NCBI GenBank assembly: GCA_963575745.1
Contig: CAUYUJ010014323.1
Coordinates: 334,393 to 398,392 of the forward strand
Direction of reading: 5' to 3'
DNA: 64,000 bases
Origin: Prorocentrum cordatum
Lineage: Eukaryota; Sar; Dinophyceae; Prorocentrales; Prorocentraceae
Of this stretch, positions 1-64,000 are shown in pieces (the first letter of the stretch is position 1; every line of letters begins with the position of its first letter). The notes below the pieces were generated by a model that saw only the letters and a program-made list of their open reading frames with translations, was not told the origin of the DNA and did no database searches. The position numbers were made by a program, and so were the translations under genes.

Positions 1-1631
1 ATGTAACCATGCCTGTGCGGATGGTTCGGCGACGGAATTGCGCCGGGCACGCACTTTCAGGTTGGAGTCCAGATTGCGTTCGGCAGATCGACCCCATCAC
101 GCCTCATACCTTCCATCGCGTCCCGCATCTGTCGATGTATCCACTGCTGCTGTGCCAACATGTTTTTGGCCATTTGGGCCGTCTCCGTTGCGGGATGCAT
201 GTTGCCGTGCTGGTCCGTGATCACTGGCTGCCATGTCGGCCCATGTGGTGGTGCTGCAGCACGTGGGGATGCGAAAGGTGCTGTGGCCTGCAATGCCTGG
301 TAAGAGCTGGGGGTCCATCCGCATGCTCTGGAGTCGGGCCTGTAGGCTGTTGAGGCTACCAGCACTATGTGGCGTACCGAACGGTGTTGTGGGCCCGCTC
401 ATAGGCGCAAATGCAACAGGTTGCCCCGCGGGAATTGGCAGCTGCTGTGCCTGTGCGCGCCGCGCATCGTTGGCGAAAAGCCCATGCTTTGGAGATGCAC
501 CACTGGAGGTGATACCTGACACATCCGCGCTCTGGGCCCGAATCCAGGGCCCATCAGAGCCATCTGCAGGCACCCCCGCTGGATTCACCTCCTGCAACAT
601 GAGCACCATTGCATGATGCATCTCCGCTGTGGGTGACTTTGGCATGGGCACGCGCAGATTGAACGGTGTATCTGAATGACCCATCCCTTCGGCGTGAAAG
701 GGTCATTGTGATGTTCGTACCAGGCGTGCGGTACGGATGCAAGCATGTTACCATGCTGTGCTTCGGTGCAAAGCTCATAGACCCATGTCTGTCCAACCCT
801 ATGATGTCTGCAGCTGTCCACGTTGTCCTTGGCACCGCTGAGCCGGACAAGGGGGCGCGCTGGGATGCGACCCCTCACCCCCGAAGTCTTAATGATATCA
901 TTCGCAGATCGCCACACTGGGACGCCGTCGCGAATCATATTCTCGAGGCTCATGAATATCAACGCCTCGGCGTCTGCACTCAGGCCCGACTGAATACGTT
1001 GATCTCCAGGCAAATATGGGCATCACCCATGAATCCTCTGTCGACCCGGCTCCCCCTCGGGTTTGTCTTCGTCTCGGCATGACAGACCGATATGCAACAT
1101 GCTCGGGGTGTGCCTCCATTGAGTCCCATGTATGAAGTAGCGGGGTGCTCATTCCGCTGTCAGGTCCGTCACGTGCGAGCACAATGAATGTGGGCACTTT
1201 ATGCCTGCCGTTCGGCAGCTAACTCTGTCGTGCACGTTGCCGCGCGCGCAGTTGGGCACTTGACCGCCCTGCATCGGCTCGAGCCATCATCTGCAGTTCC
1301 ATCATGCGAAGGGCGAACTGGAATCTGACATTGGGTGCCACGTGCTTCCCAATAGCGCCTGCTTCCCTCTTCCACTTCAGGGGCGTCAGCAGGTTGCCCC
1401 GCAGATGCAGATGCAGAAAGTGCACCCGCGGAAGCCGGCGCAGCAGCAGGCTCTGCAGGTTTCCCCGCGCTTCCAAATGGGCCCTTTTCTCTTCTCGCGG
1501 ATGTTTTTGAACTGGCGCGCGCTCGCCTTTGGAGCTCCTGGCGGGCGCGCCTTGGACGTGACCTGGAGCTCTTTCTTTTCCGCATTCTGCTGCGAGGCAT
1601 GGTGCATAGTTGAACCATCCAGCGAGGGTGG

Positions 1632-3086
1632 TCAGCCAATTCCACGGCGGGGTCGGCCCGGAGTAGCACCGCGTCGCGGGGCAAGATTCCGCAGTTTGGG
1701 CGCGCTGTTACCCTGGAGTGCTGCCGCCGCGGCCGCAGCGGCCGGCCCCCTGGGGCGCTTTCTGCGAGCGGGTTGCCCCGCGGGCTTCCCGTCAGATCGC
1801 TTCGCTTTGCTTCTTCCAGGATCGACATCTCCTGAACTGGTCCGCTTCTTCGACCTCGTTGACCTCGGCGAGCTTGAAGATGGAGACAGATCCATGTCCT
1901 TCGAAGAGCGCTTCGGGCGCTTCGGGGGCCCATCTGCATTCCCAGCGGGTTCCCCCGCATCAGCGGGCTCAGCAAGTTTCCCCGCGCTCTCTCGTGGGGG
2001 GCCATGTGTCGGAGGCCCCCGTTCACGTCGGTAGCTCCTCGCGTTCTCGATATCGGCGTTCCTTTTGCAGTCCGAGTCATATCTTCCATCGGGCACCCTG
2101 CGTTGCACTGTAGTAAGCATCCAGCCTCTGCTTTTGGCTTTGATACGACACTGCGTCGTGTTGTGCAAGGATCGCGCCCTCCGTGACTTGCGCGTCAACG
2201 TCTCGCGGGTGGCTCCGTCAGTGTAGGACTCGCATTCATAGTCAGACGCAGGTGCAGTGGGATCGACAGCTTGTGCGAGGCCAGACGCCTCGTCTTCCTT
2301 CCCAGCCATAGCCGGCGGGTTAACCCGCGCGCCCTGGCCCTTGTCTGCGCCTTCGCGAGAAGAGGACGCCTCCCCCGCAAAGGGAGCCGCTCGTTCATTA
2401 AGTCGGGCCTCGCGCTCATGGCGATCGTGGCATGCCCGATCATGACACTTGAGTCGATGCTCCTCATCTATGGCTTGCCAATCCCTCTCGACGAGTGCTG
2501 CCTGGACCTCATCTAACGGCTTGTAGTCCGCCTTGGTCAGGCGCAGGCGGCCGGGGTTGCAGCCTGGGCCCACCTTGCGGCCTTCGCCGCCCCCGCGCGA
2601 CCAGACCCACGGGGTCTCCTCGAAGTTGGCGCTCCTCGAAGGGCGCCCCGCCGGGCAATTCGGCCTGCGGTCCGCGAAGTGCTCGCATCCACAGACCACC
2701 TCTCGGTGCTTCTTCCGATCCGCACAAATGCCTCCTTTGCAGGCCTTCTTCTCCGGCGTTTCAGGCTGCCGGACATTGCCCTTTCTGTTGGAACAAATGA
2801 TTTTGCCCGTTTCGGGGCCCCGCAATGACCAATGACGGCGGACTTGGTCGGGCCAGCCTTGTGGCCGCCATCGCGTTATGTACTCGCGCGGTGCCCGTTG
2901 GCGAGCAACGCCGTCGTTCCGTTCGCGAACTCTCCTGAATCGAGGCTGGTCTTCGGGTTCATCTGAGTGAGCCTTCATCGTCCCGATGCAGGTTGCGCCG
3001 CGACCATGCCCTTCTTGGCGGCCCACCGGATCTCGCGGGAGCGGGCGCGCGAGTGCCTGCGAGAATGACTCCTCCGATGATGGCAT
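1632..3086 (-). pseudogene. Charged low-complexity ORF of unknown function
   Basis: 484 codons without a stop, rich in Arg, Glu, Ala and Ser, with RRKRPRGP and KRPKRSSKDMDLSPSSSSP-type basic/Ser tracts that look like nuclear-localising or RNA-binding linkers. No recognised domain. It lies directly downstream of the zinc knuckle on the same strand and contains several GNRA-hairpin repeats (1768, 1945, 1972, 2315, 2988), giving peptides such as KPAGQPAR, GEPAGN and GKLAEP. I take it as the spacer between Gag and Pol of the decayed copia element, but it could be an unrelated gene. GC-rich sequence makes long chance ORFs likely, so coding is uncertain. Confidence 0.3.
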
Positions 3087-3230
3087 GGCGGGTTGCTCTC
3101 AGCTTCCCATTCCTCATAATCCTCTTCAGTCCGCTCTACGCGTCTCCAGGAATTGCGGCTCGATGGACGGTCGTGCAGCACGATGGTAAAGTGAGGACAT
3201 GTACTATGTCAAAGTTCGTTTTGGATCCGT

Positions 3231-3860
3231 TCAGGAAGTCATCAGTGTCGCGCGGGTTACCCCGCAAGGATCATCATCGCAGGTTGCCCTGCACGTAGGG
3301 GTTCCAGTCGCTTGCGGTCGGAGCGCCACTTGTAACTCCTTTTCCGTGGCCGGCATCGTGACGTCATCGGAACTATCTGGCTCGTATCCATCGGAGTGCG
3401 CAGGTGCCCCCGCCATCTCGCGCTCCGAGTCGGCAAAGGATTGGCGATCCTCGATGATCTCCATATACGCAGGTTGCCCCGCGATCGGGATGCCCGGCGA
3501 ATCTGCGAGATCGAGCTCGTCGTGGCCAACGAAAACCTCCTCGTAGAGATCCTCGGCGCACCTCTCGAGGGACGCGCTGGCGCCCATGCATCTCGCAGAC
3601 GTGAAATGGACAGCGGCAGCGGGGTTGTCCTCATCGACATACTGAATGTCAGAATCTGTTTGGGCCACATGCATCGACGGACCCCTGGCTCTCCCGTCGC
3701 CTCGGGGGCGGTCGCGACGAAAATGCTGGGTGCTATGGCACATATCGCACTCCATGGTCCCATTGGCATCCTTCGGGCGACCCCGACGTCCCTTGCCTTT
3801 TCCCGAAGTAAGCCTACGGCCTCTACCCTTCCCCAGGAAGACTTCCTCATACTTTGGTCC
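3231..3860 (-). pseudogene. Gag linker and zinc knuckle (one Cys lost)
   Basis: Reading from about 3860 gives KYEEVFLGKGRGR, then a GKGKGRRGRPKDANG linker, then CDMCHSTQHFRRDRP. The last is a CX2CX4HX4C zinc knuckle with the final Cys replaced by Arg, so zinc binding is probably lost. Upstream (3900-4039) the KGKGRGKGKRRR basic tract lies in a different frame, which implies a frameshift. Downstream the chain is acidic (DSSDD, DELDLADS) and carries two hairpin-repeat peptides, IAGQPA and ALRPQ. In an intact element this part binds RNA during packaging. The family is supported by the linker-knuckle order. Confidence 0.55.
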
Positions 3861-4045
3861 CGCGAGGAAGCCAGGAATGTTAGCATGCCTATGCCATGCA
3901 ACCGTCGTCGTTTACCTTTGCCTCTACCTTTACCCTTTGACCTAGGCGCGCGTCGGACCGCACGTCGCGCCCTTCGAACTGGTTTTTGCATAGAGCATCT
4001 CCATCGGCGCTTATGTTGGTGATTGCCCAAGAATATCAATTGTGC

Positions 4046-4849
4046 TTATTGTTCCTCGGTGCGCAGGCATATCAGAAAATCAATGCTAGCAATTCCTTCA
4101 GCTGACGAAGTGTCGGCATCGGCACCTGAGTAAAAGTCGGACTCTGCGGGTTGCCCCGACGAGCCCACTAACGTAGTGGCTTGGGTAGGGGCCGCCGTTG
4201 CCGACAGTCCGTGATAATGAACCCAGGAGTCTTCCGACCCCGAGGGCTGGCCACCTTGTTGGCTTAAAAAAATGGTGGCCTCGTTTGGTTGTGAATCGTC
4301 TGTCCAGATGGTGCTGGCAGGTGGCCCCGCATGAGTGTCACTATGAAAGACATCAGTGCGGCGACCGTGGCTGAACACACCACCAATGTTACCAGGGGTT
4401 CGCTCAGCGATGTGGGCGTAAGCCCTCATGCGGTCCAGTAAGGCGTCGAGTTGTTGCTGGATCCTAGGTATTTGGTGGTTCAGTGGTTGTAGCAGTTGTT
4501 GTGCACGCGAAGCACCGACACCAAGGGCCCTGAACAATATGACTGTCAGGATTTGGAAACTTGGGATGTTGAGCCCCGCAGCGTCGGCTTCAAAGCGTGC
4601 AATCTCGAAACGTGCCAGCGTCTGGTCGATCCGTTCTCCCGCATGGACGCGATAGTCAATGAGAGCCGTCCCCGAATTCAGGTGTCTTTCATCTTCAACA
4701 TTCTCGAACATAGTGCTGAGGAGGAACATTCTATGGGTGGCCCCATCGGTGTGGCGTCCACCAATGTTCACTCCAAAGTTGATTACTGCTGGGGTGACTA
4801 CCGTGGAAATCGTCCTTGCGAAAACTCCAAGGCCACGCTGTAGGAGCAA
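4046..4849 (-). pseudogene. Copia-type Gag capsid-like domain
   Basis: An open frame of 267 codons. Residues about 60-155 read as a helical Gag segment: ALIDYRVHAGERIDQTLARF, then a stretch with LFRALGV and LLQPL, then ERTPGN. This matches the arrangement of dinoflagellate copia Gag proteins as I remember it (a line with one partner sequence 'ID..L.RF', a Leu-rich helix, and a closing TPGN). In a full element it would form the particle that packages element RNA. The C-terminal part is Ser/Gly/Gln-rich and includes SSGQPAE, which is encoded by one of the family A hairpin repeats. The frame ends at 4046 and the linker and zinc knuckle follow in other frames, so the gene is broken. Family call from motif memory only. 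Confidence 0.55.
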
Positions 4850-5740
4850 CGGCCTGCTGGGGGGAAGTCGCAGCGCCTGTGGTCACGTTGATTCAGGCAT
4901 GTACCTCGCGAGCGAATTCGCGGAAAGGTACGTTACCGGCAGAGTCCCAGTGAGGGTCGGTAGTGCGCATGTCGTCTGCACCGTGTTGCATATGTCCAAC
5001 AGCACATCCTATGGCGACCCAGAGGCCAAATATAGTGATGCCTATCCAGTGGCCTCGTAGGTCGGCATCGGTTGTAGGTGACTGCTGTTTGTGGGGTGCT
5101 GTTGCCGTCAGTTTGCAAAGAGGTGCAGGCGGCACTATATCATAACGCATAACGCATGTTACCATGCATAGTATATTCAAAAAAAAATGGCGTTGATGGG
5201 TGGACTCCAAGAATGAAGTAGCACAGAGATGTGGGGTTCAGGTAGGATGCCTCTGCGTGAGCAGAGGCTTCAGTGCAAGTGTCCTCGCGATGGCCATGGT
5301 CTCCTCCGCGTAGAGCCAATGCGCCCTGATGGTCCACCATAGCAGTAGTCCACCAGATAGCGCCGTGGATCGCAAAGAGTAGAGCTAGAGCTGACCACCA
5401 ACGGCCAACTCTGCTACCAAGTTTAAAACCAGTTGGGAGACCCAACCAGATACTAGGCCAGTTGGCGTAGTACACGCCCAACGCTGTTGTATCGTATTAA
5501 CGAGAGTGCCAAAGGTAGGAGATGGCCGCGTGAGCGGCGAGGGAACATCTCAAGAGTAAAGGGTGGAACCCTTTCTGCTTCGATATCAGATAGCGGGCCG
5601 AGGTGCGACCTGGTCAAATTATCGGACGGTCACTTGAGAGCAAGCGGCCGCGGACAAACGCTCGATACCTCTCGCCTTTGCCCTTCCTCCTTCAAGGTTT
5701 GCGTGCATCCCCTACTCACCGAGGCCATTTTCCTCGTCCC

Positions 5741-6025
5741 CGCTCGAGGAAAGTGCACTTCCCACGTGGCAGCTAGTGTTTGAACCCTCCAGTCCACGCA
5801 TGCCCGCTCGAGGATGGTGCACTTCCCACATGGCAGCTAATGCCTGAACCCTCCTTCCACGCGTGCCCGCTCGAGGATGGTGCATTCCCGCACGGCAGCT
5901 AATGTCTGAACCCTCATTCCCTGCAACGCCTGTCGAGGATTGCGCACGTCCCGCATGGCTGCTACCTCCTAGACCCCTCATCCCAGGCGCACCCGCTAGA
6001 GGATCGTGCACTTCCCGTATTCCCA
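5741..6025. repeat. Tandem repeat, about 62-bp unit, five copies
   Basis: The anchor CGCTCGAGGATGGTGCAC recurs near 5741, 5807, 5868, 5930 and 5993, each followed by a CCCACATGGCAGCTA-like segment and TGAACCCTC. Divergence rises toward 6020. No coding function is evident. Confidence 0.8.
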
Positions 6026-6074
6026 GGCGCTGCTCCCAAGCGCTTCAGGGCCCCCCAAGCCACGACCCATGGTT

Positions 6075-6480
6075 AAAAACGACGGATCGGCGTCCCGAGC
6101 TTTCAAGACGGCCCGCACAGGCAATCAAGGACACCACGATGACCCAAGATGCCTCGAAGACGGCCCAAGACGGCCCAAAGGCGGCCGAAAATCCCTTCAA
6201 GACGGCCAAATATGCCTCCAAGAGAACCCAAAAGGGCCACAAGACGAGAAGCCCAAGCCATTGATTTCCAATAGGTGTTTGAATGATTTTCTCTTAGAAG
6301 GATCTTCGGCGGCCCAACACAGCGCCAAAATGGCCACACCACGGCCTCCAGACACCCACCATACGGCCAAGAGGGCCTCAAGACGACCCAAGAGAACCCC
6401 ATGCTGGCGTAAGAGAGCCTTAAGATAGCCCCAAGGAACCCTGCCTCCCAGGAGGCCAAGACAGCCCCAAGACGGCACGA
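6075..6480. repeat. Degenerate AAGACGGCCC-rich repeat
   Basis: Short units of the type CAAGACGGCCCAA recur irregularly through the block. The same style of sequence appears at 17100-17270 (CCAAGACGCC, TCCAAGGCAGCTC), suggesting a dispersed low-copy simple repeat. Open frames here are by-products of the repeat. Confidence 0.5.
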
Positions 6481-6489
6481 ACGAGTTTC

Positions 6490-6968
6490 TTCATCATCAT
6501 CATGACCACCACCAGCACCACTATCATCATTATCATCATCAGCATCATCATCAACTTCATCGTCATCATCATCATCATTATTATTACAATCGCATCATCA
6601 TCATCAACATCAACATCTTCATCATCATGATCACCATCATCAGCAGCAGCACAATCATCATCATCATCATCATCATCACCATCATCCCCGTCCTCATCCT
6701 CATCAGCAGCATCATGATCCTCCTCATCATCACATCCATCATCACAATCATCGTCAGCAGCAGCATCGTTATCATCATCAACAACATCATCGCCATCATC
6801 GTGATCATCCTCATCATCACCAACATCATCTTCGTCCCCATCCTCATCCTATCCTCACCCTCATCATGATTATCAACATTATATTCATCATAATCACCAT
6901 CCTCATCATCATCCTCATCATCATCATCATCATCATAACCATCATCATCGGCAATCATAATCATCAGA
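6490..6968. repeat. CAT/ATC trinucleotide microsatellite
   Basis: About 480 bases of interrupted ATC units. Both strands are open (poly-Ile/Ser or poly-Met/Asp), which explains long ORFs with no biological meaning. Confidence 0.9.
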
Positions 6969-9030
6969 CACGAGGTGTTACACGTGACGGCCTCCTGTGC
7001 CACCTCGAACAGTCGCCACCCAGAATGCTGGGCTGGTACGGTGGCCGCACTTGCCGCAGGCAGCTGGGAAACAACAAAAATGCGACGAATGACAACAAAC
7101 ATAATGATGTTACGGACAATATGAAGAACAATAATATCGGTGTCCAGTCCATGCGACGGGCGGGCACATCGACTCGCTGTTCGAGCCCAGCGCGCTCTCG
7201 ATCAGTATGGTGGTCACGACAGAGAAGGAGCACCTGCCACCAACCCCCCTTTCAAGGCTGATTGTTTCCAACACCCCTCCCGCTCCCCCCTCTCTGGCCC
7301 CATCCTCTCCGGCTATCTCGGCTCAAGGAAGTGCGCGCGGGCAGACCGGGTGCTTGTGCCATGTGCGCGCAAGGGCGCTCGCATGTGGCAGCTGTCAGCA
7401 GGAGGCACTGGATGCAGCGCGCTAGCGAGCTGAAGCGGACCTGGGAGGAGCCTATCGAAAGGGTGTGGCGGCGCAGCGACCTCACGGGATCCGACCCAAA
7501 CATCCGACGACGTGATTGCTTCAAGTCGCGGCCCCAGAGATTCCGTCCCTTTCCCCGGGGGTAAAGATCTCATTCCGCATATATCTCTGACGGTCCCGGG
7601 CGAAATCGGAGAAAAGCGCCGGGGGGCAACCATTGCCGCAGGAAAGCAGAGATTACATGGAGCGCCATAGACAGGACACACGAGGGCACTCTTGATCTGA
7701 AGGGTCGCCCTGCCGATCACACTGAGCTGCATTCAACCCGTCCTTCGCGCAGGCGGCCAGCACATGATGCAAACGATTGCTGGCGGCATCCGGCAGCACG
7801 AACGGGGTCTGTCTGGCAGCCGCTGCTCAGATCGACTCGGTGGTAGCGTGTCCGAGTGGTAACTCGATCGAGAAACCGTACGGCGTAAGCAGCGTCCACC
7901 AAATATTTGTTTTCCTCTGAGACAGAGTCCTCCAAACACTCCATGAGCACAGGGAGGGCGCGGGCTGTAACTCGCTTGACAGCGTGGAGCTGAGGCTCAC
8001 ACGAAGTACCCTCAGTGAGGGTACAAACAAAAACGAGATCAGTGGGAAGAGCACGGGTCGACGACCAGAGATTTCCAGTCGGTTGCAAAGGCCTCAGGCA
8101 CCCAAGCCCTCGAAATGAGCCCCTTTGGCCCACGCGGCCAGGGAAGCCTCCCACTTAGAAGCCTCCAAACTTGCTTCGGTTTGCTGTTTCGTGCACGCAT
8201 TCAAAATGTGTGTTTGTTGCCTGCCTGTGGTGTATGCTCCGTATCTCCCGCAGAACACCTGTCCCAGGCCCAAGCAAAGCACACGGGCCACTCAGAGGAC
8301 ATGGAGAGGAGAGGGCGGGGGAGACCACGGAGGGAGGGGGAAAGAGGCCCAAACGCCGAGGCGTCCGCGCCCCTCCCATCCTCAAAAGACCGCGCACATG
8401 CCATGAACAGTTAGCCCAGCGCGCGTCGTTGCAAGGCGCGGCAGGCCTGGGTGCGGCGCCGATGCTGCCGACGGGCCAACCACGAGCGCGCCCGCCCCGT
8501 GCCTCCCCGCGCGGGCCGCCAGCGGCGTCCACACCTCTTTAGAACGGATGAGAAGCCCCACGGCAGAGACTAGAGAGACGGCACGACAAACGGACTGCCG
8601 ATGGACGACAGATGGGGACCGGCCACGGCGGCTGGCTCGCCGGCCGTACGGCCGCCCTGACCCCAGGGTGGGCGTGTGTTTTCGTCCTCCTGCCAATGCG
8701 CCCAGGGGCATACAGATAATTAGACACAACTCCCAGGATTCCCAATATTGCCCCACACTTCCTGGATTTCCCTCAACTGCTCTACTTGCCATATCTTTCC
8801 ACATCTTCTCTGGAATCGACGACTATTGGTTAGTAACTGTGTGTTTTTCCCCCTCCTGAGTTGTCGCCCTCCTGGCCCGGCGCCGCCGCCAGCCCAGGGC
8901 CCAGGAAGGCTCGGCCCAGCCAGGGCCCGCGAGGTGGACAGCCGATACTTAGTCCTGGGCACGCCCCTGCGGCGGGCAACCCAGAAGCTCCAGCGGTGCC
9001 GGGACTGGCCCCCGCTCGTGCCCGCGGTGT
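6969..9030. other. Stretch without a supported gene
   Basis: About 2 kb of GC-rich sequence. The longest frame (minus, 7717-8154, 145 codons) shows no domain, no splice context and no hairpin repeat, and overlapping frames are equally open. I see no RNA gene. A GTGTCCGAGTGGT at about 7848 resembles a tRNA A box but no B box follows. Confidence 0.5.
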
Positions 9031-9036
9031 GGCTCG

Positions 9037-9101
9037 ACGACGATGACGATGACGATGACAATGGCGATTATCATGACGATGACGATGACGATGATGATGA
9101 C

Positions 9102-9141
<40 letters not shown>

Positions 9142-9390
9142 TGTCATCGTCATCGTACTCTCCGCAGAGGGAGGAGGAGGGGGAGGAGGAGGCGGAGGAG
9201 GAGGAGGAGGAGGAGGAGGAGGAGGAGGAGGAGGAGGGGGAGGAGAAGGAGGGGGAGGAGGAGGCGGAGGAGGAGGAGGAGGAGGGGGAGGAGGAGGAGG
9301 GGGAGGAGGAGGCGGAGGAGGAGGAGGAGGAGGAGGAGGGGGAGGAGGAGGAGGAGGAGGAGGAGGAGGAGGAGGAGGAGGAGGGGGATG
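9037..9390. repeat. GATGAC/GTCATC inverted microsatellite and polypurine tract
   Basis: 9037-9100 is GATGAC-type and 9104-9152 is GTCATC-type, so the two halves are inverted relative to each other and could fold into a long hairpin. 9168-9388 is an almost pure GGA/GGC polypurine run, a candidate for triplex DNA. The poly-Glu and poly-Pro frames over it are artefacts. Confidence 0.85.
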
Positions 9391-9889
9391 CAACGAGGGG
9401 CCCTCGTAGGCGGTGGCCGATCTGGAGCGGCTGCACGACATGGAGCTGCGGGGCGCTCTCCTCCAGCGCCCAGGCGTCGGCGGCCGGCGTCGGGGCCGCG
9501 CCGCCGCTGCGCTGGCGCGGCCCCTCCAAGCACCGCGGCCGCCCCGAGCGCCACGGCAGCGCCCGCCGTGGGGCCCGTGGGCAGCCGCCCCAGACCGCGG
9601 CGGGGCTCTTGCCGCGGAGTAGGCGGCGGCGGCCCCGTCCTTCACCACGGCCGCTGCTGCCGGGGGGGGGGGCGCCTGCTGCTGCAAGGGGGCTGCTGCT
9701 GCTGCTGCTGCTGCCAGATGGGCGGCTGGCGCCGTGGGGTCGCCCGCTGCCAGGGGGGCCGATGAAGGCCTTGCAGCAAAAACAGAACTCGCACTGGAGC
9801 CGCACCTTCGCGAACGCCGCGTCACAGCCAGGCCCGCGCCAGGGGCGGCGGAACCGTTTGCGTGGAAAGGTCGCAGCACGGATTGGCGC

Positions 9890-10731
9890 GCTATTCCAGC
9901 CCGTCGACCTCCTGGCACTCAAACTGGCAGCCGTTGCCCTCGTACTTGCACGCCCCGTCTTCAGCGGAGCAATTCGGCACGTGATCCGTCGTCTCGCTGG
10001 GGCATTGCATCAGTTCCCTGATGGGGATGCTGGGCAAAGGCTTCAGAGGTATTGCACATGCCATCCTGGGAGAAACAATTATTGCGGTCGCTGGGCCAGG
10101 TCACCAGGGATGAACCATAGCTCGTTATGGAGCCGAAGGTGCCGCCAGCCAAAGCGTCATCGCTGGCCGCCATAATCAAGGGTTGCTGTGTAGCGCGGGT
10201 TGTGGCACCTGCCTTCCACGGCCCCCGCAAGGAGAGACTTGTGGGCGCGACTGATTATGGATCATAACCCGATGCCATCACCAGAACAGCAGCAAGTCCC
10301 GCAGGGGAAGAGCTGGTCAGCTGCCAGGTCTTCGTCCCAGACAAATCGATTGCTTCATATTGTAGCACACTGCTTCCATCAGAGCTGATACACCAGGCCA
10401 GCACGCACATGCTGATGGCCAGGGGGCAGGGTGCGCCCGACACGTAAGCCTTGCCGCTGAACGATCGCAACACGTAATTCACATTGCTCTTGGACGCGGC
10501 GCGAGTGGAGCTCTCTCGGGGGGGTGGGGGTGGGGGCGATCCGTGCGAGGAGTGTGCCGAAAGAGGCACGCTAGGCCGAACGGGCGTCAGCAGCAGCAGC
10601 AGCAGCGGCAGCTGCCGCAGCTGGCAGCGCAGCAGTGGCGGTAGCACCTGCAGCAACGCAGCGGCTGCCAGCGGCTGCAGCTGCAGTGGGAGAGCCGCCG
10701 CAGCAACCAGAAAGCAAGCAAGCAGCAGCAT
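9890..10731 (-). CDS. Possible secreted Cys-containing protein, spliced or broken
   Basis: The minus-strand frame from 10731 starts MLLLACFLVAAAALP, a good signal peptide, followed by a Leu/Pro low-complexity stretch encoded by CAG-type repeats and then a plausible globular segment (ISMCVLAWCISSDGSS, YEAIDLSGTKTW). Further along the strand, other frames give SITSYGSSLVTWPSDRNNC with DGMCNTSEAF, then CPSETTDHVPNC with ACKYEGNGCQFECQEVDG ending near 9900. The pieces would join only by splicing or frameshift; exact boundaries are not assignable. Function is unknown. Cys spacing suggests an extracellular protein. The gene may instead be a chance alignment of GC-rich frames. Confidence 0.3.
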
Positions 10732-10745
10732 GCGGCAGGCAGCGC
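10560..10745. repeat. CAG/GCAGCA-rich repeat
   Basis: Interrupted CAGCAG and GGCAGC units. The sequence encodes the Leu- or Ala-rich stretch after the putative signal peptide on the minus strand. Confidence 0.7.
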
Positions 10746-11037
10746 GGCAGCAGCAGAGGCAGGAATGGGAGGATGGAGATGAGGCGCGGTGCGCGCGGGG
10801 CCGCGGATCGAGGACGAGGACCCAAAATCCACAGGAGTCCGCGACGATGCGAAACGCGCAGCAAACAACTGCGCAGGCGTCTCGCCCCCAGCTGCGGGAC
10901 GCGCAGCGGAGCTGCCCCGCTGGAGCGATCCGTCACGCTTGGACCCCTGGGGCGGGCGCGTGATGAACGTGTGGAAGAACATCCTCTTGGAGAAGTAGGA
11001 CGCGGCCTCCCCGCCGCTCGTCTCCAACCTCCCTTCA

Positions 11038-11165
11038 CCCTCCCTCCCTCCCTCCATCCATCCTCCTCCTTCTCTTCCTCTTCTTCCTCCTCTTCCTCCT
11101 CCTCCTCCAATTCCTCCTCCAATTCCTCCTCCTCATCATCATCCTCTCCCTCCTCTTCAATTCCA
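11038..11165. repeat. TCC polypyrimidine tract
   Basis: About 125 bases of CTC/TTC/TCC units. It borders the dispersed repeat at 11187, the same pairing seen at 49089-49187. Confidence 0.85.
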
Positions 11166-11184
11166 TTTCCTTAAAAATAACTCC

Positions 11185-11330
11185 TCCCTGTCGCACCCCC
11201 ATGCCGGTCGCAAGGGCGGGCCAAGCGTTTCGAACTTATGATCCTGAAGCTTGAAGTTTGCAACAGTTTGACGGATCGAGGGCGGCCCGCTTCCAACATC
11301 TTGACCGAAGAACCGAGTGCTCAAACATCT
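11185..11330. repeat. Dispersed repeat, copy 1 (partner at 49187)
   Basis: Shares, in the same order, CCTGTCGCACCC, a run with AAGGG, GATGATCCTGAAGC-like ATGATCCTGAAGC, CA(A/C)CAGTTT(G/C)AC, GGGCGG and TTCCAACAT/TTTCAACAT with 49187-49320. Both copies follow a polypyrimidine tract. No coding role seen. Confidence 0.65.
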
Positions 11331-11675
11331 TACACATGCCAAGAGAACTAATTGTTTGGAAAACCTCTTCGGGGTTTTCGTTAGGCCGTCTTCGGGTGTC
11401 TGGTGGGTCTCTGGGGCGCTTGGGGCTCTCGCGGGGCCGTTTGGCCACCCTCCTGCCACCCTCCTGACCGCTCTGGGCCCGCTGGCTAGGCCTGGCAGGG
11501 ACGTCCAGGAAGTACGGAAGTCCCAGGAGACCCGCTGCAAGGGGGGACTTCGGGTCCCTCGGGCTAGGGATTCGGGAGGTATGGCTTAGGTGGGTTGCAT
11601 AAAAGATCTTAGAAGGAAGATGCGCATGTCGCCTACATCTGCAAACGACGTTTATTTAGCATTGTATACGAAACT

Positions 11676-11820
11676 TCATCCCTCCGCATCAAGGCGGCCT
11701 CCTCAACCACGAAGACGGTCCCGGCAAGGGGCGCCCGGAAGGCCGCCGCGACGCCAGCGCCCGCGCCCATGGCCGCGGCCTGGATGTGGTAGCGCAGGGG
11801 TTCTCGCGCCAGCTCCTCCT
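11676..11820 (-). CDS. CLC gene, GAAAGV-type exon
   Basis: Follows an acceptor CTGCCCAG. Encodes EEELAREPLRYHIQAAAMGA, then GVAAAFRAPLAGTVFVVEEA. The AAF.AP..G pattern is the second conserved CLC pore motif. The 3' boundary near 11676 (possible donor GTTTCG) is a guess. Confidence 0.7.
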
Positions 11821-14081
11821 CTGGGCAGCCACACCCAGACATCCCACGTCTTGAATTAGCGGGCGAAGAACGGTATAAGGCAAACTTTTCCGCCGTCGAG
11901 GGCGCCTGTCCCTGGGCGGCTGGAAAATTTATACCCCTACGTGGCACCGTGGGTGCACAAACTTTGCAACCGCCTGGGGAGCAGGCGTCCCCGACAACGG
12001 AAACGTTTATTTAAACTAGGGCTCCCAACTTCGCGCTTCGCGCTCCGCGAAGCGCGAAGCGCGAATAACTTCGCGCCCTCGCGCCGCCCCCCCAAAGGGA
12101 GAAAAAGAGGACGAGGAGGAGGGGGAGAAGGAACGAGGACCGCGAAGCGCGAAGCGCGAATAACTTCGCGCCCTCGAGGGAGCCCTTGTTTAAAATACCG
12201 TTCTTCGACCCCTGATTGAAAAGAGCCCGGCGGGCGGTCTTGTCGCCGTGTTCGGCATCCGAGGGCCGTCCCCAGGTCCCCGGGGCCATCAAAACACGAC
12301 TCGCGATGCAGAAAAACATACCCCAGGGGAGAGGTCGAGACCTCTGGGTCCACACCGCGAGAAGAACAAGACACTGGATGTCTGAAGCGTCTCCTCGAAG
12401 CGACTGTACTCGCCTAGAAAACAGAAAACAGCATAAGCTTCAACTTCCGGAGGTCCGCTGATTTTTCTTGGGTCGACGCAGGACCCCTCCCCGCATCCCC
12501 TTCCCTGGCGCGCGAAGCGCCGCCGCCAGGGTGCGGGACAGGGATTCAGAGCGGACCCAAGAAATACACACGGACCTCCGAAAGTCTATGCTTCTGTTAT
12601 TTTCTGCTCCTCGATCACCTCCGTTCAGACGCCTCAGGGCTGGCCGGATGCAACGGTTCACGGCCAGCATGCCCACGATCGTCCCTATGTGGATCATGGG
12701 CCCCTCCGGCCCGACGCAGAGACCGGCGCCGCACGCCAGTGCGGTGCCCAGCAGCTTCACTGGCAGCACTCTGCCATCCAGCAGGGCCTTCATGTCGCAG
12801 CCGTTCAGGAAGCCGATAACCCCCGGGACGTCAGGGCCGCCCATACGGGGACGATGGTAAACCAGGACGTTGGCGCGCCCCAGGAGACGGCGGCCGTGGG
12901 TCGAAACATTCTCCACTCGTCGTTCTCTCCAGCTAGAATGGTCAATGTCCTGTTTAGCAATGTCCTGGTTTAGGCGGCCCTGAGGATGCCGGACGACGCC
13001 GCTGCCGGCTGCCAGCACACCCCGATGGCCGCCGCCAGCGTGCACAGCACAGCGATCCCGACGCCAGCTCCCAGGGCCTGCGAGTAAGCCAGCACCTGGT
13101 GGTCCGGCGTCGCGGACGACAGCAGCGATTCGACCACGCCGACGCGGAAGTCCCAGACCTTGTCAGTGATCAGGCCGAGCAGCGTGGCCGCCAACGCGCA
13201 GCCGAGCCCCACGACAGGGTCCATGATCCAGCGCAGGCGCCTGGAGTCCATTCTGCATTATTCGCGATGACGTCCGTGATTGGCCTCGCCACTCCTCCCC
13301 TTCCTCCCCACCTCCCGTCTAGTTCGCACCGTGGCAAGAATGAAGATAATTTGCCAGCTCAGGTGCTGAGTGAATGGCCACAGCTGAATGTTTGTCTATA
13401 CGCATTCCGACATGTCAGCTTGATGACCTCAGCCTCTTTTTTGCTTGCCCCCCTGGACAAGCATCCAGGAGCAGCGGTGCTCCATTCCTACCATCTCCTC
13501 AAGCGCACTGATAGCCGATCTGTTTCCGCCGTCGTCTCGTTCTCGCCGTGGTGGGGCGAAGATAACTCTCCCAACCAGGTGCTACGAACGACCGCTTCGG
13601 TCGGCTGCGCTAAAAGACAGTTCATTTAATTGCCTAGCTGGTACTGTCTGCCTGCTTTACTTCGACCCAGCAGAGCTGTGATCGCAACGAGTGCCCGAAC
13701 AGACATGTTCTCATTAAAATTATGCAAGTTGCGTGCCAGACTCTGCTGACAGTCTCACTGCTTAATTAGCATCGAAATCGAAAACATCCTCCCCCGATGG
13801 GTCACGTCAAAATTCCCAGACGGCGCCGGCGCGAACGACGACATGACCAACCCCCTCCCCCCTACCCTCCCCCCCGGGCCACGCCCGTGATCGCCAGGGG
13901 GCAAACAAAAATATCTCCTGGTGAACCGCTCGTCCCAATAGTTGAGCCTGTCGAGCCGTTCCTTCTCCTGAACGTCGTAGGGCGGGTGCAGCTGCTGGGA
14001 GTCTATCGTCAGGAACCGGTCGTAGTGCAGCGGCCCCTTGTGGTGGCTGCCCAGACAGGAGTGCTTGAGCGAACGGCAGAC
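11676..14081 (-). CDS. CLC chloride channel/transporter gene, partial (four exons seen)
   Basis: Exons read on the minus strand, in order: 14081-13918, 13252-12984, 12825-12619 and 11820 to about 11676. Joined, they read in phase and give CLC hallmarks: a first membrane segment (WIMDPVVGLGCALAATLLG), SSGIPGVIGFLNGCD (family GSGIP), GLCVGPEGPMIHIG (family GKEGPMxH, gating Glu kept, Lys replaced by Pro) and GAGAGVAAAFRAPLAGT with VVEEA (family GAAAGVxAAFxAP, LEE). CLC proteins move chloride, often in exchange for protons, across plasma or endomembranes. Later membrane helices and CBS domains were not found, so the gene is incomplete here or continues in exons I cannot recognise. It may be a partial copy. 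Confidence 0.75.
11864..12207. mobile_element. Second inverted-repeat element inside the same CLC intron
   Basis: CGAAGAACGGTAT at 11864-11876 is exactly mirrored by ATACCGTTCTTCG at 12195-12207. Within it a further imperfect pair (about 11887-11910 and 11985-12008) encloses a smaller fold, and 12028-12172 holds repeated GCGAAGCGCGAA units in both orientations. Confidence 0.65.
12444..12584. mobile_element. Palindromic element inside CLC intron
   Basis: 141 bp with CTTCCGGAGGTCCG at one end and CGGACCTCCGAAAG at the other, then nested pairs TTTCTTGGGTC/GACCCAAGAAA and CCCTGGCG/CGCCAGGG. It has no coding capacity and resembles a fold-back MITE or introner core. It sits between the GT donor at 12618 and the AG acceptor at 11821. 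Confidence 0.7.
12619..12825 (-). CDS. CLC gene, selectivity-filter exon
   Basis: Encodes PGVIGFLNGCDMKALLDG, LPVKLLGTALACGAG and GPEGPMIHIGTIVGMLAVN. These match the CLC region between GSGIP and GKEGP with the gating Glu retained. It ends in CTGAACGGAG before GTGATC, a normal GT donor, in phase with the next exon. Confidence 0.8.
12831..12983 (-). mobile_element. Introner-like insert with terminal inverted repeats
   Basis: 153 bp bounded by TCAGGGCCGCC and its exact reverse complement; inside each end lies a second matching pair, AAACCAGGAC and GTCCTGGTTT. On the coding strand the flanks are CATCC and CGTCC, a near target-site duplication. Removing the element and one flank restores SGIPG. 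None of the frame-compatible boundaries gives GT-AG. Confidence 0.75.
12984..13252 (-). CDS. CLC gene, exon with first membrane helices
   Basis: Acceptor AATGCAG precedes the exon. It encodes MDSRRLRWIMDPVVGLG, two hydrophobic segments, and ends in QPAAASSGI plus one base. That base completes the Pro codon of SGIP with the first two bases of the next exon only if element 12831-12983 and one flanking copy are removed. The conserved GSGIP motif therefore fixes the boundary. Confidence 0.7.
13253..13917 (-). other. CLC intron, no further feature seen
   Basis: About 665 bp between the two upstream CLC exons. I see no hairpin element, repeat or gene in it. Confidence 0.5.
13918..14081 (-). CDS. 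CLC gene, upstream exon
   Basis: Reads GSHHKGPLHYDRFLTIDSQQ, then LHPPYDVQEKERLDRLNYWDERFTR. It is bounded by TTGTAG at its 5' side (AG acceptor) and CAG followed by GAGATA at its 3' side, which would be a GA donor; GA donors are known in dinoflagellates. Joining its last two bases to the A at 13252 gives an Arg codon and keeps phase with the next exon. Content resembles the cytosolic segment before the first CLC helix. Earlier exons are not identified. Confidence 0.55.
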
Positions 14082-14098
14082 CTACAAGGCAAAAAACT

Positions 14099-14245
14099 GC
14101 ACAAGCAGAAACTTCTTGCCACCCCTTCCTGGTCGCGCGGAGCGCGCCAGGGTTGAGGCCGGAGGCGCCGCCCAAATTTGTCGCGCGTGGGGTTCGGCAT
14201 CTAAAGAAGAAATCCGCGAAGACCCGCGGAAGTTTCTGCTTGTGC
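14099..14245. mobile_element. Inverted-repeat element in upstream CLC intron
   Basis: GCACAAGCAGAAACTTC at 14099-14115 is mirrored exactly at 14229-14245. A GCGCG/CGCGC fold (CCTGG...CCAGG) lies at its centre. It occupies nearly all of an intron whose likely ends are GTAACA (about 14277) and TTGTAG (14082). Confidence 0.7.
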
Positions 14246-14439
14246 CGCTTTCTGTCTTCGGAAGCCCTGTTACCTTAGAAGAAAACGACAACCTTCATAA
14301 GATTGTTCGCTCTTCGTTGCTCGCGTGCAGAACAGCATGTGCACCCCAATGCTCGATTCCCGCCCTCTTCGCTCATGAACGTACCGCCACTGGGGGGCTT
14401 CTTTTTACATGCCGGATCGTGGGTTAATCCCGACAAGGT

Positions 14440-14640
14440 AAAGAAGCACTGGTGAAGCGTGGGCAGGACCCCAACATGCGGGCCGGGCGGAGTTGACCGT
14501 AACGGGCGGACGGGACATTAGAACGGGCGGACGAGCTTACAGGCAAGGAGCGCGCTGACCCTACCAGGAGTCGGGCGGGCGGGACGTCACATCGGGCGGG
14601 TAAGGGGCCAGGCGGGCGCAGGCGGGCGGACACTTCTGGG
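14440..14640. repeat. GGGCGG-rich degenerate repeat
   Basis: Repeated GGGCGGACGG, GGGCGGGCGGGAC and GGGCGGGTAAGGGG units. A similar patch, GGGCGGGTTAGACC and GCGGGCGGGTCGGGG, is at 20706-20745. Runs of three or more Gs make quadruplexes possible. Confidence 0.5.
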
Positions 14641-15107
14641 GCCAGCAGCGCAGTTTGAAGCGCAAGACTCTGCTTGACCCCCGAAGAAGCGAGAGCCCAA
14701 GGGGTCACCCCGTAACCAAAAAATGCACAGGCGAAAATGGATCAACAATGATTTTTCTTCACGTGCAGAATTTTCAACAAATCCGCCGACCCAGTCGGCG
14801 TATGTGAAAAGCGATGCGACGCGAGAGCAGCCAAACCAAAACTGAAATACGCCACCTTCCGCCGAACCGTCATTATCGCCGTAAGGGAAATCGAACAAAC
14901 AAGGGGGATCGAAAAATGCTGCAGCACGTCGAAGGGGGAATCCCTTTCCCTTTGTCTCTTCACCGCTGGAAATGGGGGGGGGTCCCGGCCGGGAGAGACC
15001 CGGCCGGGGGAGCCCCAGGGGATCCAGAGGGGGGTCCTGGGAGGGATTGGGGGTCGTAGCGCCCCTCCACGGGCAGACACCCTGGAGGATAAAAGGGACA
15101 AGCGAGC

Positions 15108-15215
15108 CTTCTGTCGGCCCCAGTCCCGGTCCCGGCCCCGGTCCGGGCCCCGGTCCCAGCCTGGCCTGGGTCCCACGCCTGGCCCTGGCCCCCGGCCCTG
15201 GCCCGAGCAGCAACA
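15108..15215. repeat. CCCCGGTCC minisatellite (Gly-Pro coding)
   Basis: Six-base units such as CCCGGTCCCGGCCCCGG. On the minus strand it reads GPGPGPG. A related array is at 18818-18935. Confidence 0.75.
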
Positions 15216-15469
15216 ACCGCAAGATCTTACGGGGGCCGCAGAATATACTGGTTCTTGCTGACATGCACGGGTGGTCCCTACTTTGGAAGTCCTGGAGCGC
15301 CCTCGTCGCCGCGACTGGACCCGCCTCAAGATTCTAACCAGAACGCACCCAGTCCTGTTCCTCCCCCTTTTCCTCCCCTCCTGTCCTTTTAGATGGGGAT
15401 GATGGGGATGGATGATCATGATGATGTTGCTGGTTCAGCTCCAAGTGTCCACATCCAAATCCAACAGTA

Positions 15470-16000
15470 ACTCGTCGAAAACGCAGCGCACCCACTTATA
15501 CAGCATGGGTTCCGCGATCGTGGTCGGATGAACGGTGTGCGATATTCTACTCAGGCGTCACACCAACTCTTCGTCCGCGTACGTACATCAGAAGACAGAG
15601 CTCCCGACTTGCATCGTTTGCAAGACTAAGTGCTCGAACATATGTAACTTTAGCGCGAGCTTCCATATCTTGGTGCTCAATATAAATTTTTCATGGGATA
15701 GCTTACAGTAGATGGAAGCGAACTGGTTGCCAATAGTCTCGAGCTCTGTTTGAACGGCTCTGCTCATGCAAAGGCTTTATGCCTTCACAATCTCGCGAAA
15801 ACGGTCGAGGAACCGATGCGCAGCAAAGGCGAGTCGATCGTGAACGCCCCATGCGGGTCATCACAATCGGCAAATTGGGACAATATGTGCACGGCGAGCG
15901 ATGTCAAATGCCTCGCGGCGGCGCCATGCGTTTTCAACTTGGCCCAACCCGTGTCACTGCGGAGCCTAGACACTTACAAGACGTCTTGATACGATAACGG
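15470..16000 (-). pseudogene. Relic of an unnamed dinoflagellate repeat-protein domain
   Basis: Minus-strand pieces in order: AAARHLTSLAVHILSQFADC, then ETIGNQFASIYCKLSHEKF, then WKLALKLHMFEHLVLQT, then TYADEELV stop RLSRISHTVHPTTIAEPML. The pattern K-x-H..H, then a YADEELVGR-like motif (Gly codon turned to TGA) and R.S..HP, matches a domain I remember from many predicted dinoflagellate proteins with no assigned role. Two in-frame TGA codons and at least one frameshift show it is dead. It may be a mobile-element gene; naming it would need a profile search. Confidence 0.45.
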
Positions 16001-16305
16001 CATCCAGCCTGCTGGTACCATTGCTTCAGATACGGTGCCAGCCGCGCGGCGCCCTCCTAGCATGCGGTTCCGCCGAACTTCATTCGCAAACACTCAGATG
16101 CAAAAGTCACGCTGCCAATGGCATGAGCGGCTATCCCCACATGCAGCGCTGCAGGATGTCGACAACCGCGCCCTCCAACCTCAAACCGATGACGCCATGC
16201 CCGGGCTGGAAGAAGGCAGGCGCGGGCAGGCCATGGAAGGCCAGATGGGTCATGCATGTTTCGCGGGCCCGCGCTGTCTCTCTCCACCCAGCGTCTGGGC
16301 CCGCA

Positions 16306-17000
16306 TCAAACCGTGCCCTTTCGCGATGCGCGTTCGACGTCCTGCGGCGTGGGCGCGCGACATCGGCCGCGCTCCATTGAGCCAAACAACCCAGCCACAA
16401 AAACTGCCAGCCACCCCGAACTCGGGCGACCTTGCCTCTGCAGCCATCGGCTCTCGGGAGGCCGCCGCTGGGCAGATCGTCGTTCTGCCGATCGGTCATT
16501 GGCGTCTCTCCTGCAAGGGGAATGTTGGCGCTCCAAGAAAAAAACTCCCATCGGCAAGCCAAGTGTCTCGGGTGCCATGTCCGACGTCGCGATCCCGCTG
16601 GAGAGGAGACGGGGCTGCGCCGACGACGCCCCAGTTGCGGCGAGGCCGTCGCGCGGAATGGGGCCGCTCGACGACGCGGGGATCGCGTCGAGCTCGTCGA
16701 ACGACTTCTCTAGCGATGGCCAATCAGACGTCATTCCATTGTTTCGCAACGCGGGAACGCTTCCAAATCTCGTCGGGGAAGCATTGTGTCATCTTGATGT
16801 GCGTCGAAAACACGGGCAGTTTCGTCGTCGCCCAGGTCGCAGCCTGGGGATCGGCGGGCGCCATTTGAAACCAACGCGGCTAAGGAATCCGCCTCGTCGG
16901 CGGCCTCTCGGACCCGAGGCCGCGCGCCCCCTCCCGCGGAGACCCCCCCCGACGCCCCCTCCCCACCTGCGCTCGTGAGGGGCGCGGGTTTACGATACCC
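16306..17000 (-). CDS. Hypothetical exon(s), unknown
   Basis: Two overlapping minus frames look protein-like: CDLGDDETARVFDAHQDDTM above 16740, and TSDWPSLEKSFDELDAIPAS with SSAQPRLLSSG below it. No domain recognised. A short intron or frameshift would be needed near 16740 to join them. The plus strand is open too, so coding is doubtful. Confidence 0.25.
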
Positions 17001-17466
17001 CCCCCCCTTACGTGATTGGTTCAACGGACTGTTGCTTCCCTCTCTGGCAATTTGCATTCTCTCTCTGGCGCAATTCGCAGGGGCGCGGCCCATTGGGGCG
17101 TTGGAGGTGGCCCGAGATGGCGCTAAGGGGGCCCCCAGAGAGCCCAAGATGGCGCCCACGATGGCCACAGATGCCACGCCATTGCTTATCGCCTCCAAGG
17201 CAGCTCCAATCTAAGACTCCAAGGCAGACCTCCAAGACGCCCCAAGACAGCTCCAAGGCAGCTCCAACCTGTGGCAAAGTGGCAGGAGGAGGGCAGAACG
17301 ACGAGGAGAAATCACAACGGCCGCCACGCAGCTAAGAGAAGAGAGGCAGGAGTGGAGATCCGTTTGCATCCATTCGCAAGGTTTCCTCATCTTTGAGCCC
17401 TCGTGAGTCCCTTTGAACCTTTTTGCCTGTGCACGCACCGCTGCGCGCCCAGAGAGAGCAGTTCAT

Positions 17467-18294
17467 CTAATCGCTTCGTCCCCACGCCACCGGTGGGAGA
17501 AAAAAACGCAGCCTTCGCGCATCCACGCCGGCCACCAATGGAACAAATGCAGCCTTCGCGCTCGCGCGACGAGCCGCTCGCTCCGCAATCAGGCAGCGCT
17601 TTGCTGAGACTTGAGAAGACTCATCCAAACGCCCATGCACCTTGGCGGTCGACTCCGCCAACTTGCGCTCGAGATTCTCGACTTTTTTATCCAATCAGAG
17701 GGTCTTCGTGTCCGTTGGCACTGCTGGGCTGTGGCTGCCTGACAGGTCCACCCACGCGAACGAGTCCTTCTGCTTCCAGCCGTAGTGCAAACGAGAGTTC
17801 GGATCGCAAGCCTTCCACGGGACCTGGTAAGCGGCGCCCTGTTTCTCGATCAGGAGCGTCTCCTCGCCCGTCTCCAGCTTCATGGTAATTGCCTGGTCGT
17901 CGCTCTGGGGCTCGCTGTAATTATTGTCGCTGGTCACGTCGAACTTGTGGTTCACCAAAAATGTGGATGACGCCATGCTGCTTGCTGAGCACCTCGGTCA
18001 TCTTCTCGAGCGAAACTATATGGTCCTTTAGCTGATACCCGTACTCCGTCTAGGCCATCTTGTCCTTGAAATTATTCGCCCTGCCCTGCTGCGTGCGCAC
18101 CAAGTTGATGTGGGGCATGCGCTCGTGGTCCTGCACCGTGGCGGTCTCGCGAAAGACGTCAGCGCCAACGTCCTTCAATGCGAAGGAGTTGCTCTGAAGG
18201 TTGACCTCGGCCCTCCTCATCACGAGGTCGAAGCCGCCATTGATGGAGCCGTCCTTGCCGCGGTAATAACTCTGCGTCGCCATTCGCTCTGGAG
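17467..18294 (-). pseudogene. Unknown protein with C-terminal coiled coil, broken
   Basis: From a start in MATQSYYRGKDGSINGG (about 18291) the chain runs through VMRRAEVNLQSNSFALKDVG and ETATVQDHERMPHINLV, meets an in-frame TAG after FKDKMA, and continues TEYGYQLKDHIVSLEKMTE in the same frame. A second frame starts MASSTFLVNHKFDVTSDNNY (17976), has LETGEETLLIEKQGAAYQVP and ends near 17695; a third continues DKKVENLERKLAESTAKVHG, a heptad-like coiled coil. Three frames in series suggest a decayed or spliced gene. No family recognised. Confidence 0.4.
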
Positions 18295-18817
18295 TGGGGC
18301 GCGAGGCAAGAGGTGAAGCGCGAAGCCGATGAAACCTCGGGCTGTTGACGTCTCGAGGTCGGTGAAGCCTCGAAGCCACGTGAAAGACGCTCGAGCCTGA
18401 ACATGTGCTGGCGAATGTTGTGGCTCTGCATGGGGGCCTCTGGGGTTCTGGGGCCTGTATTGCTGGTGTACTTGTTGTGCTCGTTGTATTTGTTGTTGGA
18501 CCCTATATATCCCAAATCATACAAACCCGAGATACCCCAATATATCCTATATACCCAATGCCCAGACGCCCCAAGAGACCTTCAAGATAGCTAAGATCGG
18601 CTCGGACCCGCAGTTTGGATCCCACCTGGCATTTTCAAGGAAAACCTTATCTCCTACGGTTCTCGTTGCCATTTTGAATAACTCATGTGTTTTACGGGTG
18701 TAATTTGAAGGATTCCGTTGGTTTTTAATGTTATTCGGCAAAAAGCAACCATAAATTCATACTATACCGCAAGGTAAGGAAGATACCGCAAGATAATGTA
18801 AATATTGATGGTCGGAT

Positions 18818-18935
18818 TGGCACTGGGCCTGGCCCCGACCCCAGCCCCGGCCCTGGCCCTTGCCCCGTCCCCGGCCCCAGCCCCGGCCCCAACCCCGGCC
18901 CCTGACCCCAGCCCCAGCCCTGGCCCCAACAGAGG
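18818..18935. repeat. CCCCGGCCC minisatellite, second array
   Basis: Units of the CCCCAGCCCCGGCC type, related to 15108-15215 but more diverged. Encodes Gly-Pro or Ala-Pro repeats on either strand. Confidence 0.7.
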
Positions 18936-19445
18936 AGGCTCCAAAGAGAGCCCCAAGAAGGGCTCCAGAGCGTCAGAGTCGCCGCCGCCGTCGTCGTCGT
19001 CGTCGCCGTCGTCGTCGACCTTCTGGGTCTGCGACACAGGCTGTAAGGCCTTCGCAATATAATCTCTCGATGCCTCGTCTCACGTTCCCCGCCGCACTCA
19101 CCCCATTTTCTCGGCGGCGGCGCACGCAACGGACGTATGTGCAGGCATCACTATGCCGGACCCCTGTCCACGCAGCGTGAGCCATTTATGACCTCGCACC
19201 CCTGGCGCACATCAGGGTAGGAAGGACTGAGGAAACTGAGGAGACGGCTACAGACAAAAAGCCTGCGGAATCAACACTGCTCTCACGATTACGATCGATC
19301 TTTAGAACAGCAGCAACAACAATCATTCCCTACCTAGGCTCTGTCTAGAAGGGTTCTTACTCTGTTAGCTAAAGGGGCTGGGCAATGGAAACCGCACCGG
19401 GCGGTTCCCCCAGTCCCCGCCCCGCGGTTCCCCCAGTCCCCTGGG

Positions 19446-20388
19446 AGCTTTAGCCTTAGCTTTAGCTTTAGCTTAGCTTTAGCTTAGCTTTAGCTTTAGC
19501 TTAGCTTTAGCTTAGCTTTAGCTTAGCTTTAGCTTAGTGTTAGTTTAGCTTTAGCTTAGCTTTAGCTTAGCTTTAGCTTAGCTTTAGCTTAGCTTCAACT
19601 TAGTGTTAGCTTAGCTTTAGCTTAGCTTTAGCTTAGCTTCAGCTTAGTGTTAGCTTAGCTTTAGCTTAGTGTTAGATTAGCTTTAGCTTAGCTTTAGCTT
19701 AGCGTTAGCTTAGCTTTGGCTTAGCTTTAGCTTAGCTTTAGCTTAGCTTTAGCTTAGCTTTAGCTTAGCTTCAGCTTAGTGTTAGCTTAGCGTTAGCTTA
19801 GATTTAGCTTAGCTTCAGCTTAGCTTTAGCTTAGCTTCAGCTTAGCTTTAGCTTAGCCTTAGCTTAGCTTCAGCTTAGCTTTAGCTTAGCTTTAGCTTAG
19901 CTTTAGTTTAGCGTTAGCTTAGCTTTAGCTTTAGCTGTAGCTTTAGCTTTAGCTTAGCTTTAGCTTAGCTTTAGCTTAGCTTCAGCTTAGCTTTATCTTA
20001 GTTTTAGCTTAGCTTTAGCTTAGCTTTAGCTTAGTGTTAGCTTAGCTTTAGCTTAGCTTTAGCTTAGCTTCAGCTTAGTGTTAGCTTAGCTTTAACTTAG
20101 ATTTAGCTTAGCTTTAGCTTAGCCTCAGCTTAGTGTTAGCTTAGCTTTAGCGTAGTGTTAGCTTAGCTTTAGCTTAACTTTAGCTTAGCTTTAGCTTAGC
20201 TTTAGCTTAGCTTCAGCTTAGCTTTAGCTTAGCTTTAGCTTAGCTTTAGCTTAGCTTCAGTTTAGCTGTAGCTTAGCTTTAGCTCAGTGTTAGCTTTAGC
20301 TTAGCTTCAGCCTAGCTGTAGCTTAGCTTTCGCTTAGCTTTAGCTTAGCTTTAGCTTAGCTTTAGCTTAGCTTTAGCTTAGCTTTACT
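19446..20388. repeat. TTTAGCTTAGC satellite, 11-bp unit
   Basis: About 85 head-to-tail copies over 0.94 kb with scattered substitutions (GTGTTAGCTTAGC, CTTCAGCTTAGC variants). AT-rich against a GC-rich neighbourhood. It resembles but is not the plant-type telomere repeat TTTAGGG. No stop-free frame of note. Confidence 0.95.
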
Positions 20389-20389
20389 G

Positions 20390-21300
20390 TTACTACTAAT
20401 GCCGCTTTCATAGGGGCTCCAACTCGTAGGTAGGGTCGCACTGGGATAATTTTAACACTGCTCGCGCTTGCCCGCTCGCGTGCCACTCGACACGTATATC
20501 CCAAACTCTCGATACCCGCCCTCTTCCTCTTCGATCGTACCCTCTCTGGGGGTACATCTTCCGTACATGCCGCGTGTAATTGGCGCAAGCCTTGAAGCAA
20601 GTGAAGAGAGAGAGCGGGTGAAAAGGGGAGGGAGGAGGATGGACCAAAGGATTAGCAGGAGGGGAGCTAGGAGCAGAAAGCACGTGGCAAAACCAGACGG
20701 GCCCATCGGGCGGGTTAGACCCTAGCGGGCGGGTCGGGGAGGCGGGCCCAAGCGGCCAGGTCAAGAAGGAGTGTTGCTGAAACGCGAATACTGCATGAAT
20801 CGCGAGGAAGTCTCGAGCAATACAAAAGCTTGATTCCCAAGTAAATGTTGAGAAATGCCACAGTGGAAATGTGACTCCTGAGTGTCGAGGGCGCGGCGTC
20901 TGAAAAAAATACGAAAAGGATCACACGCGCGAGCGCGATTCTCACATAATTTGTAAAGAAATCCTGTGCGGGAGAGCGCGGTTTGGAATTTGAAATGAAA
21001 CAAGCACAGAATGTGCCGCGGAAAGGGGGGTATCTACAATGATGATTATTAAAAACCGAAAATTCAATAATAAAGCAAAGACCCTGCCGCTGATCGTCAG
21101 CCCTGTCCGCAGGGTCTCGCCGGTCCTCTCGGCGGCCTCCCAGATGCTCCCAGACGACGCGAGGCGCCGCCGGGCGGCGCACTCGTCGTGGGGGCTCTCC
21201 TTGGCGGCGGGTTCCGTGGGGGGTGGCAAAGAGGGGAGGAGGGAGCACGAGCAACGTGAGGATGAGAGGGGGCGTTCACGTCCTCCGCCTTCCCACCCAT
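20390..21300. other. Stretch without a supported gene
   Basis: No frame here shows a domain. A 179-codon minus frame (20715-21254) overlaps other open frames and has no recognisable motif. GGGCGGG units occur at 20706-20745. Confidence 0.45.
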
Positions 21301-21304
21301 GATC

Positions 21305-21592
21305 CACTTGTTCCTCTTTTACTCCTTCTCCTCCTGCTCCTCCTCGTCCTCCCTCTCCTCCTCCTCCTGCTCCTGCTCCTCCTCCTCCTCCTCACGTTCT
21401 TCCTTCTCCTCCTCTTCCTCCCCCTCCTCCTCTCCCTCCTCCTCCTCCTCCTCCTCCCTCCTCCTCCTCCTCCTCCTCTCCTCCTCCTCCCCTCCTCCTC
21501 CTCCTCCTCCTCCTCATCATCATCATCATCATCATCATCATCAGCATCATCAGCATCATCATCATCATCATCATCACCATCATCATCATCCG

Positions 21593-21642
<50 letters not shown>

Positions 21643-21790
21643 CAGCATCATCATCATGATCATCACTACCATCATCATCATCATCATCATCATCATCACC
21701 AGCATCAACATCATCAGCATCATCATCCCTCTTCCTCATCCTCCTCCTGCTCCTCCTCCTCGCGTCATCGTCATCATCCGCACCGTTAGA
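21305..21790. repeat. TCC polypyrimidine then ATC microsatellite
   Basis: 21305-21525 is TCC/CTC and 21526-21785 is ATC/CAT. Poly-Ser, poly-Leu and poly-His frames result. Abrupt unit switch at about 21526. Confidence 0.9.
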
Positions 21791-22149
21791 ATCATAATCA
21801 AGTGTTTGCCAGAGGAACGCAATCTCCGGCAAATGTGGGATGCAATACTGATATGTTGGTCTCAGTGCTGCTCGGAAAGAGTCACATCGGCATGACTTCA
21901 ACTATCTGGCAAAGTGATACAAGTAGGATACGCAAGCGCAGGAGGAGGGGCGACGACGCAACGACAGCCCCAGCCTCTTCCTTTTACGTTAGCGTGGGGG
22001 TCGGCTTGCAATGCCGACCCATGTCCCCAGACACCAAGATGGCGTCTTGAGTCAAAAACATCAGCTGCGGTACGATAGAATACAGCAGCGGGAAGCGGCG
22101 GCGGCACGAAAACGGCAGGGGAAGAAGTTAAACAACTCCCCCGGCGGCG

Positions 22150-22187
22150 GGATGTGTGGGGCCAAGGTTTTAGCCCCCCACATCCGA
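22150..22187. repeat. GC-rich hairpin
   Basis: GATGTGTGGGGC and GCCCCCCACATC form a stem of about 11 pairs around CAAGGTTTTA. No adjacent gene explains it. Confidence 0.5.
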
Positions 22188-22450
22188 GCTCCTCGGGCCC
22201 CCAGCACCCCCGAGCACTTTGCCCCCCTGGCGCCAGCCCCCAACAACTTTTACGGCGGCGAGGGCGGAGTGCTGATACTGCCGATGGAGTTCCTTTGAGG
22301 AGGGCCGAAACAGACCGACGAATCCCGCTAAGAAAACGCACGGCATCGAATGTGAACGTTGGTGTTCAGGTACTGCATATTTGTCCAACTCGTCTTTTTG
22401 AGCATGTAGTGCGACCCCGGCTGAGGCGGCATCGAACTCTTGTTCTCCTC

Positions 22451-23165
22451 CTATCCGCGACCAAAGCACGCACTGCAGTCATTCGCCTTCCAAGATTGCC
22501 ATGTCTGCTCGGCAACATTCCAGACACAATGGCCTCCATTCCCGTCGGTGCAATGCCCGCGGGTGCCCGTGCCGCCCGACGCGGGAACGTCGCGACGTCG
22601 GCGGGCTTCGAGAACCGCCCGGCGCTGCAGCCCCTGCTCGCCGACGCCTTCGTAGTCGTCCAACAAATCCCAGAGCATTCCCCACAAATGAGCCCATGCG
22701 TAGCAATATCTGACGGTGGCCTTTCTCCCTAGCTCCGTCACCCCTGTGAAGACAAACTGGGAGCCCACCACCGCCGCCATCGGAGGGAGGCCGTGGCGAA
22801 TGATCATGATCAGCGCCATCAGCTCGCCGCCGCTGATGTCCATAACCTTCGGCACAGCATCCCACACATCGACATGAGATGCTGCCCCGTGCCCGCCCGC
22901 GGGGCCACCACGCTCCAGCCCACGCTTTCGATGCCGTCGAACTCCGCCCCGAAGGCCGACACATCGAGATAGACGAGCCCAGATGGCACGCTGCCCTCGA
23001 GCTCGTACTTCCAGAATGCGTCCTCGACCCTGGAGGGCGGCTCGATGCCCGACGGGGCCGGCAACGGGCAGCGCTCCAGCAGGACCTCCACCTCTACCCG
23101 GTCCGCGCGGGCGCGCCCACAGCGCCTGGACCCTCCCAGGCAGTACCAACTTGTCCTGCCAGCTC
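22451..23165 (-). pseudogene. LINE-type RNase H domain, degenerate
   Basis: Minus strand, two frames. First: WKYELEGSVPSGLVYLDVSA then FGAEFDGIESVGWSVVAPRA, the beta-strand with the first catalytic Asp (YLDxSA, family YxDGSA). Second: VMDISGGELMALIMIIRHGL with the catalytic Glu in GGEL, then a position where SDNQ is expected but VGSQF is found, so the third acid is lost. After that CYAWAHLWGMLWDLLDDY matches the helical tail of such domains in dinoflagellate LINEs as I recall them. The RNase H removes RNA during reverse transcription. No reverse transcriptase was found beside it. Confidence 0.6.
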
Positions 23166-23804
23166 TAGTGCCTGTGCAGCCAGCGTGCCACGCGCAGGGC
23201 AAAGAAGGCAGACGTCGGAGTTCGCCATGCCAGCGTCGGCCCGAGGGCGAGGACCAGGAGGAGAAGAAAAGGGGGAGGGTGATGGGGCGTCGGCTGCGGG
23301 ACGGCTGCCGCTGGAGACGGCGTGCTACTGATAAGGGCGCGCGACAGCGGCGGCTGAGCTTCGCCAGAGACCCGCGCGCGCGGGGGGAGGCAGCTGGCGG
23401 CGGCTGGGGGGACGCAGCAGGGCGGCGCTGACGCGCCAGCGGCGGCGGACCGGCGGACGTGGCGCGGACCCCATGGGCCTCGCGGCGTCCTTCGAGGCGT
23501 TAGGCACATGGGGGAGGAGGATGATTGGGGCCAGAGTGGCGCGGGGAGGAGGGAGGAGGAGGGGCAGCAGCAAAAGGAGCAGAAGGAGGGGAGGAGAGAA
23601 AAGAGGAGGGGAGGAGGGGAGGTCAACAGCAGTAGGACCGCCACGACGAGGAGAAGAGGAGGGCATTGAACTGGAGGCGGCAGAGGTGGCGGAGTCGGCA
23701 CGAGCGCGAGATGAGGAGCGGCACCCGCTCCTGCTGGAGCGACGACATCTCGAGGGAGCCTGGGCGAGCAGCCTCGGCCTCGGCAGAGCCCTCCTCCTCC
23801 ACCT

Positions 23805-24006
23805 CCAACACTTCCTCCTCCTCCTGCTCCTCCTCCTGCTCCTCCTCCAACTCCGCCTCCCCCTCCTCCTCCTCCTCCTCCTCCTCCTCCTCCTTTTCTG
23901 CTCCTCCTCCTGCTCCTGCTCCTGCTCCTGCTCCTCCTCCTCCTCCTACAACCCCTCCTCCTCCTCCTCCTCCTCCTCCTCCTCCTCCTCCTCCTCCTCC
24001 TCCTCC
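23805..24006. repeat. TCC polypyrimidine tract
   Basis: About 200 bases of CTCCTCCTC units that end exactly where the dispersed repeat at 24007 begins. Confidence 0.9.
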
Positions 24007-24177
24007 AGGAAAGCCACAGCTTTCCTCTGGCCGACCACATGATGTGCAGAGAAAGAAACATGCAAGGTTTCGTCTCGTGCCCCGCACTACGAACGATCCC
24101 TGATCCAAACAGCAGCGGAGAGAGAGCGCACATGAGCAAGGTAATGCACTGGTCTGTGGCTCACTCTGACAAAAACA
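24007..24177. repeat. Dispersed repeat, copy 1 (partner at 47355)
   Basis: Nearly identical to 47355-47541. It begins with the perfect hairpin AGGAAAGC-CACA-GCTTTCCT and ends in CTCACTCTGACAAAAACA. The partner sits just upstream of a copia gag start, so this may be a solo piece of that element's leader or LTR. Confidence 0.85.
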
Positions 24178-24307
24178 CTCCTCTGATATCTCAGCTTTGG
24201 AAACGACAACGAGAAGTGAAAAGACAGAAACACAGAGACGTGCAGGGCTAGGCCCAGCTGGCCCCCCTCTTGCAACACATATCCCAACAAGGCTACTGGG
24301 GCTTCAC

Positions 24308-24811
24308 TTACATGCCAGCGCTGCTCAAAACCTCTAGAATCCTGGTCAGCGCGTGCTCCATCTGAACCACTCTGGTCTCCAGGGCCCCAAGCCGAGAATC
24401 TATCTGGGTGAAATTGTCGGCCGCTTCGAGCCACGACACACGATTGTCAAGGTCGGTGGCGGCCTCCTGAAACAGACCCATCGCCTGCTTCAGGGCGGTG
24501 TCGTCTGAGTCGGAACTGGCTTTGGCGCTGCCCTCGGGACGCGCATCACCACGCTCGGTCTTTTCGACAAGAAACTCCAGCCATGCGGCTTGGCTGTAGC
24601 CGCCTGACGGGCTCAGATGGGCCACGCGCCACGAGCAGTAGCCTGGCTCCGTCTCCCAGACCTTCTCGAAACTCTTTCCCTTGTGCTTGCCGAAACCCAG
24701 CGTGGCGCAAGTCGTGTCTTCCCCCTTTACTTTGAGCCGAGCCTGGTGCAAACGTTGAGCGAAATCCTCACCGGTAACGGCAGGGGTCTCTGGAGGCTCC
24801 TTCTTGACCAT
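24308..24811 (-). CDS. GKHKGK-domain protein with coiled-coil tail
   Basis: 167 aa from ATG at 24811, chosen because GCCGCCATGG is an ideal start context. Residues about 38-85 read ATLGFGKHKGKSFEKVWETE then PGYCSWRVAHL and AAWLEFLVEK, which matches the small domain found at the C-terminus of exodeoxyribonuclease X-like and related proteins (GKYKGKxFxEV...YxxWL), usually thought to contact nucleic acid. The tail (LFQEAATDLDNRVSWLEAAD, then LGALETRVVQMEHALTRIL) is a heptad coiled coil. No nuclease core is present. It lies 130 bp from a dispersed repeat and 0.8 kb before the Helitron; a mobile-element accessory role is possible but not shown. Confidence 0.6.
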   Translation of the reverse strand: MVKKEPPETPAVTGEDFAQRLHQARLKVKGEDTTCATLGFGKHKGKSFEKVWETEPGYCSWRVAHLSPSGGYSQAAWLEFLVEKTERGDARPEGSAKASSDSDDTALKQAMGLFQEAATDLDNRVSWLEAADNFTQIDSRLGALETRVVQMEHALTRILEVLSSAGM

Positions 24812-25204
24812 GGCGGCCGAGTAGCTCTGCGCTGGCAGAGCACGAGCGTCTGCACACTCACGATTAACACGAAAAAGGGACACGTCGGAATATTGTGGTC
24901 TGAGCCTCAAGCCAGGGTAGCAGAAGTCGAAGTACGCAGGTGTTGGTCGTACACGTATGGCACGCGCACATCCATGCATTGGAACCTGGTCCCTATCCCC
25001 AAACGTCAGCACAATCACACTGGATCCCCAGGCATCCTCGTCGATTGTTCCTTTCTTTGGGCCCCGCGCAGCCGTCGGTTCTCCCGTTCACTAGCTTATA
25101 ATTAACTAACAGCGAAGACTGATAGGTTTCTAGTAGGGTCAAAAGAGAACATCATGACTCCCCAAGGGGGTCTGGGCGGCATCCGGGGGAAAGCCGGCGG
25201 CTGC

Positions 25205-25510
25205 CGTCGGAGCCCAAATCGCCTGGGACATCCTCGCAAAATCGCTCTTGGCGGTCCCAGAACTCCACTCCCGGGCTACGTTTTGGATGCCCGGCGCCAA
25301 CTGTGCTCCCAGGACTCCATTCCCGGCCCACATTTTGTATGCCAGGAACCAACTGTAGGTCACTTCGTGTTCTCCGGGCCACATTTTGGATGCCCGGAGT
25401 CAACTGTAGGCCACTTCGTGTTCTTGGACTGCTTAGAACCCCATACCCGGGCTCTATTTTGGATGCCCGGAGCCCACTGTAGGTCATCTCGTGTTCTTCG
25501 TCCTTTTACT
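25205..25510. repeat. CCCGGGCCACATTTTG repeat array, copy 1
   Basis: Units of about 60 bp with ACTCCATTCCCGG, CCACATTTTG.ATGCC, AGCCAACTGTAGG and CACTTCGTGTTCT. Related arrays at 36590-36870 and 38955-39230. The array abuts the Helitron's first coding segment. Confidence 0.8.
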
Positions 25511-25593
25511 GGCAACCTACTTTTCCTCTGCCTCTGATAGCCGCGGTTGGTTCAAAACGCCCCTGCCTCGTGGCCTTCGCCGGCGGCATTGCA

Positions 25594-27060
25594 ATGGCAC
25601 TCGCCTCGCCGCAACACTCGTCAGCAGCCTCGGCTTCTCGCGGTGCTTCTCAGTCTGCGTCTGCGAAGGAAGACCGAGGCTCGCCCGCAGCCTCGGCTTC
25701 TCGCGGTGCTTCTCAGCCAGCGAGGGCAGACCGAGACGCGTCGGCGGTTGGTGCTTCTCAGCCTGCCAGGGAAGACCGAGCCTCGTCCGCGCCTGCCGCG
25801 GCCGTGTCTGCTCGGCGCACACGAGGGAAGACCCCCGCGGGAAGCAGCGGTGCTTCTCACACTGCGGCGGGAAGCAGCGGTGCTTCTCAGCCTGCCGTGG
25901 CAGGGGGAGCAGGAGCTCTCGCCAAGCAGACAGCGCCGCAGCAAGCAGACCCCAAGCAGAGACTCAGGATCGAGGAGCTCATGCAGCAGGCGCGGGATTG
26001 CGGCCACTGGCCAAAGGAGACTGCGAAGTGTAGCCCCGCAGGGCGGCAGCTGGCCATCAAAGTCCGGAGAGCGCGGAAGGCAGATCAGTTCTCGCCAGAG
26101 GGGGAGGTCGAGCTCCAGGCCTTGCAGCAGTTGGAGACGAAGATGGAGGAGGAGAAGACCGAGGAGCTCATGCAGCAGGTGCGGGATTGTGGCCACTGGC
26201 CAAAGGAGACTGCGAAGTGTAGCCCCGCAGAGCGGCAGCTGGCCATCAAAGTCCGGAGAGCGCGGAAGGCAGATCAGTTCTCGCCAGAGGAGGAGGTCGA
26301 GCTCCAGGCCTTGCAGCAGTTGGAGACGAAGATGGAGGAGGAGAAGACCGAGGAGCTCATGCAGCAGGTGCGCGACCTCGGCCGCCACCCGAAGGAGTAT
26401 GCCGGGCGTAGCCTGGCAGAGCGGCAGCTGGCTGGGAAAGTTCGGAAAGCGCGGAAGGCGAAGCAGTTTTCGCCAGAGCAGGGGGCGGAGCTCCAGGCCT
26501 ACGCGACGAAGCAGGCGCCGAAGACCGAGGAGCTCATGCAGCAATTGCGCGACCTCGGCCGCTACCCGAAGGAGAATGCCGGGCGTAGCCTGGCAGAGCG
26601 GCAGCTGGCTGAGAAAGTTCGGAGAGCGCGGAAGGCGAAGCAGTTTTCGCCAGAGCAGGAGGCCGAGCTCCAGGCCCTGCAGCATGCGGACAGCGATGCC
26701 AGAGCAGCGGCTCGCATCACGGAGGCGGAGGCCCTTCCAAACCCCATGGAAGGGTTTGCAGAGGAGGCGCAGAGCAGGATCGACCAGGACCTGCTCATGC
26801 TGGAGAGCGGCATCCGGACTAAGGTACTCCTGCGGCGCCTCGCCGGATACAAGGAACTGGTGTCCAGCCAGTCTGCGCAGCACGAGGACTTCGCGCAGCG
26901 GTGCGCGGAGCGGGTGCGCAGTGCGTCGGCCGCTCCCGCAGGGAAGAGCCGCTGCGTTCCCGGCAGCGAGGTGGAGGGGGACCAGCTGCGCGTCTTCTCG
27001 GACAGGCCCGTCCTGACGGGGCCCCTCGTATGCCAGTTCTCAGAGCCCCGAATCATCAGG
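25594..27060 (+). CDS. Helitron block 1: GASQPA repeats and HA-like repeats
   Basis: ATG at 25594 is the first in frame. Residues 15-110 are Ala/Ser-rich with five family B peptides (GASQSA, GASQPA twice more, GASHTA, GASQPA). Then four tandem units of about 60 residues follow, each of the form ELMQQ.RD.G..PKE then ERQLA.KVR.ARKA.QFSPEQ and ELQALQ, similar to helicase-associated repeats. The first two units (about 25970-26160 and 26161-26345) are almost identical in DNA, so that duplication is recent. The C-terminal part is helical and ends LVCQFSEPRIIR, where an insert begins. The role is probably nucleic-acid binding by the transposase. Confidence 0.75.
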
Positions 27061-27158
27061 GGTAACTCGGGCCAGGGCTAACTCGGGCTCCTTTTTCGGG
27101 AACCCAAGCCCGAGTTACCCCGGGCCCGAGTTACCCCGGATAACTCGGGCGCCCAAGG
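27061..27158. mobile_element. 98-bp inverted-repeat insert in Helitron
   Basis: Five TAACTCGGGC units, three forward (27062, 27078, 27141) and two reversed (27107, 27125). Flanked by AGG on each side. Its removal joins EPRIIR to LCECDFIAEED and corrects the frame (98 is 2 modulo 3). No GT-AG boundary is frame-compatible. Confidence 0.7.
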
Positions 27159-28460
27159 CTCTGCGAGTGCGACTTCATCGCGGAGGAGGACTTTGCGCGG
27201 CACAAGCAGCAGAACCACGAGGGCGAGGCGGAATATCGGAAGCGCGTCTTGTTTCTCATGGCGGAGGCCGGCTGCAGGCCGATAACCGCCCAGGAGAAGA
27301 GGCTCATGGTGCAAAATTTTGCTCACTTCCAGCAATTCTGTCACCCGGGCAGCAAGGGCAACCGCTTCTCGGGCTGCGAGGCGGTGCTTCGATGCGAGGC
27401 AGCCTGCGTAGTCTGCGCGCAGAAGGATTACCTGGGGCACCGCCGCAAACTCAGCCTCTTCGGCGCAGTGCCGGAAGGGCGTGTTTCCGAGCACTGCGCG
27501 GGCCCTGCTGGCGACGACGACGACGTGCCCGAGGGCAAGGCAAACGCCCGACGCACGCAGACACTGGTGAGGCACCGCGGGGTGTACTACTTGCAGTCCC
27601 CGGAACTGGTGCAGAAGCTCCTGGACGTGGACAGGTGCAGGCAGCGGTGGCCTTTGATCCCGTACGAACAGCTGCGCGCGTCCAGCGTTCAGCATCCGGA
27701 GCACCCAGACTGGCGGTGGCTGCTGCACTCCCGTCGAGTCCCTGTGGAAGCACCAGCAGACGGCGAGCCTGGCGGCGCTCCTCAGCCTGCAGACGACAGG
27801 CCTCGCTGTGCAGGGGTGGGAGATGCTAGTGCGGTGGCGTGGGTCTGTTGGGAGTGCCTGACTGACCTGTGCGCCAAGAAGCCGAAGATGCCGCTAAACG
27901 TTCTGGCCAACGACAACTGGATAGGACGGGAGCTGGCGCACGTGCGCGGCGCTTCGAAGGCTACTAAGATGCTCGCGCCCATTGGCCGACGCTGTTGGAA
28001 GCAAGTCCGTCTCGGCGAAGGCGCTCCGGACGTCCGGCAGAAAGGCGTCACGGGTAACACCATCCTCTTCGCACAGCCCACGGCAGACATCCCGTCCATG
28101 GAGCTGCCTCCCGCGCAAGACTCGCTCGTGGAGTCTCTCAACGTCGTCTTCTCGGGCGCCGCGCACAATCTCAGCAAGGCGCACTGGGCAACAGTCAACC
28201 GCGCTGAGTACATGCAGATCGTCAGGGAGCGCAAGCAGCAGTGCGCTACCTTTGCTGACGTGTCAGTGCGCGAGGACCTCGCCGCGACACTGCTGCCGGA
28301 GGACGGCGTGCCAGACCGCGTCCACGCTTGCGTGCAAGCAGTGGACGGAGCCGACAAAGCTCCGGTTCGTCTGCTGGGGCCAGCTTCGAGGGCTCCCGAG
28401 GTCGGCAGAGACGACGAGGCGGGAGAGGAGTCCGACGAGGAGCCAGAGGTCGGGGGCTCA
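27159..28460 (+). CDS. Helitron block 2: finger-like and NWIGR region
   Basis: Starts LCECDFIAEEDFARHKQQNH, a C2H2-like arrangement (CxC...HxxxxH). Later blocks include a Cys pair (CEAACVVC), a Pro/Ala stretch with family B peptide GGAPQPA, then AWVCWECLTDLCAKKPKMPL and NDNWIGRELAHVRGASKATK, which match the conserved region upstream of the Rep domain in many Helitrons (DKC...K.P.lalaNg.WiG). PTADIPSMELPP and VESLNVVF follow. The block ends EEPEVGGS before a palindromic insert. Function within the transposase is not established. Confidence 0.75.
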
Positions 28461-28575
28461 AGGATGTGGTTATGAGGGAGGTGGTCCTAAGGACGAGGGA
28501 GGCGGTTAATGGTGGGCTGAAGGCTGAAACCCTGCCTCGCCCTTAGGACCACATCCGTCAGGACCACATATTTGA
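28461..28575. mobile_element. 115-bp palindromic insert in Helitron
   Basis: Left arm 28464-28504 and right arm 28531-28570 are imperfect inverted copies (GTGGTCCTAAGG against CCTTAGGACCAC at the core). The reading frame is broken inside (stop at 28473) and resumes in another frame at 28576 (TLEEADKDDEPGEQPDMAH). Boundaries within a few bases. Confidence 0.65.
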
Positions 28576-29091
28576 ACCCTCGAAGAGGCAGACAAAGACG
28601 ATGAGCCCGGAGAACAGCCTGACATGGCCCACCTGCATGAGAATGTGGCTGAGACCACAGTTGCAGTGGATCCTGTGCATCACGTCGGTCCAGTCCGAAT
28701 GATGCAAGCGCTGCAAAGCACACTGGAGGCGCTGCAGGAACAGGCAGCATGCATCGCAAAGAACGAGACGATACCGACTGTGGCAGACAGCAGCGGTGCT
28801 CTTCAGCCTGTTGCCGACGAAGGCGGCAGGCATACGATGAGCAGCATGGCTCTCGATGTGCAGAGTGCCGCTCGCTCGTTCGACGAGCGAGCGCAGTTGG
28901 TGTTGGAGACAGCGCAAGCAGGGGCAGAGACGTGCAGGGCGGTGGGCCCACACTCCTTATCGGTGCCTACGCAGAAACCCTTGAGTTCTTTCGACTGCAG
29001 GTCCTGGCCGGCGTGCTACGCAGAGTTCTGGTTCGGGGACGGCGCGCCGAACCTCGAGCGGGAGCGGCCCATGTAGTTCGAACAAGTCTTC
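28576..29091 (+). CDS. Helitron block 3: pre-Rep region
   Basis: Reads EADKDDEPGEQPDMAHLHEN, a helical stretch with family B peptide SSGALQPVADE, and LSSFDCRSWPACYAEFWFGD then GAPNLERERPM, a conserved Helitron segment (FDxxxWxxxFxEFxxGDxxPxLxR). An in-frame TAG at 29071 follows ERPM and the frame continues FEQVF up to the next insert. Joined across that insert it gives [20 protein letters not shown], as expected for the family. Confidence 0.75.
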
Positions 29092-29982
29092 CCCAGGACT
29101 ACTACCAATACTACCACGAATCCCACCATTGATAGCAGGGTTTCCTTCTGAAACAGTTCCAGTATTGATAGCGCAGTTTTGTTTTCACGCGATTCCATTA
29201 TTGAGAGCAGTGTGTTGATTTAACACAGTTCCAGTACTGATAGCAGAGTGTCGCCTTTACACGAATTCCATTATTGATAGCAGTGTCTCGTTTTGACACT
29301 GGTCCAGTACGGATAGCAGAGTTTCGCTTTCACACGACTCCCACTGTTGTTAGCAGTGTCTCGTTTTAACACAGTTCCAGTATTGATAGCAGAGTCTCGT
29401 TTTCACGCGATTCCCACTGTCGATCGCAGTTTTCTATTTTTACATAACCTCACCATTGATAGCAAAGTATCGTTTTGACTCACTTCCAGTGTTGATAGCA
29501 GAGTTTCGTTTTGTACAAGACTCCCACTATGGATAGCAGTGTCTCGTTTTGACACACCTAAAGTATTGATAGCAAAGTTTCGTTTTCACACGATTCCCAC
29601 TAGTGATAGCAGTGTCTCGTTGTGACATACCTCCAGTATGGCTAGCAGAGTCTCGTTGTTTAAACGCAGTCCCAGCATTTATAGCACAGTCTCGTTGTTA
29701 TACGACTTCCACTATTGATAGCAGTGTCTCGTTTACACACAGTGTCAGCGTTGATAGCAGAGTCTCCTTTTCACGCAGTTCCCACTATTGATAGCAGTGC
29801 CTCGTTTTGACACACTTCCAGCATTGATAGCAGAGTTCCGTTGTTACACGACGCCGACTACTGATAGCAGCGTCTCGTTCTAACGCAGTTCTAGCATTGA
29901 TAGCATAATCTCGTTTCTACACACCTCTAACTATTCAAAGCAGGGTTTCGTGATATTAGTAGTGCACTGGTAGTAGTCCTTC
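29092..29982. mobile_element. 891-bp TIR-bounded minisatellite insert in Helitron
   Basis: AGGACTACTACCA (29095-29107) is mirrored exactly at 29968-29980, and CTTC occurs at both junctions (29088-29091, 29979-29982). The interior is a minisatellite of paired 29-30 bp units containing TTGATAGCAGTGTCTCGTTTT and a variant with AGAGTTTCG. Removal restores a conserved Helitron stretch. No GT-AG ends. Confidence 0.75.
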
Positions 29983-32406
29983 GAGGTCGCACGACGCCTC
30001 ATCAACCTGGAGGAGCTCGAGTACTCTCTCGCGATCGACGAGGAGCCCTACGAGGCAGCCTGCCAGAGCCGCTTCAGCTCGCCAGAGATCATTGCTGTCC
30101 TCGGCGACGTGATCTGCCGGCTGCGCCTCTTGAAAGGCACCCGGGCGGCGATTGGCAGGAAAGGCTTCGGCGCTGACCTCCAGATCCTGTCGGAGGCGTC
30201 GGCGGAGGATTTCATGGAGGCGCTGAACATCGCCAAGCCGGCCGACTGCATCGGCTCCGCCATTTCACGCCTGGGCATGCCTGCGAAGGTCAAGACTGCC
30301 CTCAGGACGTTGCTACTCAGCACTTCCGATGTGCCTGGCACCGAGGGGCGGAAAACGGCACTCCGCTTCAACGGGCACGGCAACAACCTCAAGTTCGGCG
30401 CGGCCAGTTTCTTCGTCACGCCGAACTTCGCAGACACCTACAACCCGTTGGTCCTCCAGCTCCACGAAGGGCCCGGAAAGCGGAGCCACTTGGACATCTG
30501 CGGAGGCGCTCTTGCCAGGGCTGGCGGTGCTTCTCAACCTGCCGGCCCTGGCCTGCGGAGTCCAGCGCCGACCATGCCCTCTCTGGAACGGATGCGCCAG
30601 ATAGTGGCAGCTGACCCGCGGGCGCAGGCCAAATTCTTCCTGCTGATGACGGAGCTCCACTACCGCTACATCATCGGCTTAGAGCGCCTGTTTGTTGGCC
30701 GCGCAACGCTAGCCCGACAGGCGGTGTCAACGGAGGACGTCGTGGCAGCGTATCTGCAGCCGCGCGTGGCCCCAGGCACCACTGACGTGCAGGCGCCTTT
30801 CGAAGCACAGGGACGGGGCTTCACGCATGGCCACGGCAAAGGCCACAGCGTCATCGGGCCTACGATGGCGTGGCTGCGGTCGGCCGTGGTCGGAGGGCTG
30901 CGCACCGCCGCTCGGAAGCTGCGAGCTGCGCTTCTTTCCACCGCGGCGACCGTGCAGTGCGAAGCTGCCAACGAGCCCGCACGGCAGCTGGGGCTTCCTG
31001 ACGTCGCGCCAGAGCCTTTCACAGCCAGGCAGCAGCGACAGAGCCGCATGGACGGAGGCGAAGAGGAGGACGGCACCCTGCGCGAGGAGGTGCCGCTCGG
31101 CCCGCCAGTGGAGCAGCCGCACCTCGTGGAGGAGCGCGCGCGGGCGGCCGCAGAGAACCGGATGCCTGCAATCGGCGCTGCAGCGTACCGGGGCCTCCCG
31201 CTCACAGGGGCCTTTCAGTCTACGTTTCCAAGCTGCCGCCAGCGAACTAGCTTCGGGCAGCTAGGTGGCGCTCCTCAGCCTGCCATGGGAGCCAGCCATG
31301 CTAGCGTCTTCCAGATGAACGGGGATGGAGCGATTGAGGAAGTCCTCAAGCCCGATGGCTCGTCGGCTTCGGTCGAGGAGATTAACGCAGATGCGGAGGC
31401 TTGGGCAGCGGCGTTTAGCCATGACTTCTTTTGCAACGTCTGCTCCAACCACGAGCACGACTGCACCGAGACGCGCGTCAAGTACGTCAGGAAGAAACTC
31501 GAGGCCAAAGAGAGTCTGCGCTCGAACAGGACCCCGTCGTGCCGCTTCTGGTTCTTCCGCATCCAGCAGCTATGTCTGGCAGGCCGCGCCAAGCGAGTGC
31601 GTCGGCGCGGCAAGCCTTTGGTCCGGACTCCGTTCATCGACTTCTCAGATGACCACAACCAGCGGTGCCGCTGCCAGGTCAAACGCGACCAGCCGTTCAG
31701 GAGCTCCAGCAACGACGTCTCTCAGGTGACCAGCCGTTGCAGAGTCGATTTCCAGTTCTTGATGTGCGCGCCTGACGAGACCGCCGATGCAGCAGAAGTG
31801 CCTGACGCTGGTGGTGCTGCTCAGCCTGCCCAAGACGAGCCGCCTGCGCCCGCCCCAGCTCAGCTGGCCAAGCGCAGAAGGTTTACCAAGAAGACGGCCA
31901 CCATGAAGAACCCAGGCTCGGCAATCGCAGTGCGCTCGTCAAAACATCTCAGCGGCCGCAAAAAGTGGCTCTACGGTTGTGGCTCCTTGCGCCCGTAAGA
32001 TGCGGCTGTCGTGGAGAGCTCCCAAGCGGCTTTCCAGAAGGTTTTCTCCATGGACTTCTACATCACGAAGTACCAAGGCAAGATGATGGAGTCCATGACG
32101 CCGCTCTTCCAGTCTATGGTCGGCGGCGTGCAGCGTCTGGAGCAGCAGGAGAAGGAAGAGCAGGAGGAGGCAGCCCGCGCGATGCTCAGTGAGGGCGGCG
32201 CTGATGGCGAGGACCAGACGCTGGCCAAGCGGCGCCGAACGTGCGAGGATCTCGCTCGCTGCGCTGGGCGAGTCTGTATCCGGCTAGCGTCGATGCCGAA
32301 CCGGTGCTTCTGGCTCTCCACGACGGAAGTGGCGCTGCACATCCTCACGGGCGGCGACTGCCTCCAGTCGCACCACAATGTCCGGCTCTTCACGAGGCAG
32401 CTGTAG
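29983..32406 (+). CDS. Helitron block 4: Rep (HUH) domain
   Basis: Opens [20 protein letters not shown] and continues in one frame to 32404, broken only by TAA at 31996. [20 protein letters not shown] then [17 protein letters not shown] is the Helitron N-like motif. [16 protein letters not shown] (30810-30850) holds the HxH pair of an HUH nuclease, which nicks one strand and stays bound through Tyr. [17 protein letters not shown] then [10 protein letters not shown] is the conserved part after it. Family B peptides [17 protein letters not shown] and GGAAQPAQ are spaced along it. The last portion ([28 protein letters not shown]) ends at TAG 32404, where related proteins have Gln (CAG). Confidence 0.8.
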
Positions 32407-35400
32407 TGGGCCTGTCAGCAGTGCAAGCGTTTGCTGAACCAGGAAGGTGCGGGCGAGGAGCAGCAGAATGAACAGTTGCCCATACAGGCAGTCCGCATCC
32501 AGATCCCTGTCGCCGACGATGACGAGGGGCACTCCGCAGGTGGGGCCAGCAGTGCTCCTCAGCCTCCTGGAGACATCCCCGCTGGTGATGAACAGGCTGG
32601 CGGTGCGGAGTGCGAAGACATGCAGGTGTGCACCGCCAGCGCGAACACGGCCGACGACTACGCCCAAAGAGGCCATCGCCTGCAGACCATGCCGCACTAC
32701 ATCTACAGGATGTACGTCCGCAGAGTCCTCAAGCCGAGCTGGGTGGAAGCTTCTGGACCGAGATTCTTCGTCTTCGAGAACCATTACGTCATGGCTCCGC
32801 GCTACGTGCAGGAGGTTCAGTTGACGCGGATGGACGCCCCCACCATCGACGGCTTCCAGTGCCCGACCTGGGCACAGGACCCAGAGCAGAACTCGCTCTT
32901 CAAGGCTCTCCTCTTCGCGCCTTGGGTGTGCGAGGGTCCCCTCAATTGTGGCTGCGTTACCCAGTGCAGCCATATGTTGAGGAACTGCGACTGCCCTGCC
33001 GTGCGCCCACACTCGTTCGAGCGGGCGCGGCGGCTTCGGTGCGCGGAGATCCACGTGCTGGCGGCGCGCGCGGACTCCAGGGGCCGCCTGGCCCGCAAGA
33101 GGCCGGTGCTCGCGGGCGCGACCCTCTTCTCCGAGCTGAAAGAGCCCCGGGCGAACCTCGAAGAGGGCGACCTGGTGCTTCGCAGCCTAGGGCACTTCGC
33201 AAGGTCCCAGCTGGCGCGGCGCATGCCAGTGGAGGCGGCGCGGCGCATCCTCGCTTTCAGTGACCATCATTGCCGGTGGCGCGAGGAGCAGTGCACTCTG
33301 GCAGAGTTCTGCGCGCACAAGGCGCGCGATGTGCTGGCGCACGTGGACCTCGCGGCGGAGGCGCGAGTGAGGCCTCGGCCGGCAGCGGCTGCGCACCTCG
33401 AGGCGGACGAGGACTCCGCGAGCGATGCCGAAGACCGCAAGGGGCGGGCCCCGCTGGAGCTCGTAGACGCGGGGGGAGGCGGTGGCAGCGACGTGGAGGA
33501 GGAAGTAGAGGACGCCGCGCTTACGGAGATCTCCCTGTTTCCGCTGCGGGGCCACGTCAGAGCAACCGAGCTGGCCCTGCAGCAAGACCAACTGCAGCGC
33601 TTGGACCAGGAGAGCCGCCTCAGCTACGCCGATGAACAGTTGAAGAATCTCGACCGAGCGTACGGCGGCATGCTGCAGGCGAGCTTTGCACAGCCAGCCA
33701 GCAGCGGCGCGCGGGGGCATCTGGGCACGCGGCTGGACGAAAGCTTTTCTGACATGCTGGCCCTACAGCGGCAAACCATCGCGCTCCAGAAGAAGCAAGC
33801 GAGCCTGGATGGAGAGACCTTGCTCGATGCTGCTGACGACTGGCTACCCGGCGGTCCTCCTCAGCCTGCTGCCGACGACGCGCAGCCGGAGCTCGTGCTG
33901 CAGCTCTCGGCCATGCAGGGCCCGGCGGCTGTTGCGTGGAAGCTGGTCACTGACGCCGAATGCACGGAGGAGCAGATTGACGCGGCGTCGTTGTTCACGC
34001 TGTCCCTGCAGAAACGTTTTGACGGCAGGCCAGATAAGACAGCGCATCTGCTCCCCGCGGTGTCCGCGACGGGCAACCACAGGGCGATCTGGCTCGGGGG
34101 AGGCGGCGTCCGCAAGACACGCACCCTCTCCAAAGCGGTGGAGCCGATGGCCATCACCAACTTCGGCGAGCAGGGGTACCTCGGCAAAGCACAGTCCAAT
34201 CACGCGGCACACAATCTCGGCCCGCGCGGGAGGACGATGCATTCCTCCAACGGGCTGCTCATGTCGGACTCCATGCAGACCGTCAGGCTGCGCTTGACCC
34301 CGCAGACGCAGAAGAAGCTGGACCGCCTCACAGGCACACTCGGCGTCGACGTGATCGATGAGCTGGGTGCTGTGCCGGGGCCCTTGCTGCACGCGGACGC
34401 ACTGCGCGCGACCTACGGCAGGGCGTTGCGCTACAACCTCGACCCCGCGAAGTACATGCGCCCGCAGGAGACGTGGGGGCGCATGGCGGTGAAGATCCTG
34501 TGCGGGGACTTCTACCAGTTGCCGCCGGCCCCCGCCAGCGCCTCCCTGCTGGCGCCTCACACAGGCCAGTCCTACGAGCACCAACAGGGTAGGAAGTTGC
34601 TCGCCGACTTCGAGTACGTCATCGACTTCGTGCAGATGCAGCGCTTTACAAACCCGTTGCAGCTCAAGGTCCTCCACGCCATGAGGATTCCAGGCGGCAA
34701 AAAGATTTCTGGCGAGAGCTGGCAGGCGATCGTCAAAACAGAGGTCGTTGGCCCCAGCTGTGCTGCTCAGCCTGCTGCCACCAGCAGCGAAGCCGCTCAG
34801 CAACCTCAGTGGGACCACTGGTTGCGTGCAGCACGAGGCTGGCACGAGTCGGCATATGAGTGGCGCATCGTCTCTTACGCCATGCGTGCGCAGGCCAAGC
34901 TTGATGCGCACGATGCTGGCCAGCTGCTCTTCTACGCGCCGGCAATCGACAGACCAGCTGCGCGCCTCGCGAAACCTGACTTCGACGAGATGCGCGCGGA
35001 GCCCAACATCGGCGCTACCGCAAAAATGCCGGGGCTGCTGCCGCTCTTCGTCGGCATGGAGGTCATCCTGACGGAGTCCGTCTTGCCACCTAAGTATGTC
35101 CGTGGCGCGCCGGGCAAGGTGGTAGGCATAGAGCTTCACGCTCTGGAGCCTCCGGTGGAAGGCCGCCCGTCCATTGTCTCAAATGGTATTGTACTACTCC
35201 GCTACATGCAAAAGGCCGTCTATGTCAAGATCGATGACAGCGATGAACTCTTCTTGAAAGCCGCGCCGGTGACAGCTGGCAGTGCTTCTCAGCCTGCCGG
35301 CCCCGACCTGCGCGGAGTGCTCGCGATCACCCCGCAGGCACGCCCCTGGAAGTTCAAAGCGGCGACACGTGGCCCGGCCATCGCGGTCTCCAGGACACAG

Positions 35401-35490
35401 TTGTCCGTGCTGCCCAAGAAGCAGGGCAGTCTGCATGGCGTGCAGGGCAAGACGGCGGACCCAGGCTTCATCGTGCACTGGGCGTTTCCG
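32407..35490 (+). CDS. Helitron block 5: PIF1-type helicase
   Basis: Same frame as block 4. Helicase motifs: Walker A region AIWLGGGGVRKTRTLS (34084-34130), where the usual GxGKT has Arg for Gly; Walker B VIDELGAV (about 34351); GDFYQLPP (about 34504), the PIF1 motif III; and VQMQRFTNPLQLKVLH. The C-terminus holds LHGVQGKTADPGFIVHWAFP, the RecD/PIF1 motif before motif VI. Family B peptides SSAPQPPG, GGPPQPAAD, SCAAQPAAT and GSASQPAG are all in the same frame. The helicase would unwind DNA during rolling-circle transposition. The altered Walker A suggests loss of activity. Confidence 0.8.
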
Positions 35491-35500
35491 CCAGGATCCT

Positions 35501-35581
<81 letters not shown>

Positions 35582-35644
35582 ATATAGTAGTAGTAGTAAT
35601 AGTAGTAGTAGTAGTAGTAATAGTAGTAGTAGTAGTAGTAGTAA

Positions 35645-35715
<71 letters not shown>

Positions 35716-35870
35716 CCAGTAGTAATATAGTAATGGTAGTAGTATTAGCACTAATAGTAATAGTAGTAATAGTGGTAATAATAGTACTCGTAATCGTAGT
35801 AGTACTAGTAGTAGTGGTAGTAGTGGTACTAGTGGGGATAATAGTAAAAGTGTTGATAGTCATGGAGTGG
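35491..35870. repeat. GTA microsatellite splitting the helicase C-terminus
   Basis: About 370 bases of AGT/GTA units with ATA and GGT interruptions. Coding on the left ends HWAFPPG and on the right resumes KKESIWLAYHVNLSRPRSF in another frame. These two segments are contiguous in the family, so this is an insertion or an intron. Confidence 0.8.
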
Positions 35871-36098
35871 GGACCCAAGAAAGAGTCCATTTGGCTGGCC
35901 TACCACGTCAACCTGTCGCGGCCCAGGAGCTTCGGCCAGCTCTTGAACCACGGCTTGCCTGACCGGAACATCATCGAATCCGGCCCCCCGGAACAAATCG
36001 CCAAAACCTTCGCCGAGCTCTTCGCGGACAAGATTGCCGCGACGAAGATCGCTTGCGCGAAAGCCCGACAAGAGCTAGGCTGGCCTGCGCGAGCTTGA
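35871..36098 (+). CDS. Helitron block 6: helicase motif VI and tail
   Basis: Reads KKESIWLAYHVNLSRPRSFG then QLLNHGLPDRNIIESGPPEQ and ELFADKIAATKIACAKARQE, ending at TGA 36096. LSRPRS is the Arg-containing motif VI of PIF1/RecD helicases that contacts ATP. This ends the transposase. Confidence 0.75.
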   Translation, partial: GPKKESIWLAYHVNLSRPRSFGQLLNHGLPDRNIIESGPPEQIAKTFAELFADKIAATKIACAKARQELGWPARA

Positions 36099-36329
36099 GG
36101 AACTGTGAGACGCAGGCTGCTTTGTCGCGGTGCTGCTCAGCCTGCCCGCTTGGTGCTTCTCAGCCTGCACTCGCGTGGTGTTTCTCGGCCTGCGCTCGTG
36201 TGTACCCGTGCGTAGTGAGATACGGGGCTCCTCCGTCTGCATCCTACATGCAGTGGTGCTGCTGTGCAAACGATGGTACACACCAGCGCCTTAGGGAGAG
36301 CGTGCCGAGCGATGCAAACACAAATACAG

Positions 36330-36600
36330 ACAAGTCTGAAAACCCCTGCTTTGGGACTAAAGCCATTGATACAAGTGTATTGTTTGAAACTCAATCCGTT
36401 GATAGCAGTGTCTCGTTTGGGCCTACATCCATTGATAGCAGTGTCTCGTTTCGACATCAATACATTGAACTCCATTTTGGGGCTAAAACCATTGATACAA
36501 ATGTATCGTTTGAGAATCAATCCGTTGATAGCAGTGTCTCGTTTGGACCTACATCCATTGATAGCAATGTCTCGTTTCGACCTCAATACACCATTCCCGG
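36330..36600. repeat. TTGATAGCAGTGTCTCGTTT minisatellite, small array
   Basis: Units of about 33 bp: CC(A/G)TTGATAGCAGTGTCTCG then TTTGGACCTACAT. The same array type is at 38830-38950 and 39845-41010, and a relative fills the Helitron insert at 29.1-29.97 kb. Reads SIDSSVSFGPT on the plus strand. Confidence 0.85.
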
Positions 36601-36870
36601 GCACGTTGTGAAGGCCCGGTGCTAATTGTACGCCACTTCGTGCTCCTCGAATTCTGAAAATTCCATTCCCGGGCCACATTTTGAACGCCTGGAGCCAACT
36701 GTCGGCTACTTCGTGCTCTTCGAGTTCCCACAACGCCACTCCCGGGCCACACTTTGCATGCCCAGAGCTAACTGTGAGCCACTTCGTGCTCTTCGTATTC
36801 CCAAAACTCCATCCTCGGAAAACATTTTGAATGCCCGGAGCCAACTGTAGGTCACCTCGTGTTCTTCGCG
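36590..36870. repeat. CCCGGGCCACATTTTG repeat array, copy 2
   Basis: Four to five units of about 62 bp related to 25205-25510 and almost unit-for-unit to 38955-39230. Confidence 0.8.
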
Positions 36871-36939
36871 TGCAAAAGCAGAAGCAAACGCACAGTCAAA
36901 GCACAGTCAAGGCTGGGGCAGGCTGAGGCTGAGGCACGG

Positions 36940-37020
36940 ACTCGCGACCAGGAGGACGAAGAGGACGAGCAGGAGGAGGAGGACGACGAGGACAAACAAG
37001 AGGAGGAGGAGGCACAGCGT
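36940..37020. repeat. GAGGAC polypurine tract
   Basis: GAGGACGAGCAGGAGGAGG-like units. The preceding segment (36855-36940) and this tract recur at 39225-39400 with high similarity. Confidence 0.8.
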
Positions 37021-37211
37021 TCCCCAGGAGTCTCTGTGACATAACAAACACGGCGAATCCGCACCTCGGCACCGAGGAATGAGCGAAGGCGGAAGCCCCT
37101 TACATAATAGCCTCAACTGCCAAGAAGTCCAGGGAGAGGAAAAAAGAGTAGAGCGAGTGGCCGAGGAACAGGAAGAGCGAGACAGCTCAGATAACATCCA
37201 CTGTTGCCAAC

Positions 37212-38570
37212 TCAATCGATGTCAGGTTCAGGGATCGGCAGGACCAGGCCCTGAAAGGCAGCGGCCATCAGATGCCCCTGAATCTCCTCCTCCAGCTTTT
37301 CCATCGCCGCTAGGTTGTCGAACCTGCCGTAATCAATCGGGCGAGCCGTCGGCGAGATCCTCGGGGGACCGTCCGAGCCAGCTGTGGCGCAATCCGCGCG
37401 CCCTAGGGCCTCCCGCTCTGCAGAGGGCGGGAGAGTGCGGCCATCAGGGTGACTGAAAACGCAACTTCGCCTGAAACACCCATGCCCGTAGCGGCACAAC
37501 CGGGATTGAGGATAGGCAGGCGGCGGCAGCGGCGGTGCAAACTCTGACGCACCAGGACGGGGCGTTCCCGCGACGCCAGGAGAGCGGCCGCGAGCAGTCG
37601 GAGAGGAAGGAGCCCGTGAAAGTGGTGCCGCAGATTCAAATCTCGAGACCCTATCCTTCAACTCCTCAATACGCCCTTCCAGTAACGAGAATTTGTTTGC
37701 AATGAACTCTGTGAAGCCATTAATCTGGGAATCAAAGCTTCCGGCCACCAGCTCTGGTAGCAGAGCAGATATCGTAGACGTAATTGATTGCCCCACACCC
37801 TCGTTCAACAAAACCGGCAATCGAGCAGAAACCACTTTCCCAACTGTGCCGGCTAAATCATTCAACATCTCGCGAACAGTTTGGTGTACATAATCCCGTG
37901 CACGTTGGCCCACCTGCAGAATCTGGGCATCCGTGTACGCTTTGGCCGACTCGAGTGCCTCCTCGCCGAAAACACATGCATATTCCGAAGAGGAGGGAGC
38001 CGCGGAAGCTGCGGATGACCTAGAACCCGAAGGAGTCCCAGAAGACGGAGATGACTCACCCACTCTCTCCAAGGTGCCTTTGAACAGTGCGATCGTGGAG
38101 TTCATGTCCTCCACCAGAGAACTGTAGGCTGCCAGCTGCCCGTCGTGCACGGTTTGTGCCTCCTGCAATAGCCCTTGGACCGAAATAACAGGCCCAGGAA
38201 CTGGAGCCACAACCGGTGGCGAAGGCATAGCAAACACTGAGGCCTCCTTTCGCAAGACAGATCGTGACGATCGGGGCTGATCAAAACGCGGAACACAAAT
38301 AGGGACAACCCCATCAAACTCTGGAAAAGAAAATTTGAGTACGGATTCCAATTCTGAAAGAAATTGCGATTCCCACACCTCGGTGTGATGCCGAATATAT
38401 TCATGAGTTATGGCGATATGTTGCAATCGGCGTCGCAACGCCGTGGGGAGCCCCTTTCGGTTACAGTACACCGCCTGGTTGAGACCTGAATAATGTTGCC
38501 CCGCAGCCGTAGAAATCAAGCGCCGCAAGCGACTTGCCAGAGAAGACACTTGTCCACACGCAGCATCCAT
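37212..38570 (-). CDS. Coiled-coil protein with C-terminal CCCH zinc finger
   Basis: 452 aa from ATG 38570 (MDAACGQVSSLASRLRRLIS). N-terminal helical region (LNQAVYCNRKGLPTALRRRL, LSELESVLKFSFPEFDG). Middle has SVQGLLQEAQTVHDGQLAAY and LVEDMNSTIALFKGTLERVG, then ESAKAYTDAQILQVGQRARD and FIANKFSLLEGRIEELKDRV, all amphipathic helices. After a Pro/Ser linker comes CRYGHGCFRRSCVFSHPDG, a CX5CX4CX3H finger of the RNA-binding type. Single uninterrupted frame, better preserved than its neighbours. I do not recognise the whole protein. It could be a host RNA-binding gene or the ORF1 of a retroelement; no RT lies next to it. Confidence 0.65.
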   Translation of the reverse strand: MDAACGQVSSLASRLRRLISTAAGQHYSGLNQAVYCNRKGLPTALRRRLQHIAITHEYIRHHTEVWESQFLSELESVLKFSFPEFDGVVPICVPRFDQPRSSRSVLRKEASVFAMPSPPVVAPVPGPVISVQGLLQEAQTVHDGQLAAYSSLVEDMNSTIALFKGTLERVGESSPSSGTPSGSRSSAASAAPSSSEYACVFGEEALESAKAYTDAQILQVGQRARDYVHQTVREMLNDLAGTVGKVVSARLPVLLNEGVGQSITSTISALLPELVAGSFDSQINGFTEFIANKFSLLEGRIEELKDRVSRFESAAPLSRAPSSPTARGRSPGVAGTPRPGASEFAPPLPPPAYPQSRLCRYGHGCFRRSCVFSHPDGRTLPPSAEREALGRADCATAGSDGPPRISPTARPIDYGRFDNLAAMEKLEEEIQGHLMAAAFQGLVLPIPEPDID

Positions 38571-38704
38571 CACATGAGAGAGCGAAATAAACAACCAACT
38601 GCACAATCGAATGCGGCCAAACGATAATATGAGCAAGACCGAGCAAAACTTGCCTAGAGAGAAATACAAAACAGAAACCCGTCTTGCGCCACAATGGCTA
38701 CGGA

Positions 38705-38825
38705 AGCAGGAGGAGGAGGAGGAGGAGGAGGAGGAGGAGGAGGAGCAGCATAACGAGGACGAACAGGAAGAGGAGGAGGAGGAGGAGGAGGACGAGCAGG
38801 AGGAGGAATACGAGCATGGGAGTCC
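38705..38825. repeat. GAG/GGA polypurine tract
   Basis: GAGGAGGAGG runs with CAGCAT and GACGAG interruptions, next to the minisatellite that follows. Confidence 0.85.
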
Positions 38826-38827
38826 CT

Positions 38828-38955
38828 GTTTTGGGGCTAAAACCATTGATACAAATGTATCGTTTGAAACTCAATCCTTTGATAGCAGTGTCTCGTTTGG
38901 ACCTACATCCATTGATAGCAGTGTCTCGTTTCGACTTCAATATATTGAAATCCAT
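38828..38955. repeat. TTGATAGCAGTGTCTCGTTT minisatellite, short array
   Basis: Three units closely matching 36350-36470 including the flanking GGGGCTAAAACCATTGATAC, which indicates a duplicated block rather than independent arrays. Confidence 0.85.
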
Positions 38956-39230
38956 TCCCGGGCGACTTTGTGAAGGCCCGGTGCCAACTGTAGGCCACTG
39001 AGTGCTCCTCGAGTTCTCAGAATTCCATTCCCGGGCCACATTTTGAATGCCTGGGGCCAACTGTCGGCCACTTCGTGCTCTTCGAGTTCCCGCAACGCCA
39101 CTCCCGGGCCACATTCTGCATGCCCAGAGCTAACTATGAGCCAGTTCGTGCTCTTCGTATTCCCAAAACTCCATCCCCAGAAAACATTTTGAATGCCCGG
39201 AGCCAACTGTAGGTCACCTCGTGTTCTTCG
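38955..39230. repeat. CCCGGGCCACATTTTG repeat array, copy 3
   Basis: Same order of units as 36590-36870, then the same junction into the GAG tract at about 39240. The whole block 36.35-37.0 kb is thus duplicated at 38.83-39.4 kb. Confidence 0.8.
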
Positions 39231-39299
39231 CGGGCAAAACAGAAGCAAACGCACAGTCGAAGCACAGTCAAGGCTGAGGCAGGCTGAGGCTGAGGCACG

Positions 39300-39500
39300 G
39301 ACTCGCGACCAGGAGGACGAGGAGGACGAGCAGGAGGAGGAGGACGACGAGGACAAGCAGGAGGAGGAGGAGGAGGAGGAGGAGCAGCAGAACGAGGACG
39401 AACAGGAGGAGGAGGAGGATGAGGAGGACGAGCAGGAGGAGGAAGACGAGCAGGAGGAGGAGGACGACCAGGAGGACAATGAAGAGGAGGAAAGGACGGC
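39300..39500. repeat. GAGGAC polypurine tract, longer copy
   Basis: Extended version of 36940-37020 with CAGCAGAACGAGGAC interruptions. Leads into two family B hairpins at 39532 and 39558. Confidence 0.8.
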
Positions 39501-39844
39501 GGCCGGCTGCCCCGGCCGACTCCGCCGGCCGGGTGCTTCTCAGCCTGCGAGTTTCTGCGGCGCTTCTCAGCCTGCAGGTTTTGCCGGCTGTCCGCTTCGC
39601 ACGCCGCCCCTCAGCGCGCCCCTCTTCCGTTTGCAAGATGTCTTCCAAGAGTTGGTTGGAGGCTCGAGAAAGACAGACAAAACACATCGAAGGAGCGCGG
39701 TCATCATCCCATCATCGCACTCAATCATCACATCATCAATGGCTTCGCCGAGCACCCCGGTGGAGTCTCAGGTCTTACGAGTCCGTGCCCATACTACTAC
39801 TACTACTACTACTACTACTACGACATCGGGCTAAATCCGTTCAT
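39500..39844 (+). CDS. Fragment with two GASQPA hairpins, unknown
   Basis: A plus-strand frame continuing from the polypurine tract reads RPGASQPASFCGASQPAGFA then PLSAPLFRLQDVFQELVGGS. It ends in an ACT microsatellite. No family recognised. It may be a piece of a Helitron-associated gene because the hairpin family is the same. Confidence 0.3.
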
Positions 39845-41015
39845 GGGAGTGCCTGTTTTGGAGCTACATTCATTGATGCACGTGTGTCGTTTGAGAAACA
39901 GTTATCGAAAGCAGTGAGTCGTTCGAAGTACATCCGTTGATAGCAGTGTCTCGTTTGGAGCTAAACCTAATGAGAGCAGGGTCTCGTTTGGAGATACAGC
40001 TTTCGAAAGCAGTGAGTGCTTAGAATCTACATGCGTTCGTAGAAGTGTCCCTTTCGGAGGTACATCCGTTGATAGCAGTCTCGTTTGGACTTACATCCAT
40101 TGATAGCAGTGTCTCGTTTAGACCTCAATGCATTTATACAAAGGGCTCATTTGGATATACAGTTATCGAAAGCAGTGAGTCGTTCGAAGTACATCCGTTG
40201 ATAGCAGTGTCTCGTTTGGAGCTAAATCTATTGAGAGCAGGATCTCGTTTGGGGATACAGTTTTCGAAATCAGTGAGTTCTCAGAATCTACATGCATTCA
40301 TAGAAGTGTCTCTTTCGGAGATACATCCGTTGATAGCAGTGCTTCGTTTGGGCCTACATCCATTGATAGCAGTGCCTCGTTTAGACCTCAATGCATTTAT
40401 ACAAAGGTCTCATTTGGAGATACAATTATCGAAAGCAGCGAGTCGTTCGAAGTACATCCGGTGATAGCATTGTCTCGTTTGGAGCTACATCTATTGAGAG
40501 CAGGGTCTCGTTTGGAGATGCAGTTTTCGGAAGCAGTGAGTGCTTAGAATCTACATGCATTCATAGAAGTGTCTCTTTCGGAGATACATCCGTTGATAGC
40601 AGTGTCTCGCTTGGACCTACATCCATTGATAGCAGTGTCTCGTTTAGACCTCAATGCATTTATACAAAGGGCTCCGTTGGAGATACAATTATCGACAGCA
40701 GTGAGTCGTTCGAAGTACATCCGTTGATAGCAGCGTCTCGTTTGGAGCTAAATCTATTGAGAGCAGGGTCTCGTTTGGAGATGCAGTTTTCGGAAGCAGT
40801 GAGTGCTTCGAATATACACGCATTCATAGAAGTGTCTCTTTCGGAGATAAATCCATTTATCGCAGTGCGTCGTTGGGGGCGCACTCCATTGATGGCACTG
40901 TCTTGTTTGGAGATGCAGCTTTCGAAAGCTGTGAGTCGTTTGGAGCTAAATCCATTGATAGCAGTGTCTCGTTCGGAGATGGGCTAGTTGATAGCAGTGT
41001 CTCGTTTGTACTACT
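39845..41015. repeat. Large TTGATAGCAGTGTCTCGTTT minisatellite array
   Basis: About 1.17 kb of 33-bp units in a higher-order pattern: unit types with GAAAGCAGTGAGTCGTTCG, GAGAGCAGGGTCTCGTTTGG and GATAGCAGTGTCTCGTTTGG recur in the same order roughly every 300 bp. The plus strand is open for 198 codons (11-residue repeats like SIDSSVSFGPT), a consequence of a period divisible by three. Confidence 0.9.
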
Positions 41016-41019
41016 CTTG

Positions 41020-41300
41020 CTATTCGTGTTTCTACTGCTACTCCTATTGCTCCCATTACTACTACTCGTTCACTACAACCGCTACAACTACCACTTCACT
41101 CCTACCACTACTACCACCACTACTACTTCTACTACTACTATTACTGTTACTCTTACTGCTGCTGCTGTTGCTGCTGCTGGTTTGGAAGTGGCTACTGCAA
41201 CTACTGGCAGTGCCACTGCGACTGCGACTGCGACTGACGTTGCCACCGCGACTGCCATTGCGAATGCGAATGCGACTGCCGGAACACCAACACTATACAA
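41020..41300. repeat. CTA/ACT and GCGACT microsatellites
   Basis: CTA-type units to about 41160, then GCTGCTGTTGCTGC and GCGACTGCGACTGC units. They extend the copia ORF end into low complexity and have probably replaced the element's 3' end. Confidence 0.8.
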
Positions 41301-41309
41301 CAGGACTCC

Positions 41310-42660
41310 TACATAACTATCAAAGGCAATGCTTCCAGCTATGCTTCTACACATCGCTGTTAGGTTGCTTTGCCGGGACAAGTCAAGCACATACTGTTCA
41401 TCGGCAAGTTGGCACCCGTTGGCTCTCATGCAGGCCCGTAGGAGGTCTGCGGGGCCCCCTTTATCCTTAGTGAGGGCATCGGCCAGTTGTCGATTCGTCG
41501 GACACCAGCGGAAGCTCGCACCACAGCGTTTGACCCAGTCTTTGACCACCACCACGTCGATAGCACACCGCTTGTCTTCTAGACTGGAGGGGGAAGTATT
41601 CGCTTTCACATGGTCATACGATGATTTACAGTCTGTCACCACAATAGGTTCCCGTGTGCGCATGCAGGCGTCAATAGTCTGCACATCGACGGGCCCGTCG
41701 AGGGCCTCATACAACAGCAAAGACATCCACTCTAGGGCAGCAAAATACGAGGAAGCCGCCTGAGCCTCTCCCGACAACGCGCTGGGTACCAGTCGTTTGA
41801 GTCGGAACGAGCGCCAATTGAACGGGGTCCATAGGGGCCTCTTTGCCGACTGCAATGTCGGTAGACGTAAGTAAACGCCAGAACATATCCGGCCTGGGCC
41901 CCATTGTTTTTTTGCATTTCCCCAGGCTGCATCCAGATGCGCAATGATGGTCAGTTGTCCGGGTGGTATCGGCAAGTAAGTAATCGCCGAGTCTGCGCAT
42001 TGCTTGGCGCGACGTACCATCGCGGCGCTCTGAGCGAGCTCTCCCGCAGTAGGCTGTGGGAAACAGCTTTGTCCGAAAGAAACCTGGCAAGAAAGATCTG
42101 GTCGGGTCTCCTTGCGCACCCATCCACCGTCTCCGAAACAGGATCGGCCCTGGGCAATCTCGGTCGCGTTGGCCTTGGCCTTGGGATCCCGAAGTCGTTG
42201 TCGACTGAAACGAACCGGTCGCATTTTCTCCACAAGCTTGGCCTGGTTCCCCTGAATGGTTTTGGTTTCGGAGTCCCGGGCATAGTGGGTGCCGCAGAAT
42301 TCGCCAGCACGGGTCTGCCACTTGCGAAACGGAAATCGTTCGCGAAGACGTCGGATAGCCTCGTCGTGCCGAGTGCCATGCCCGCCCGTGATGCTGTCAT
42401 CCACGTGGCATGCCAGCAGACTACCGTGGTCTCGTAGAAAGTACGAGGCAGGGATCAAATCGACTAGGACAGAAGCCAAGTTGTCGTAAATAGCCATCAA
42501 ATTCTTGAAACCATTCAAACGGTGCATCGTTTTTACCGCACAGGTTGCCGGTAACTTCCAGAATCTCTCCCTCGGGATGTCCTGGAATTCCCCTGGGCAA
42601 GGTCGTGAAAAGTGGTTCCCGCCTCCTGATGTTCTTGGCTTCTGGGAAAGCACAGTGCAC
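41310..42660 (-). pseudogene. Copia reverse transcriptase-RNase H, frameshifted
   Basis: Two frames. 42660-42430 reads EPLFTTLPRGIPGHPEGEIL then GNLCGKNDAPFEWFQEFDGY and QLGFCPSRFDPCLVL, an RT palm section. From about 42430 another frame gives GSLLACHVDDSITGG (the YxDD box as HVDD), GGWVRKETRPDLSCQVSFGQ, SGEAQAASSYFAALEWMSLL (RNase H Glu), PIVVTDCKSSYDHVKANTSP (Asp) and FRWCPTNRQLADALTKDKGG. All are ordinary copia RT-RH landmarks. At least one frameshift near 42430 separates them, so the enzyme is not made as is. Confidence 0.85.
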
Positions 42661-42661
42661 A

Positions 42662-44671
42662 TCACCGAATTGTCAATCCCACTGGTGGCTTGCCACCATC
42701 TGTAAGCATACCGCTCTCCCGAAAAGGCGTAATAGTTGGACTCTGTAGCTTCCCTTCTTGAATCAGTTCAGATAGGTCGGGATCCAGATACCCCCTGAGG
42801 CACCAGCGAGCCTTGATACGAGTAGGTTGGCCCTCCTCCTCCTTTCTGGTCATCGCAGAACGTCCGGGGATGAACCTGGAACTCCACTTGGTCCTCACCT
42901 CCTGCTCCTCTCTCTTGGGTGCCGCCCGTAAACATCCTTTCAAGATCAGGTTCTCGACCTCCAGGGCACGGGCTGTCTCGCCCTTGCGCATCAGCTCGCT
43001 GGAGGCGCCCTTGAAACTGAGCTCCTTCCGACCGCGTTGTGAGATGGCTCCGACCAACGGCGTCGTAAAGGGTTGGCGCCACTCGGCGGTGTTGGTAGCT
43101 TCGACTCGGGCAATGCGTTCGATTGCCGCAGTCGCGAGAGCAGCAACCTCAGGCCCCTCGGCCTGACACAGGAGAGCCTCGCGCTCAAGGGGCGGGCTTC
43201 GCGTAGCCTGTCGGAGCAACGGCATTGTCGCAATAGCAACATCCTCGGGGGCTATCGGGGGTAGGAGATCGTCGTCGTGTGGGTTGTCGTCAAGCGTCGT
43301 CGGGTCTCGCCCCTCGGTGGAGCGTGGGCCCTGTTGGGCCACAGGCTGCATGACCTCGTCGATGGGCCGTTTCGTTGTCATGCGTCGTCGTGGTTGTTGT
43401 ACAGGCTGTGTCGGACCTACCGTTGGAGTCGTTGAGGGCCCCGTCGGAGGCTCGGGAGGCACTGGGGGCCCTGTCATAGCGAGACTCCTGGGGTTGGCAT
43501 CAGTGCTCGGGGTTTCGGCGGTCTCGGTGGGAGTCTCTACTGGACTCTCGGTAGTGGGCCTGCTGTCATGGAACTCTGGAGGGGCCATGGGGAACTCCTG
43601 CTTGGTGAGGTCCAAGAAATGTAAGTGTCCCCCAACGGAACTCAATTGTTGTTTCTCGTCCTGGAGCACTTGCTCCACAAGTTGATCCCCTTGTACCTCG
43701 CTGGTCGAAGCCGGTCGAAGTTGGGAAGGGTCGGCCCGAATGAGGTGCCCCCGGTGGGCGAGCCACCAGTTTCGCCCCTGTTGTCCAATAAGTATTCCGC
43801 GTCCATGCCACCTCGCATGGGCCTTCTTCCCCTTCCGCCAGTAGGCCACCTTGTCCCCTGGTTGGAAAGCGCAAGTAACTCTGTCTCGGGAAGAGACAGC
43901 ACGGCGGAGATCCTGATCGTCCCGTGCCTGGAGCAAAGCGCGCGTCGCCTGTTGGCGCATCTCTCGGGCTCTGGCACAGGCAGTATCATGCAACGGGCCA
44001 GTCGCGCTCACCACATCGACAGCGTCCTGAAGCAAGTCTCCAGGGAGTCGGGGTTCTTGGCCCAACACGTGCTGATCGGGGGAATAACCATCTACCCGCA
44101 GCATGCGCTGCTTGGCGTCAGTCGTCGCATCGACACACTCGGCCCACTCGTCATAATTATGTGGTTGGACCGTCTCCAGTAGTTTCTTGAAGATGCGCTT
44201 GCACCGTCCCCCGTGTGATTCAGTTTTCCCATTTTGCCATTGTCCCTCCCCCGCTACCGGCACAATCTCGGTCTGTTCGAGCTCCAGGGGGTCCGCAAGG
44301 GCGGCCCCAATGTTGGCCTTACCCGCATCCACCACGATACGCTCGGCAGGACCGGCCCAACGTTTCCAGAACTGTCGGTAGGCTCCCCGAATCGTCCCGG
44401 AGTTTTCTCCCTGTAGCAGTGGCGCCATAACCAGGAAGGACGACGCGTCGTCCACAATATTGAGAGCGGGGACCGCATGTGTAGGTCCCTTCCAGCCTGG
44501 AATGTTTACCCCATCGATTCCCACCTGTTTGTTGAATTCCCAAATCCGGTGCCCCGAGACGGTTCCAGATGGTTTCGGCATTCTGTTTTCGTCACAGATA
44601 TCAAACCGAAAACTTCGAGCTAGCCGACTGGCCTCATCGCGCCCCCCACCGTGTCGCAGGATTCGAACCAT
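42662..44671 (-). CDS. Copia integrase and RT N-terminus
   Basis: 669 codons. Integrase core triad is visible: Asp in VGIDGVNIPGW, with LNIVDDASSFLVMAPLLQGE, second Asp in IVVDAGKANIGA, and Glu in QNGKTESHGGRCKRIF. The C-terminal integrase part has FQPGDKVAYWRKGKKAHARW and RNWWLAHRGHLIRADPSQLR. After a long Pro/Thr linker, FIPGRSAMTRKEEEGQPTRI then KARWCLRGYLDPDL begins the reverse transcriptase. The frame stops at 42662 after GLTIR; compared with family members a stretch of RT seems missing or shifted there. Integrase inserts element cDNA into the genome. Confidence 0.85.
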   Translation of the reverse strand: MVRILRHGGGRDEASRLARSFRFDICDENRMPKPSGTVSGHRIWEFNKQVGIDGVNIPGWKGPTHAVPALNIVDDASSFLVMAPLLQGENSGTIRGAYRQFWKRWAGPAERIVVDAGKANIGAALADPLELEQTEIVPVAGEGQWQNGKTESHGGRCKRIFKKLLETVQPHNYDEWAECVDATTDAKQRMLRVDGYSPDQHVLGQEPRLPGDLLQDAVDVVSATGPLHDTACARAREMRQQATRALLQARDDQDLRRAVSSRDRVTCAFQPGDKVAYWRKGKKAHARWHGRGILIGQQGRNWWLAHRGHLIRADPSQLRPASTSEVQGDQLVEQVLQDEKQQLSSVGGHLHFLDLTKQEFPMAPPEFHDSRPTTESPVETPTETAETPSTDANPRSLAMTGPPVPPEPPTGPSTTPTVGPTQPVQQPRRRMTTKRPIDEVMQPVAQQGPRSTEGRDPTTLDDNPHDDDLLPPIAPEDVAIATMPLLRQATRSPPLEREALLCQAEGPEVAALATAAIERIARVEATNTAEWRQPFTTPLVGAISQRGRKELSFKGASSELMRKGETARALEVENLILKGCLRAAPKREEQEVRTKWSSRFIPGRSAMTRKEEEGQPTRIKARWCLRGYLDPDLSELIQEGKLQSPTITPFRESGMLTDGGKPPVGLTIR

Positions 44672-44809
44672 CTCCCGAGGAGCCGCATGGCCCAGGTTAA
44701 CGTGTAGCTTCTGGAGGGCATTTCGGATGTTCTGAGCATTCGCAATGGGGGAAGGAGGGTTATGCTGGTCCTGTTCGGCCTCGGGATCCTCCAGGCCCGC
44801 GGCCAGGCA

Positions 44810-47269
44810 TCACTGAAACAGTTCGGCCTCTAGCAGCTGCAGGCGCCCGCGTTGCGAGGCCTCGCGTAGGCTGGCCTCCAGGGGCAGAAGCGACAGCTCC
44901 TGCTCAAAACTCAGTGGAGCGTCGACACGTGCGGCCCAGAACTGCGCCAGGTCGTCGGTGCCTCGTAAGATCGCTTCACAAAAGTCCGTCGTGTATAAAC
45001 CTGCCCATATACCCCTGGAAACACCGTTCGACGCTCCTTCGACGGTCGCATGATCGCGGTTCCCGGGACAACGTTTACCCAGGCATCGAGCCAGTCGTTG
45101 GGACGAAACCAGCAAACGCGTTTGCTTCTTCGCAGAATTGGGGCCCCCGGGTGCTCGTAGACCGCGTGCACACATATCGGCCGATACTTCCAGCATCCGT
45201 TCTCGTAAACGTTTCATCTCGGGCATCCTCCACGCAATCGATCGCGCGGGGTGTTCAAACACGGCGTCGTACCCGCGATCGAGTTGTGCATGTATTTCGC
45301 ATATACAGTGCCGTATGTGCGCGCGTGCCTCTCGTACCATACGCACATGTTCCGTCATGCTGCGCAGTCGGGCGCTCACCGTCGCAAAGCCGCCGCACCA
45401 TATACATGGGGGACAGGCCACCAACACCCGGGGTCGAAACCGTTTCAGCTCATTGGGGATCTTATGTTGCACCGTTCGGTCGGACAGATCGTAACCCGCC
45501 AGTAAATCATGACTGCGCCCCGTTCCACGGTTGGTCTCTTCGGCCCGCTTCAATATTCGAGGTGGGGAAAACAAGTCCGAAACCCGCCATTGCACTTTCT
45601 CGTGGGAGATACCTAGAGCTGCCCGAAGATGTTCTTGCAACTGGCGTCGGATGCTGCATGTCAGTGCCGAGGTCCCGGGCTCCTCAAAATTCGCCGTGGT
45701 CCCGGGGGTCACCTGGTTCGTCTCCTCCTCCTTGTTCGCCTCCTTCGAGATCTCCTCCTCCGTGTCCTCCGTGGCCTTTTCCTTCTCCTCCTCCGCCGGG
45801 CCCGTCGAACTCTCAAGCTCCGTTGCGAGCTCCTTCGACGATTGCAGTTCGTTCTCGGCCGTCACCGTGCAGACATCCGTGATGCCTGCGACCACTGGCA
45901 TGATATAGTTGCCAGACTTCGTCTCCTCGAGGTCCACCGTGGCCCCCGGGGCATCGAACGAAATCTGTTTCGTCGTGAAATCCATGCGGCCTTGGAGGGC
46001 CTTAAGCAGCGGCTTGCTCAGCAGGAGCGGAACGTCTCCGCGTACCACCGCAGCCGCGATGTAGCCCTGCACCTGGCCGATCTCGACGGGGATCTTGACC
46101 GCCGGACGCGACTCCTCGCGCCCGCTGTTCCCGAACCTGAACACGTTCATCTCCTCGTGGGACTCCACTCGCTGGCCTCTCGACTCCAACAGGGACTTCA
46201 GCTTCGCCAGCGGGTTCTCCCCGATGAGCGCCCGGCCACAGCCAGGGCCCACCGCGCCCTTGCCCGTCGGGCGCGCGAAGAGGATCTCCACGGGGATGCC
46301 CCCGTCCGGCTCCGCCACGGCACGACGAGCCCGCAGCTGCTGCAGCGCGGTGGCAAGGCTGGCGTCGCGCGCTCTGGCTCCTTCCAGGACCGCGAACGCT
46401 GCCCCCGCCGCCGCCGTCGACTGCTTGCCACGCCTGCCGAAACCCTTGCCCTTCTTCTTCGGGCACTCGCGAGACCAGTGGCCGATCTGCTTGCAGGCAT
46501 GGCACCGTGTCTTCCGCTTGGCCCCCTCGAGCTCGCGGCGGAAGGTGATCTGCAGCTTGTCTGCCTTCTGGAAGTTTCGCGTCTTGCGAGCATCGTTGAT
46601 ATCCTCCTGGGCCGTCTCCAGCTCGTACTGCCACGGCCGTGGGGAGGGAGGAAAGCAATCTTCATCGTCCTCTGCTTGGTCAGCCAGAAACGCGCCTGCC
46701 TCGACGCGTCGCAGCTGCGGCACCTTGTAAATGGGAAACGCAGCTCTGATCGCCACCTCCACGTCATCCGCCGTGCACTTCGCCGCCTTCGCCTTCACGA
46801 TGGCTCGCTGGTCGGGCGCGAACCCGCACCGGTGCAGCAGGATCCAAGCCTGTGCCTCCGCCGGGAACTGAACCTTGGCTTTGACGCCACACTTCTGGAA
46901 CACCTCCTTGGCCCTGCCCAGCCAGGCCGCGATGGTTTCTCCTTCCCGTCCCTGAAGTCCAAACACCGCCTCCAAGTTCTCGCCTAGGATATATTCCTGT
47001 TCTTTCGCAGGCCAGCGCTTCAACAAGAGGTCTAACAAAACCTGTTCACCATCCTCTACCTCATAGTCTTCAAACTCGAGGTGGTCCACAATCTCCAGCG
47101 CTGAACCCTGCAGCAAGGTGTAGACAAAAGGCAGTGTAGACTCCAGCTTGCGGCAAGCCATCGCCGAGCGAACCCACTTTATCCACTTCCGCAGCTCCTG
47201 ATTGCTGCCTTGTCCGTTATCTCCGTGAAAATACCGAAGCCCCTTCGGATCCGTGGTCTCTGTCGTCAT
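44810..47269 (-). CDS. Copia Gag-protease with MTase-like domain
   Basis: 819 aa from ATG 47269. Residues about 1-230: Gag (LPFVYTLLQGSALEIVDHLE, YILGENLEAVFGLQGREGET). Zinc knuckle CHACKQIGHWSRECPKKKGK is an intact CX2CX4HX4C. Protease region GPGCGRALIGENPLAKLKSL corresponds to the family DTGCGxxLIG, with the catalytic Asp missing (PG instead of DTG). After an acidic Glu/Thr stretch comes RVLVACPPCIWCGGF, then AVFEHPARSIAW, then GLRAPGG...RLLVSSQRL and CLGKRCPGNRDHATVEG, a module with PPC and E-x-P motifs like a cytosine methyltransferase (see findings). Ends at 44810; integrase follows in another frame. Confidence 0.8.
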   Translation of the reverse strand: MTTETTDPKGLRYFHGDNGQGSNQELRKWIKWVRSAMACRKLESTLPFVYTLLQGSALEIVDHLEFEDYEVEDGEQVLLDLLLKRWPAKEQEYILGENLEAVFGLQGREGETIAAWLGRAKEVFQKCGVKAKVQFPAEAQAWILLHRCGFAPDQRAIVKAKAAKCTADDVEVAIRAAFPIYKVPQLRRVEAGAFLADQAEDDEDCFPPSPRPWQYELETAQEDINDARKTRNFQKADKLQITFRRELEGAKRKTRCHACKQIGHWSRECPKKKGKGFGRRGKQSTAAAGAAFAVLEGARARDASLATALQQLRARRAVAEPDGGIPVEILFARPTGKGAVGPGCGRALIGENPLAKLKSLLESRGQRVESHEEMNVFRFGNSGREESRPAVKIPVEIGQVQGYIAAAVVRGDVPLLLSKPLLKALQGRMDFTTKQISFDAPGATVDLEETKSGNYIMPVVAGITDVCTVTAENELQSSKELATELESSTGPAEEEKEKATEDTEEEISKEANKEEETNQVTPGTTANFEEPGTSALTCSIRRQLQEHLRAALGISHEKVQWRVSDLFSPPRILKRAEETNRGTGRSHDLLAGYDLSDRTVQHKIPNELKRFRPRVLVACPPCIWCGGFATVSARLRSMTEHVRMVREARAHIRHCICEIHAQLDRGYDAVFEHPARSIAWRMPEMKRLRERMLEVSADMCARGLRAPGGPNSAKKQTRLLVSSQRLARCLGKRCPGNRDHATVEGASNGVSRGIWAGLYTTDFCEAILRGTDDLAQFWAARVDAPLSFEQELSLLPLEASLREASQRGRLQLLEAELFQ

Positions 47270-47354
47270 TCTGTGGTCTGTCGTCTGCCAGCGCCTCCCG
47301 GCAGGCACTGGGCGTCCCTCCTAGGACGCTGGAGCAACCTGCTCCGCTACCAAG

Positions 47355-47541
47355 AGGAAAGCCACAGCTTTCCTCTGGCCGACCACATGATGTGCAAAGA
47401 AAAAAACATGCAAGGTTTCGTCTCGTGCCCCGCACTACGAACGATCCCTGATCCAAACAGCAGCGGAGAGAGAGCGCATATGAGCAAGATGAGACATGGT
47501 TGCTACAATGCACTGGTCTGTGGCTCACTCTGACAAAAACA
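47355..47541. repeat. Dispersed repeat, copy 2 (partner at 24007)
   Basis: Same 170-bp sequence as 24007-24177 with an extra 19 bp (ATGAGACATGGTTGCTACA-like) near the 3' end. Here the hairpin is longer (AGAGGAAAGC/GCTTTCCTCT). It starts 86 bp upstream of the copia gag ATG, so it is likely part of the element's leader or LTR. It runs into a TCC tract. Confidence 0.85.
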
Positions 47542-47544
47542 TCC

Positions 47545-47620
47545 TCCTCCTCCTCCAACTCCGCTCCCCCTCCTCCTCCAACACTTCCCCCTCCTCCTCC
47601 TCCTCCCCCTCCTCCTCCTT

Positions 47621-47688
<68 letters not shown>

Positions 47689-48667
47689 AATCATCACCAT
47701 CACCATCATCATCATCATCATCATCAGCAGCAGCATCATCATCATCATCAGCATCATCATCATCATCAATATCATCATCAGTGTCATCAGCCTCAGCATC
47801 ACCATCATCATCATCAGCAGCATCATCATCAGCATCATCACGATTAGCATCATCACAATCATCATCGTCATCACCTTCAGCATTACCATCATCATCGTCA
47901 TCATCACCAATTTTAGCATCATCATGATCAGCATCATCAGCAGCAGCATCAGCATCATCATCAACATCATCACCACCACCACCAGCATCAGCATCAGTAG
48001 CATCATCAACATCATCATCATCATCATCATCAGTATCATCGTCGTCAGTAGCATCATCATCATCACCATCAGCAGCAACAGCATCTTCATCCGCATCCTT
48101 AGCATCATCATCATCATCATCAGCATCATCATCAGCATCATCAGCCGCGACAACATCCTCACCATTCTCAGAATAATCATCATCTGCAGCACCATCATAA
48201 CACCCTCATCATCATCATTATCATCAGCATCATCATCATCATCACCATACGTGCCATATTCAGCATGGTCATCATTATCGTCATTACCATCGCCATCATC
48301 TCCGTCTTCGTCATCGTGGTCATCATCAGCAGCATCAGCTCACCATCATACCCATCATCATCATGATCATCAGCAGCAGCATCATCATCGTCCCTCCTGC
48401 TCCCCTTTCTCGGCGTACTCTTTCTCCACCCCCGCCTCCTTTCTCCTTCTGTCCTCGCCTGTTTCTGTCGCTCGATGTCCCCCCCCTTATCCTCCTTGTC
48501 CTCAGCATTCTCATCACCATCACCATCATTATCATCAGCAGCATCATCGTCATCATCACCAGCATCGTCATAATCATCATCACCACCACCATCATCATCA
48601 TCATCATCATCACCCGCATCACTACCCTCATCATCCTCATAAGCATAATCATCACCATCATTATCAA

Positions 48668-48700
<33 letters not shown>

Positions 48701-48874
48701 TATCCTCATCCTCATCCTCATCCTCATCCTCCTCATGATCATGATCATCATCATGCTCACGATTGTGATCATGATCATGGTCATTATCCTCATCATCATC
48801 ATCACCGCCATCACCATCACCACCACCACGACCACCACCACCACCACCACCACCACCACCACCACCACCACTAC

Positions 48875-48963
<89 letters not shown>

Positions 48964-48975
48964 ACTTGGGCCCTC
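47545..48975. repeat. TCC then ATC/CAT microsatellite, 1.4 kb
   Basis: TCC units to 47620, then ATC/CAT units with CAG, CCA and TTA interruptions, and a cleaner ATC run at 48870-48962. A non-repeat island with TCC/CTT at 48395-48500. Poly-His and poly-Met frames are artefacts. Confidence 0.95.
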
Positions 48976-49088
48976 TGAGGCTAGGGCGGGCCGCTCCCGC
49001 TGGCCGAAAACTTCTGCGAGGCGGGGGAGCGTCGCCTCGCCAGGGCGCGAAAGCGATCGGCACGCCGGGGCCCCCTGGCCTCCCCGCC

Positions 49089-49102
49089 TCTCCTCCCCTC
49101 CT

Positions 49103-49138
<36 letters not shown>

Positions 49139-49165
49139 TCTCCTCCTCCTCCTCCCTCATGCTTG
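49089..49165. repeat. CTC/CTG polypyrimidine-rich tract
   Basis: CTCCTGCTCCTGCTCC units. It precedes dispersed repeat copy 2 just as 11038-11165 precedes copy 1. Confidence 0.8.
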
Positions 49166-49186
49166 TTCCTTGTACAAAACTCCCCC

Positions 49187-49640
49187 CTGTCGCACCCGCG
49201 GACGTGTCGGAAGGGCATACAAGGCTTTTTGCCTGATGCTTTCTCACCGCTGATGATCCTGAAGCCTGGCATTCGCACCAGTTTCACAAACGAAAGGCGG
49301 GTTGTTTTCAACATGTGGCCGTCACCTTAGCGCCGCGCACATTCGTCCAAAAAACTGCAACAGTTTCACGAATGGAGGGCGGGTGTTTTGAAAATGCGGT
49401 TCTCGCCTTAGCGCCGCGCACATCCGTCTGAAACGTTTCAAGGATTCGCACGATTGAAATCCCACGTGTGGTGTTCTGGAACGAATGATGACAATCACGA
49501 CGCAACAATCACGTTGATGTGCGGTGTTCAAGCCCCAGGAGTGTTCTGGCACGGTTTAGGGCTGTCCGGACGCAGCTGCGACGTTGATCCGCAGTTTAAG
49601 TCCCAAGATGGGTGTTTAGGCACAGATGAAGATTCCCAAA
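49187..49640. repeat. Dispersed repeat copy 2 with internal tandem units
   Basis: 49187-49320 aligns with 11185-11330. From 49260 a unit of about 92-95 bp (GCAACAGTTTCACGAA, GGGCGGGTGTTTT, CGCCTTAGCGCCGCGCACAT, TCCGTC) is repeated about twice, then TGTGGTGTTCTGG/TGCGGTGTTCAAG segments repeat to 49560. Confidence 0.65.
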
Positions 49641-50271
49641 CGGTTACGCCTTAAGGGGGCACTTCCCGCGATGAAAACGAATTCGCGCAGGGATCTATAA
49701 AGAGGGAATTTGGTGGGACGGGTTATTGCCAGCTCGTTGTTCCGTCTTGTGTTTACACTGATCCTCCTCTTCCCCCTCCTCCTCTTCCTCCTCCTCCCTC
49801 TCTCTCTCTCTCTTTCTCTTTTTCTCTCGTCGCCATGTAGTCTTTCCCTGAGAATCGGGGTAAGATGACAAAAGAATTCAGATCTCATGTTCACTCTGCT
49901 CAGGGAGACCGGAGGCGGGATGAGACATCGATAAGACGGATATCCGTCAAGCTAAACCGCTCTATCAGGAATAGGAAGGGAGGAGGAAGGCCGAGGACGG
50001 ACGACGACGAATCGCCCGCGCGCCCAGCGCGCTCCTTTTCTCTCCTGCCAGCCGAGGTCGGCTGGTTTGAGCAGTTATACAGCTGCAGAAACGCAGTTTC
50101 AGTTCACGCGGACAGTTCGTTGCATGCAAGCTAAGTTCAAATTGAGTATGAGGCGGAGAGGAGCATATTCACTCCCCCCGCGGCGGGCCGCGTAGAGCCC
50201 ATCCAGCCACAGCGCCCCCGGCCTGTACATTTGCACAACCACCGGAGCCAACCCGAAAAAGCTTTTACGGC
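49641..50271. other. Stretch without a supported gene
   Basis: Contains a CT-rich run at 49755-49830. Possible 3' flank of the ORF at 50272 on the minus strand. No domain, RNA or repeat recognised. Confidence 0.45.
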
Positions 50272-53244
50272 TCAACGGTGGCTGCCAGGGGGCCAAGGGC
50301 CGAAAAGGCTCCGTTTCCCACCACGGTTATAAATAGTTTCTCCCCGCTGGACCGGCTTGGCCGACCAGTAGAGAGGTCCGCGCCCAGCACGCTTAGCGTG
50401 CGGGTAAAGTGTTTGTTGTGCGCATGCCGCAGGCGGAGTCACGCGGGCCGCGCTCAGTTGAGCTCCCTCCACGGATTCCACGAACTCTCTCGCCGGGGCG
50501 GCGCCGGAGGCGGCGGGTTTGAAGTCGCCGATCCTCCCGTCTGTACGTCCATAGCACGAGGCGTGCGAGATCGCCCTCTCTCTCTCTCTGTCAGCATTTC
50601 CAACCTGTGCCGCCTCTCTTGGCGGGAAATGATGATCCTGCTCCCACTTTGACAGCCGGGTCCAGTAAGGCAAATTGTACCACTCATCGTTAGTAAGCCA
50701 CGTGATCCTGTTCCGATGGAGGTGATATCCCACAAGGATTCCGTTCACGTGGGTCGGGTAGGACTGGTCGGGGTCGTGCGCGGAGCCGTGTCCTGCGGCG
50801 CTGCTGGCAGCATCCGAGGCAGCGCCTGCGGCAGCGTCCGCCGCCGCGGGCAGCGCAAGGCCGGCGGCATCATCGGCGGCCGCAGCAGAGGCATCATCCA
50901 TGGCTGCATCGCGCGCGCGTCGCGAATCCGACCGATCCCTCGCGTTGGGATATTGTAAGTTAGCGTCTCTGGTCGGCGCGGCTGAGCCGGCGACAGAACG
51001 TGGGGAACCAGTAGCCCCCTCAGACGCCTGAGCATCTGAGATGCCAGGTCGAAGAGACGGCGTGCGAGATAAAGGTCTTGCCTTTGGTCCAGCAGGCAGA
51101 CGTGGCCCCGCGATCTCGGCTTCGCCGTCGTGCTCAGGGTCATTATCCCTACCGTTCATAAATTGCAATATGTTTCTGGCAGCAGTTGCTGCAGCGACAC
51201 CGTATAGACCGCATGCAGTGCGGAACGGACCATCTTCCTTGTCCTGAAGATCGGTACCGGGGTCAGGATACTTATCCTGTAGCCAAGTTATGGCCTCTTG
51301 TATTATAGCACCGTGGCGACGGACGTCATTCTGCACTTTCCTGCCCATCTTGCGGGCCCATGTTTCTATGATGTCGTCTGTCTCAACAGCCGCCCGAATT
51401 CGGCAGTCCAAGGCGTATGCGTCGGTTCGTTTCTTTGATTCAGTATCATTCGTGCTCATCCTTTCGGGGCGAATGATTCGCCCCGTGTAACCAATAAAGT
51501 GGTCCTCCGATATAAAATAACTGATTATCTCACGAATAATTGCGAAAATCATTATGGGTCGAAGGCCCAGTTCCATGTTTTGTGTTGTTACTAACCAATT
51601 TTCGTCCACTATTTTCTTGATGATCGCCGGGATTGCGTAGTCCGTCATTCCAATCAGGTTAACCCTGCCGGGCGTATTAGGGTTTGTTCCCGTGTGTTCA
51701 ATTATAGTATGAGCGGCAACCTCTCGAACTTCGTACCCGAACAATCTTATTCTAATTAGACGGTCCTCATGATGAAAGTATACGTGTCCATCAGGTGTAC
51801 CAAGTGTGAGGAATCCGTCAGTTATCGACGCAGCCTTAGGCCCGCTGATCACTTTGAGGTCCAGATCCATTTGCGTCAGTTCACGTGCCCTCGCGGCTGA
51901 GCTGGAGGCATGTCGCAACACGGGAACTATGAGACGATGGTCTCGACACATGCCGACCCGTCTTGCAACGGAGTGAGAACTGCGAGTCGGTCGCGCTCTA
52001 AAGTTGTTCTCCCAGACGACCGGTAACCTCGCAGGAGGGTTGTCGTAGTTGGCGTTGTTTCCAGCACCTTCAGGAAATACGCCAAACCATGACATGTCAA
52101 AATTTATGGCATCATCTACTGTGGCAAGCGTGGGAACAAAGAGGTTTGCTCTCCTCATGTTGTTGAACCATTGTGCCCAGCCAATCCTAGGTGTGATCAA
52201 GTCATCTGGTTCATCAGGCCATTGAAATGCTAGTAGTGCTGGGCAGGATCTGGGGCGAGCGTACTGATCAAAACCTGTCGCCCATAATTTCGGCCACCAT
52301 TTGTTGATAGACGGGGTTCGCCTGTGTGCATTTCTGGCCGAGTATTCTAGCCACGATATAAATCTCTTGACCAAAGGCCTTAAGTATTCAAAGAAAGGGG
52401 CATGTCGCGCCGGAGGCTGAGCCTCGGCGTTCTCTGGGATCCAAGCTGGAAAGTTTCCCTGCTGGCTGTTGCCAAATATTGCGCCAGCAGCCGCCATTGT
52501 GGCAAAGCTGGTTTCCCATTTTCGCTCCTGCTGACTGTTGTTGGCGACGTTTTTCGCAACGTTAGCAGAAGCTCTCCCTTGTCTCCTTATCCGCGCCTCC
52601 ATATATACGCGACGATCCCATGACAGAGATCCTTCGTCCTCCACAATTATGCAAATTCCATGTGCCGCAAGGGATTGCGGAATAGTTTTGTACTTCCATG
52701 TCTGGGTCATGTAATCATGTGAGACCCTATACTTATATCGGATTGGGCAACTACAGACGGGACAGTCGGCAAAACCCGTCCTCACCCAGTGGTAACGGAA
52801 GCAAAGGAATCTCCCATCGTCATCCCATGGGGTAGATATAATTCGATCTTGAGTCGAAGTGTCCAATCTTGGTTCATGGTCCCAATTAATAATCAGTCTC
52901 TCGTCTGTATTAACCCGAACAATAATCGACGCGCCGTCGAAAGTGACCTCGCACGAAGATAATTCGCGGTTAAAGAGTACCGTCCAGCGCATCTGATTCA
53001 TCTGCCTCACGAGCGAGACGGCTTTGTCGATGTCGGTGAACCTCGGTACCTCCCGGGACACCAATGTCCCGTCTGGGCATACTCTGTACGAGAAGCGGGT
53101 GAGTACTCTGCCGGTGAAAACGAAGATAATATCCCATTGTTCATGATGCTTGAAGTTGGGGAGACATGGCCAGAGATGGCGTATGTCCTCCACGCTCAAG
53201 GTACCCACCTTTGGCGGCTCCCCATCCTGAGCCTGATTACCCAT
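50272..53244 (-). CDS. Large unknown protein (about 990 aa)
   Basis: Uninterrupted frame from ATG 53244 (MGNQAQDGEPPKVGTLSVED). Balanced composition for about 700 residues, with patterns of an ordinary globular protein: FKHHEQWDIIFVFTGRVLTR, CPVCSCPIRYKYRV (two CxxC-like Cys pairs, possibly metal-binding), WPKLWATGFDQYARPRSCPA, HVYFHHEDRLIRIRLFGYEV. The last 290 residues are Ala/Asp-rich with one family C hairpin (VAGSAAPTR) and a WW-like HLHRNRITWLTNDEWYNLPY. I recognise no family. The AT content and synonymous-looking variation suggest real coding. It lies last in a minus-strand series that starts with a retroelement RNase H, so it may belong to that element. Confidence 0.6.
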   Translation of the reverse strand: MGNQAQDGEPPKVGTLSVEDIRHLWPCLPNFKHHEQWDIIFVFTGRVLTRFSYRVCPDGTLVSREVPRFTDIDKAVSLVRQMNQMRWTVLFNRELSSCEVTFDGASIIVRVNTDERLIINWDHEPRLDTSTQDRIISTPWDDDGRFLCFRYHWVRTGFADCPVCSCPIRYKYRVSHDYMTQTWKYKTIPQSLAAHGICIIVEDEGSLSWDRRVYMEARIRRQGRASANVAKNVANNSQQERKWETSFATMAAAGAIFGNSQQGNFPAWIPENAEAQPPARHAPFFEYLRPLVKRFISWLEYSARNAHRRTPSINKWWPKLWATGFDQYARPRSCPALLAFQWPDEPDDLITPRIGWAQWFNNMRRANLFVPTLATVDDAINFDMSWFGVFPEGAGNNANYDNPPARLPVVWENNFRARPTRSSHSVARRVGMCRDHRLIVPVLRHASSSAARARELTQMDLDLKVISGPKAASITDGFLTLGTPDGHVYFHHEDRLIRIRLFGYEVREVAAHTIIEHTGTNPNTPGRVNLIGMTDYAIPAIIKKIVDENWLVTTQNMELGLRPIMIFAIIREIISYFISEDHFIGYTGRIIRPERMSTNDTESKKRTDAYALDCRIRAAVETDDIIETWARKMGRKVQNDVRRHGAIIQEAITWLQDKYPDPGTDLQDKEDGPFRTACGLYGVAAATAARNILQFMNGRDNDPEHDGEAEIAGPRLPAGPKARPLSRTPSLRPGISDAQASEGATGSPRSVAGSAAPTRDANLQYPNARDRSDSRRARDAAMDDASAAAADDAAGLALPAAADAAAGAASDAASSAAGHGSAHDPDQSYPTHVNGILVGYHLHRNRITWLTNDEWYNLPYWTRLSKWEQDHHFPPREAAQVGNADRERERAISHASCYGRTDGRIGDFKPAASGAAPAREFVESVEGAQLSAARVTPPAACAQQTLYPHAKRAGRGPLYWSAKPVQRGETIYNRGGKRSLFGPWPPGSHR

Positions 53245-53343
53245 AGGTGCTCCTGTTTTTCCCAACCATCCTGTGGTGTTGGGTCCTCGTTTTGAAGAGA
53301 CAGCGCCCCGCGTTCACTCCTCCTCCCGCTGCCCCCTCCCTCC

Positions 53344-53416
53344 TGCCATCATCATCATCATCACCATCATCATCAGCAGCATCATCATCATCGTCATCAT
53401 CATCATCAGCATCATC
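53344..53416. repeat. Short CAT microsatellite
   Basis: ATCATC units with CAG interruptions next to the 90-bp array. Confidence 0.8.
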
Positions 53417-53417
53417 A

Positions 53418-54612
53418 ACCCCTCACACGTTTCGTGGCCCCATTGGGAGCTCCAGCGAAGGCCCCAGTGGCTGCGCCCCCATGCGCCCGCCGCACCCATT
53501 TCGGCACACCCCTCACACGTTTCGTGGCCCCATAGGGAGCTCCAGCGAAGGCCCCAGTGGCTGCGCCCCCATGCGCCCGCCGCACCCATTTCGGCACACC
53601 CCTCACACGTTTCGTGGCCCCATAGGGAGCTCCAGCGAAGGCCCCAGTGGCTGCGCTCCCATGCGCCCGCCGCACCCATTTCGGCACACCCCTCACACGT
53701 TTCGTGGCCCCATAGGGAGCTCCAGCGAAGGCCCCAGTGGCTGCGCTCCCATGCGCCCGCCGCACCCATTTCGGCACACCCCTCACACGTTTCGTGGCCC
53801 CATAGGGAGCTCCAGCGAAGGCCCCAGTGGCTGCGCTCCCATGCGCCCACCGCACCCATTTCGGCACACCCCTCACACGCTTCGTGGCCCCATAGGGAGC
53901 TCCAGCGAAGGCCCCAGTGGCTGCGCTCCCATGCGCCCACCGCACCCATTTCGGCACACCCCTCACACGTTTCGTGGCCCCATAGGGAGCTCCACCGAAG
54001 GCCCCAGTGGCTGCCATGCCGCACCCATTTCGGCACACCCCTCACACCCCTGGCCCCAGTCCAGCGAGCTCCAGCGAAGGCCCCAGTGGCTGCGCCCCCA
54101 TGCGCCCGCCGCACCCATTTCGGCACACCCCTCAGACGTTCGTGGCCCCATAGGGAGCTCCAGCGAAGGCCGCAGTGGCTGCGCTCCCCTGCGCCCGCCG
54201 CACCCATGTCGGCACACCCCTCACACGTTGCGTGGCCCCATGGGGAGCTCCAGCGAAGGCCCCAGTGGCTGCGCCCCCATGCGCCCACCGCACCCATTTC
54301 GGCACACCCCTCACACGTTTCGTGGCCCCATAGGGAGCTCCAGCGAAGGCCCCAGCGGCTGCGCTCCCATGCGCCCGCCGCACCCATGTCGGCACACCCC
54401 TCACACGCTTCGTGGCCCCATAGGGAGCTCCAGCGAAGGCCCCAGTGGCTGCGCTCCCATGCGCCCACCGCACCCATTTCGGCACACCCCTCACACGTTT
54501 CGTGGCCCCATAGGGAGCTCCAGCGAAGGCCCCAGTGGCTGCGCTCCCATGCGCCCGCCGCACCCATTTCGGCACCCCCCTCGCACGTTTCGTGGCCCCA
54601 TAGGGAGCGCCA
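53418..54612. repeat. 90-bp tandem repeat, about 13 copies
   Basis: Unit landmarks are CCCCTCACACGTTTCGTGG, CCCCATAGGGAGCTCCAGCG, AAGGCCCCAGTGGCTGCG and CACCCATTTCGGCACA. Starts are spaced exactly 90 bp from 53510 to about 53960; one copy near 54010 is shortened and diverged. Two plus frames and at least two minus frames are open across the whole array. Confidence 0.95.
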
Positions 54613-54710
54613 TCGAAGAAGATATTCACAATTGCGGCACTCGCAACTGCATCTGGTTGGGTCCTTCGCCAGGATAATTTTAGTGGGCGCTTGTCCATAT
54701 CTCCTTTGGC

Positions 54711-55022
54711 TTAGCCGCGGAAGAGAATCCGACGGGCCAGGCGTAGTTGGGCAGTTGTGCGCCGGAAGTAAACGCAATACATCGTAATCAGCGGCGCGAC
54801 ATAGCCCAGAGTTGCCCTTTGGAAAGCAAATACTTCCACTTGTAGACTCCAAAAATGCCTGTAGGCTCGTAATATGTAGGAGAGATCCGTGACCCCTGAT
54901 TTGGCCAGGGTCGCACGGGACATACATTCTTTCAATCGAAGCGGTAAACGTTGAATGTCCCTGACATGCCCTATAGAATATTGGTATGGGCATTTCACTT
55001 CCGTTGATCTCTTGCAGATCAT
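54711..55022 (-). CDS. Small unknown ORF overlapping the upstream stop
   Basis: 103 aa from ATG 55022, which overlaps the TAA of the preceding frame (TAAATGA). Arg- and aromatic-rich (KCPYQYSIGHVRDIQRLPLR, FAFQRATLGYVAPLI). Not recognised. Confidence 0.35.
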   Translation of the reverse strand: MICKRSTEVKCPYQYSIGHVRDIQRLPLRLKECMSRATLAKSGVTDLSYILRAYRHFWSLQVEVFAFQRATLGYVAPLITMYCVYFRRTTAQLRLARRILFRG

Positions 55023-56586
55023 TTATTGTGTTTGCCCCACAGAGCGTGGATAGCGCTCCAGTAAATATTGGGGCTGTCTTTGGGGGAAATCCCCAGAACA
55101 TCAATTGTCCCCGCCGGCAACGCAGCTAAACTGTGTGCAGCCAAGGCGTACGATTGGAAAGTAAAACCGTCATCGTATAAGTTCTGCACCAGGTCCCCAA
55201 AATAGACCCAGCCTCCTGACGACCTAGCATAGTCCGAACAGTGCCTCGCGATGTATACAGCACATTGGCTTATTATTTTGGCCAAATCATCCGCTCGGAA
55301 ACTCAGGCCGCTCCAAGTGTCCGAACTGCCTAAGGCAGCCGGGTTTTCGTCGTCACCTTCTCCAACTATAAGTGGCCGCAAGCATGCATAGGCGCCCGGA
55401 GAAAAACCATCAGGGCAGTCATCGGAATGCAACTCGGCTCTCATATAATCCTTTGCATACGCGAAAGATCCGTCGTCTTGGCTGAGACCTGCCAATATTG
55501 CAAAGATTGGATATTCCACAAATTCTGCCGCGTAGTTCCCGTTTGCTTACGGATGGCTTCGACGTTGGGTGGTACAGGGCCCGTGATATGGGCGTCCTGG
55601 AGCATCTGCTTTAGAGGCTCAGGCGTAGCATGAAGTATGCGATGGCGTTCCTCCGTTGTCACATACAATCGTTTCTCTTTAAATTCAGCGGCATGCCCCA
55701 CCGTTACATCTCGGCCCCCATCGTGGGGGTCCGAGCATTGCGGCCGTCCCTGCCTTTTATCTGGAGTAGGCGGAAGGCACAATCTTCGGAACATATTCGT
55801 GGACGCCGGTCCGTGTGGAAAAGTTTCATCATCCATTGACTCCAGAAAATGATGATCTTTCTCGTGCGGATACTTTGAGCAAGAGTCCTCCGATTCCACG
55901 TCCATTTCTTGTATTTCCGGGTGGCCTGAGGCCCCCGGTGGCGATGGGGCTCGGCCTTTGGGAAAATGTTGTGCCCCATCATCGTTAATATGTGATGCTC
56001 CCTCGTCCGACGGCACTTGCGTCGGACTCGATTGTTCATCTTGTGCACCACGGCGGCTCTCCCGTTCCGCTCCGGCTGAGCCAGGCGGAGGGGCAGGAGG
56101 GGTAGGCACTCTGCCCAAGCCCCCAGAACCTTCTGCCTTTCTACGTCTCGACCATCGAGGTCCGTCCGCTATCATCGGAGTGCGCACAAAATTGCTGTCC
56201 ACCCTCAAAATTTGTTCGCCGATAGCATCAGCAAAGTCATTCCACGCGGCGGAAAATGTGTTTATCTGCTCCAGCTCTTCTGATATATTCACCTCGTAAA
56301 TGCTTTTCGCTGTCTTGATGTATGATGCGGCAGCAACTCCGAACCTTTTCATCAGAAGAGTGTTGTCCTGGGCGTCATTAGCTCTCGATTGTAGCCCTCG
56401 CAAGTGGTAAAAGATGTCTTTTTCATTTCTCAACGCTGAACTGGATCTCGGATACTCAAAATGCAAACACGAGATCTCTTTTATTGTCATTATGATGGTA
56501 GTAAAATCATCATCTCCTTCCAATTCGGGTGAACACAGAGATGAATGACCCCCGTCCGACTGAGCCGTGGGGCTAACGTCGCGCAT
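55019..56586 (-). CDS. Unknown protein in two overlapping frames
   Basis: The first frame (ATG 56586 to 55441, 381 aa) has a helical N-terminus (LRNEKDIFYHLRGLQSRAND, IYEVNISEELEQINTFSAAW), a Pro/Ser/Glu-rich middle with one family C hairpin (PPGSAGAE) and EERHRILHATPEPLKQMLQD. The second frame (55519 to 55019) reads SQDDGSFAYAKDYMRAELHS, IISQCAVYIARHCSDYARSS and GGWVYFGDLVQNLYDDGF. They overlap by 79 bases and both look coding, which suggests a frameshift near 55480 in one original protein. No family is assigned with confidence. Confidence 0.45.
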
Positions 56587-56841
56587 GTTCTGTGCAATGT
56601 CGTTTCAGTCTCTTTCAGGAGCACCAGCATCGTCAGAGGCCGCCTTCGCCCCTGCAGGTGTAGCATGCGCGGGCCGAGATCGCTCACCCGCGGGGCTGCC
56701 GTCGCCACGACGCGGGTCGCCCCGGTGTCTGGTCCAACTGGGCGCCCGCTTGGAAGGTGCTTGCTTAGAGCGAAGCTCACTTGTCTGATGGCTCCGTGTA
56801 ACAGGCGAGGAGCCAGAAACGTTGGTCCCGGCGAATATATT

Positions 56842-57410
56842 TCATTCTGGCGGGGGATCGGGAACGCTCGGCCTCCAAGGTCTGCTACCAACTGCACCTG
56901 AACCACTCGACTTAGCCGGTGCCTGTGCAGCCATAGAAGTAGCGGGGTCTCCATCATATCGAGGCATCTTCACTGGCGGTTGACCTAAGTTCTCCGACCT
57001 GGGATCGGTCCTCGGAGGAGGGGCCTTCTTGGAAGAAGCCTCTTTCGCAGGCGGAGCATGCGCCTGCCTATTAACAATCGGCCGATGGCCCGGAGAACTC
57101 GATGGGGCACGAATCGCTGGCGGAGCCTTCTTGGCGGGAATTTCTTTCGGTCCGCCAGGAGGGGGAGGAGCAGGGGGCCGACTGGCAGCCCTCGGGAGCG
57201 GCGCCTTGCAGGCCCTATCGGGCTTCGCAGGCGCCCTTCCAACATCAGGGAAGTCCTTCTTATCCGTCGAATACGGAACGCCGGGCAGCTTAGCCGCCGG
57301 CAGCTCCTCTTCGCCCCCTTCAGCTGCCCTCTCTTTATCCTTTGCATTCTGCTCAACCAACTGAACTGATCTATCCGAAGCCTCATCCCTGTGTATAGGG
57401 TGAATCTTAG
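56842..57410 (-). CDS. Pro/Ala/Lys-rich unknown segment
   Basis: Reads on from the previous frame with a shift near 57411 (RLTKIHPIHRDEASDRSVQL then VEQNAKDKERAAEGGEEEL). The rest is low complexity (PPAPPPPGGPKEIPAKKAPP, KEASSKKAPPPRTDPR). It is likely a disordered linker of the protein encoded at 57411-58262. Confidence 0.4.
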
Positions 57411-58262
57411 TCAGTCTGACTCCTTTGTCCTGAAGCCACGGCCAAATATCATCGTATTTTCTTCGTCTGTTTCACCTTCTCCCCTCGAATAGGAGCGCGC
57501 CCCCTTTTGCCATCCGAAAGAGGTCAAGCCGGGGGCCCAAGCCTTTTGAGCATCCCGGACCTTGTTCGTGTGCTCAGTCCGTTCTGGGTCTCGATATCTC
57601 TCAAACTCGAAGTCCACTTCGAGATTCCATCCCTTATCCCTGGCAACATGCAGCAAGTGTGTCCATGCTTGTGTAACCCACACGGCTGCTGCAGTCCAAT
57701 GGTAGAGTCGCAGTTCGAATAAAACATCAGTCTCTGGGTTACTCACGTACTGTGTCGGTGATCCTCTAATAGACTTGGTCGTCTTGGCATAGTAGACAAT
57801 CTCGGCCGTAACCCATATACCATCTCCAAAGGTCTCCTCCGCAATGGAGTAAGTGGTGTGAGTGCTGGGATTGTCAGTACATGGGAATGAGTACACCCCA
57901 ACAACATTTGTTTTCACGCTTCCGCCACACTGAGGATATGAGGGAAGCAATTGATGCCCCTCCAAAACAGCATGAAGTGTTGATACTGATGTACCATGCG
58001 ACTGCTTTGTCCAGCTGGTGGATGGGCCTGAGACCTCCGCAAGCTTATCTTTTGTCAGGAAGAAAGGCAATGCTAATTCGACGCAATAGGCTTTGCCCAA
58101 TTTGTGGGATGTCAACCTCAAGTCTGCCCAATTCAAGCGGTCGGCCACGGTGGCATGCAGCGTTCGCACCGACCTGTCTGCTTTAATCCTGAAGAAACGG
58201 GCCCAGTTCGGAACTAGATAGTTCTTCGTCATCGGTGGAACTCTCGTCGTTGGCTGGAGCAT
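57411..58262 (-). CDS. Unknown protein (283 aa)
   Basis: From ATG 58262. Well-mixed composition: NYLVPNWARFFRIKADRSVR, YCVELALPFFLTKDKLAEVS, GIWVTAEIVYYAKTTKSIRG, LRLYHWTAAAVWVTQAWTHL. C-terminus is basic and acidic (SYSRGEGETDEENTMIFGRG). No family recognised. It is part of the minus-strand series 50-64 kb. Confidence 0.45.
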   Translation of the reverse strand: MLQPTTRVPPMTKNYLVPNWARFFRIKADRSVRTLHATVADRLNWADLRLTSHKLGKAYCVELALPFFLTKDKLAEVSGPSTSWTKQSHGTSVSTLHAVLEGHQLLPSYPQCGGSVKTNVVGVYSFPCTDNPSTHTTYSIAEETFGDGIWVTAEIVYYAKTTKSIRGSPTQYVSNPETDVLFELRLYHWTAAAVWVTQAWTHLLHVARDKGWNLEVDFEFERYRDPERTEHTNKVRDAQKAWAPGLTSFGWQKGARSYSRGEGETDEENTMIFGRGFRTKESD

Positions 58263-58297
58263 CTGATGGGCAAGCCACCCCGGGCTACTCGCATCTT

Positions 58298-59110
58298 TTA
58301 GGATCGTTTCCGTTCTGAGCTTTGAGGGGGATCTCTGCCCTCAGCGACCTCAGCAGCTCGTCCCTCTTCGCCTGGGTATGCATTAAGCGGCATCATGCCC
58401 CGGTGAAGACTGCCACTGGCGACCGTGAATATGCAAAGGACATCATGACGAGTAACCTCACCCGTCTTTGCATCTTTTATCGGCAGATCCTTTATCTGCT
58501 GATACTCCTTATGGATCGGCCACAAATATTATTCCTCTCCAGGGCATCCTTCTTTCGGTCTCCTTGGAAACCTGCTCTTTTGCCTCTTACTAATCAAAGT
58601 CAGTTTACCCTCGGGGCAATTCTCACGAATAGTCCTTTTTTCAGCTGTTTCCCCGGGGGGTTCGATATCCTTGATATTGGTCGCAGGAGCCAACGGAGGG
58701 GCGCGTGGCGACTGAGCCGCCATTGCGCTAGAACCAGAGCCCGTTCCGGCTGAGCCGACGGGTTTGGCCTAATCAGTTGCGGCAGCAACGCCGGGCTGGC
58801 CGGTCAAAACTTTAGTAAACACAGGGACCGAAATATCACCTGGCGTTGCACTACTTGCCGCAACGGCTAAGCCGCTCGGTATCGCCGCCGGCGCTGCTTT
58901 GTGGAGTTCCCTGAGTACGGCACGCATTGGCTCATCGTTCTGGACTCCCTCGGTCGCTGGTCTCTGGGTCTTCCCACTCGGTGGCATTCCAGGACAGAAG
59001 ACTCCCCTTCGGGGCAAAAAGTAAGCATCATCTTTCCATGGGAAGAAGTCCTCATAGACACCTCCCCTTTTAAGGAAGTCTTTAAATTCGTCTGAATAGA
59101 ACGAATATCT
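58298..59110 (-). pseudogene. Unknown protein segment in three frames
   Basis: Pieces: YSFYSDEFKDFLKRGGVYED then FFPWKDDAYFLPRRGVFC (about 59110-58980), ELHKAAPAAIPSGLAVAAS (to 58769), MAAQSPRAPPLAPATNIKDI (58723-58529), then MWPIHKEYQQIKDLPIKDAK with FTVASGSLHRGMMPLNAYPG (58525-58298). Each is short and in a different frame, so the original gene is broken or contains short introns. Family C hairpins at 58706, 58747 and 58862 lie at the junctions. Confidence 0.35.
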
Positions 59111-59125
59111 AGCACTGCCTCCAGT

Positions 59126-60085
59126 TCAATTCGAAACGACAGGGATGCGTTCGTCGGTCAGTCTTTCCTTAAATGGGAGCGCGCCTAGTATCGACCTGGG
59201 AATGTTACCTTCTGCGGGGGACCAGTCCTGCCAATACGTGACAAGATCTTGGACTTTCGCCTCCTGTTGGGCGTACTTGTCCTCCCTCGCCGGGCAGGTT
59301 ATGCGGCCTTCCCCGACGGCTGAACCGCCGGCAGGTTGACAGAAAAATGATACAGCCAGTTTGGCCGATTTAATCATGTATTCGACACATAATTCCACGG
59401 CAAGGACCTTCCGGGATTTTCCCCCGTCAAACACTTGATAGTCATCATGGGAAGCACAGAAATGGAAAGCATCCTCATTGCGGTGCCTAAGCTGGCGGCA
59501 TAGGCTGACACCGTCGAGGATCATTATTCTGGGGAATAATCCAATCGTTTCAAAGTGTTCAATCCGACGGTTCATTCCGGCTCGGACCATAGTGGCAACA
59601 TCGTCCCACATCGGGCCGGCGCCGTCATCATCTATTTGCCGACACGTCGAGTCCCCGCCGACATACATTATGTCTATAGTCCCTTGTTGGGACCGTTTCA
59701 TTATATCGTCAATCAAATCCACGGCGTCCTTTATCATCTGCCTGAGGCTTCCTGCGAAAGTAGACGGATTCTCAGTTCGTTTGCCTCCACTGCCGACTCC
59801 GTTCAATTTGCCCGATTGGTCAACAATGTCGTTGAGATTCCAGAAAGTGAAGCGAATTGGGGTGTGAGTCCCCTCGTTGTAATACCATTGTTTGCCCCGC
59901 TGAAAGTTCGCAGATTCGGCGGCAATGCCGTTGAGTAGTGCTCCGCTCTTAGCCGATTGTGCGCTTCCAAATGCCGAATTTCGCAGGTGATACTCAGGCA
60001 TAAGGCTCGGCTTCGCCACCCCTGATGCGTCCTTGAACGCATTGCGGAGCCGGACGCGATATGAACGGAACATGACCAACTACGA
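59126..60085 (-). CDS. Unknown protein with GGDS motif
   Basis: Same strand, in a frame shifted from the preceding polyprotein at about 60085. Reads FRSYRVRLRNAFKDASGVAK, YNEGTHTPIRFTFWNLNDIV, TIDIMYVGGDSTCRQIDDDG, MNRRIEHFETIGLFPRIMIL and FHFCASHDDYQVFDGGKSRK. The IMYVGGDS strand-turn is faintly like the GDS block of SGNH hydrolases, but no matching His block is seen, so I do not assign it. One family C hairpin gives GGSAVGEGR at 59313. Confidence 0.45.
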
Positions 60086-63000
60086 CAAGACCCATTCTTC
60101 ATCTGGGTCAGCGGTCGGAAGAAGTCCGTCACAGACTTCCCCGTGGACGACATAGTGGCGAGGTCTTCTCCAGTGAATGGAATCCATGAGTGACCATGAA
60201 CCTCGGCGATCTTTGTGATCGCCTGACATTTCTCTGCAAAATCCAGGCTGCCCGACCAGAATCTCAATTTTGGGTCCGTGACTTCCATATAAAGGTCCAG
60301 GATTTCACCCACTATTACTCGCCATTCATCCCGGGGGGGCGAAACACGCCCAAAGCTCCCTTTCATGCGAAGATACTCAAGGACGTTCCATGGGCCGCGA
60401 CCGATGCAAGGTTTGTCTTCGGGCTCGGGTTCTGACGCTGCGGGCCCCGAGTCCGGCGGCCCACCTCCTCCTCCTCCTCCCCCTGAGGGGGGGGCGTCGC
60501 GTGAGGGGAACCCGCCAGATGGTGGTTGATCCCCACTATCGCCGGCTGAGCCGTGAGGGGGAGCTCCACCACTGCCTCCACTGGCTGAGCCAAGAGGATT
60601 CTCAACGTAGGGAGGCTGGCCGGCTGGTGGTTCGCCAGCCGCCTGTTTCGCATTCCCATGGTCATCCAATGATGGCTGATATTGACCCACAACTGCAGGT
60701 TGACAAGTCTCGGCGATCGAGTCGTCAGGCGCCTCCGTTGCAGTCTTCGGCTTCTTTTGCGGCGAGTCCTCATCGGCATCCGGGTTGAGCCCGTCTTCGG
60801 CAAGCCATTTCTCAAAGTTCCGTGGCCTCTTCCAGGGGCGTTGTCTTTTCCTCCAGTGCACTGCCTGCGTAGGTGCGTCCTCGAAGCACGCCGCCTTGGC
60901 GGCGGCAGTAAGGGCTTCCTCGACCACGTGCACGGGTGCACTGTATTTTCCTTTGACCACTGGAAAAGCGAACATCGTTCCCCACCCTTCCCCGACGGCT
61001 GAGCCGCGGGGAGGCTTCCGAGAGGAAGGCCTCCAAATATCAATCCAGACCTTTTGATCGCCCTTTTCAACGTGCTCCGCCACTGGTGCACTCACATTGG
61101 TGCCCCAGTGGGTCTCGCAGTGAACGGCTGGGCCGACAGTGGGACCAAACGCTTCTCCCGGTTCGAGCGTTCTGATTATACCACGAAAGCTCTCTTCTGG
61201 GGGGTCCGTGTACATCCGACTGATCAGCTTCGTCTTTTCGTCAGGATACGTTTGGAGGAACGTTCCTTCGGGGATTTTGTCGACGTCAGGAGGGGCAATA
61301 TCGAAACGGCAAGTATCCTTCCGCTCAAACATAATCCAATGTACGGTCCATGGGTCTTGGGAGATCTGGGAGTACAAGCGCTGGAATATCGTCTGAGACG
61401 TTGTTTCCAGGTCCGCCCTCAATGCAGTCGCGACGGCGTCATTTCTCGTGTAAAATATGTCGTTCTTCCACATTGTGTAGCGCCAACCCCAGCCCTTTGA
61501 CGGCACAAACTTGACAGTTCCGTCTTTGGGTCCCGCACGGGACCACTCCCTCAGTTTATCAGGGAAGCACTTAAAGACTTCTGTATTCCTCCATGCTTCG
61601 ACGTCTTCTACGTCGGGGCCAGTCAATTTCTTTGAGCGAGGACTGTCCTGGGGGGCAGTTTCAATTTCAGCATCATTTTCTGATATAATGTCATTTGGAC
61701 TGAAGTGTTCATGTCCTGCCCCATCCGGCTGAGCCGGTGGGCAAGCCATCGGCTGAGCCGGCGTCGAGGCTTTTCGAATTCTGGCGAGGAGATCATCATT
61801 GTAATCCTCTTCCTCTCTGCCCTTGTCGACAACATCGTCGGAATCAATTTCATCCACGATGTCGTCGGAATGGAATGAGATCGCGTCATCACTCAGTGAT
61901 CCGTCCGCCTTCTCCCCCAGCGGACGACACATGGGTTCAGTCGTCGGTGTCTCCGGCGCGCGGAAATCGCGGCGAGCGAGATTCGAACAGTCGCGGCAAG
62001 GCAACCGCTCGCCGCTATGGGGGGCCGGTCGCGGGGCAGCCCGCGCAGACTGTCGAGCCGAAACGGCGGCGGCGCATATAGGATTTGGAAAGGAGATAGG
62101 ACGACGACGAGACGATCCACCACTCTCTGCAGCGTTGGCGACGGCGAAATGAACTTGCCTGGGAAAATCACCGGTGTAATCTTCAGCGCTCTTACACTCT
62201 CGCCCCCTAGCCTCAACATGCTCACGTGCGCCATCACATCCACGCTCTAACCCCTCCGCAACGATGGGAGAGGTGGCGGCTATCGCCCAGGGCTTTTTCA
62301 TGACATTTCCCTTGCTATCCTTCAATCCGCACGCGCACCCGCGCGACGCCGCCTTGGCAAATCCCAACTCTCGAAGAAAACTCTTTACCTGAGGGTCTCT
62401 CCAATAATTACATTGGGTAGGCCATTCAATACATACAACGCCCCCCGCTTTGTGCACAGCGCGGGCAATCTCGCAGAAATTCCAAAACAGATAACGGAAA
62501 TCAGTTCTAATGCCCCGAAATCTGCGCATAGCCCTGTGATTTCCGGTACGGAAATAATTCGCTTCGTTCACATGCTGCCAAGGGGGGCCTCCTGTACACG
62601 GCATGGAGCCCCACGACGTGATATGTTTTCCCTTAAGCGCAGCTATGTCGTTTAGCGCTATTTTGAGTCCCTCATCCGTCCTCATGTATTCTTCCTCGGT
62701 GTATCGAGTCACTTTACATGAGTTGTCAACGAAATTCTTCGGGTCTCCTATTCTACTTTGGGGGCCGCAGCAGTACCCTAATAAAAATCTTTCCCCGGTC
62801 CACTGAGAGGCCGGGGCGCAATCTTCTCGCATTTTAAATTCTGTGTATCCAATCCATTTGCTGAGGCAATAATCACCGTCGCTACAATCGCCATCTGAGT
62901 CATATTCAAATGGGTGATGATATCTGCTTTCTTCGTCACGCCAATTATCGATGCGATCTATCGTCAAACCTTGTTGGGAGTTGACGGCACATGTGCGACG

Positions 63001-63822
63001 TTTGTCCTCAAGCTTATCAAGCTCGACGGGGCAATCCCCGATTGTCGACATAAACGTGACAAGTCTCGGAACATAGTGATGTCGTATCAAATTCTGTCCT
63101 TGTCTCATCCATTCGTCCCTTTTATCGGAGAAGTTGGCAGCCGCTGCAGAGTGCGGATTGCGAAGCGGGCGATCGTCGTTAGAAACAGCCTCCCTGTTTT
63201 CAGGTCTCTTGGAAGGCTCTGACTCGCTTTCACTGTCCGATATTCCAAACATGGTTTTCATCTCACGATCGGAGCTTCTTTGTGTTGCGTTTTCAATCGC
63301 TCTCGTTTTCTCGGAGCTTCTGCTGTAACACTCTTTGCCCATTCGAGGAATGGCATTACCTGCGACATCGGCTGAGCCGACTGCATTCTTCGTCTTTGAT
63401 AGCCCCTCGGCTTGGCCGGGGGCAGCCACAGCGGGTTTGCCTTTGCTGGGGCGCTTTTTCTTTTTGTTTGACTTTTTGCTAGGTATGGCAGCTCCTCCCC
63501 GCAAGGCCGAACTAGGGCCTAGGCGGGGCTTGAGGGCCCCCCCGGGTTTCAGGGGAAGTCCGTCAGAAAACGTTGAGTCAAGATAATCTTGGCACCGCTT
63601 AGCGGCCCAGAACTTAGGCGTCACTATGTTGACGAGGTGTAATACTTTGACCCATGCCATTGGGTCAACGAATCGCTTTGTTCCAATATCTGCAGCCTCG
63701 TATTGTGTTCTTTCGTATTGTAATTGAACAAGGCCACGGGACAATTGTTCGGACACAGCTGCTGCATCGATTCTATGCGTTCTTGGTAGGTGCGTCAGCT
63801 TCATTGACCCGCCTGCCTTCAT
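60086..63822 (-). CDS. Retroelement polyprotein segment with MTase-like module
   Basis: A frame of about 1240 codons continuing from the RNase H at the window end. It starts LPRTHRIDAAAVSEQLSRGL then LQYERTQYEAADIGTKRFVD, the end of a copia-type RNase H. A basic Lys/Ser spacer follows, then a Cys-containing region (GYCCGPQSRIG), GKHITSWGSMPCTGGPPWQH (about 62625-62569), GGVVCIEWPTQCNYWRD (about 62440), KKPWAIAATSP and GCDGAREHVEARG. This is the same motif order as the module in the copia Gag-Pro. Then acidic linkers, TVHWIMFERKDTCRFDIAPP and FAEKCQAITKIAEVHGHSWI. Frame is lost near 60085. Eight or more family C hairpins lie within it. Confidence 0.6.
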
Positions 63823-64000
63823 GACTTTGCAAACTGCTTGGTTATCTTCCTAGAATAAACATCGCGCAGGTCTATCCAGCAGGATCTCCCACAGCGGTAA
63901 TGCCGCAAGCAGCTCCTTGCGTAACGCAAGGTCGGCCGCGACGATCTCGGCCTCAAGCGTACTATGAGATGCGCATGTTTGTCTTTGCGAACTCATCGAT
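63823..64000 (-). pseudogene. RNase H fragment of a copia-type element (runs off the window)
   Basis: In the same frame as the following polyprotein: STLEAEIVAADLALRKELLA then LPLWEILLDRPARCLF, an in-frame TAG at 63850-63852, and EDNQAVCKVMKAG. These match the copia RNase H landmarks S-T-x-E-A-E and EDNQ. The element's RT should lie beyond 64000. The stop may be a decay mutation. Confidence 0.7.

Follow-up and report, generated by a model that had tools for sequence, protein, structure and literature searches.

Three families of short hairpins, each associated with one type of mobile element, in a dinoflagellate genome

The hairpin families and their hosts

Three families of short hairpins are spread over the window, the whole stretch of 64,000 nucleotides that was analysed, and each is hosted by a different type of mobile element (Table 1). 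F1 (GCGGG-GNRA-CCYGC) lies in an element with an ORF that we take to be gag-like; F2 (a 6 bp stem with a bulged T and GCT-NCTC-AGC) belongs to a Helitron; and F3 (CGGC-TCA-GCCG with an outer stem) to a copia-like element, whose polyprotein ORF presumably starts with an RNase H-like region. Both the places of the families and the assignment of one family to each element type agree with the initial annotation, while F2 and F3 proved bigger than noted there, with outer stems of variable sequence and a bulge. Besides the matches given in Table 1, Pfam gave a RING match under its cut-off on the window ORFs, together with a small number of weaker matches; in the window, an Rfam scan returned 0 matches at the gathering score and a tRNA scan found nothing. 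Searches of an open-access library turned up no description of such element-specific hairpins.

Table 1. Positions of hairpins and ORFs in the window
Feature	Position	Strand	Remark
F1 hairpin	416..429	-	GCGGG-GCAA-CCTGT; same site in L067
F1 variant	743..756	-	GCATG-GTAA-CATGC; orthologous L067 site GCGGG-GTAA-CCTGC
F1 hairpin	1232..1245	-	GCGCG-GCAA-CGTGC; C-G replaces consensus G-C
F1 hairpin	1389..1402	-	
F1 hairpin	1455..1468	-	Loop GAAA
F1 hairpin	1768..1781	-	Consensus
F1 hairpin	1945..1958	-	Loop GGAA; L067 counterpart decayed
F1 hairpin	1972..1985	-	Loop GAAA; L067 counterpart minus one pair
F1 hairpin	2315..2328	-	Loop TTAA (not GNRA)
F1 copy	2988..3001	-	Stem with one mismatch
F1 hairpin	3252..3265	-	Loop GTAA; L067 counterpart minus one pair
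F1 hairpin	3279..3292	-	GCAGG-GCAA-CCTGC; L067 counterpart decayed
F1 hairpin	3400..3413	-	Loop GGCA (not GNRA)
F1 hairpin	3469..3482	-	Consensus
F1 copy	4146..4159	-	Without first pair; outer stem long
F1 hairpin	4317..4330	-	Loop GCCA (not GNRA)
ORF of F1 element	4046..4882	-	Presumably gag-like
F2 hairpin	25638..25660	+	23 nt
F2 hairpin	25701..25723	+	
F2 hairpin	25746..25768	+	
F2 copy	25845..25867	+	Degraded core
F2 hairpin	25875..25897	+	
Helitron-associated ORF	27144..28475	+	DUF6570 match
F2 hairpin	27770..27792	+	Peptide GAPQPA
F2 hairpin	28791..28813	+	In SSGALQPVAD; orthologous site retained in many Helitron homologues
Helitron_like_N ORF	29977..31998	+	Pfam 26.3 bits, below cut-off 28.9
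F2 hairpin	30522..30544	+	Outer duplex 13-bp; half missing in L037/L038
F2 hairpin	31263..31285	+	GAPQPA
F2 hairpin	31809..31831	+	GAAQPA
PIF1-like helicase ORF of Helitron	32407..35490	+	Weak Pfam match, 17.6 bits (cut-off 25.9)
F2 hairpin	32547..32569	+	SAPQPP
F2 hairpin	33849..33871	+	GPPQPA
F2 hairpin	34755..34777	+	CAAQPA
F2 hairpin	35277..35299	+	SASQPA; outer stem 8-bp
F2 hairpin	36125..36147	+	Flank beyond Helitron ORFs
F2 hairpin	36148..36170	+	Flank beyond Helitron ORFs
F2 hairpin	36173..36195	+	Flank beyond Helitron ORFs
F2 hairpin	39528..39550	+	Flank
F2 hairpin	39555..39577	+	Flank
F3 hairpin	50353..50363	-	CGGC-CAA-GCCG; outer CTGG/CCAG
F3 hairpin	50979..50989	-	GSA frame
F3 copy	51894..51904	-	A.C mismatch
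F3 hairpin	52414..52424	-	AGGC-TCA-GCCT (compensated)
F3 hairpin	56073..56083	-	Outer TCCGC/GCGGA
F3 hairpin	56557..56567	-	G.U pair
F3 hairpin	56908..56918	-	Loop TAA
F3 hairpin	57286..57296	-	Loop TAA
F3 hairpin	58709..58719	-	
F3 hairpin	58747..58757	-	Outer CCCGT/ACGGG
F3 hairpin	58864..58874	-	Loop TTA
F3 hairpin	59317..59327	-	Core U.G
Copia-like polyprotein, 3' part	59803..63849	-	F3 host
F3 hairpin	60543..60553	-	L072: two pairs compensated; L071: three broken
F3 hairpin	60582..60592	-	TGGC-TCA-GCCA (compensated)
F3 hairpin	60996..61006	-	Outer CCCCG/CGGGG
F3 hairpin	61125..61135	-	L071: two pairs compensated
F3 hairpin	61390..61400	-	CGTC-TCA-GACG (compensated)
F3 hairpin	61726..61736	-	PAQP frame
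F3 hairpin	61750..61760	-	PAQP frame
F3 hairpin	63369..63379	-	GSA frame; L070: core pair compensated
F3 hairpin	63408..63418	-	CGGC-CAA-GCCG; outer GCCCC/GGGGC

With tandem arrays masked, the most repeated dispersed 10-12-mers of the window are almost all pieces of the F2 and F3 cores. The other abundant ones are CTCCTCCTCC, GCACCGCTGC and two GCC-rich strings, and F1 is missing from them because it is too variable for the thresholds. F1 has, at up to 2 mismatches, 15 sense matches in 0.4-5.2 kb, a single antisense match there, which is the nearly symmetric copy at 2315, and 3 matches elsewhere; F2, at up to 3 mismatches, has 20 sense matches in 25.4-39.7 kb, 0 antisense and 0 elsewhere; and exact F3, GGCTCAGCC, is found ten times, always on the minus strand, in 50.98-63.37 kb. 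The copia element at 41-47 kb lacks all three families at these F1 and F2 limits and the F3 threshold used, as had been proposed, and at 3 mismatches it has a single F1-like and a single F3-like match. Over the whole genome (4.13 Gb) the exact F2 18-mer occurs 805 times (0 for its reversed control), the F1 15-mer 2065 times (62) and the F3 13-mer 912 times (743), the last being a weak excess.

General hairpin enrichment is a poor measure of the families. The Helitron ORFs show no enrichment of hairpins of any sequence with a stem of at least 5 (10 vs 11.3 and 12 vs 18.7 in shuffled sequence), and such hairpins are about twofold enriched in the F1 region (23 vs 11.1) and the F3 regions (15 vs 6.4 and 33 vs 19.6); the copia element is also rich in 6-bp stems (11 vs 3.6 in shuffles).

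Exact hairpin copies within one sequence keep to the same strand in all sequences examined. This holds for 205 exact F2 cores in 31 sequences, namely the window and 30 loci that are the first 30 of the 805 exact matches, for F1 at up to 2 mismatches (11/0 and 19/0) and for F3 (10/0, 6/0, 5/0 and 7/0). Among the matches listed, which are the first 100 places per search and many of which are copies of one element, neighbouring hairpins are on the same or opposite strand in 14 and 0 cases for F2 (within 10 kb), 30 and 0 for F1 (within 20 kb), and 26 and 0 for F3 (within 20 kb; 7 and 2 beyond). The palindromes are open in the host reading frame, and the claim that the hairpins lie inside ORFs is right for many of them; however, 5 of the 19 F2 copies analysed in the window (36.1 and 39.5 kb) are outside the Helitron ORFs, as are copies in loci L008, L011, L068 and L069.

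The Helitron_like_N ORF has 80 homologues and, counting itself, at least 66 scored matches in this genome; the protein searches scored only the candidates with most shared words. Eight relatives of the gag-like ORF were found, and in some of them AGQPA stands at the same two places. The F1 context consists of three sequences (the window, L066 and L067); when the gag-like ORF was compared with L066 and L067 by tblastn, no match appeared, L067 spanning window positions 1-3950, outside that ORF.

Conservation of pairing

Conservation of pairing is strong for F2 and F3 and weak for F1. Because the loci include many mutual copies, non-redundant sets were used. Among 41 such F2 contexts, positions -3/18 are paired in 31, against 16.7 in shuffled sequence, through different pairs (GC 11, CG 7, AT 6, TA 4); four of six outer positions are significant and none from the 7th onward, and two of the shifted-register controls gave single positions with P 0.015-0.041. 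The F2 outer stems within the window alone are not significant (P 0.10), and when the F2 copies of the window are aligned, pairs altered at both partners are no more frequent than expected (4 vs 4.0).

The same pairing can be read in the 80 Helitron proteins, where residues with second base G go with P in 62 cases and with L in 5, and those with second base A with L in 18 and with P in 3 (G-type..P vs D-type..L, Fisher P 1.5e-11). Residues 0/6 are complementary in 94 of 119 cases (44.6 expected) and in 19 of 34 distinct types (10.4 expected, P 0.0014), with the control register -1/6 also giving P 0.003; proteins that are related, like copies of an element, do not count as independent observations. 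In eight F2 hairpins 30 of 32 codons have T as third base, compared with 12% of all codons in those ORFs, in which GCT makes up 20% of Ala and CCT 28% of Pro codons, hairpins included.

Of the changed pairs in the F3 core within the window, 9 of 11 still pair, while elsewhere 5 of 36 do (P 6e-5; under other settings P 0.32 for the 13-mer at up to 2 mismatches, 0.012 for the 11-mer at up to 3 and 0.0004 for the 13-mer at up to 3). Each F3 core's own outer stem beats swapped ones (P 0.001; 0/10,000 on 19 contexts). L070-L072, chosen for clustered exact F3 matches, represent further copies of the element found in the window (82-90%), and comparison of minimum-energy structures gave nine doubly compensated pair observations at four sites, some of them shared. 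Among changed pairs 39 are kept and 51 broken, the outer pairs being noisy because the structures come from 39-nt windows.

The F1 family shares its core, but stem variation is small and conservation of pairing is weak. One orthologous site is compensated between the window and L067 (743..756 in Table 1), and at 4 of 11 window sites the stem is broken in L067. In F1 a copy's own outer stem has no advantage over a swapped one (P 0.41), and pairing in the window reaches P 0.044 at best, mainly through G.U, and 0.70 when Y is allowed. G.U outnumbers A.C in the stems of F2 (28 vs 9), F3 (6 vs 2) and F1 (38 vs 6, in a search that permitted one G.U position). The compensating stem changes first noted are clear for F2 and F3 and weak for F1; since at least two of the three families keep pairing while mutating, the fold as such appears to be in use, with F1 as the weakest case.

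Alternative origins of the hairpins

The initial annotation had likened the hairpins to Rickettsia palindromic elements and proposed that they may be tiny mobile elements parasitising transposon genes. The Rickettsia elements are palindromic repeats located within reading frames, where they contribute a short stretch of peptide, and they insert in either orientation. The present hairpins resemble them in forming a palindrome within an open reading frame, and mobility would suit the numerous copies, the several frames, the places outside coding sequence and the variation of copy number by lineage. However, they are 11-23 nt long, are confined to one strand in all sequences examined, and in many cases share orthologous sites in diverged elements (F1, F2 and F3). 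A search for clean insertion between homologous elements gave none: no precise empty site was found for the 14 F1 hairpins listed in the window or L067 (two of which lie where no alignment to the window could be made), no clean F2 insertion was seen in the nine loci, out of 30, that were aligned with it, and F3 has no gap at any paired position in 39 site-by-copy comparisons. The sole clean hairpin difference between Helitron copies is a loss, a 24-nt deletion in L037/L038; a linker change was also seen for F2. The F1 and F3 cores (11-14 nt) have unlike flanks and, by eye, are without flanking duplication. Mobility of this kind is very improbable. The Rickettsia elements are cited in PMC3733652; perfect palindromes of up to 284 bp in Nematomorpha mitochondrial genes, described in PMC6649704, are likewise inverted repeats within protein-coding genes, in contrast to which the present ones are short and have a shared core. 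Quasi-palindrome template switching, combined with tandem duplication, could also keep the arms complementary, as it yields compensated changes without function, and tandem copies do exist for F2 (four in L011, spaced 30 nt) and F1 (L067, 6821/6839). We regard such a mutational process as quite unlikely, for it leaves unexplained why each element type has a constant core, why the copies keep to a single strand, and why the stem is of fixed length with a fixed bulge.

Selection might instead act on the peptide, with GAxQPA, AGxPA and GSA as useful motifs or linkers and the hairpins as by-products. In the 80 Helitron proteins the GAxQPA-type frame was matched 100 times, in 51 of them, against 7.5 expected, and the other two frames 0 times; some of these matches are conserved-domain sites, and in an alignment of 50 sequences (the window and 49 of the 80 homologues) the sites resemble linkers. 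Nevertheless, the residues change as complementary pairs, their codons end in T, a conserved protein has F2 in a different frame, where it is read as VLLSL, F3 is read in two frames (GSA and PAQP), and copies exist outside coding sequence, so that this explanation has hardly any chance. Of the alternative raised earlier, ancestral conserved peptides, the ancestry of the sites stands, but what is kept is the pairing and not the peptide. F2 could also represent internal copies of a Helitron terminal hairpin, a single-stranded DNA terminator read by the Rep protein; the terminal hairpin of Helraiser is known to act as a terminator (PMC5876387). F2 likewise occupies one strand of a Helitron, with a same-strand Helitron match at 17 of the 30 loci, and it recurs in the 3' flank past the helicase ORF. 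A terminal hairpin would be expected immediately ahead of the 3' terminal tetranucleotide, and the near-identity of two copies stops soon after two F2 hairpins, with further F2 beyond. This remains unlikely as an account of a hairpin with many internal copies, 14 of the 19 analysed in the window being within ORFs, and of F1 and F3, which follow the same pattern with their own cores in elements where no Helitron protein was found.

A possible role in element recognition

The recurrence of the hairpins, their restriction to one strand per sequence, the use of more than one frame (F2 and F3) and the orthologous persistence of many copies are observed. The reading that we favour, with about an even chance of being correct, is that the families are dispersed, element-specific, packaging-signal-like stem-loops that act in cis in sense strand form; the earlier proposal that RNA structures were amplified inside each element agrees with this evidence. 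The unit would comprise a constant core of loop and inner stem, which in F2 and F3 includes a bulge, set on a variable, pairing outer stem (F2 and F3), and would recur along the sense strand of the element, both in coding linkers and where no coding sequence is recognisable. It may act in single-stranded sense form, as mRNA or genomic RNA or, in the Helitron, possibly as the displaced DNA strand. The hairpins could thus offer multivalent sites to a putative binding protein, encoded by the element or the host, by which each element would mark or package its own nucleic acid. They would multiply partly by local tandem duplication and be retained in frames giving a mostly harmless, flexible linker peptide.

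Helitrons lack a capsid, which counts against packaging. In some ssRNA viruses, many dispersed genomic stem-loops with a common recognition motif serve as packaging signals (PMC6281560). The present families likewise consist of many stem-loops with a shared core and variable paired stems (F1 weakly), on the sense strand only save for the F1 copy at 2315. They differ in that the viral partner is the coat protein, whereas the binding partner here is putative and one host is a DNA transposon.

If cis-acting stem-loops are indeed present, eukaryotic nuclear transposons would hold repeated, selected RNA or ssDNA structures in coding sequence that distinguish element types, and linker peptides such as GASQPA would be explained as folding by-products; a nucleic-acid fold is then detectable from metagenomic proteins alone. 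This would also give a direct handle on self-transcript recognition by elements of giant dinoflagellate genomes. A more tentative extension is that unrelated dinoflagellate mobile elements, here a Helitron, a copia-like and a gag-like element, each evolved a private, repeated RNA stem-loop barcode over the whole length of the sense strand, read by a putative element-specific binding protein, for self-RNA recognition where mRNAs share one spliced leader. A 21-mer that we take to be the dinoflagellate spliced leader has 14,218 exact copies genome-wide, against 0 when reversed, which supports a dinoflagellate as host.

A Helitron profile search of viral contigs gave no relative, and the F2 pattern was seen in four stretches of viral contigs. 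The same profile search of genome contigs matched one bacterial MAG contig.

Abundance and strand of the three hairpin families

The three families are F1 (GCGGG-GNRA-CCYGC; gag-like element, minus strand), F2 (six-pair outer stem, bulged T and GCT-NCTC-AGC; Helitron and flanks, plus strand) and F3 (CGGC-TCA-GCCG with an outer stem; copia-like element, minus strand). The window corresponds to C13474:334393-398392 within a 4.13 Gb assembly, in which the 21-mer of the dinoflagellate spliced leader has 14,218 matches and its reversed form none, supporting the dinoflagellate host given in the initial annotation. Nearly all of the commonest dispersed 10-12-mers of the window (tandem arrays masked) derive from the cores of F2 and F3; no F1 piece is among them, its sequence being too variable to reach the copy thresholds. 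In the window, F1 (up to two mismatches) has 15 sense and 1 antisense match in its own region and 3 elsewhere, F2 (up to three mismatches) has 20 sense, 0 antisense and 0 elsewhere, and the exact F3 sequence GGCTCAGCC has 10 matches on a single strand, all within 50.98-63.37 kb. Exact genome-wide counts, controlled by the reversed pattern, are 805 vs 0 for F2, 2065 vs 62 for F1 and 912 vs 743 for the F3 13-mer, an excess that taken by itself would not convince. Overall, the three families are confirmed as real. Hairpins in general are about twofold enriched in the F1 and F3 regions, and show no enrichment in the Helitron ORFs.

Exact F2 cores occupy a single strand within each of 31 sequences, and strand counts are 11/0 and 19/0 for F1 (up to two mismatches) in two sequences and 10/0, 6/0, 5/0 and 7/0 for the exact F3 core in four. 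A G.U pair reads as A.C when the complementary strand is taken. On the sense strand G.U exceeds A.C in F2 (28 vs 9, the constant G.T left out), in F1 (38 vs 6, in a search allowing one G.U position) and in F3 (6 vs 2), and the sense strand is therefore the more likely to fold. Among the first 100 listed places, F1 neighbours on the same contig, at any distance, share a strand in 46 cases and oppose in 1; elements that inserted along unidirectional gene arrays could account for this sharing, which extends far beyond one element.

Base pairing within the hairpins

The F2 unit spans 23 nt. A GCT/AGC inner stem carries an NCTC loop; below it come a bulged T, replaced by C in some copies, and an outer stem of six pairs. 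Covariation was assessed in 41 non-redundant contexts, drawn from 205 exact cores (30 genome loci and the window). Pair -3/18 occurs as GC 11, CG 7, AT 6 and TA 4 times, and is paired in 31 of 41 contexts vs 16.7 when shuffled. Excess pairing likewise occurs at -2/17 (36 vs 26.2), 2/14 (38 vs 32.8) and -4/19 (26 vs 19.7, P 0.012). Pair 1/15 is almost invariant, -1/16 falls short of significance (34 vs 31.4, P 0.055), and no excess is seen from the seventh outer pair outward. Pairing in two shifted control registers is close to chance; individual positions reach P 0.015, 0.028 and 0.041. The signal is weaker in the window alone: 1 in 500 shuffles equals its covariation score, doubly changed pairs show no excess (4 vs 4.0 expected), and own outer stems compared with swapped ones give P 0.10.

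In the 11-base F3 core (up to two mismatches), changed pairs are still paired in 9/11 cases vs 5/36 elsewhere (P 6e-5). With up to three mismatches the 11-mer gives 16/50 vs 67/402 (P 0.012) and the 13-mer 16/27 vs 16/79 (P 0.0004); the 13-mer with up to two gives 5/11 vs 1/7 (P 0.32). In an alignment of 21 cores, 13 of them distinct, 98.1% of cells are paired, a value matched by 2 of 500 shuffles. The outer stems pair better with their own than with swapped flanks in 19 copies (P 0.001), in 19 non-redundant contexts including genome copies (0/10,000) and in 5 contexts new to the window (P 0.0096). Comparison with three copies at 82-90% identity (L070, L071, L072) yields nine pair observations changed on both sides with pairing kept, at four sites, some common to several copies, alongside 30 one-sided changes with pairing kept and 51 broken pairs.

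The F1 unit is 14 nt long, most commonly with a GCAA loop. Only 33 of 62 loops in the non-redundant three-mismatch set are GNRA, so the original GNRA label suits core copies more than fringe ones. Pairing in the window is borderline (13/19 vs 5/17, P 0.044; 4/11 vs 9/34 with Y allowed), and own outer stems do no better than swapped ones (P 0.41). Hairpin sites coincide with those of a 77% identical copy, where one site differs by two compensated pairs, others differ by wobble and 4/11 are broken. As a conserved fold F1 is the least secure of the three, which does not apply to it as a repeated sequence; the compensating or wobble-keeping variation first proposed for all stems stands for F2 and F3 and is weak for F1.

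Host elements and encoded peptides

F2 is hosted by a Helitron and its surroundings; the Helitron_like_N match of this element is below the Pfam cut-off, and its neighbours are DUF6570 and a weak PIF1 match. The Helitron protein has 80 homologues, the majority from ENA and JGI sets, and 66 scored matches among 2308 candidates in this genome (the window itself, 2 at 94% and 63 at 92%). Of 30 F2 loci, 17 have a match to Helitron proteins or the window's Helitron-side ORFs within 3 kb on the same strand, one (L006) on the opposite strand and 12 none; among these 12, L029 shares contig and strand with a Helitron locus, L028, at a distance of 5.3 kb. The polyprotein that hosts F3, in its 3' part, is copia-like (27% identity to P0001, a protein carrying PF07727). 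The F1 host is a gag-like element. Eight relatives of its ORF were found: six carry the name Pyramimonas sp. in EukProt, with contamination, misnaming or transfer possible, and two are proteins from ENA.

Under the F2 fold, the second bases of residues 1 and 5 should pair, and codons 0 and 6 should be reverse complements of each other. In unique 7-mers of the 80 Helitron homologues, second-base-G residues occur with P 62 times and with L 5 times, and second-base-A residues with L 18 times and with P 3 times (P 1.5e-11, optimistic, as are the other P values from these proteins, because the proteins are related). Of 119 unique 9-mers, 94 have complementary residues 0/6 (44.6 when permuted); counting each residue pair once leaves 34, of which 19 are complementary vs 10.4 (P 0.0014). 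The stem continues at -1/7 (34 vs 20.9, P 0.0009, codon complement); control registers 0/7, 0/5 and 1/6 are at chance and -1/6 gives a weak signal (43 vs 30.4, P 0.003). Encoded peptides include NDAPQLV, AGAPQPG, IDAPQLD, ICAPQPN, VGAAQPD and DGVLQPV, the most freely varying residue being in the hairpin loop. Codon usage agrees with the fold: in eight window hairpins of the Helitron, codons 1, 2, 3 and 5 end in T in 30 of 32 instances counted, compared with 12% of all codons in these ORFs, where GCT makes up 20% of Ala and CCT 28% of Pro (hairpins included).

The GAxQPA-type frame is the only F2 frame seen in the 80 Helitron proteins. Another (VLLSL) is used in a conserved protein encoded at L006 and L029; the two versions share 80% identity over 320 codons, and their differences by codon position (41, 31, 92) carry a coding signature. 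This protein has two F2 hairpins in that frame and no Pfam match at E <= 0.01. F3 is translated in two frames, GSA and AQP. The placement of the hairpins inside ORFs holds for many F2 and F3 copies, and F2 copies also occur outside recognisable coding sequence; these F2 copies, and the use of more than one frame by F2 and F3, speak against conserved peptides.

Origin, possible role and other features of the window

The suggestion that the hairpins are tiny mobile elements is not borne out. Many sites are common to diverged element copies, additional copies arise partly in tandem, the sole clean difference between Helitron copies is a loss (with a 9-nt indel just upstream in the same alignment), and no clean insertion was seen in the copies compared, which together speak against such an origin. 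Most likely the families are multivalent cis-acting stem-loops, each element type having its own core. They would act in sense RNA, or for the Helitron in sense single-strand DNA, each core being read by a putative protein. The nearest model for all three is dispersed packaging signals (PMC6281560); for F2 only, a link to the Helitron terminal hairpin (PMC5876387) is a live rival to this reading.

Repeats and other features of the window
Feature	Positions	Remarks
gag-like ORF	4046-4882	
Perfect 14-bp hairpin and two GCGCGAATAACTTCGCGC copies	12030-12170	copies 95 bp apart
11-mer AGCTTTAGCTT array	19446-20386	85.6 copies
Tandem repeat of 51-73 bp (CATTCCCGGGCCACATTTTGAATGCC...)	25255-25424, 36584-36868, 38947-39230	adjoins Helitron; like arrays after homology ends in L068 (same genome)
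189-bp coding repeat (63 aa)	25971-26684	adjoins Helitron; related ORF at L022 (same genome), 85% identity
Minisatellite, unit ~TTGATAGCAGTGTCTCGTTT	29115-29951, 36350-36587, 38837-38948, 39857-41008	flanks Helitron region on both sides and lies inside it
90-bp minisatellite	53418-54618	13.5 copies; each strand has open frames, the longest of 603 aa
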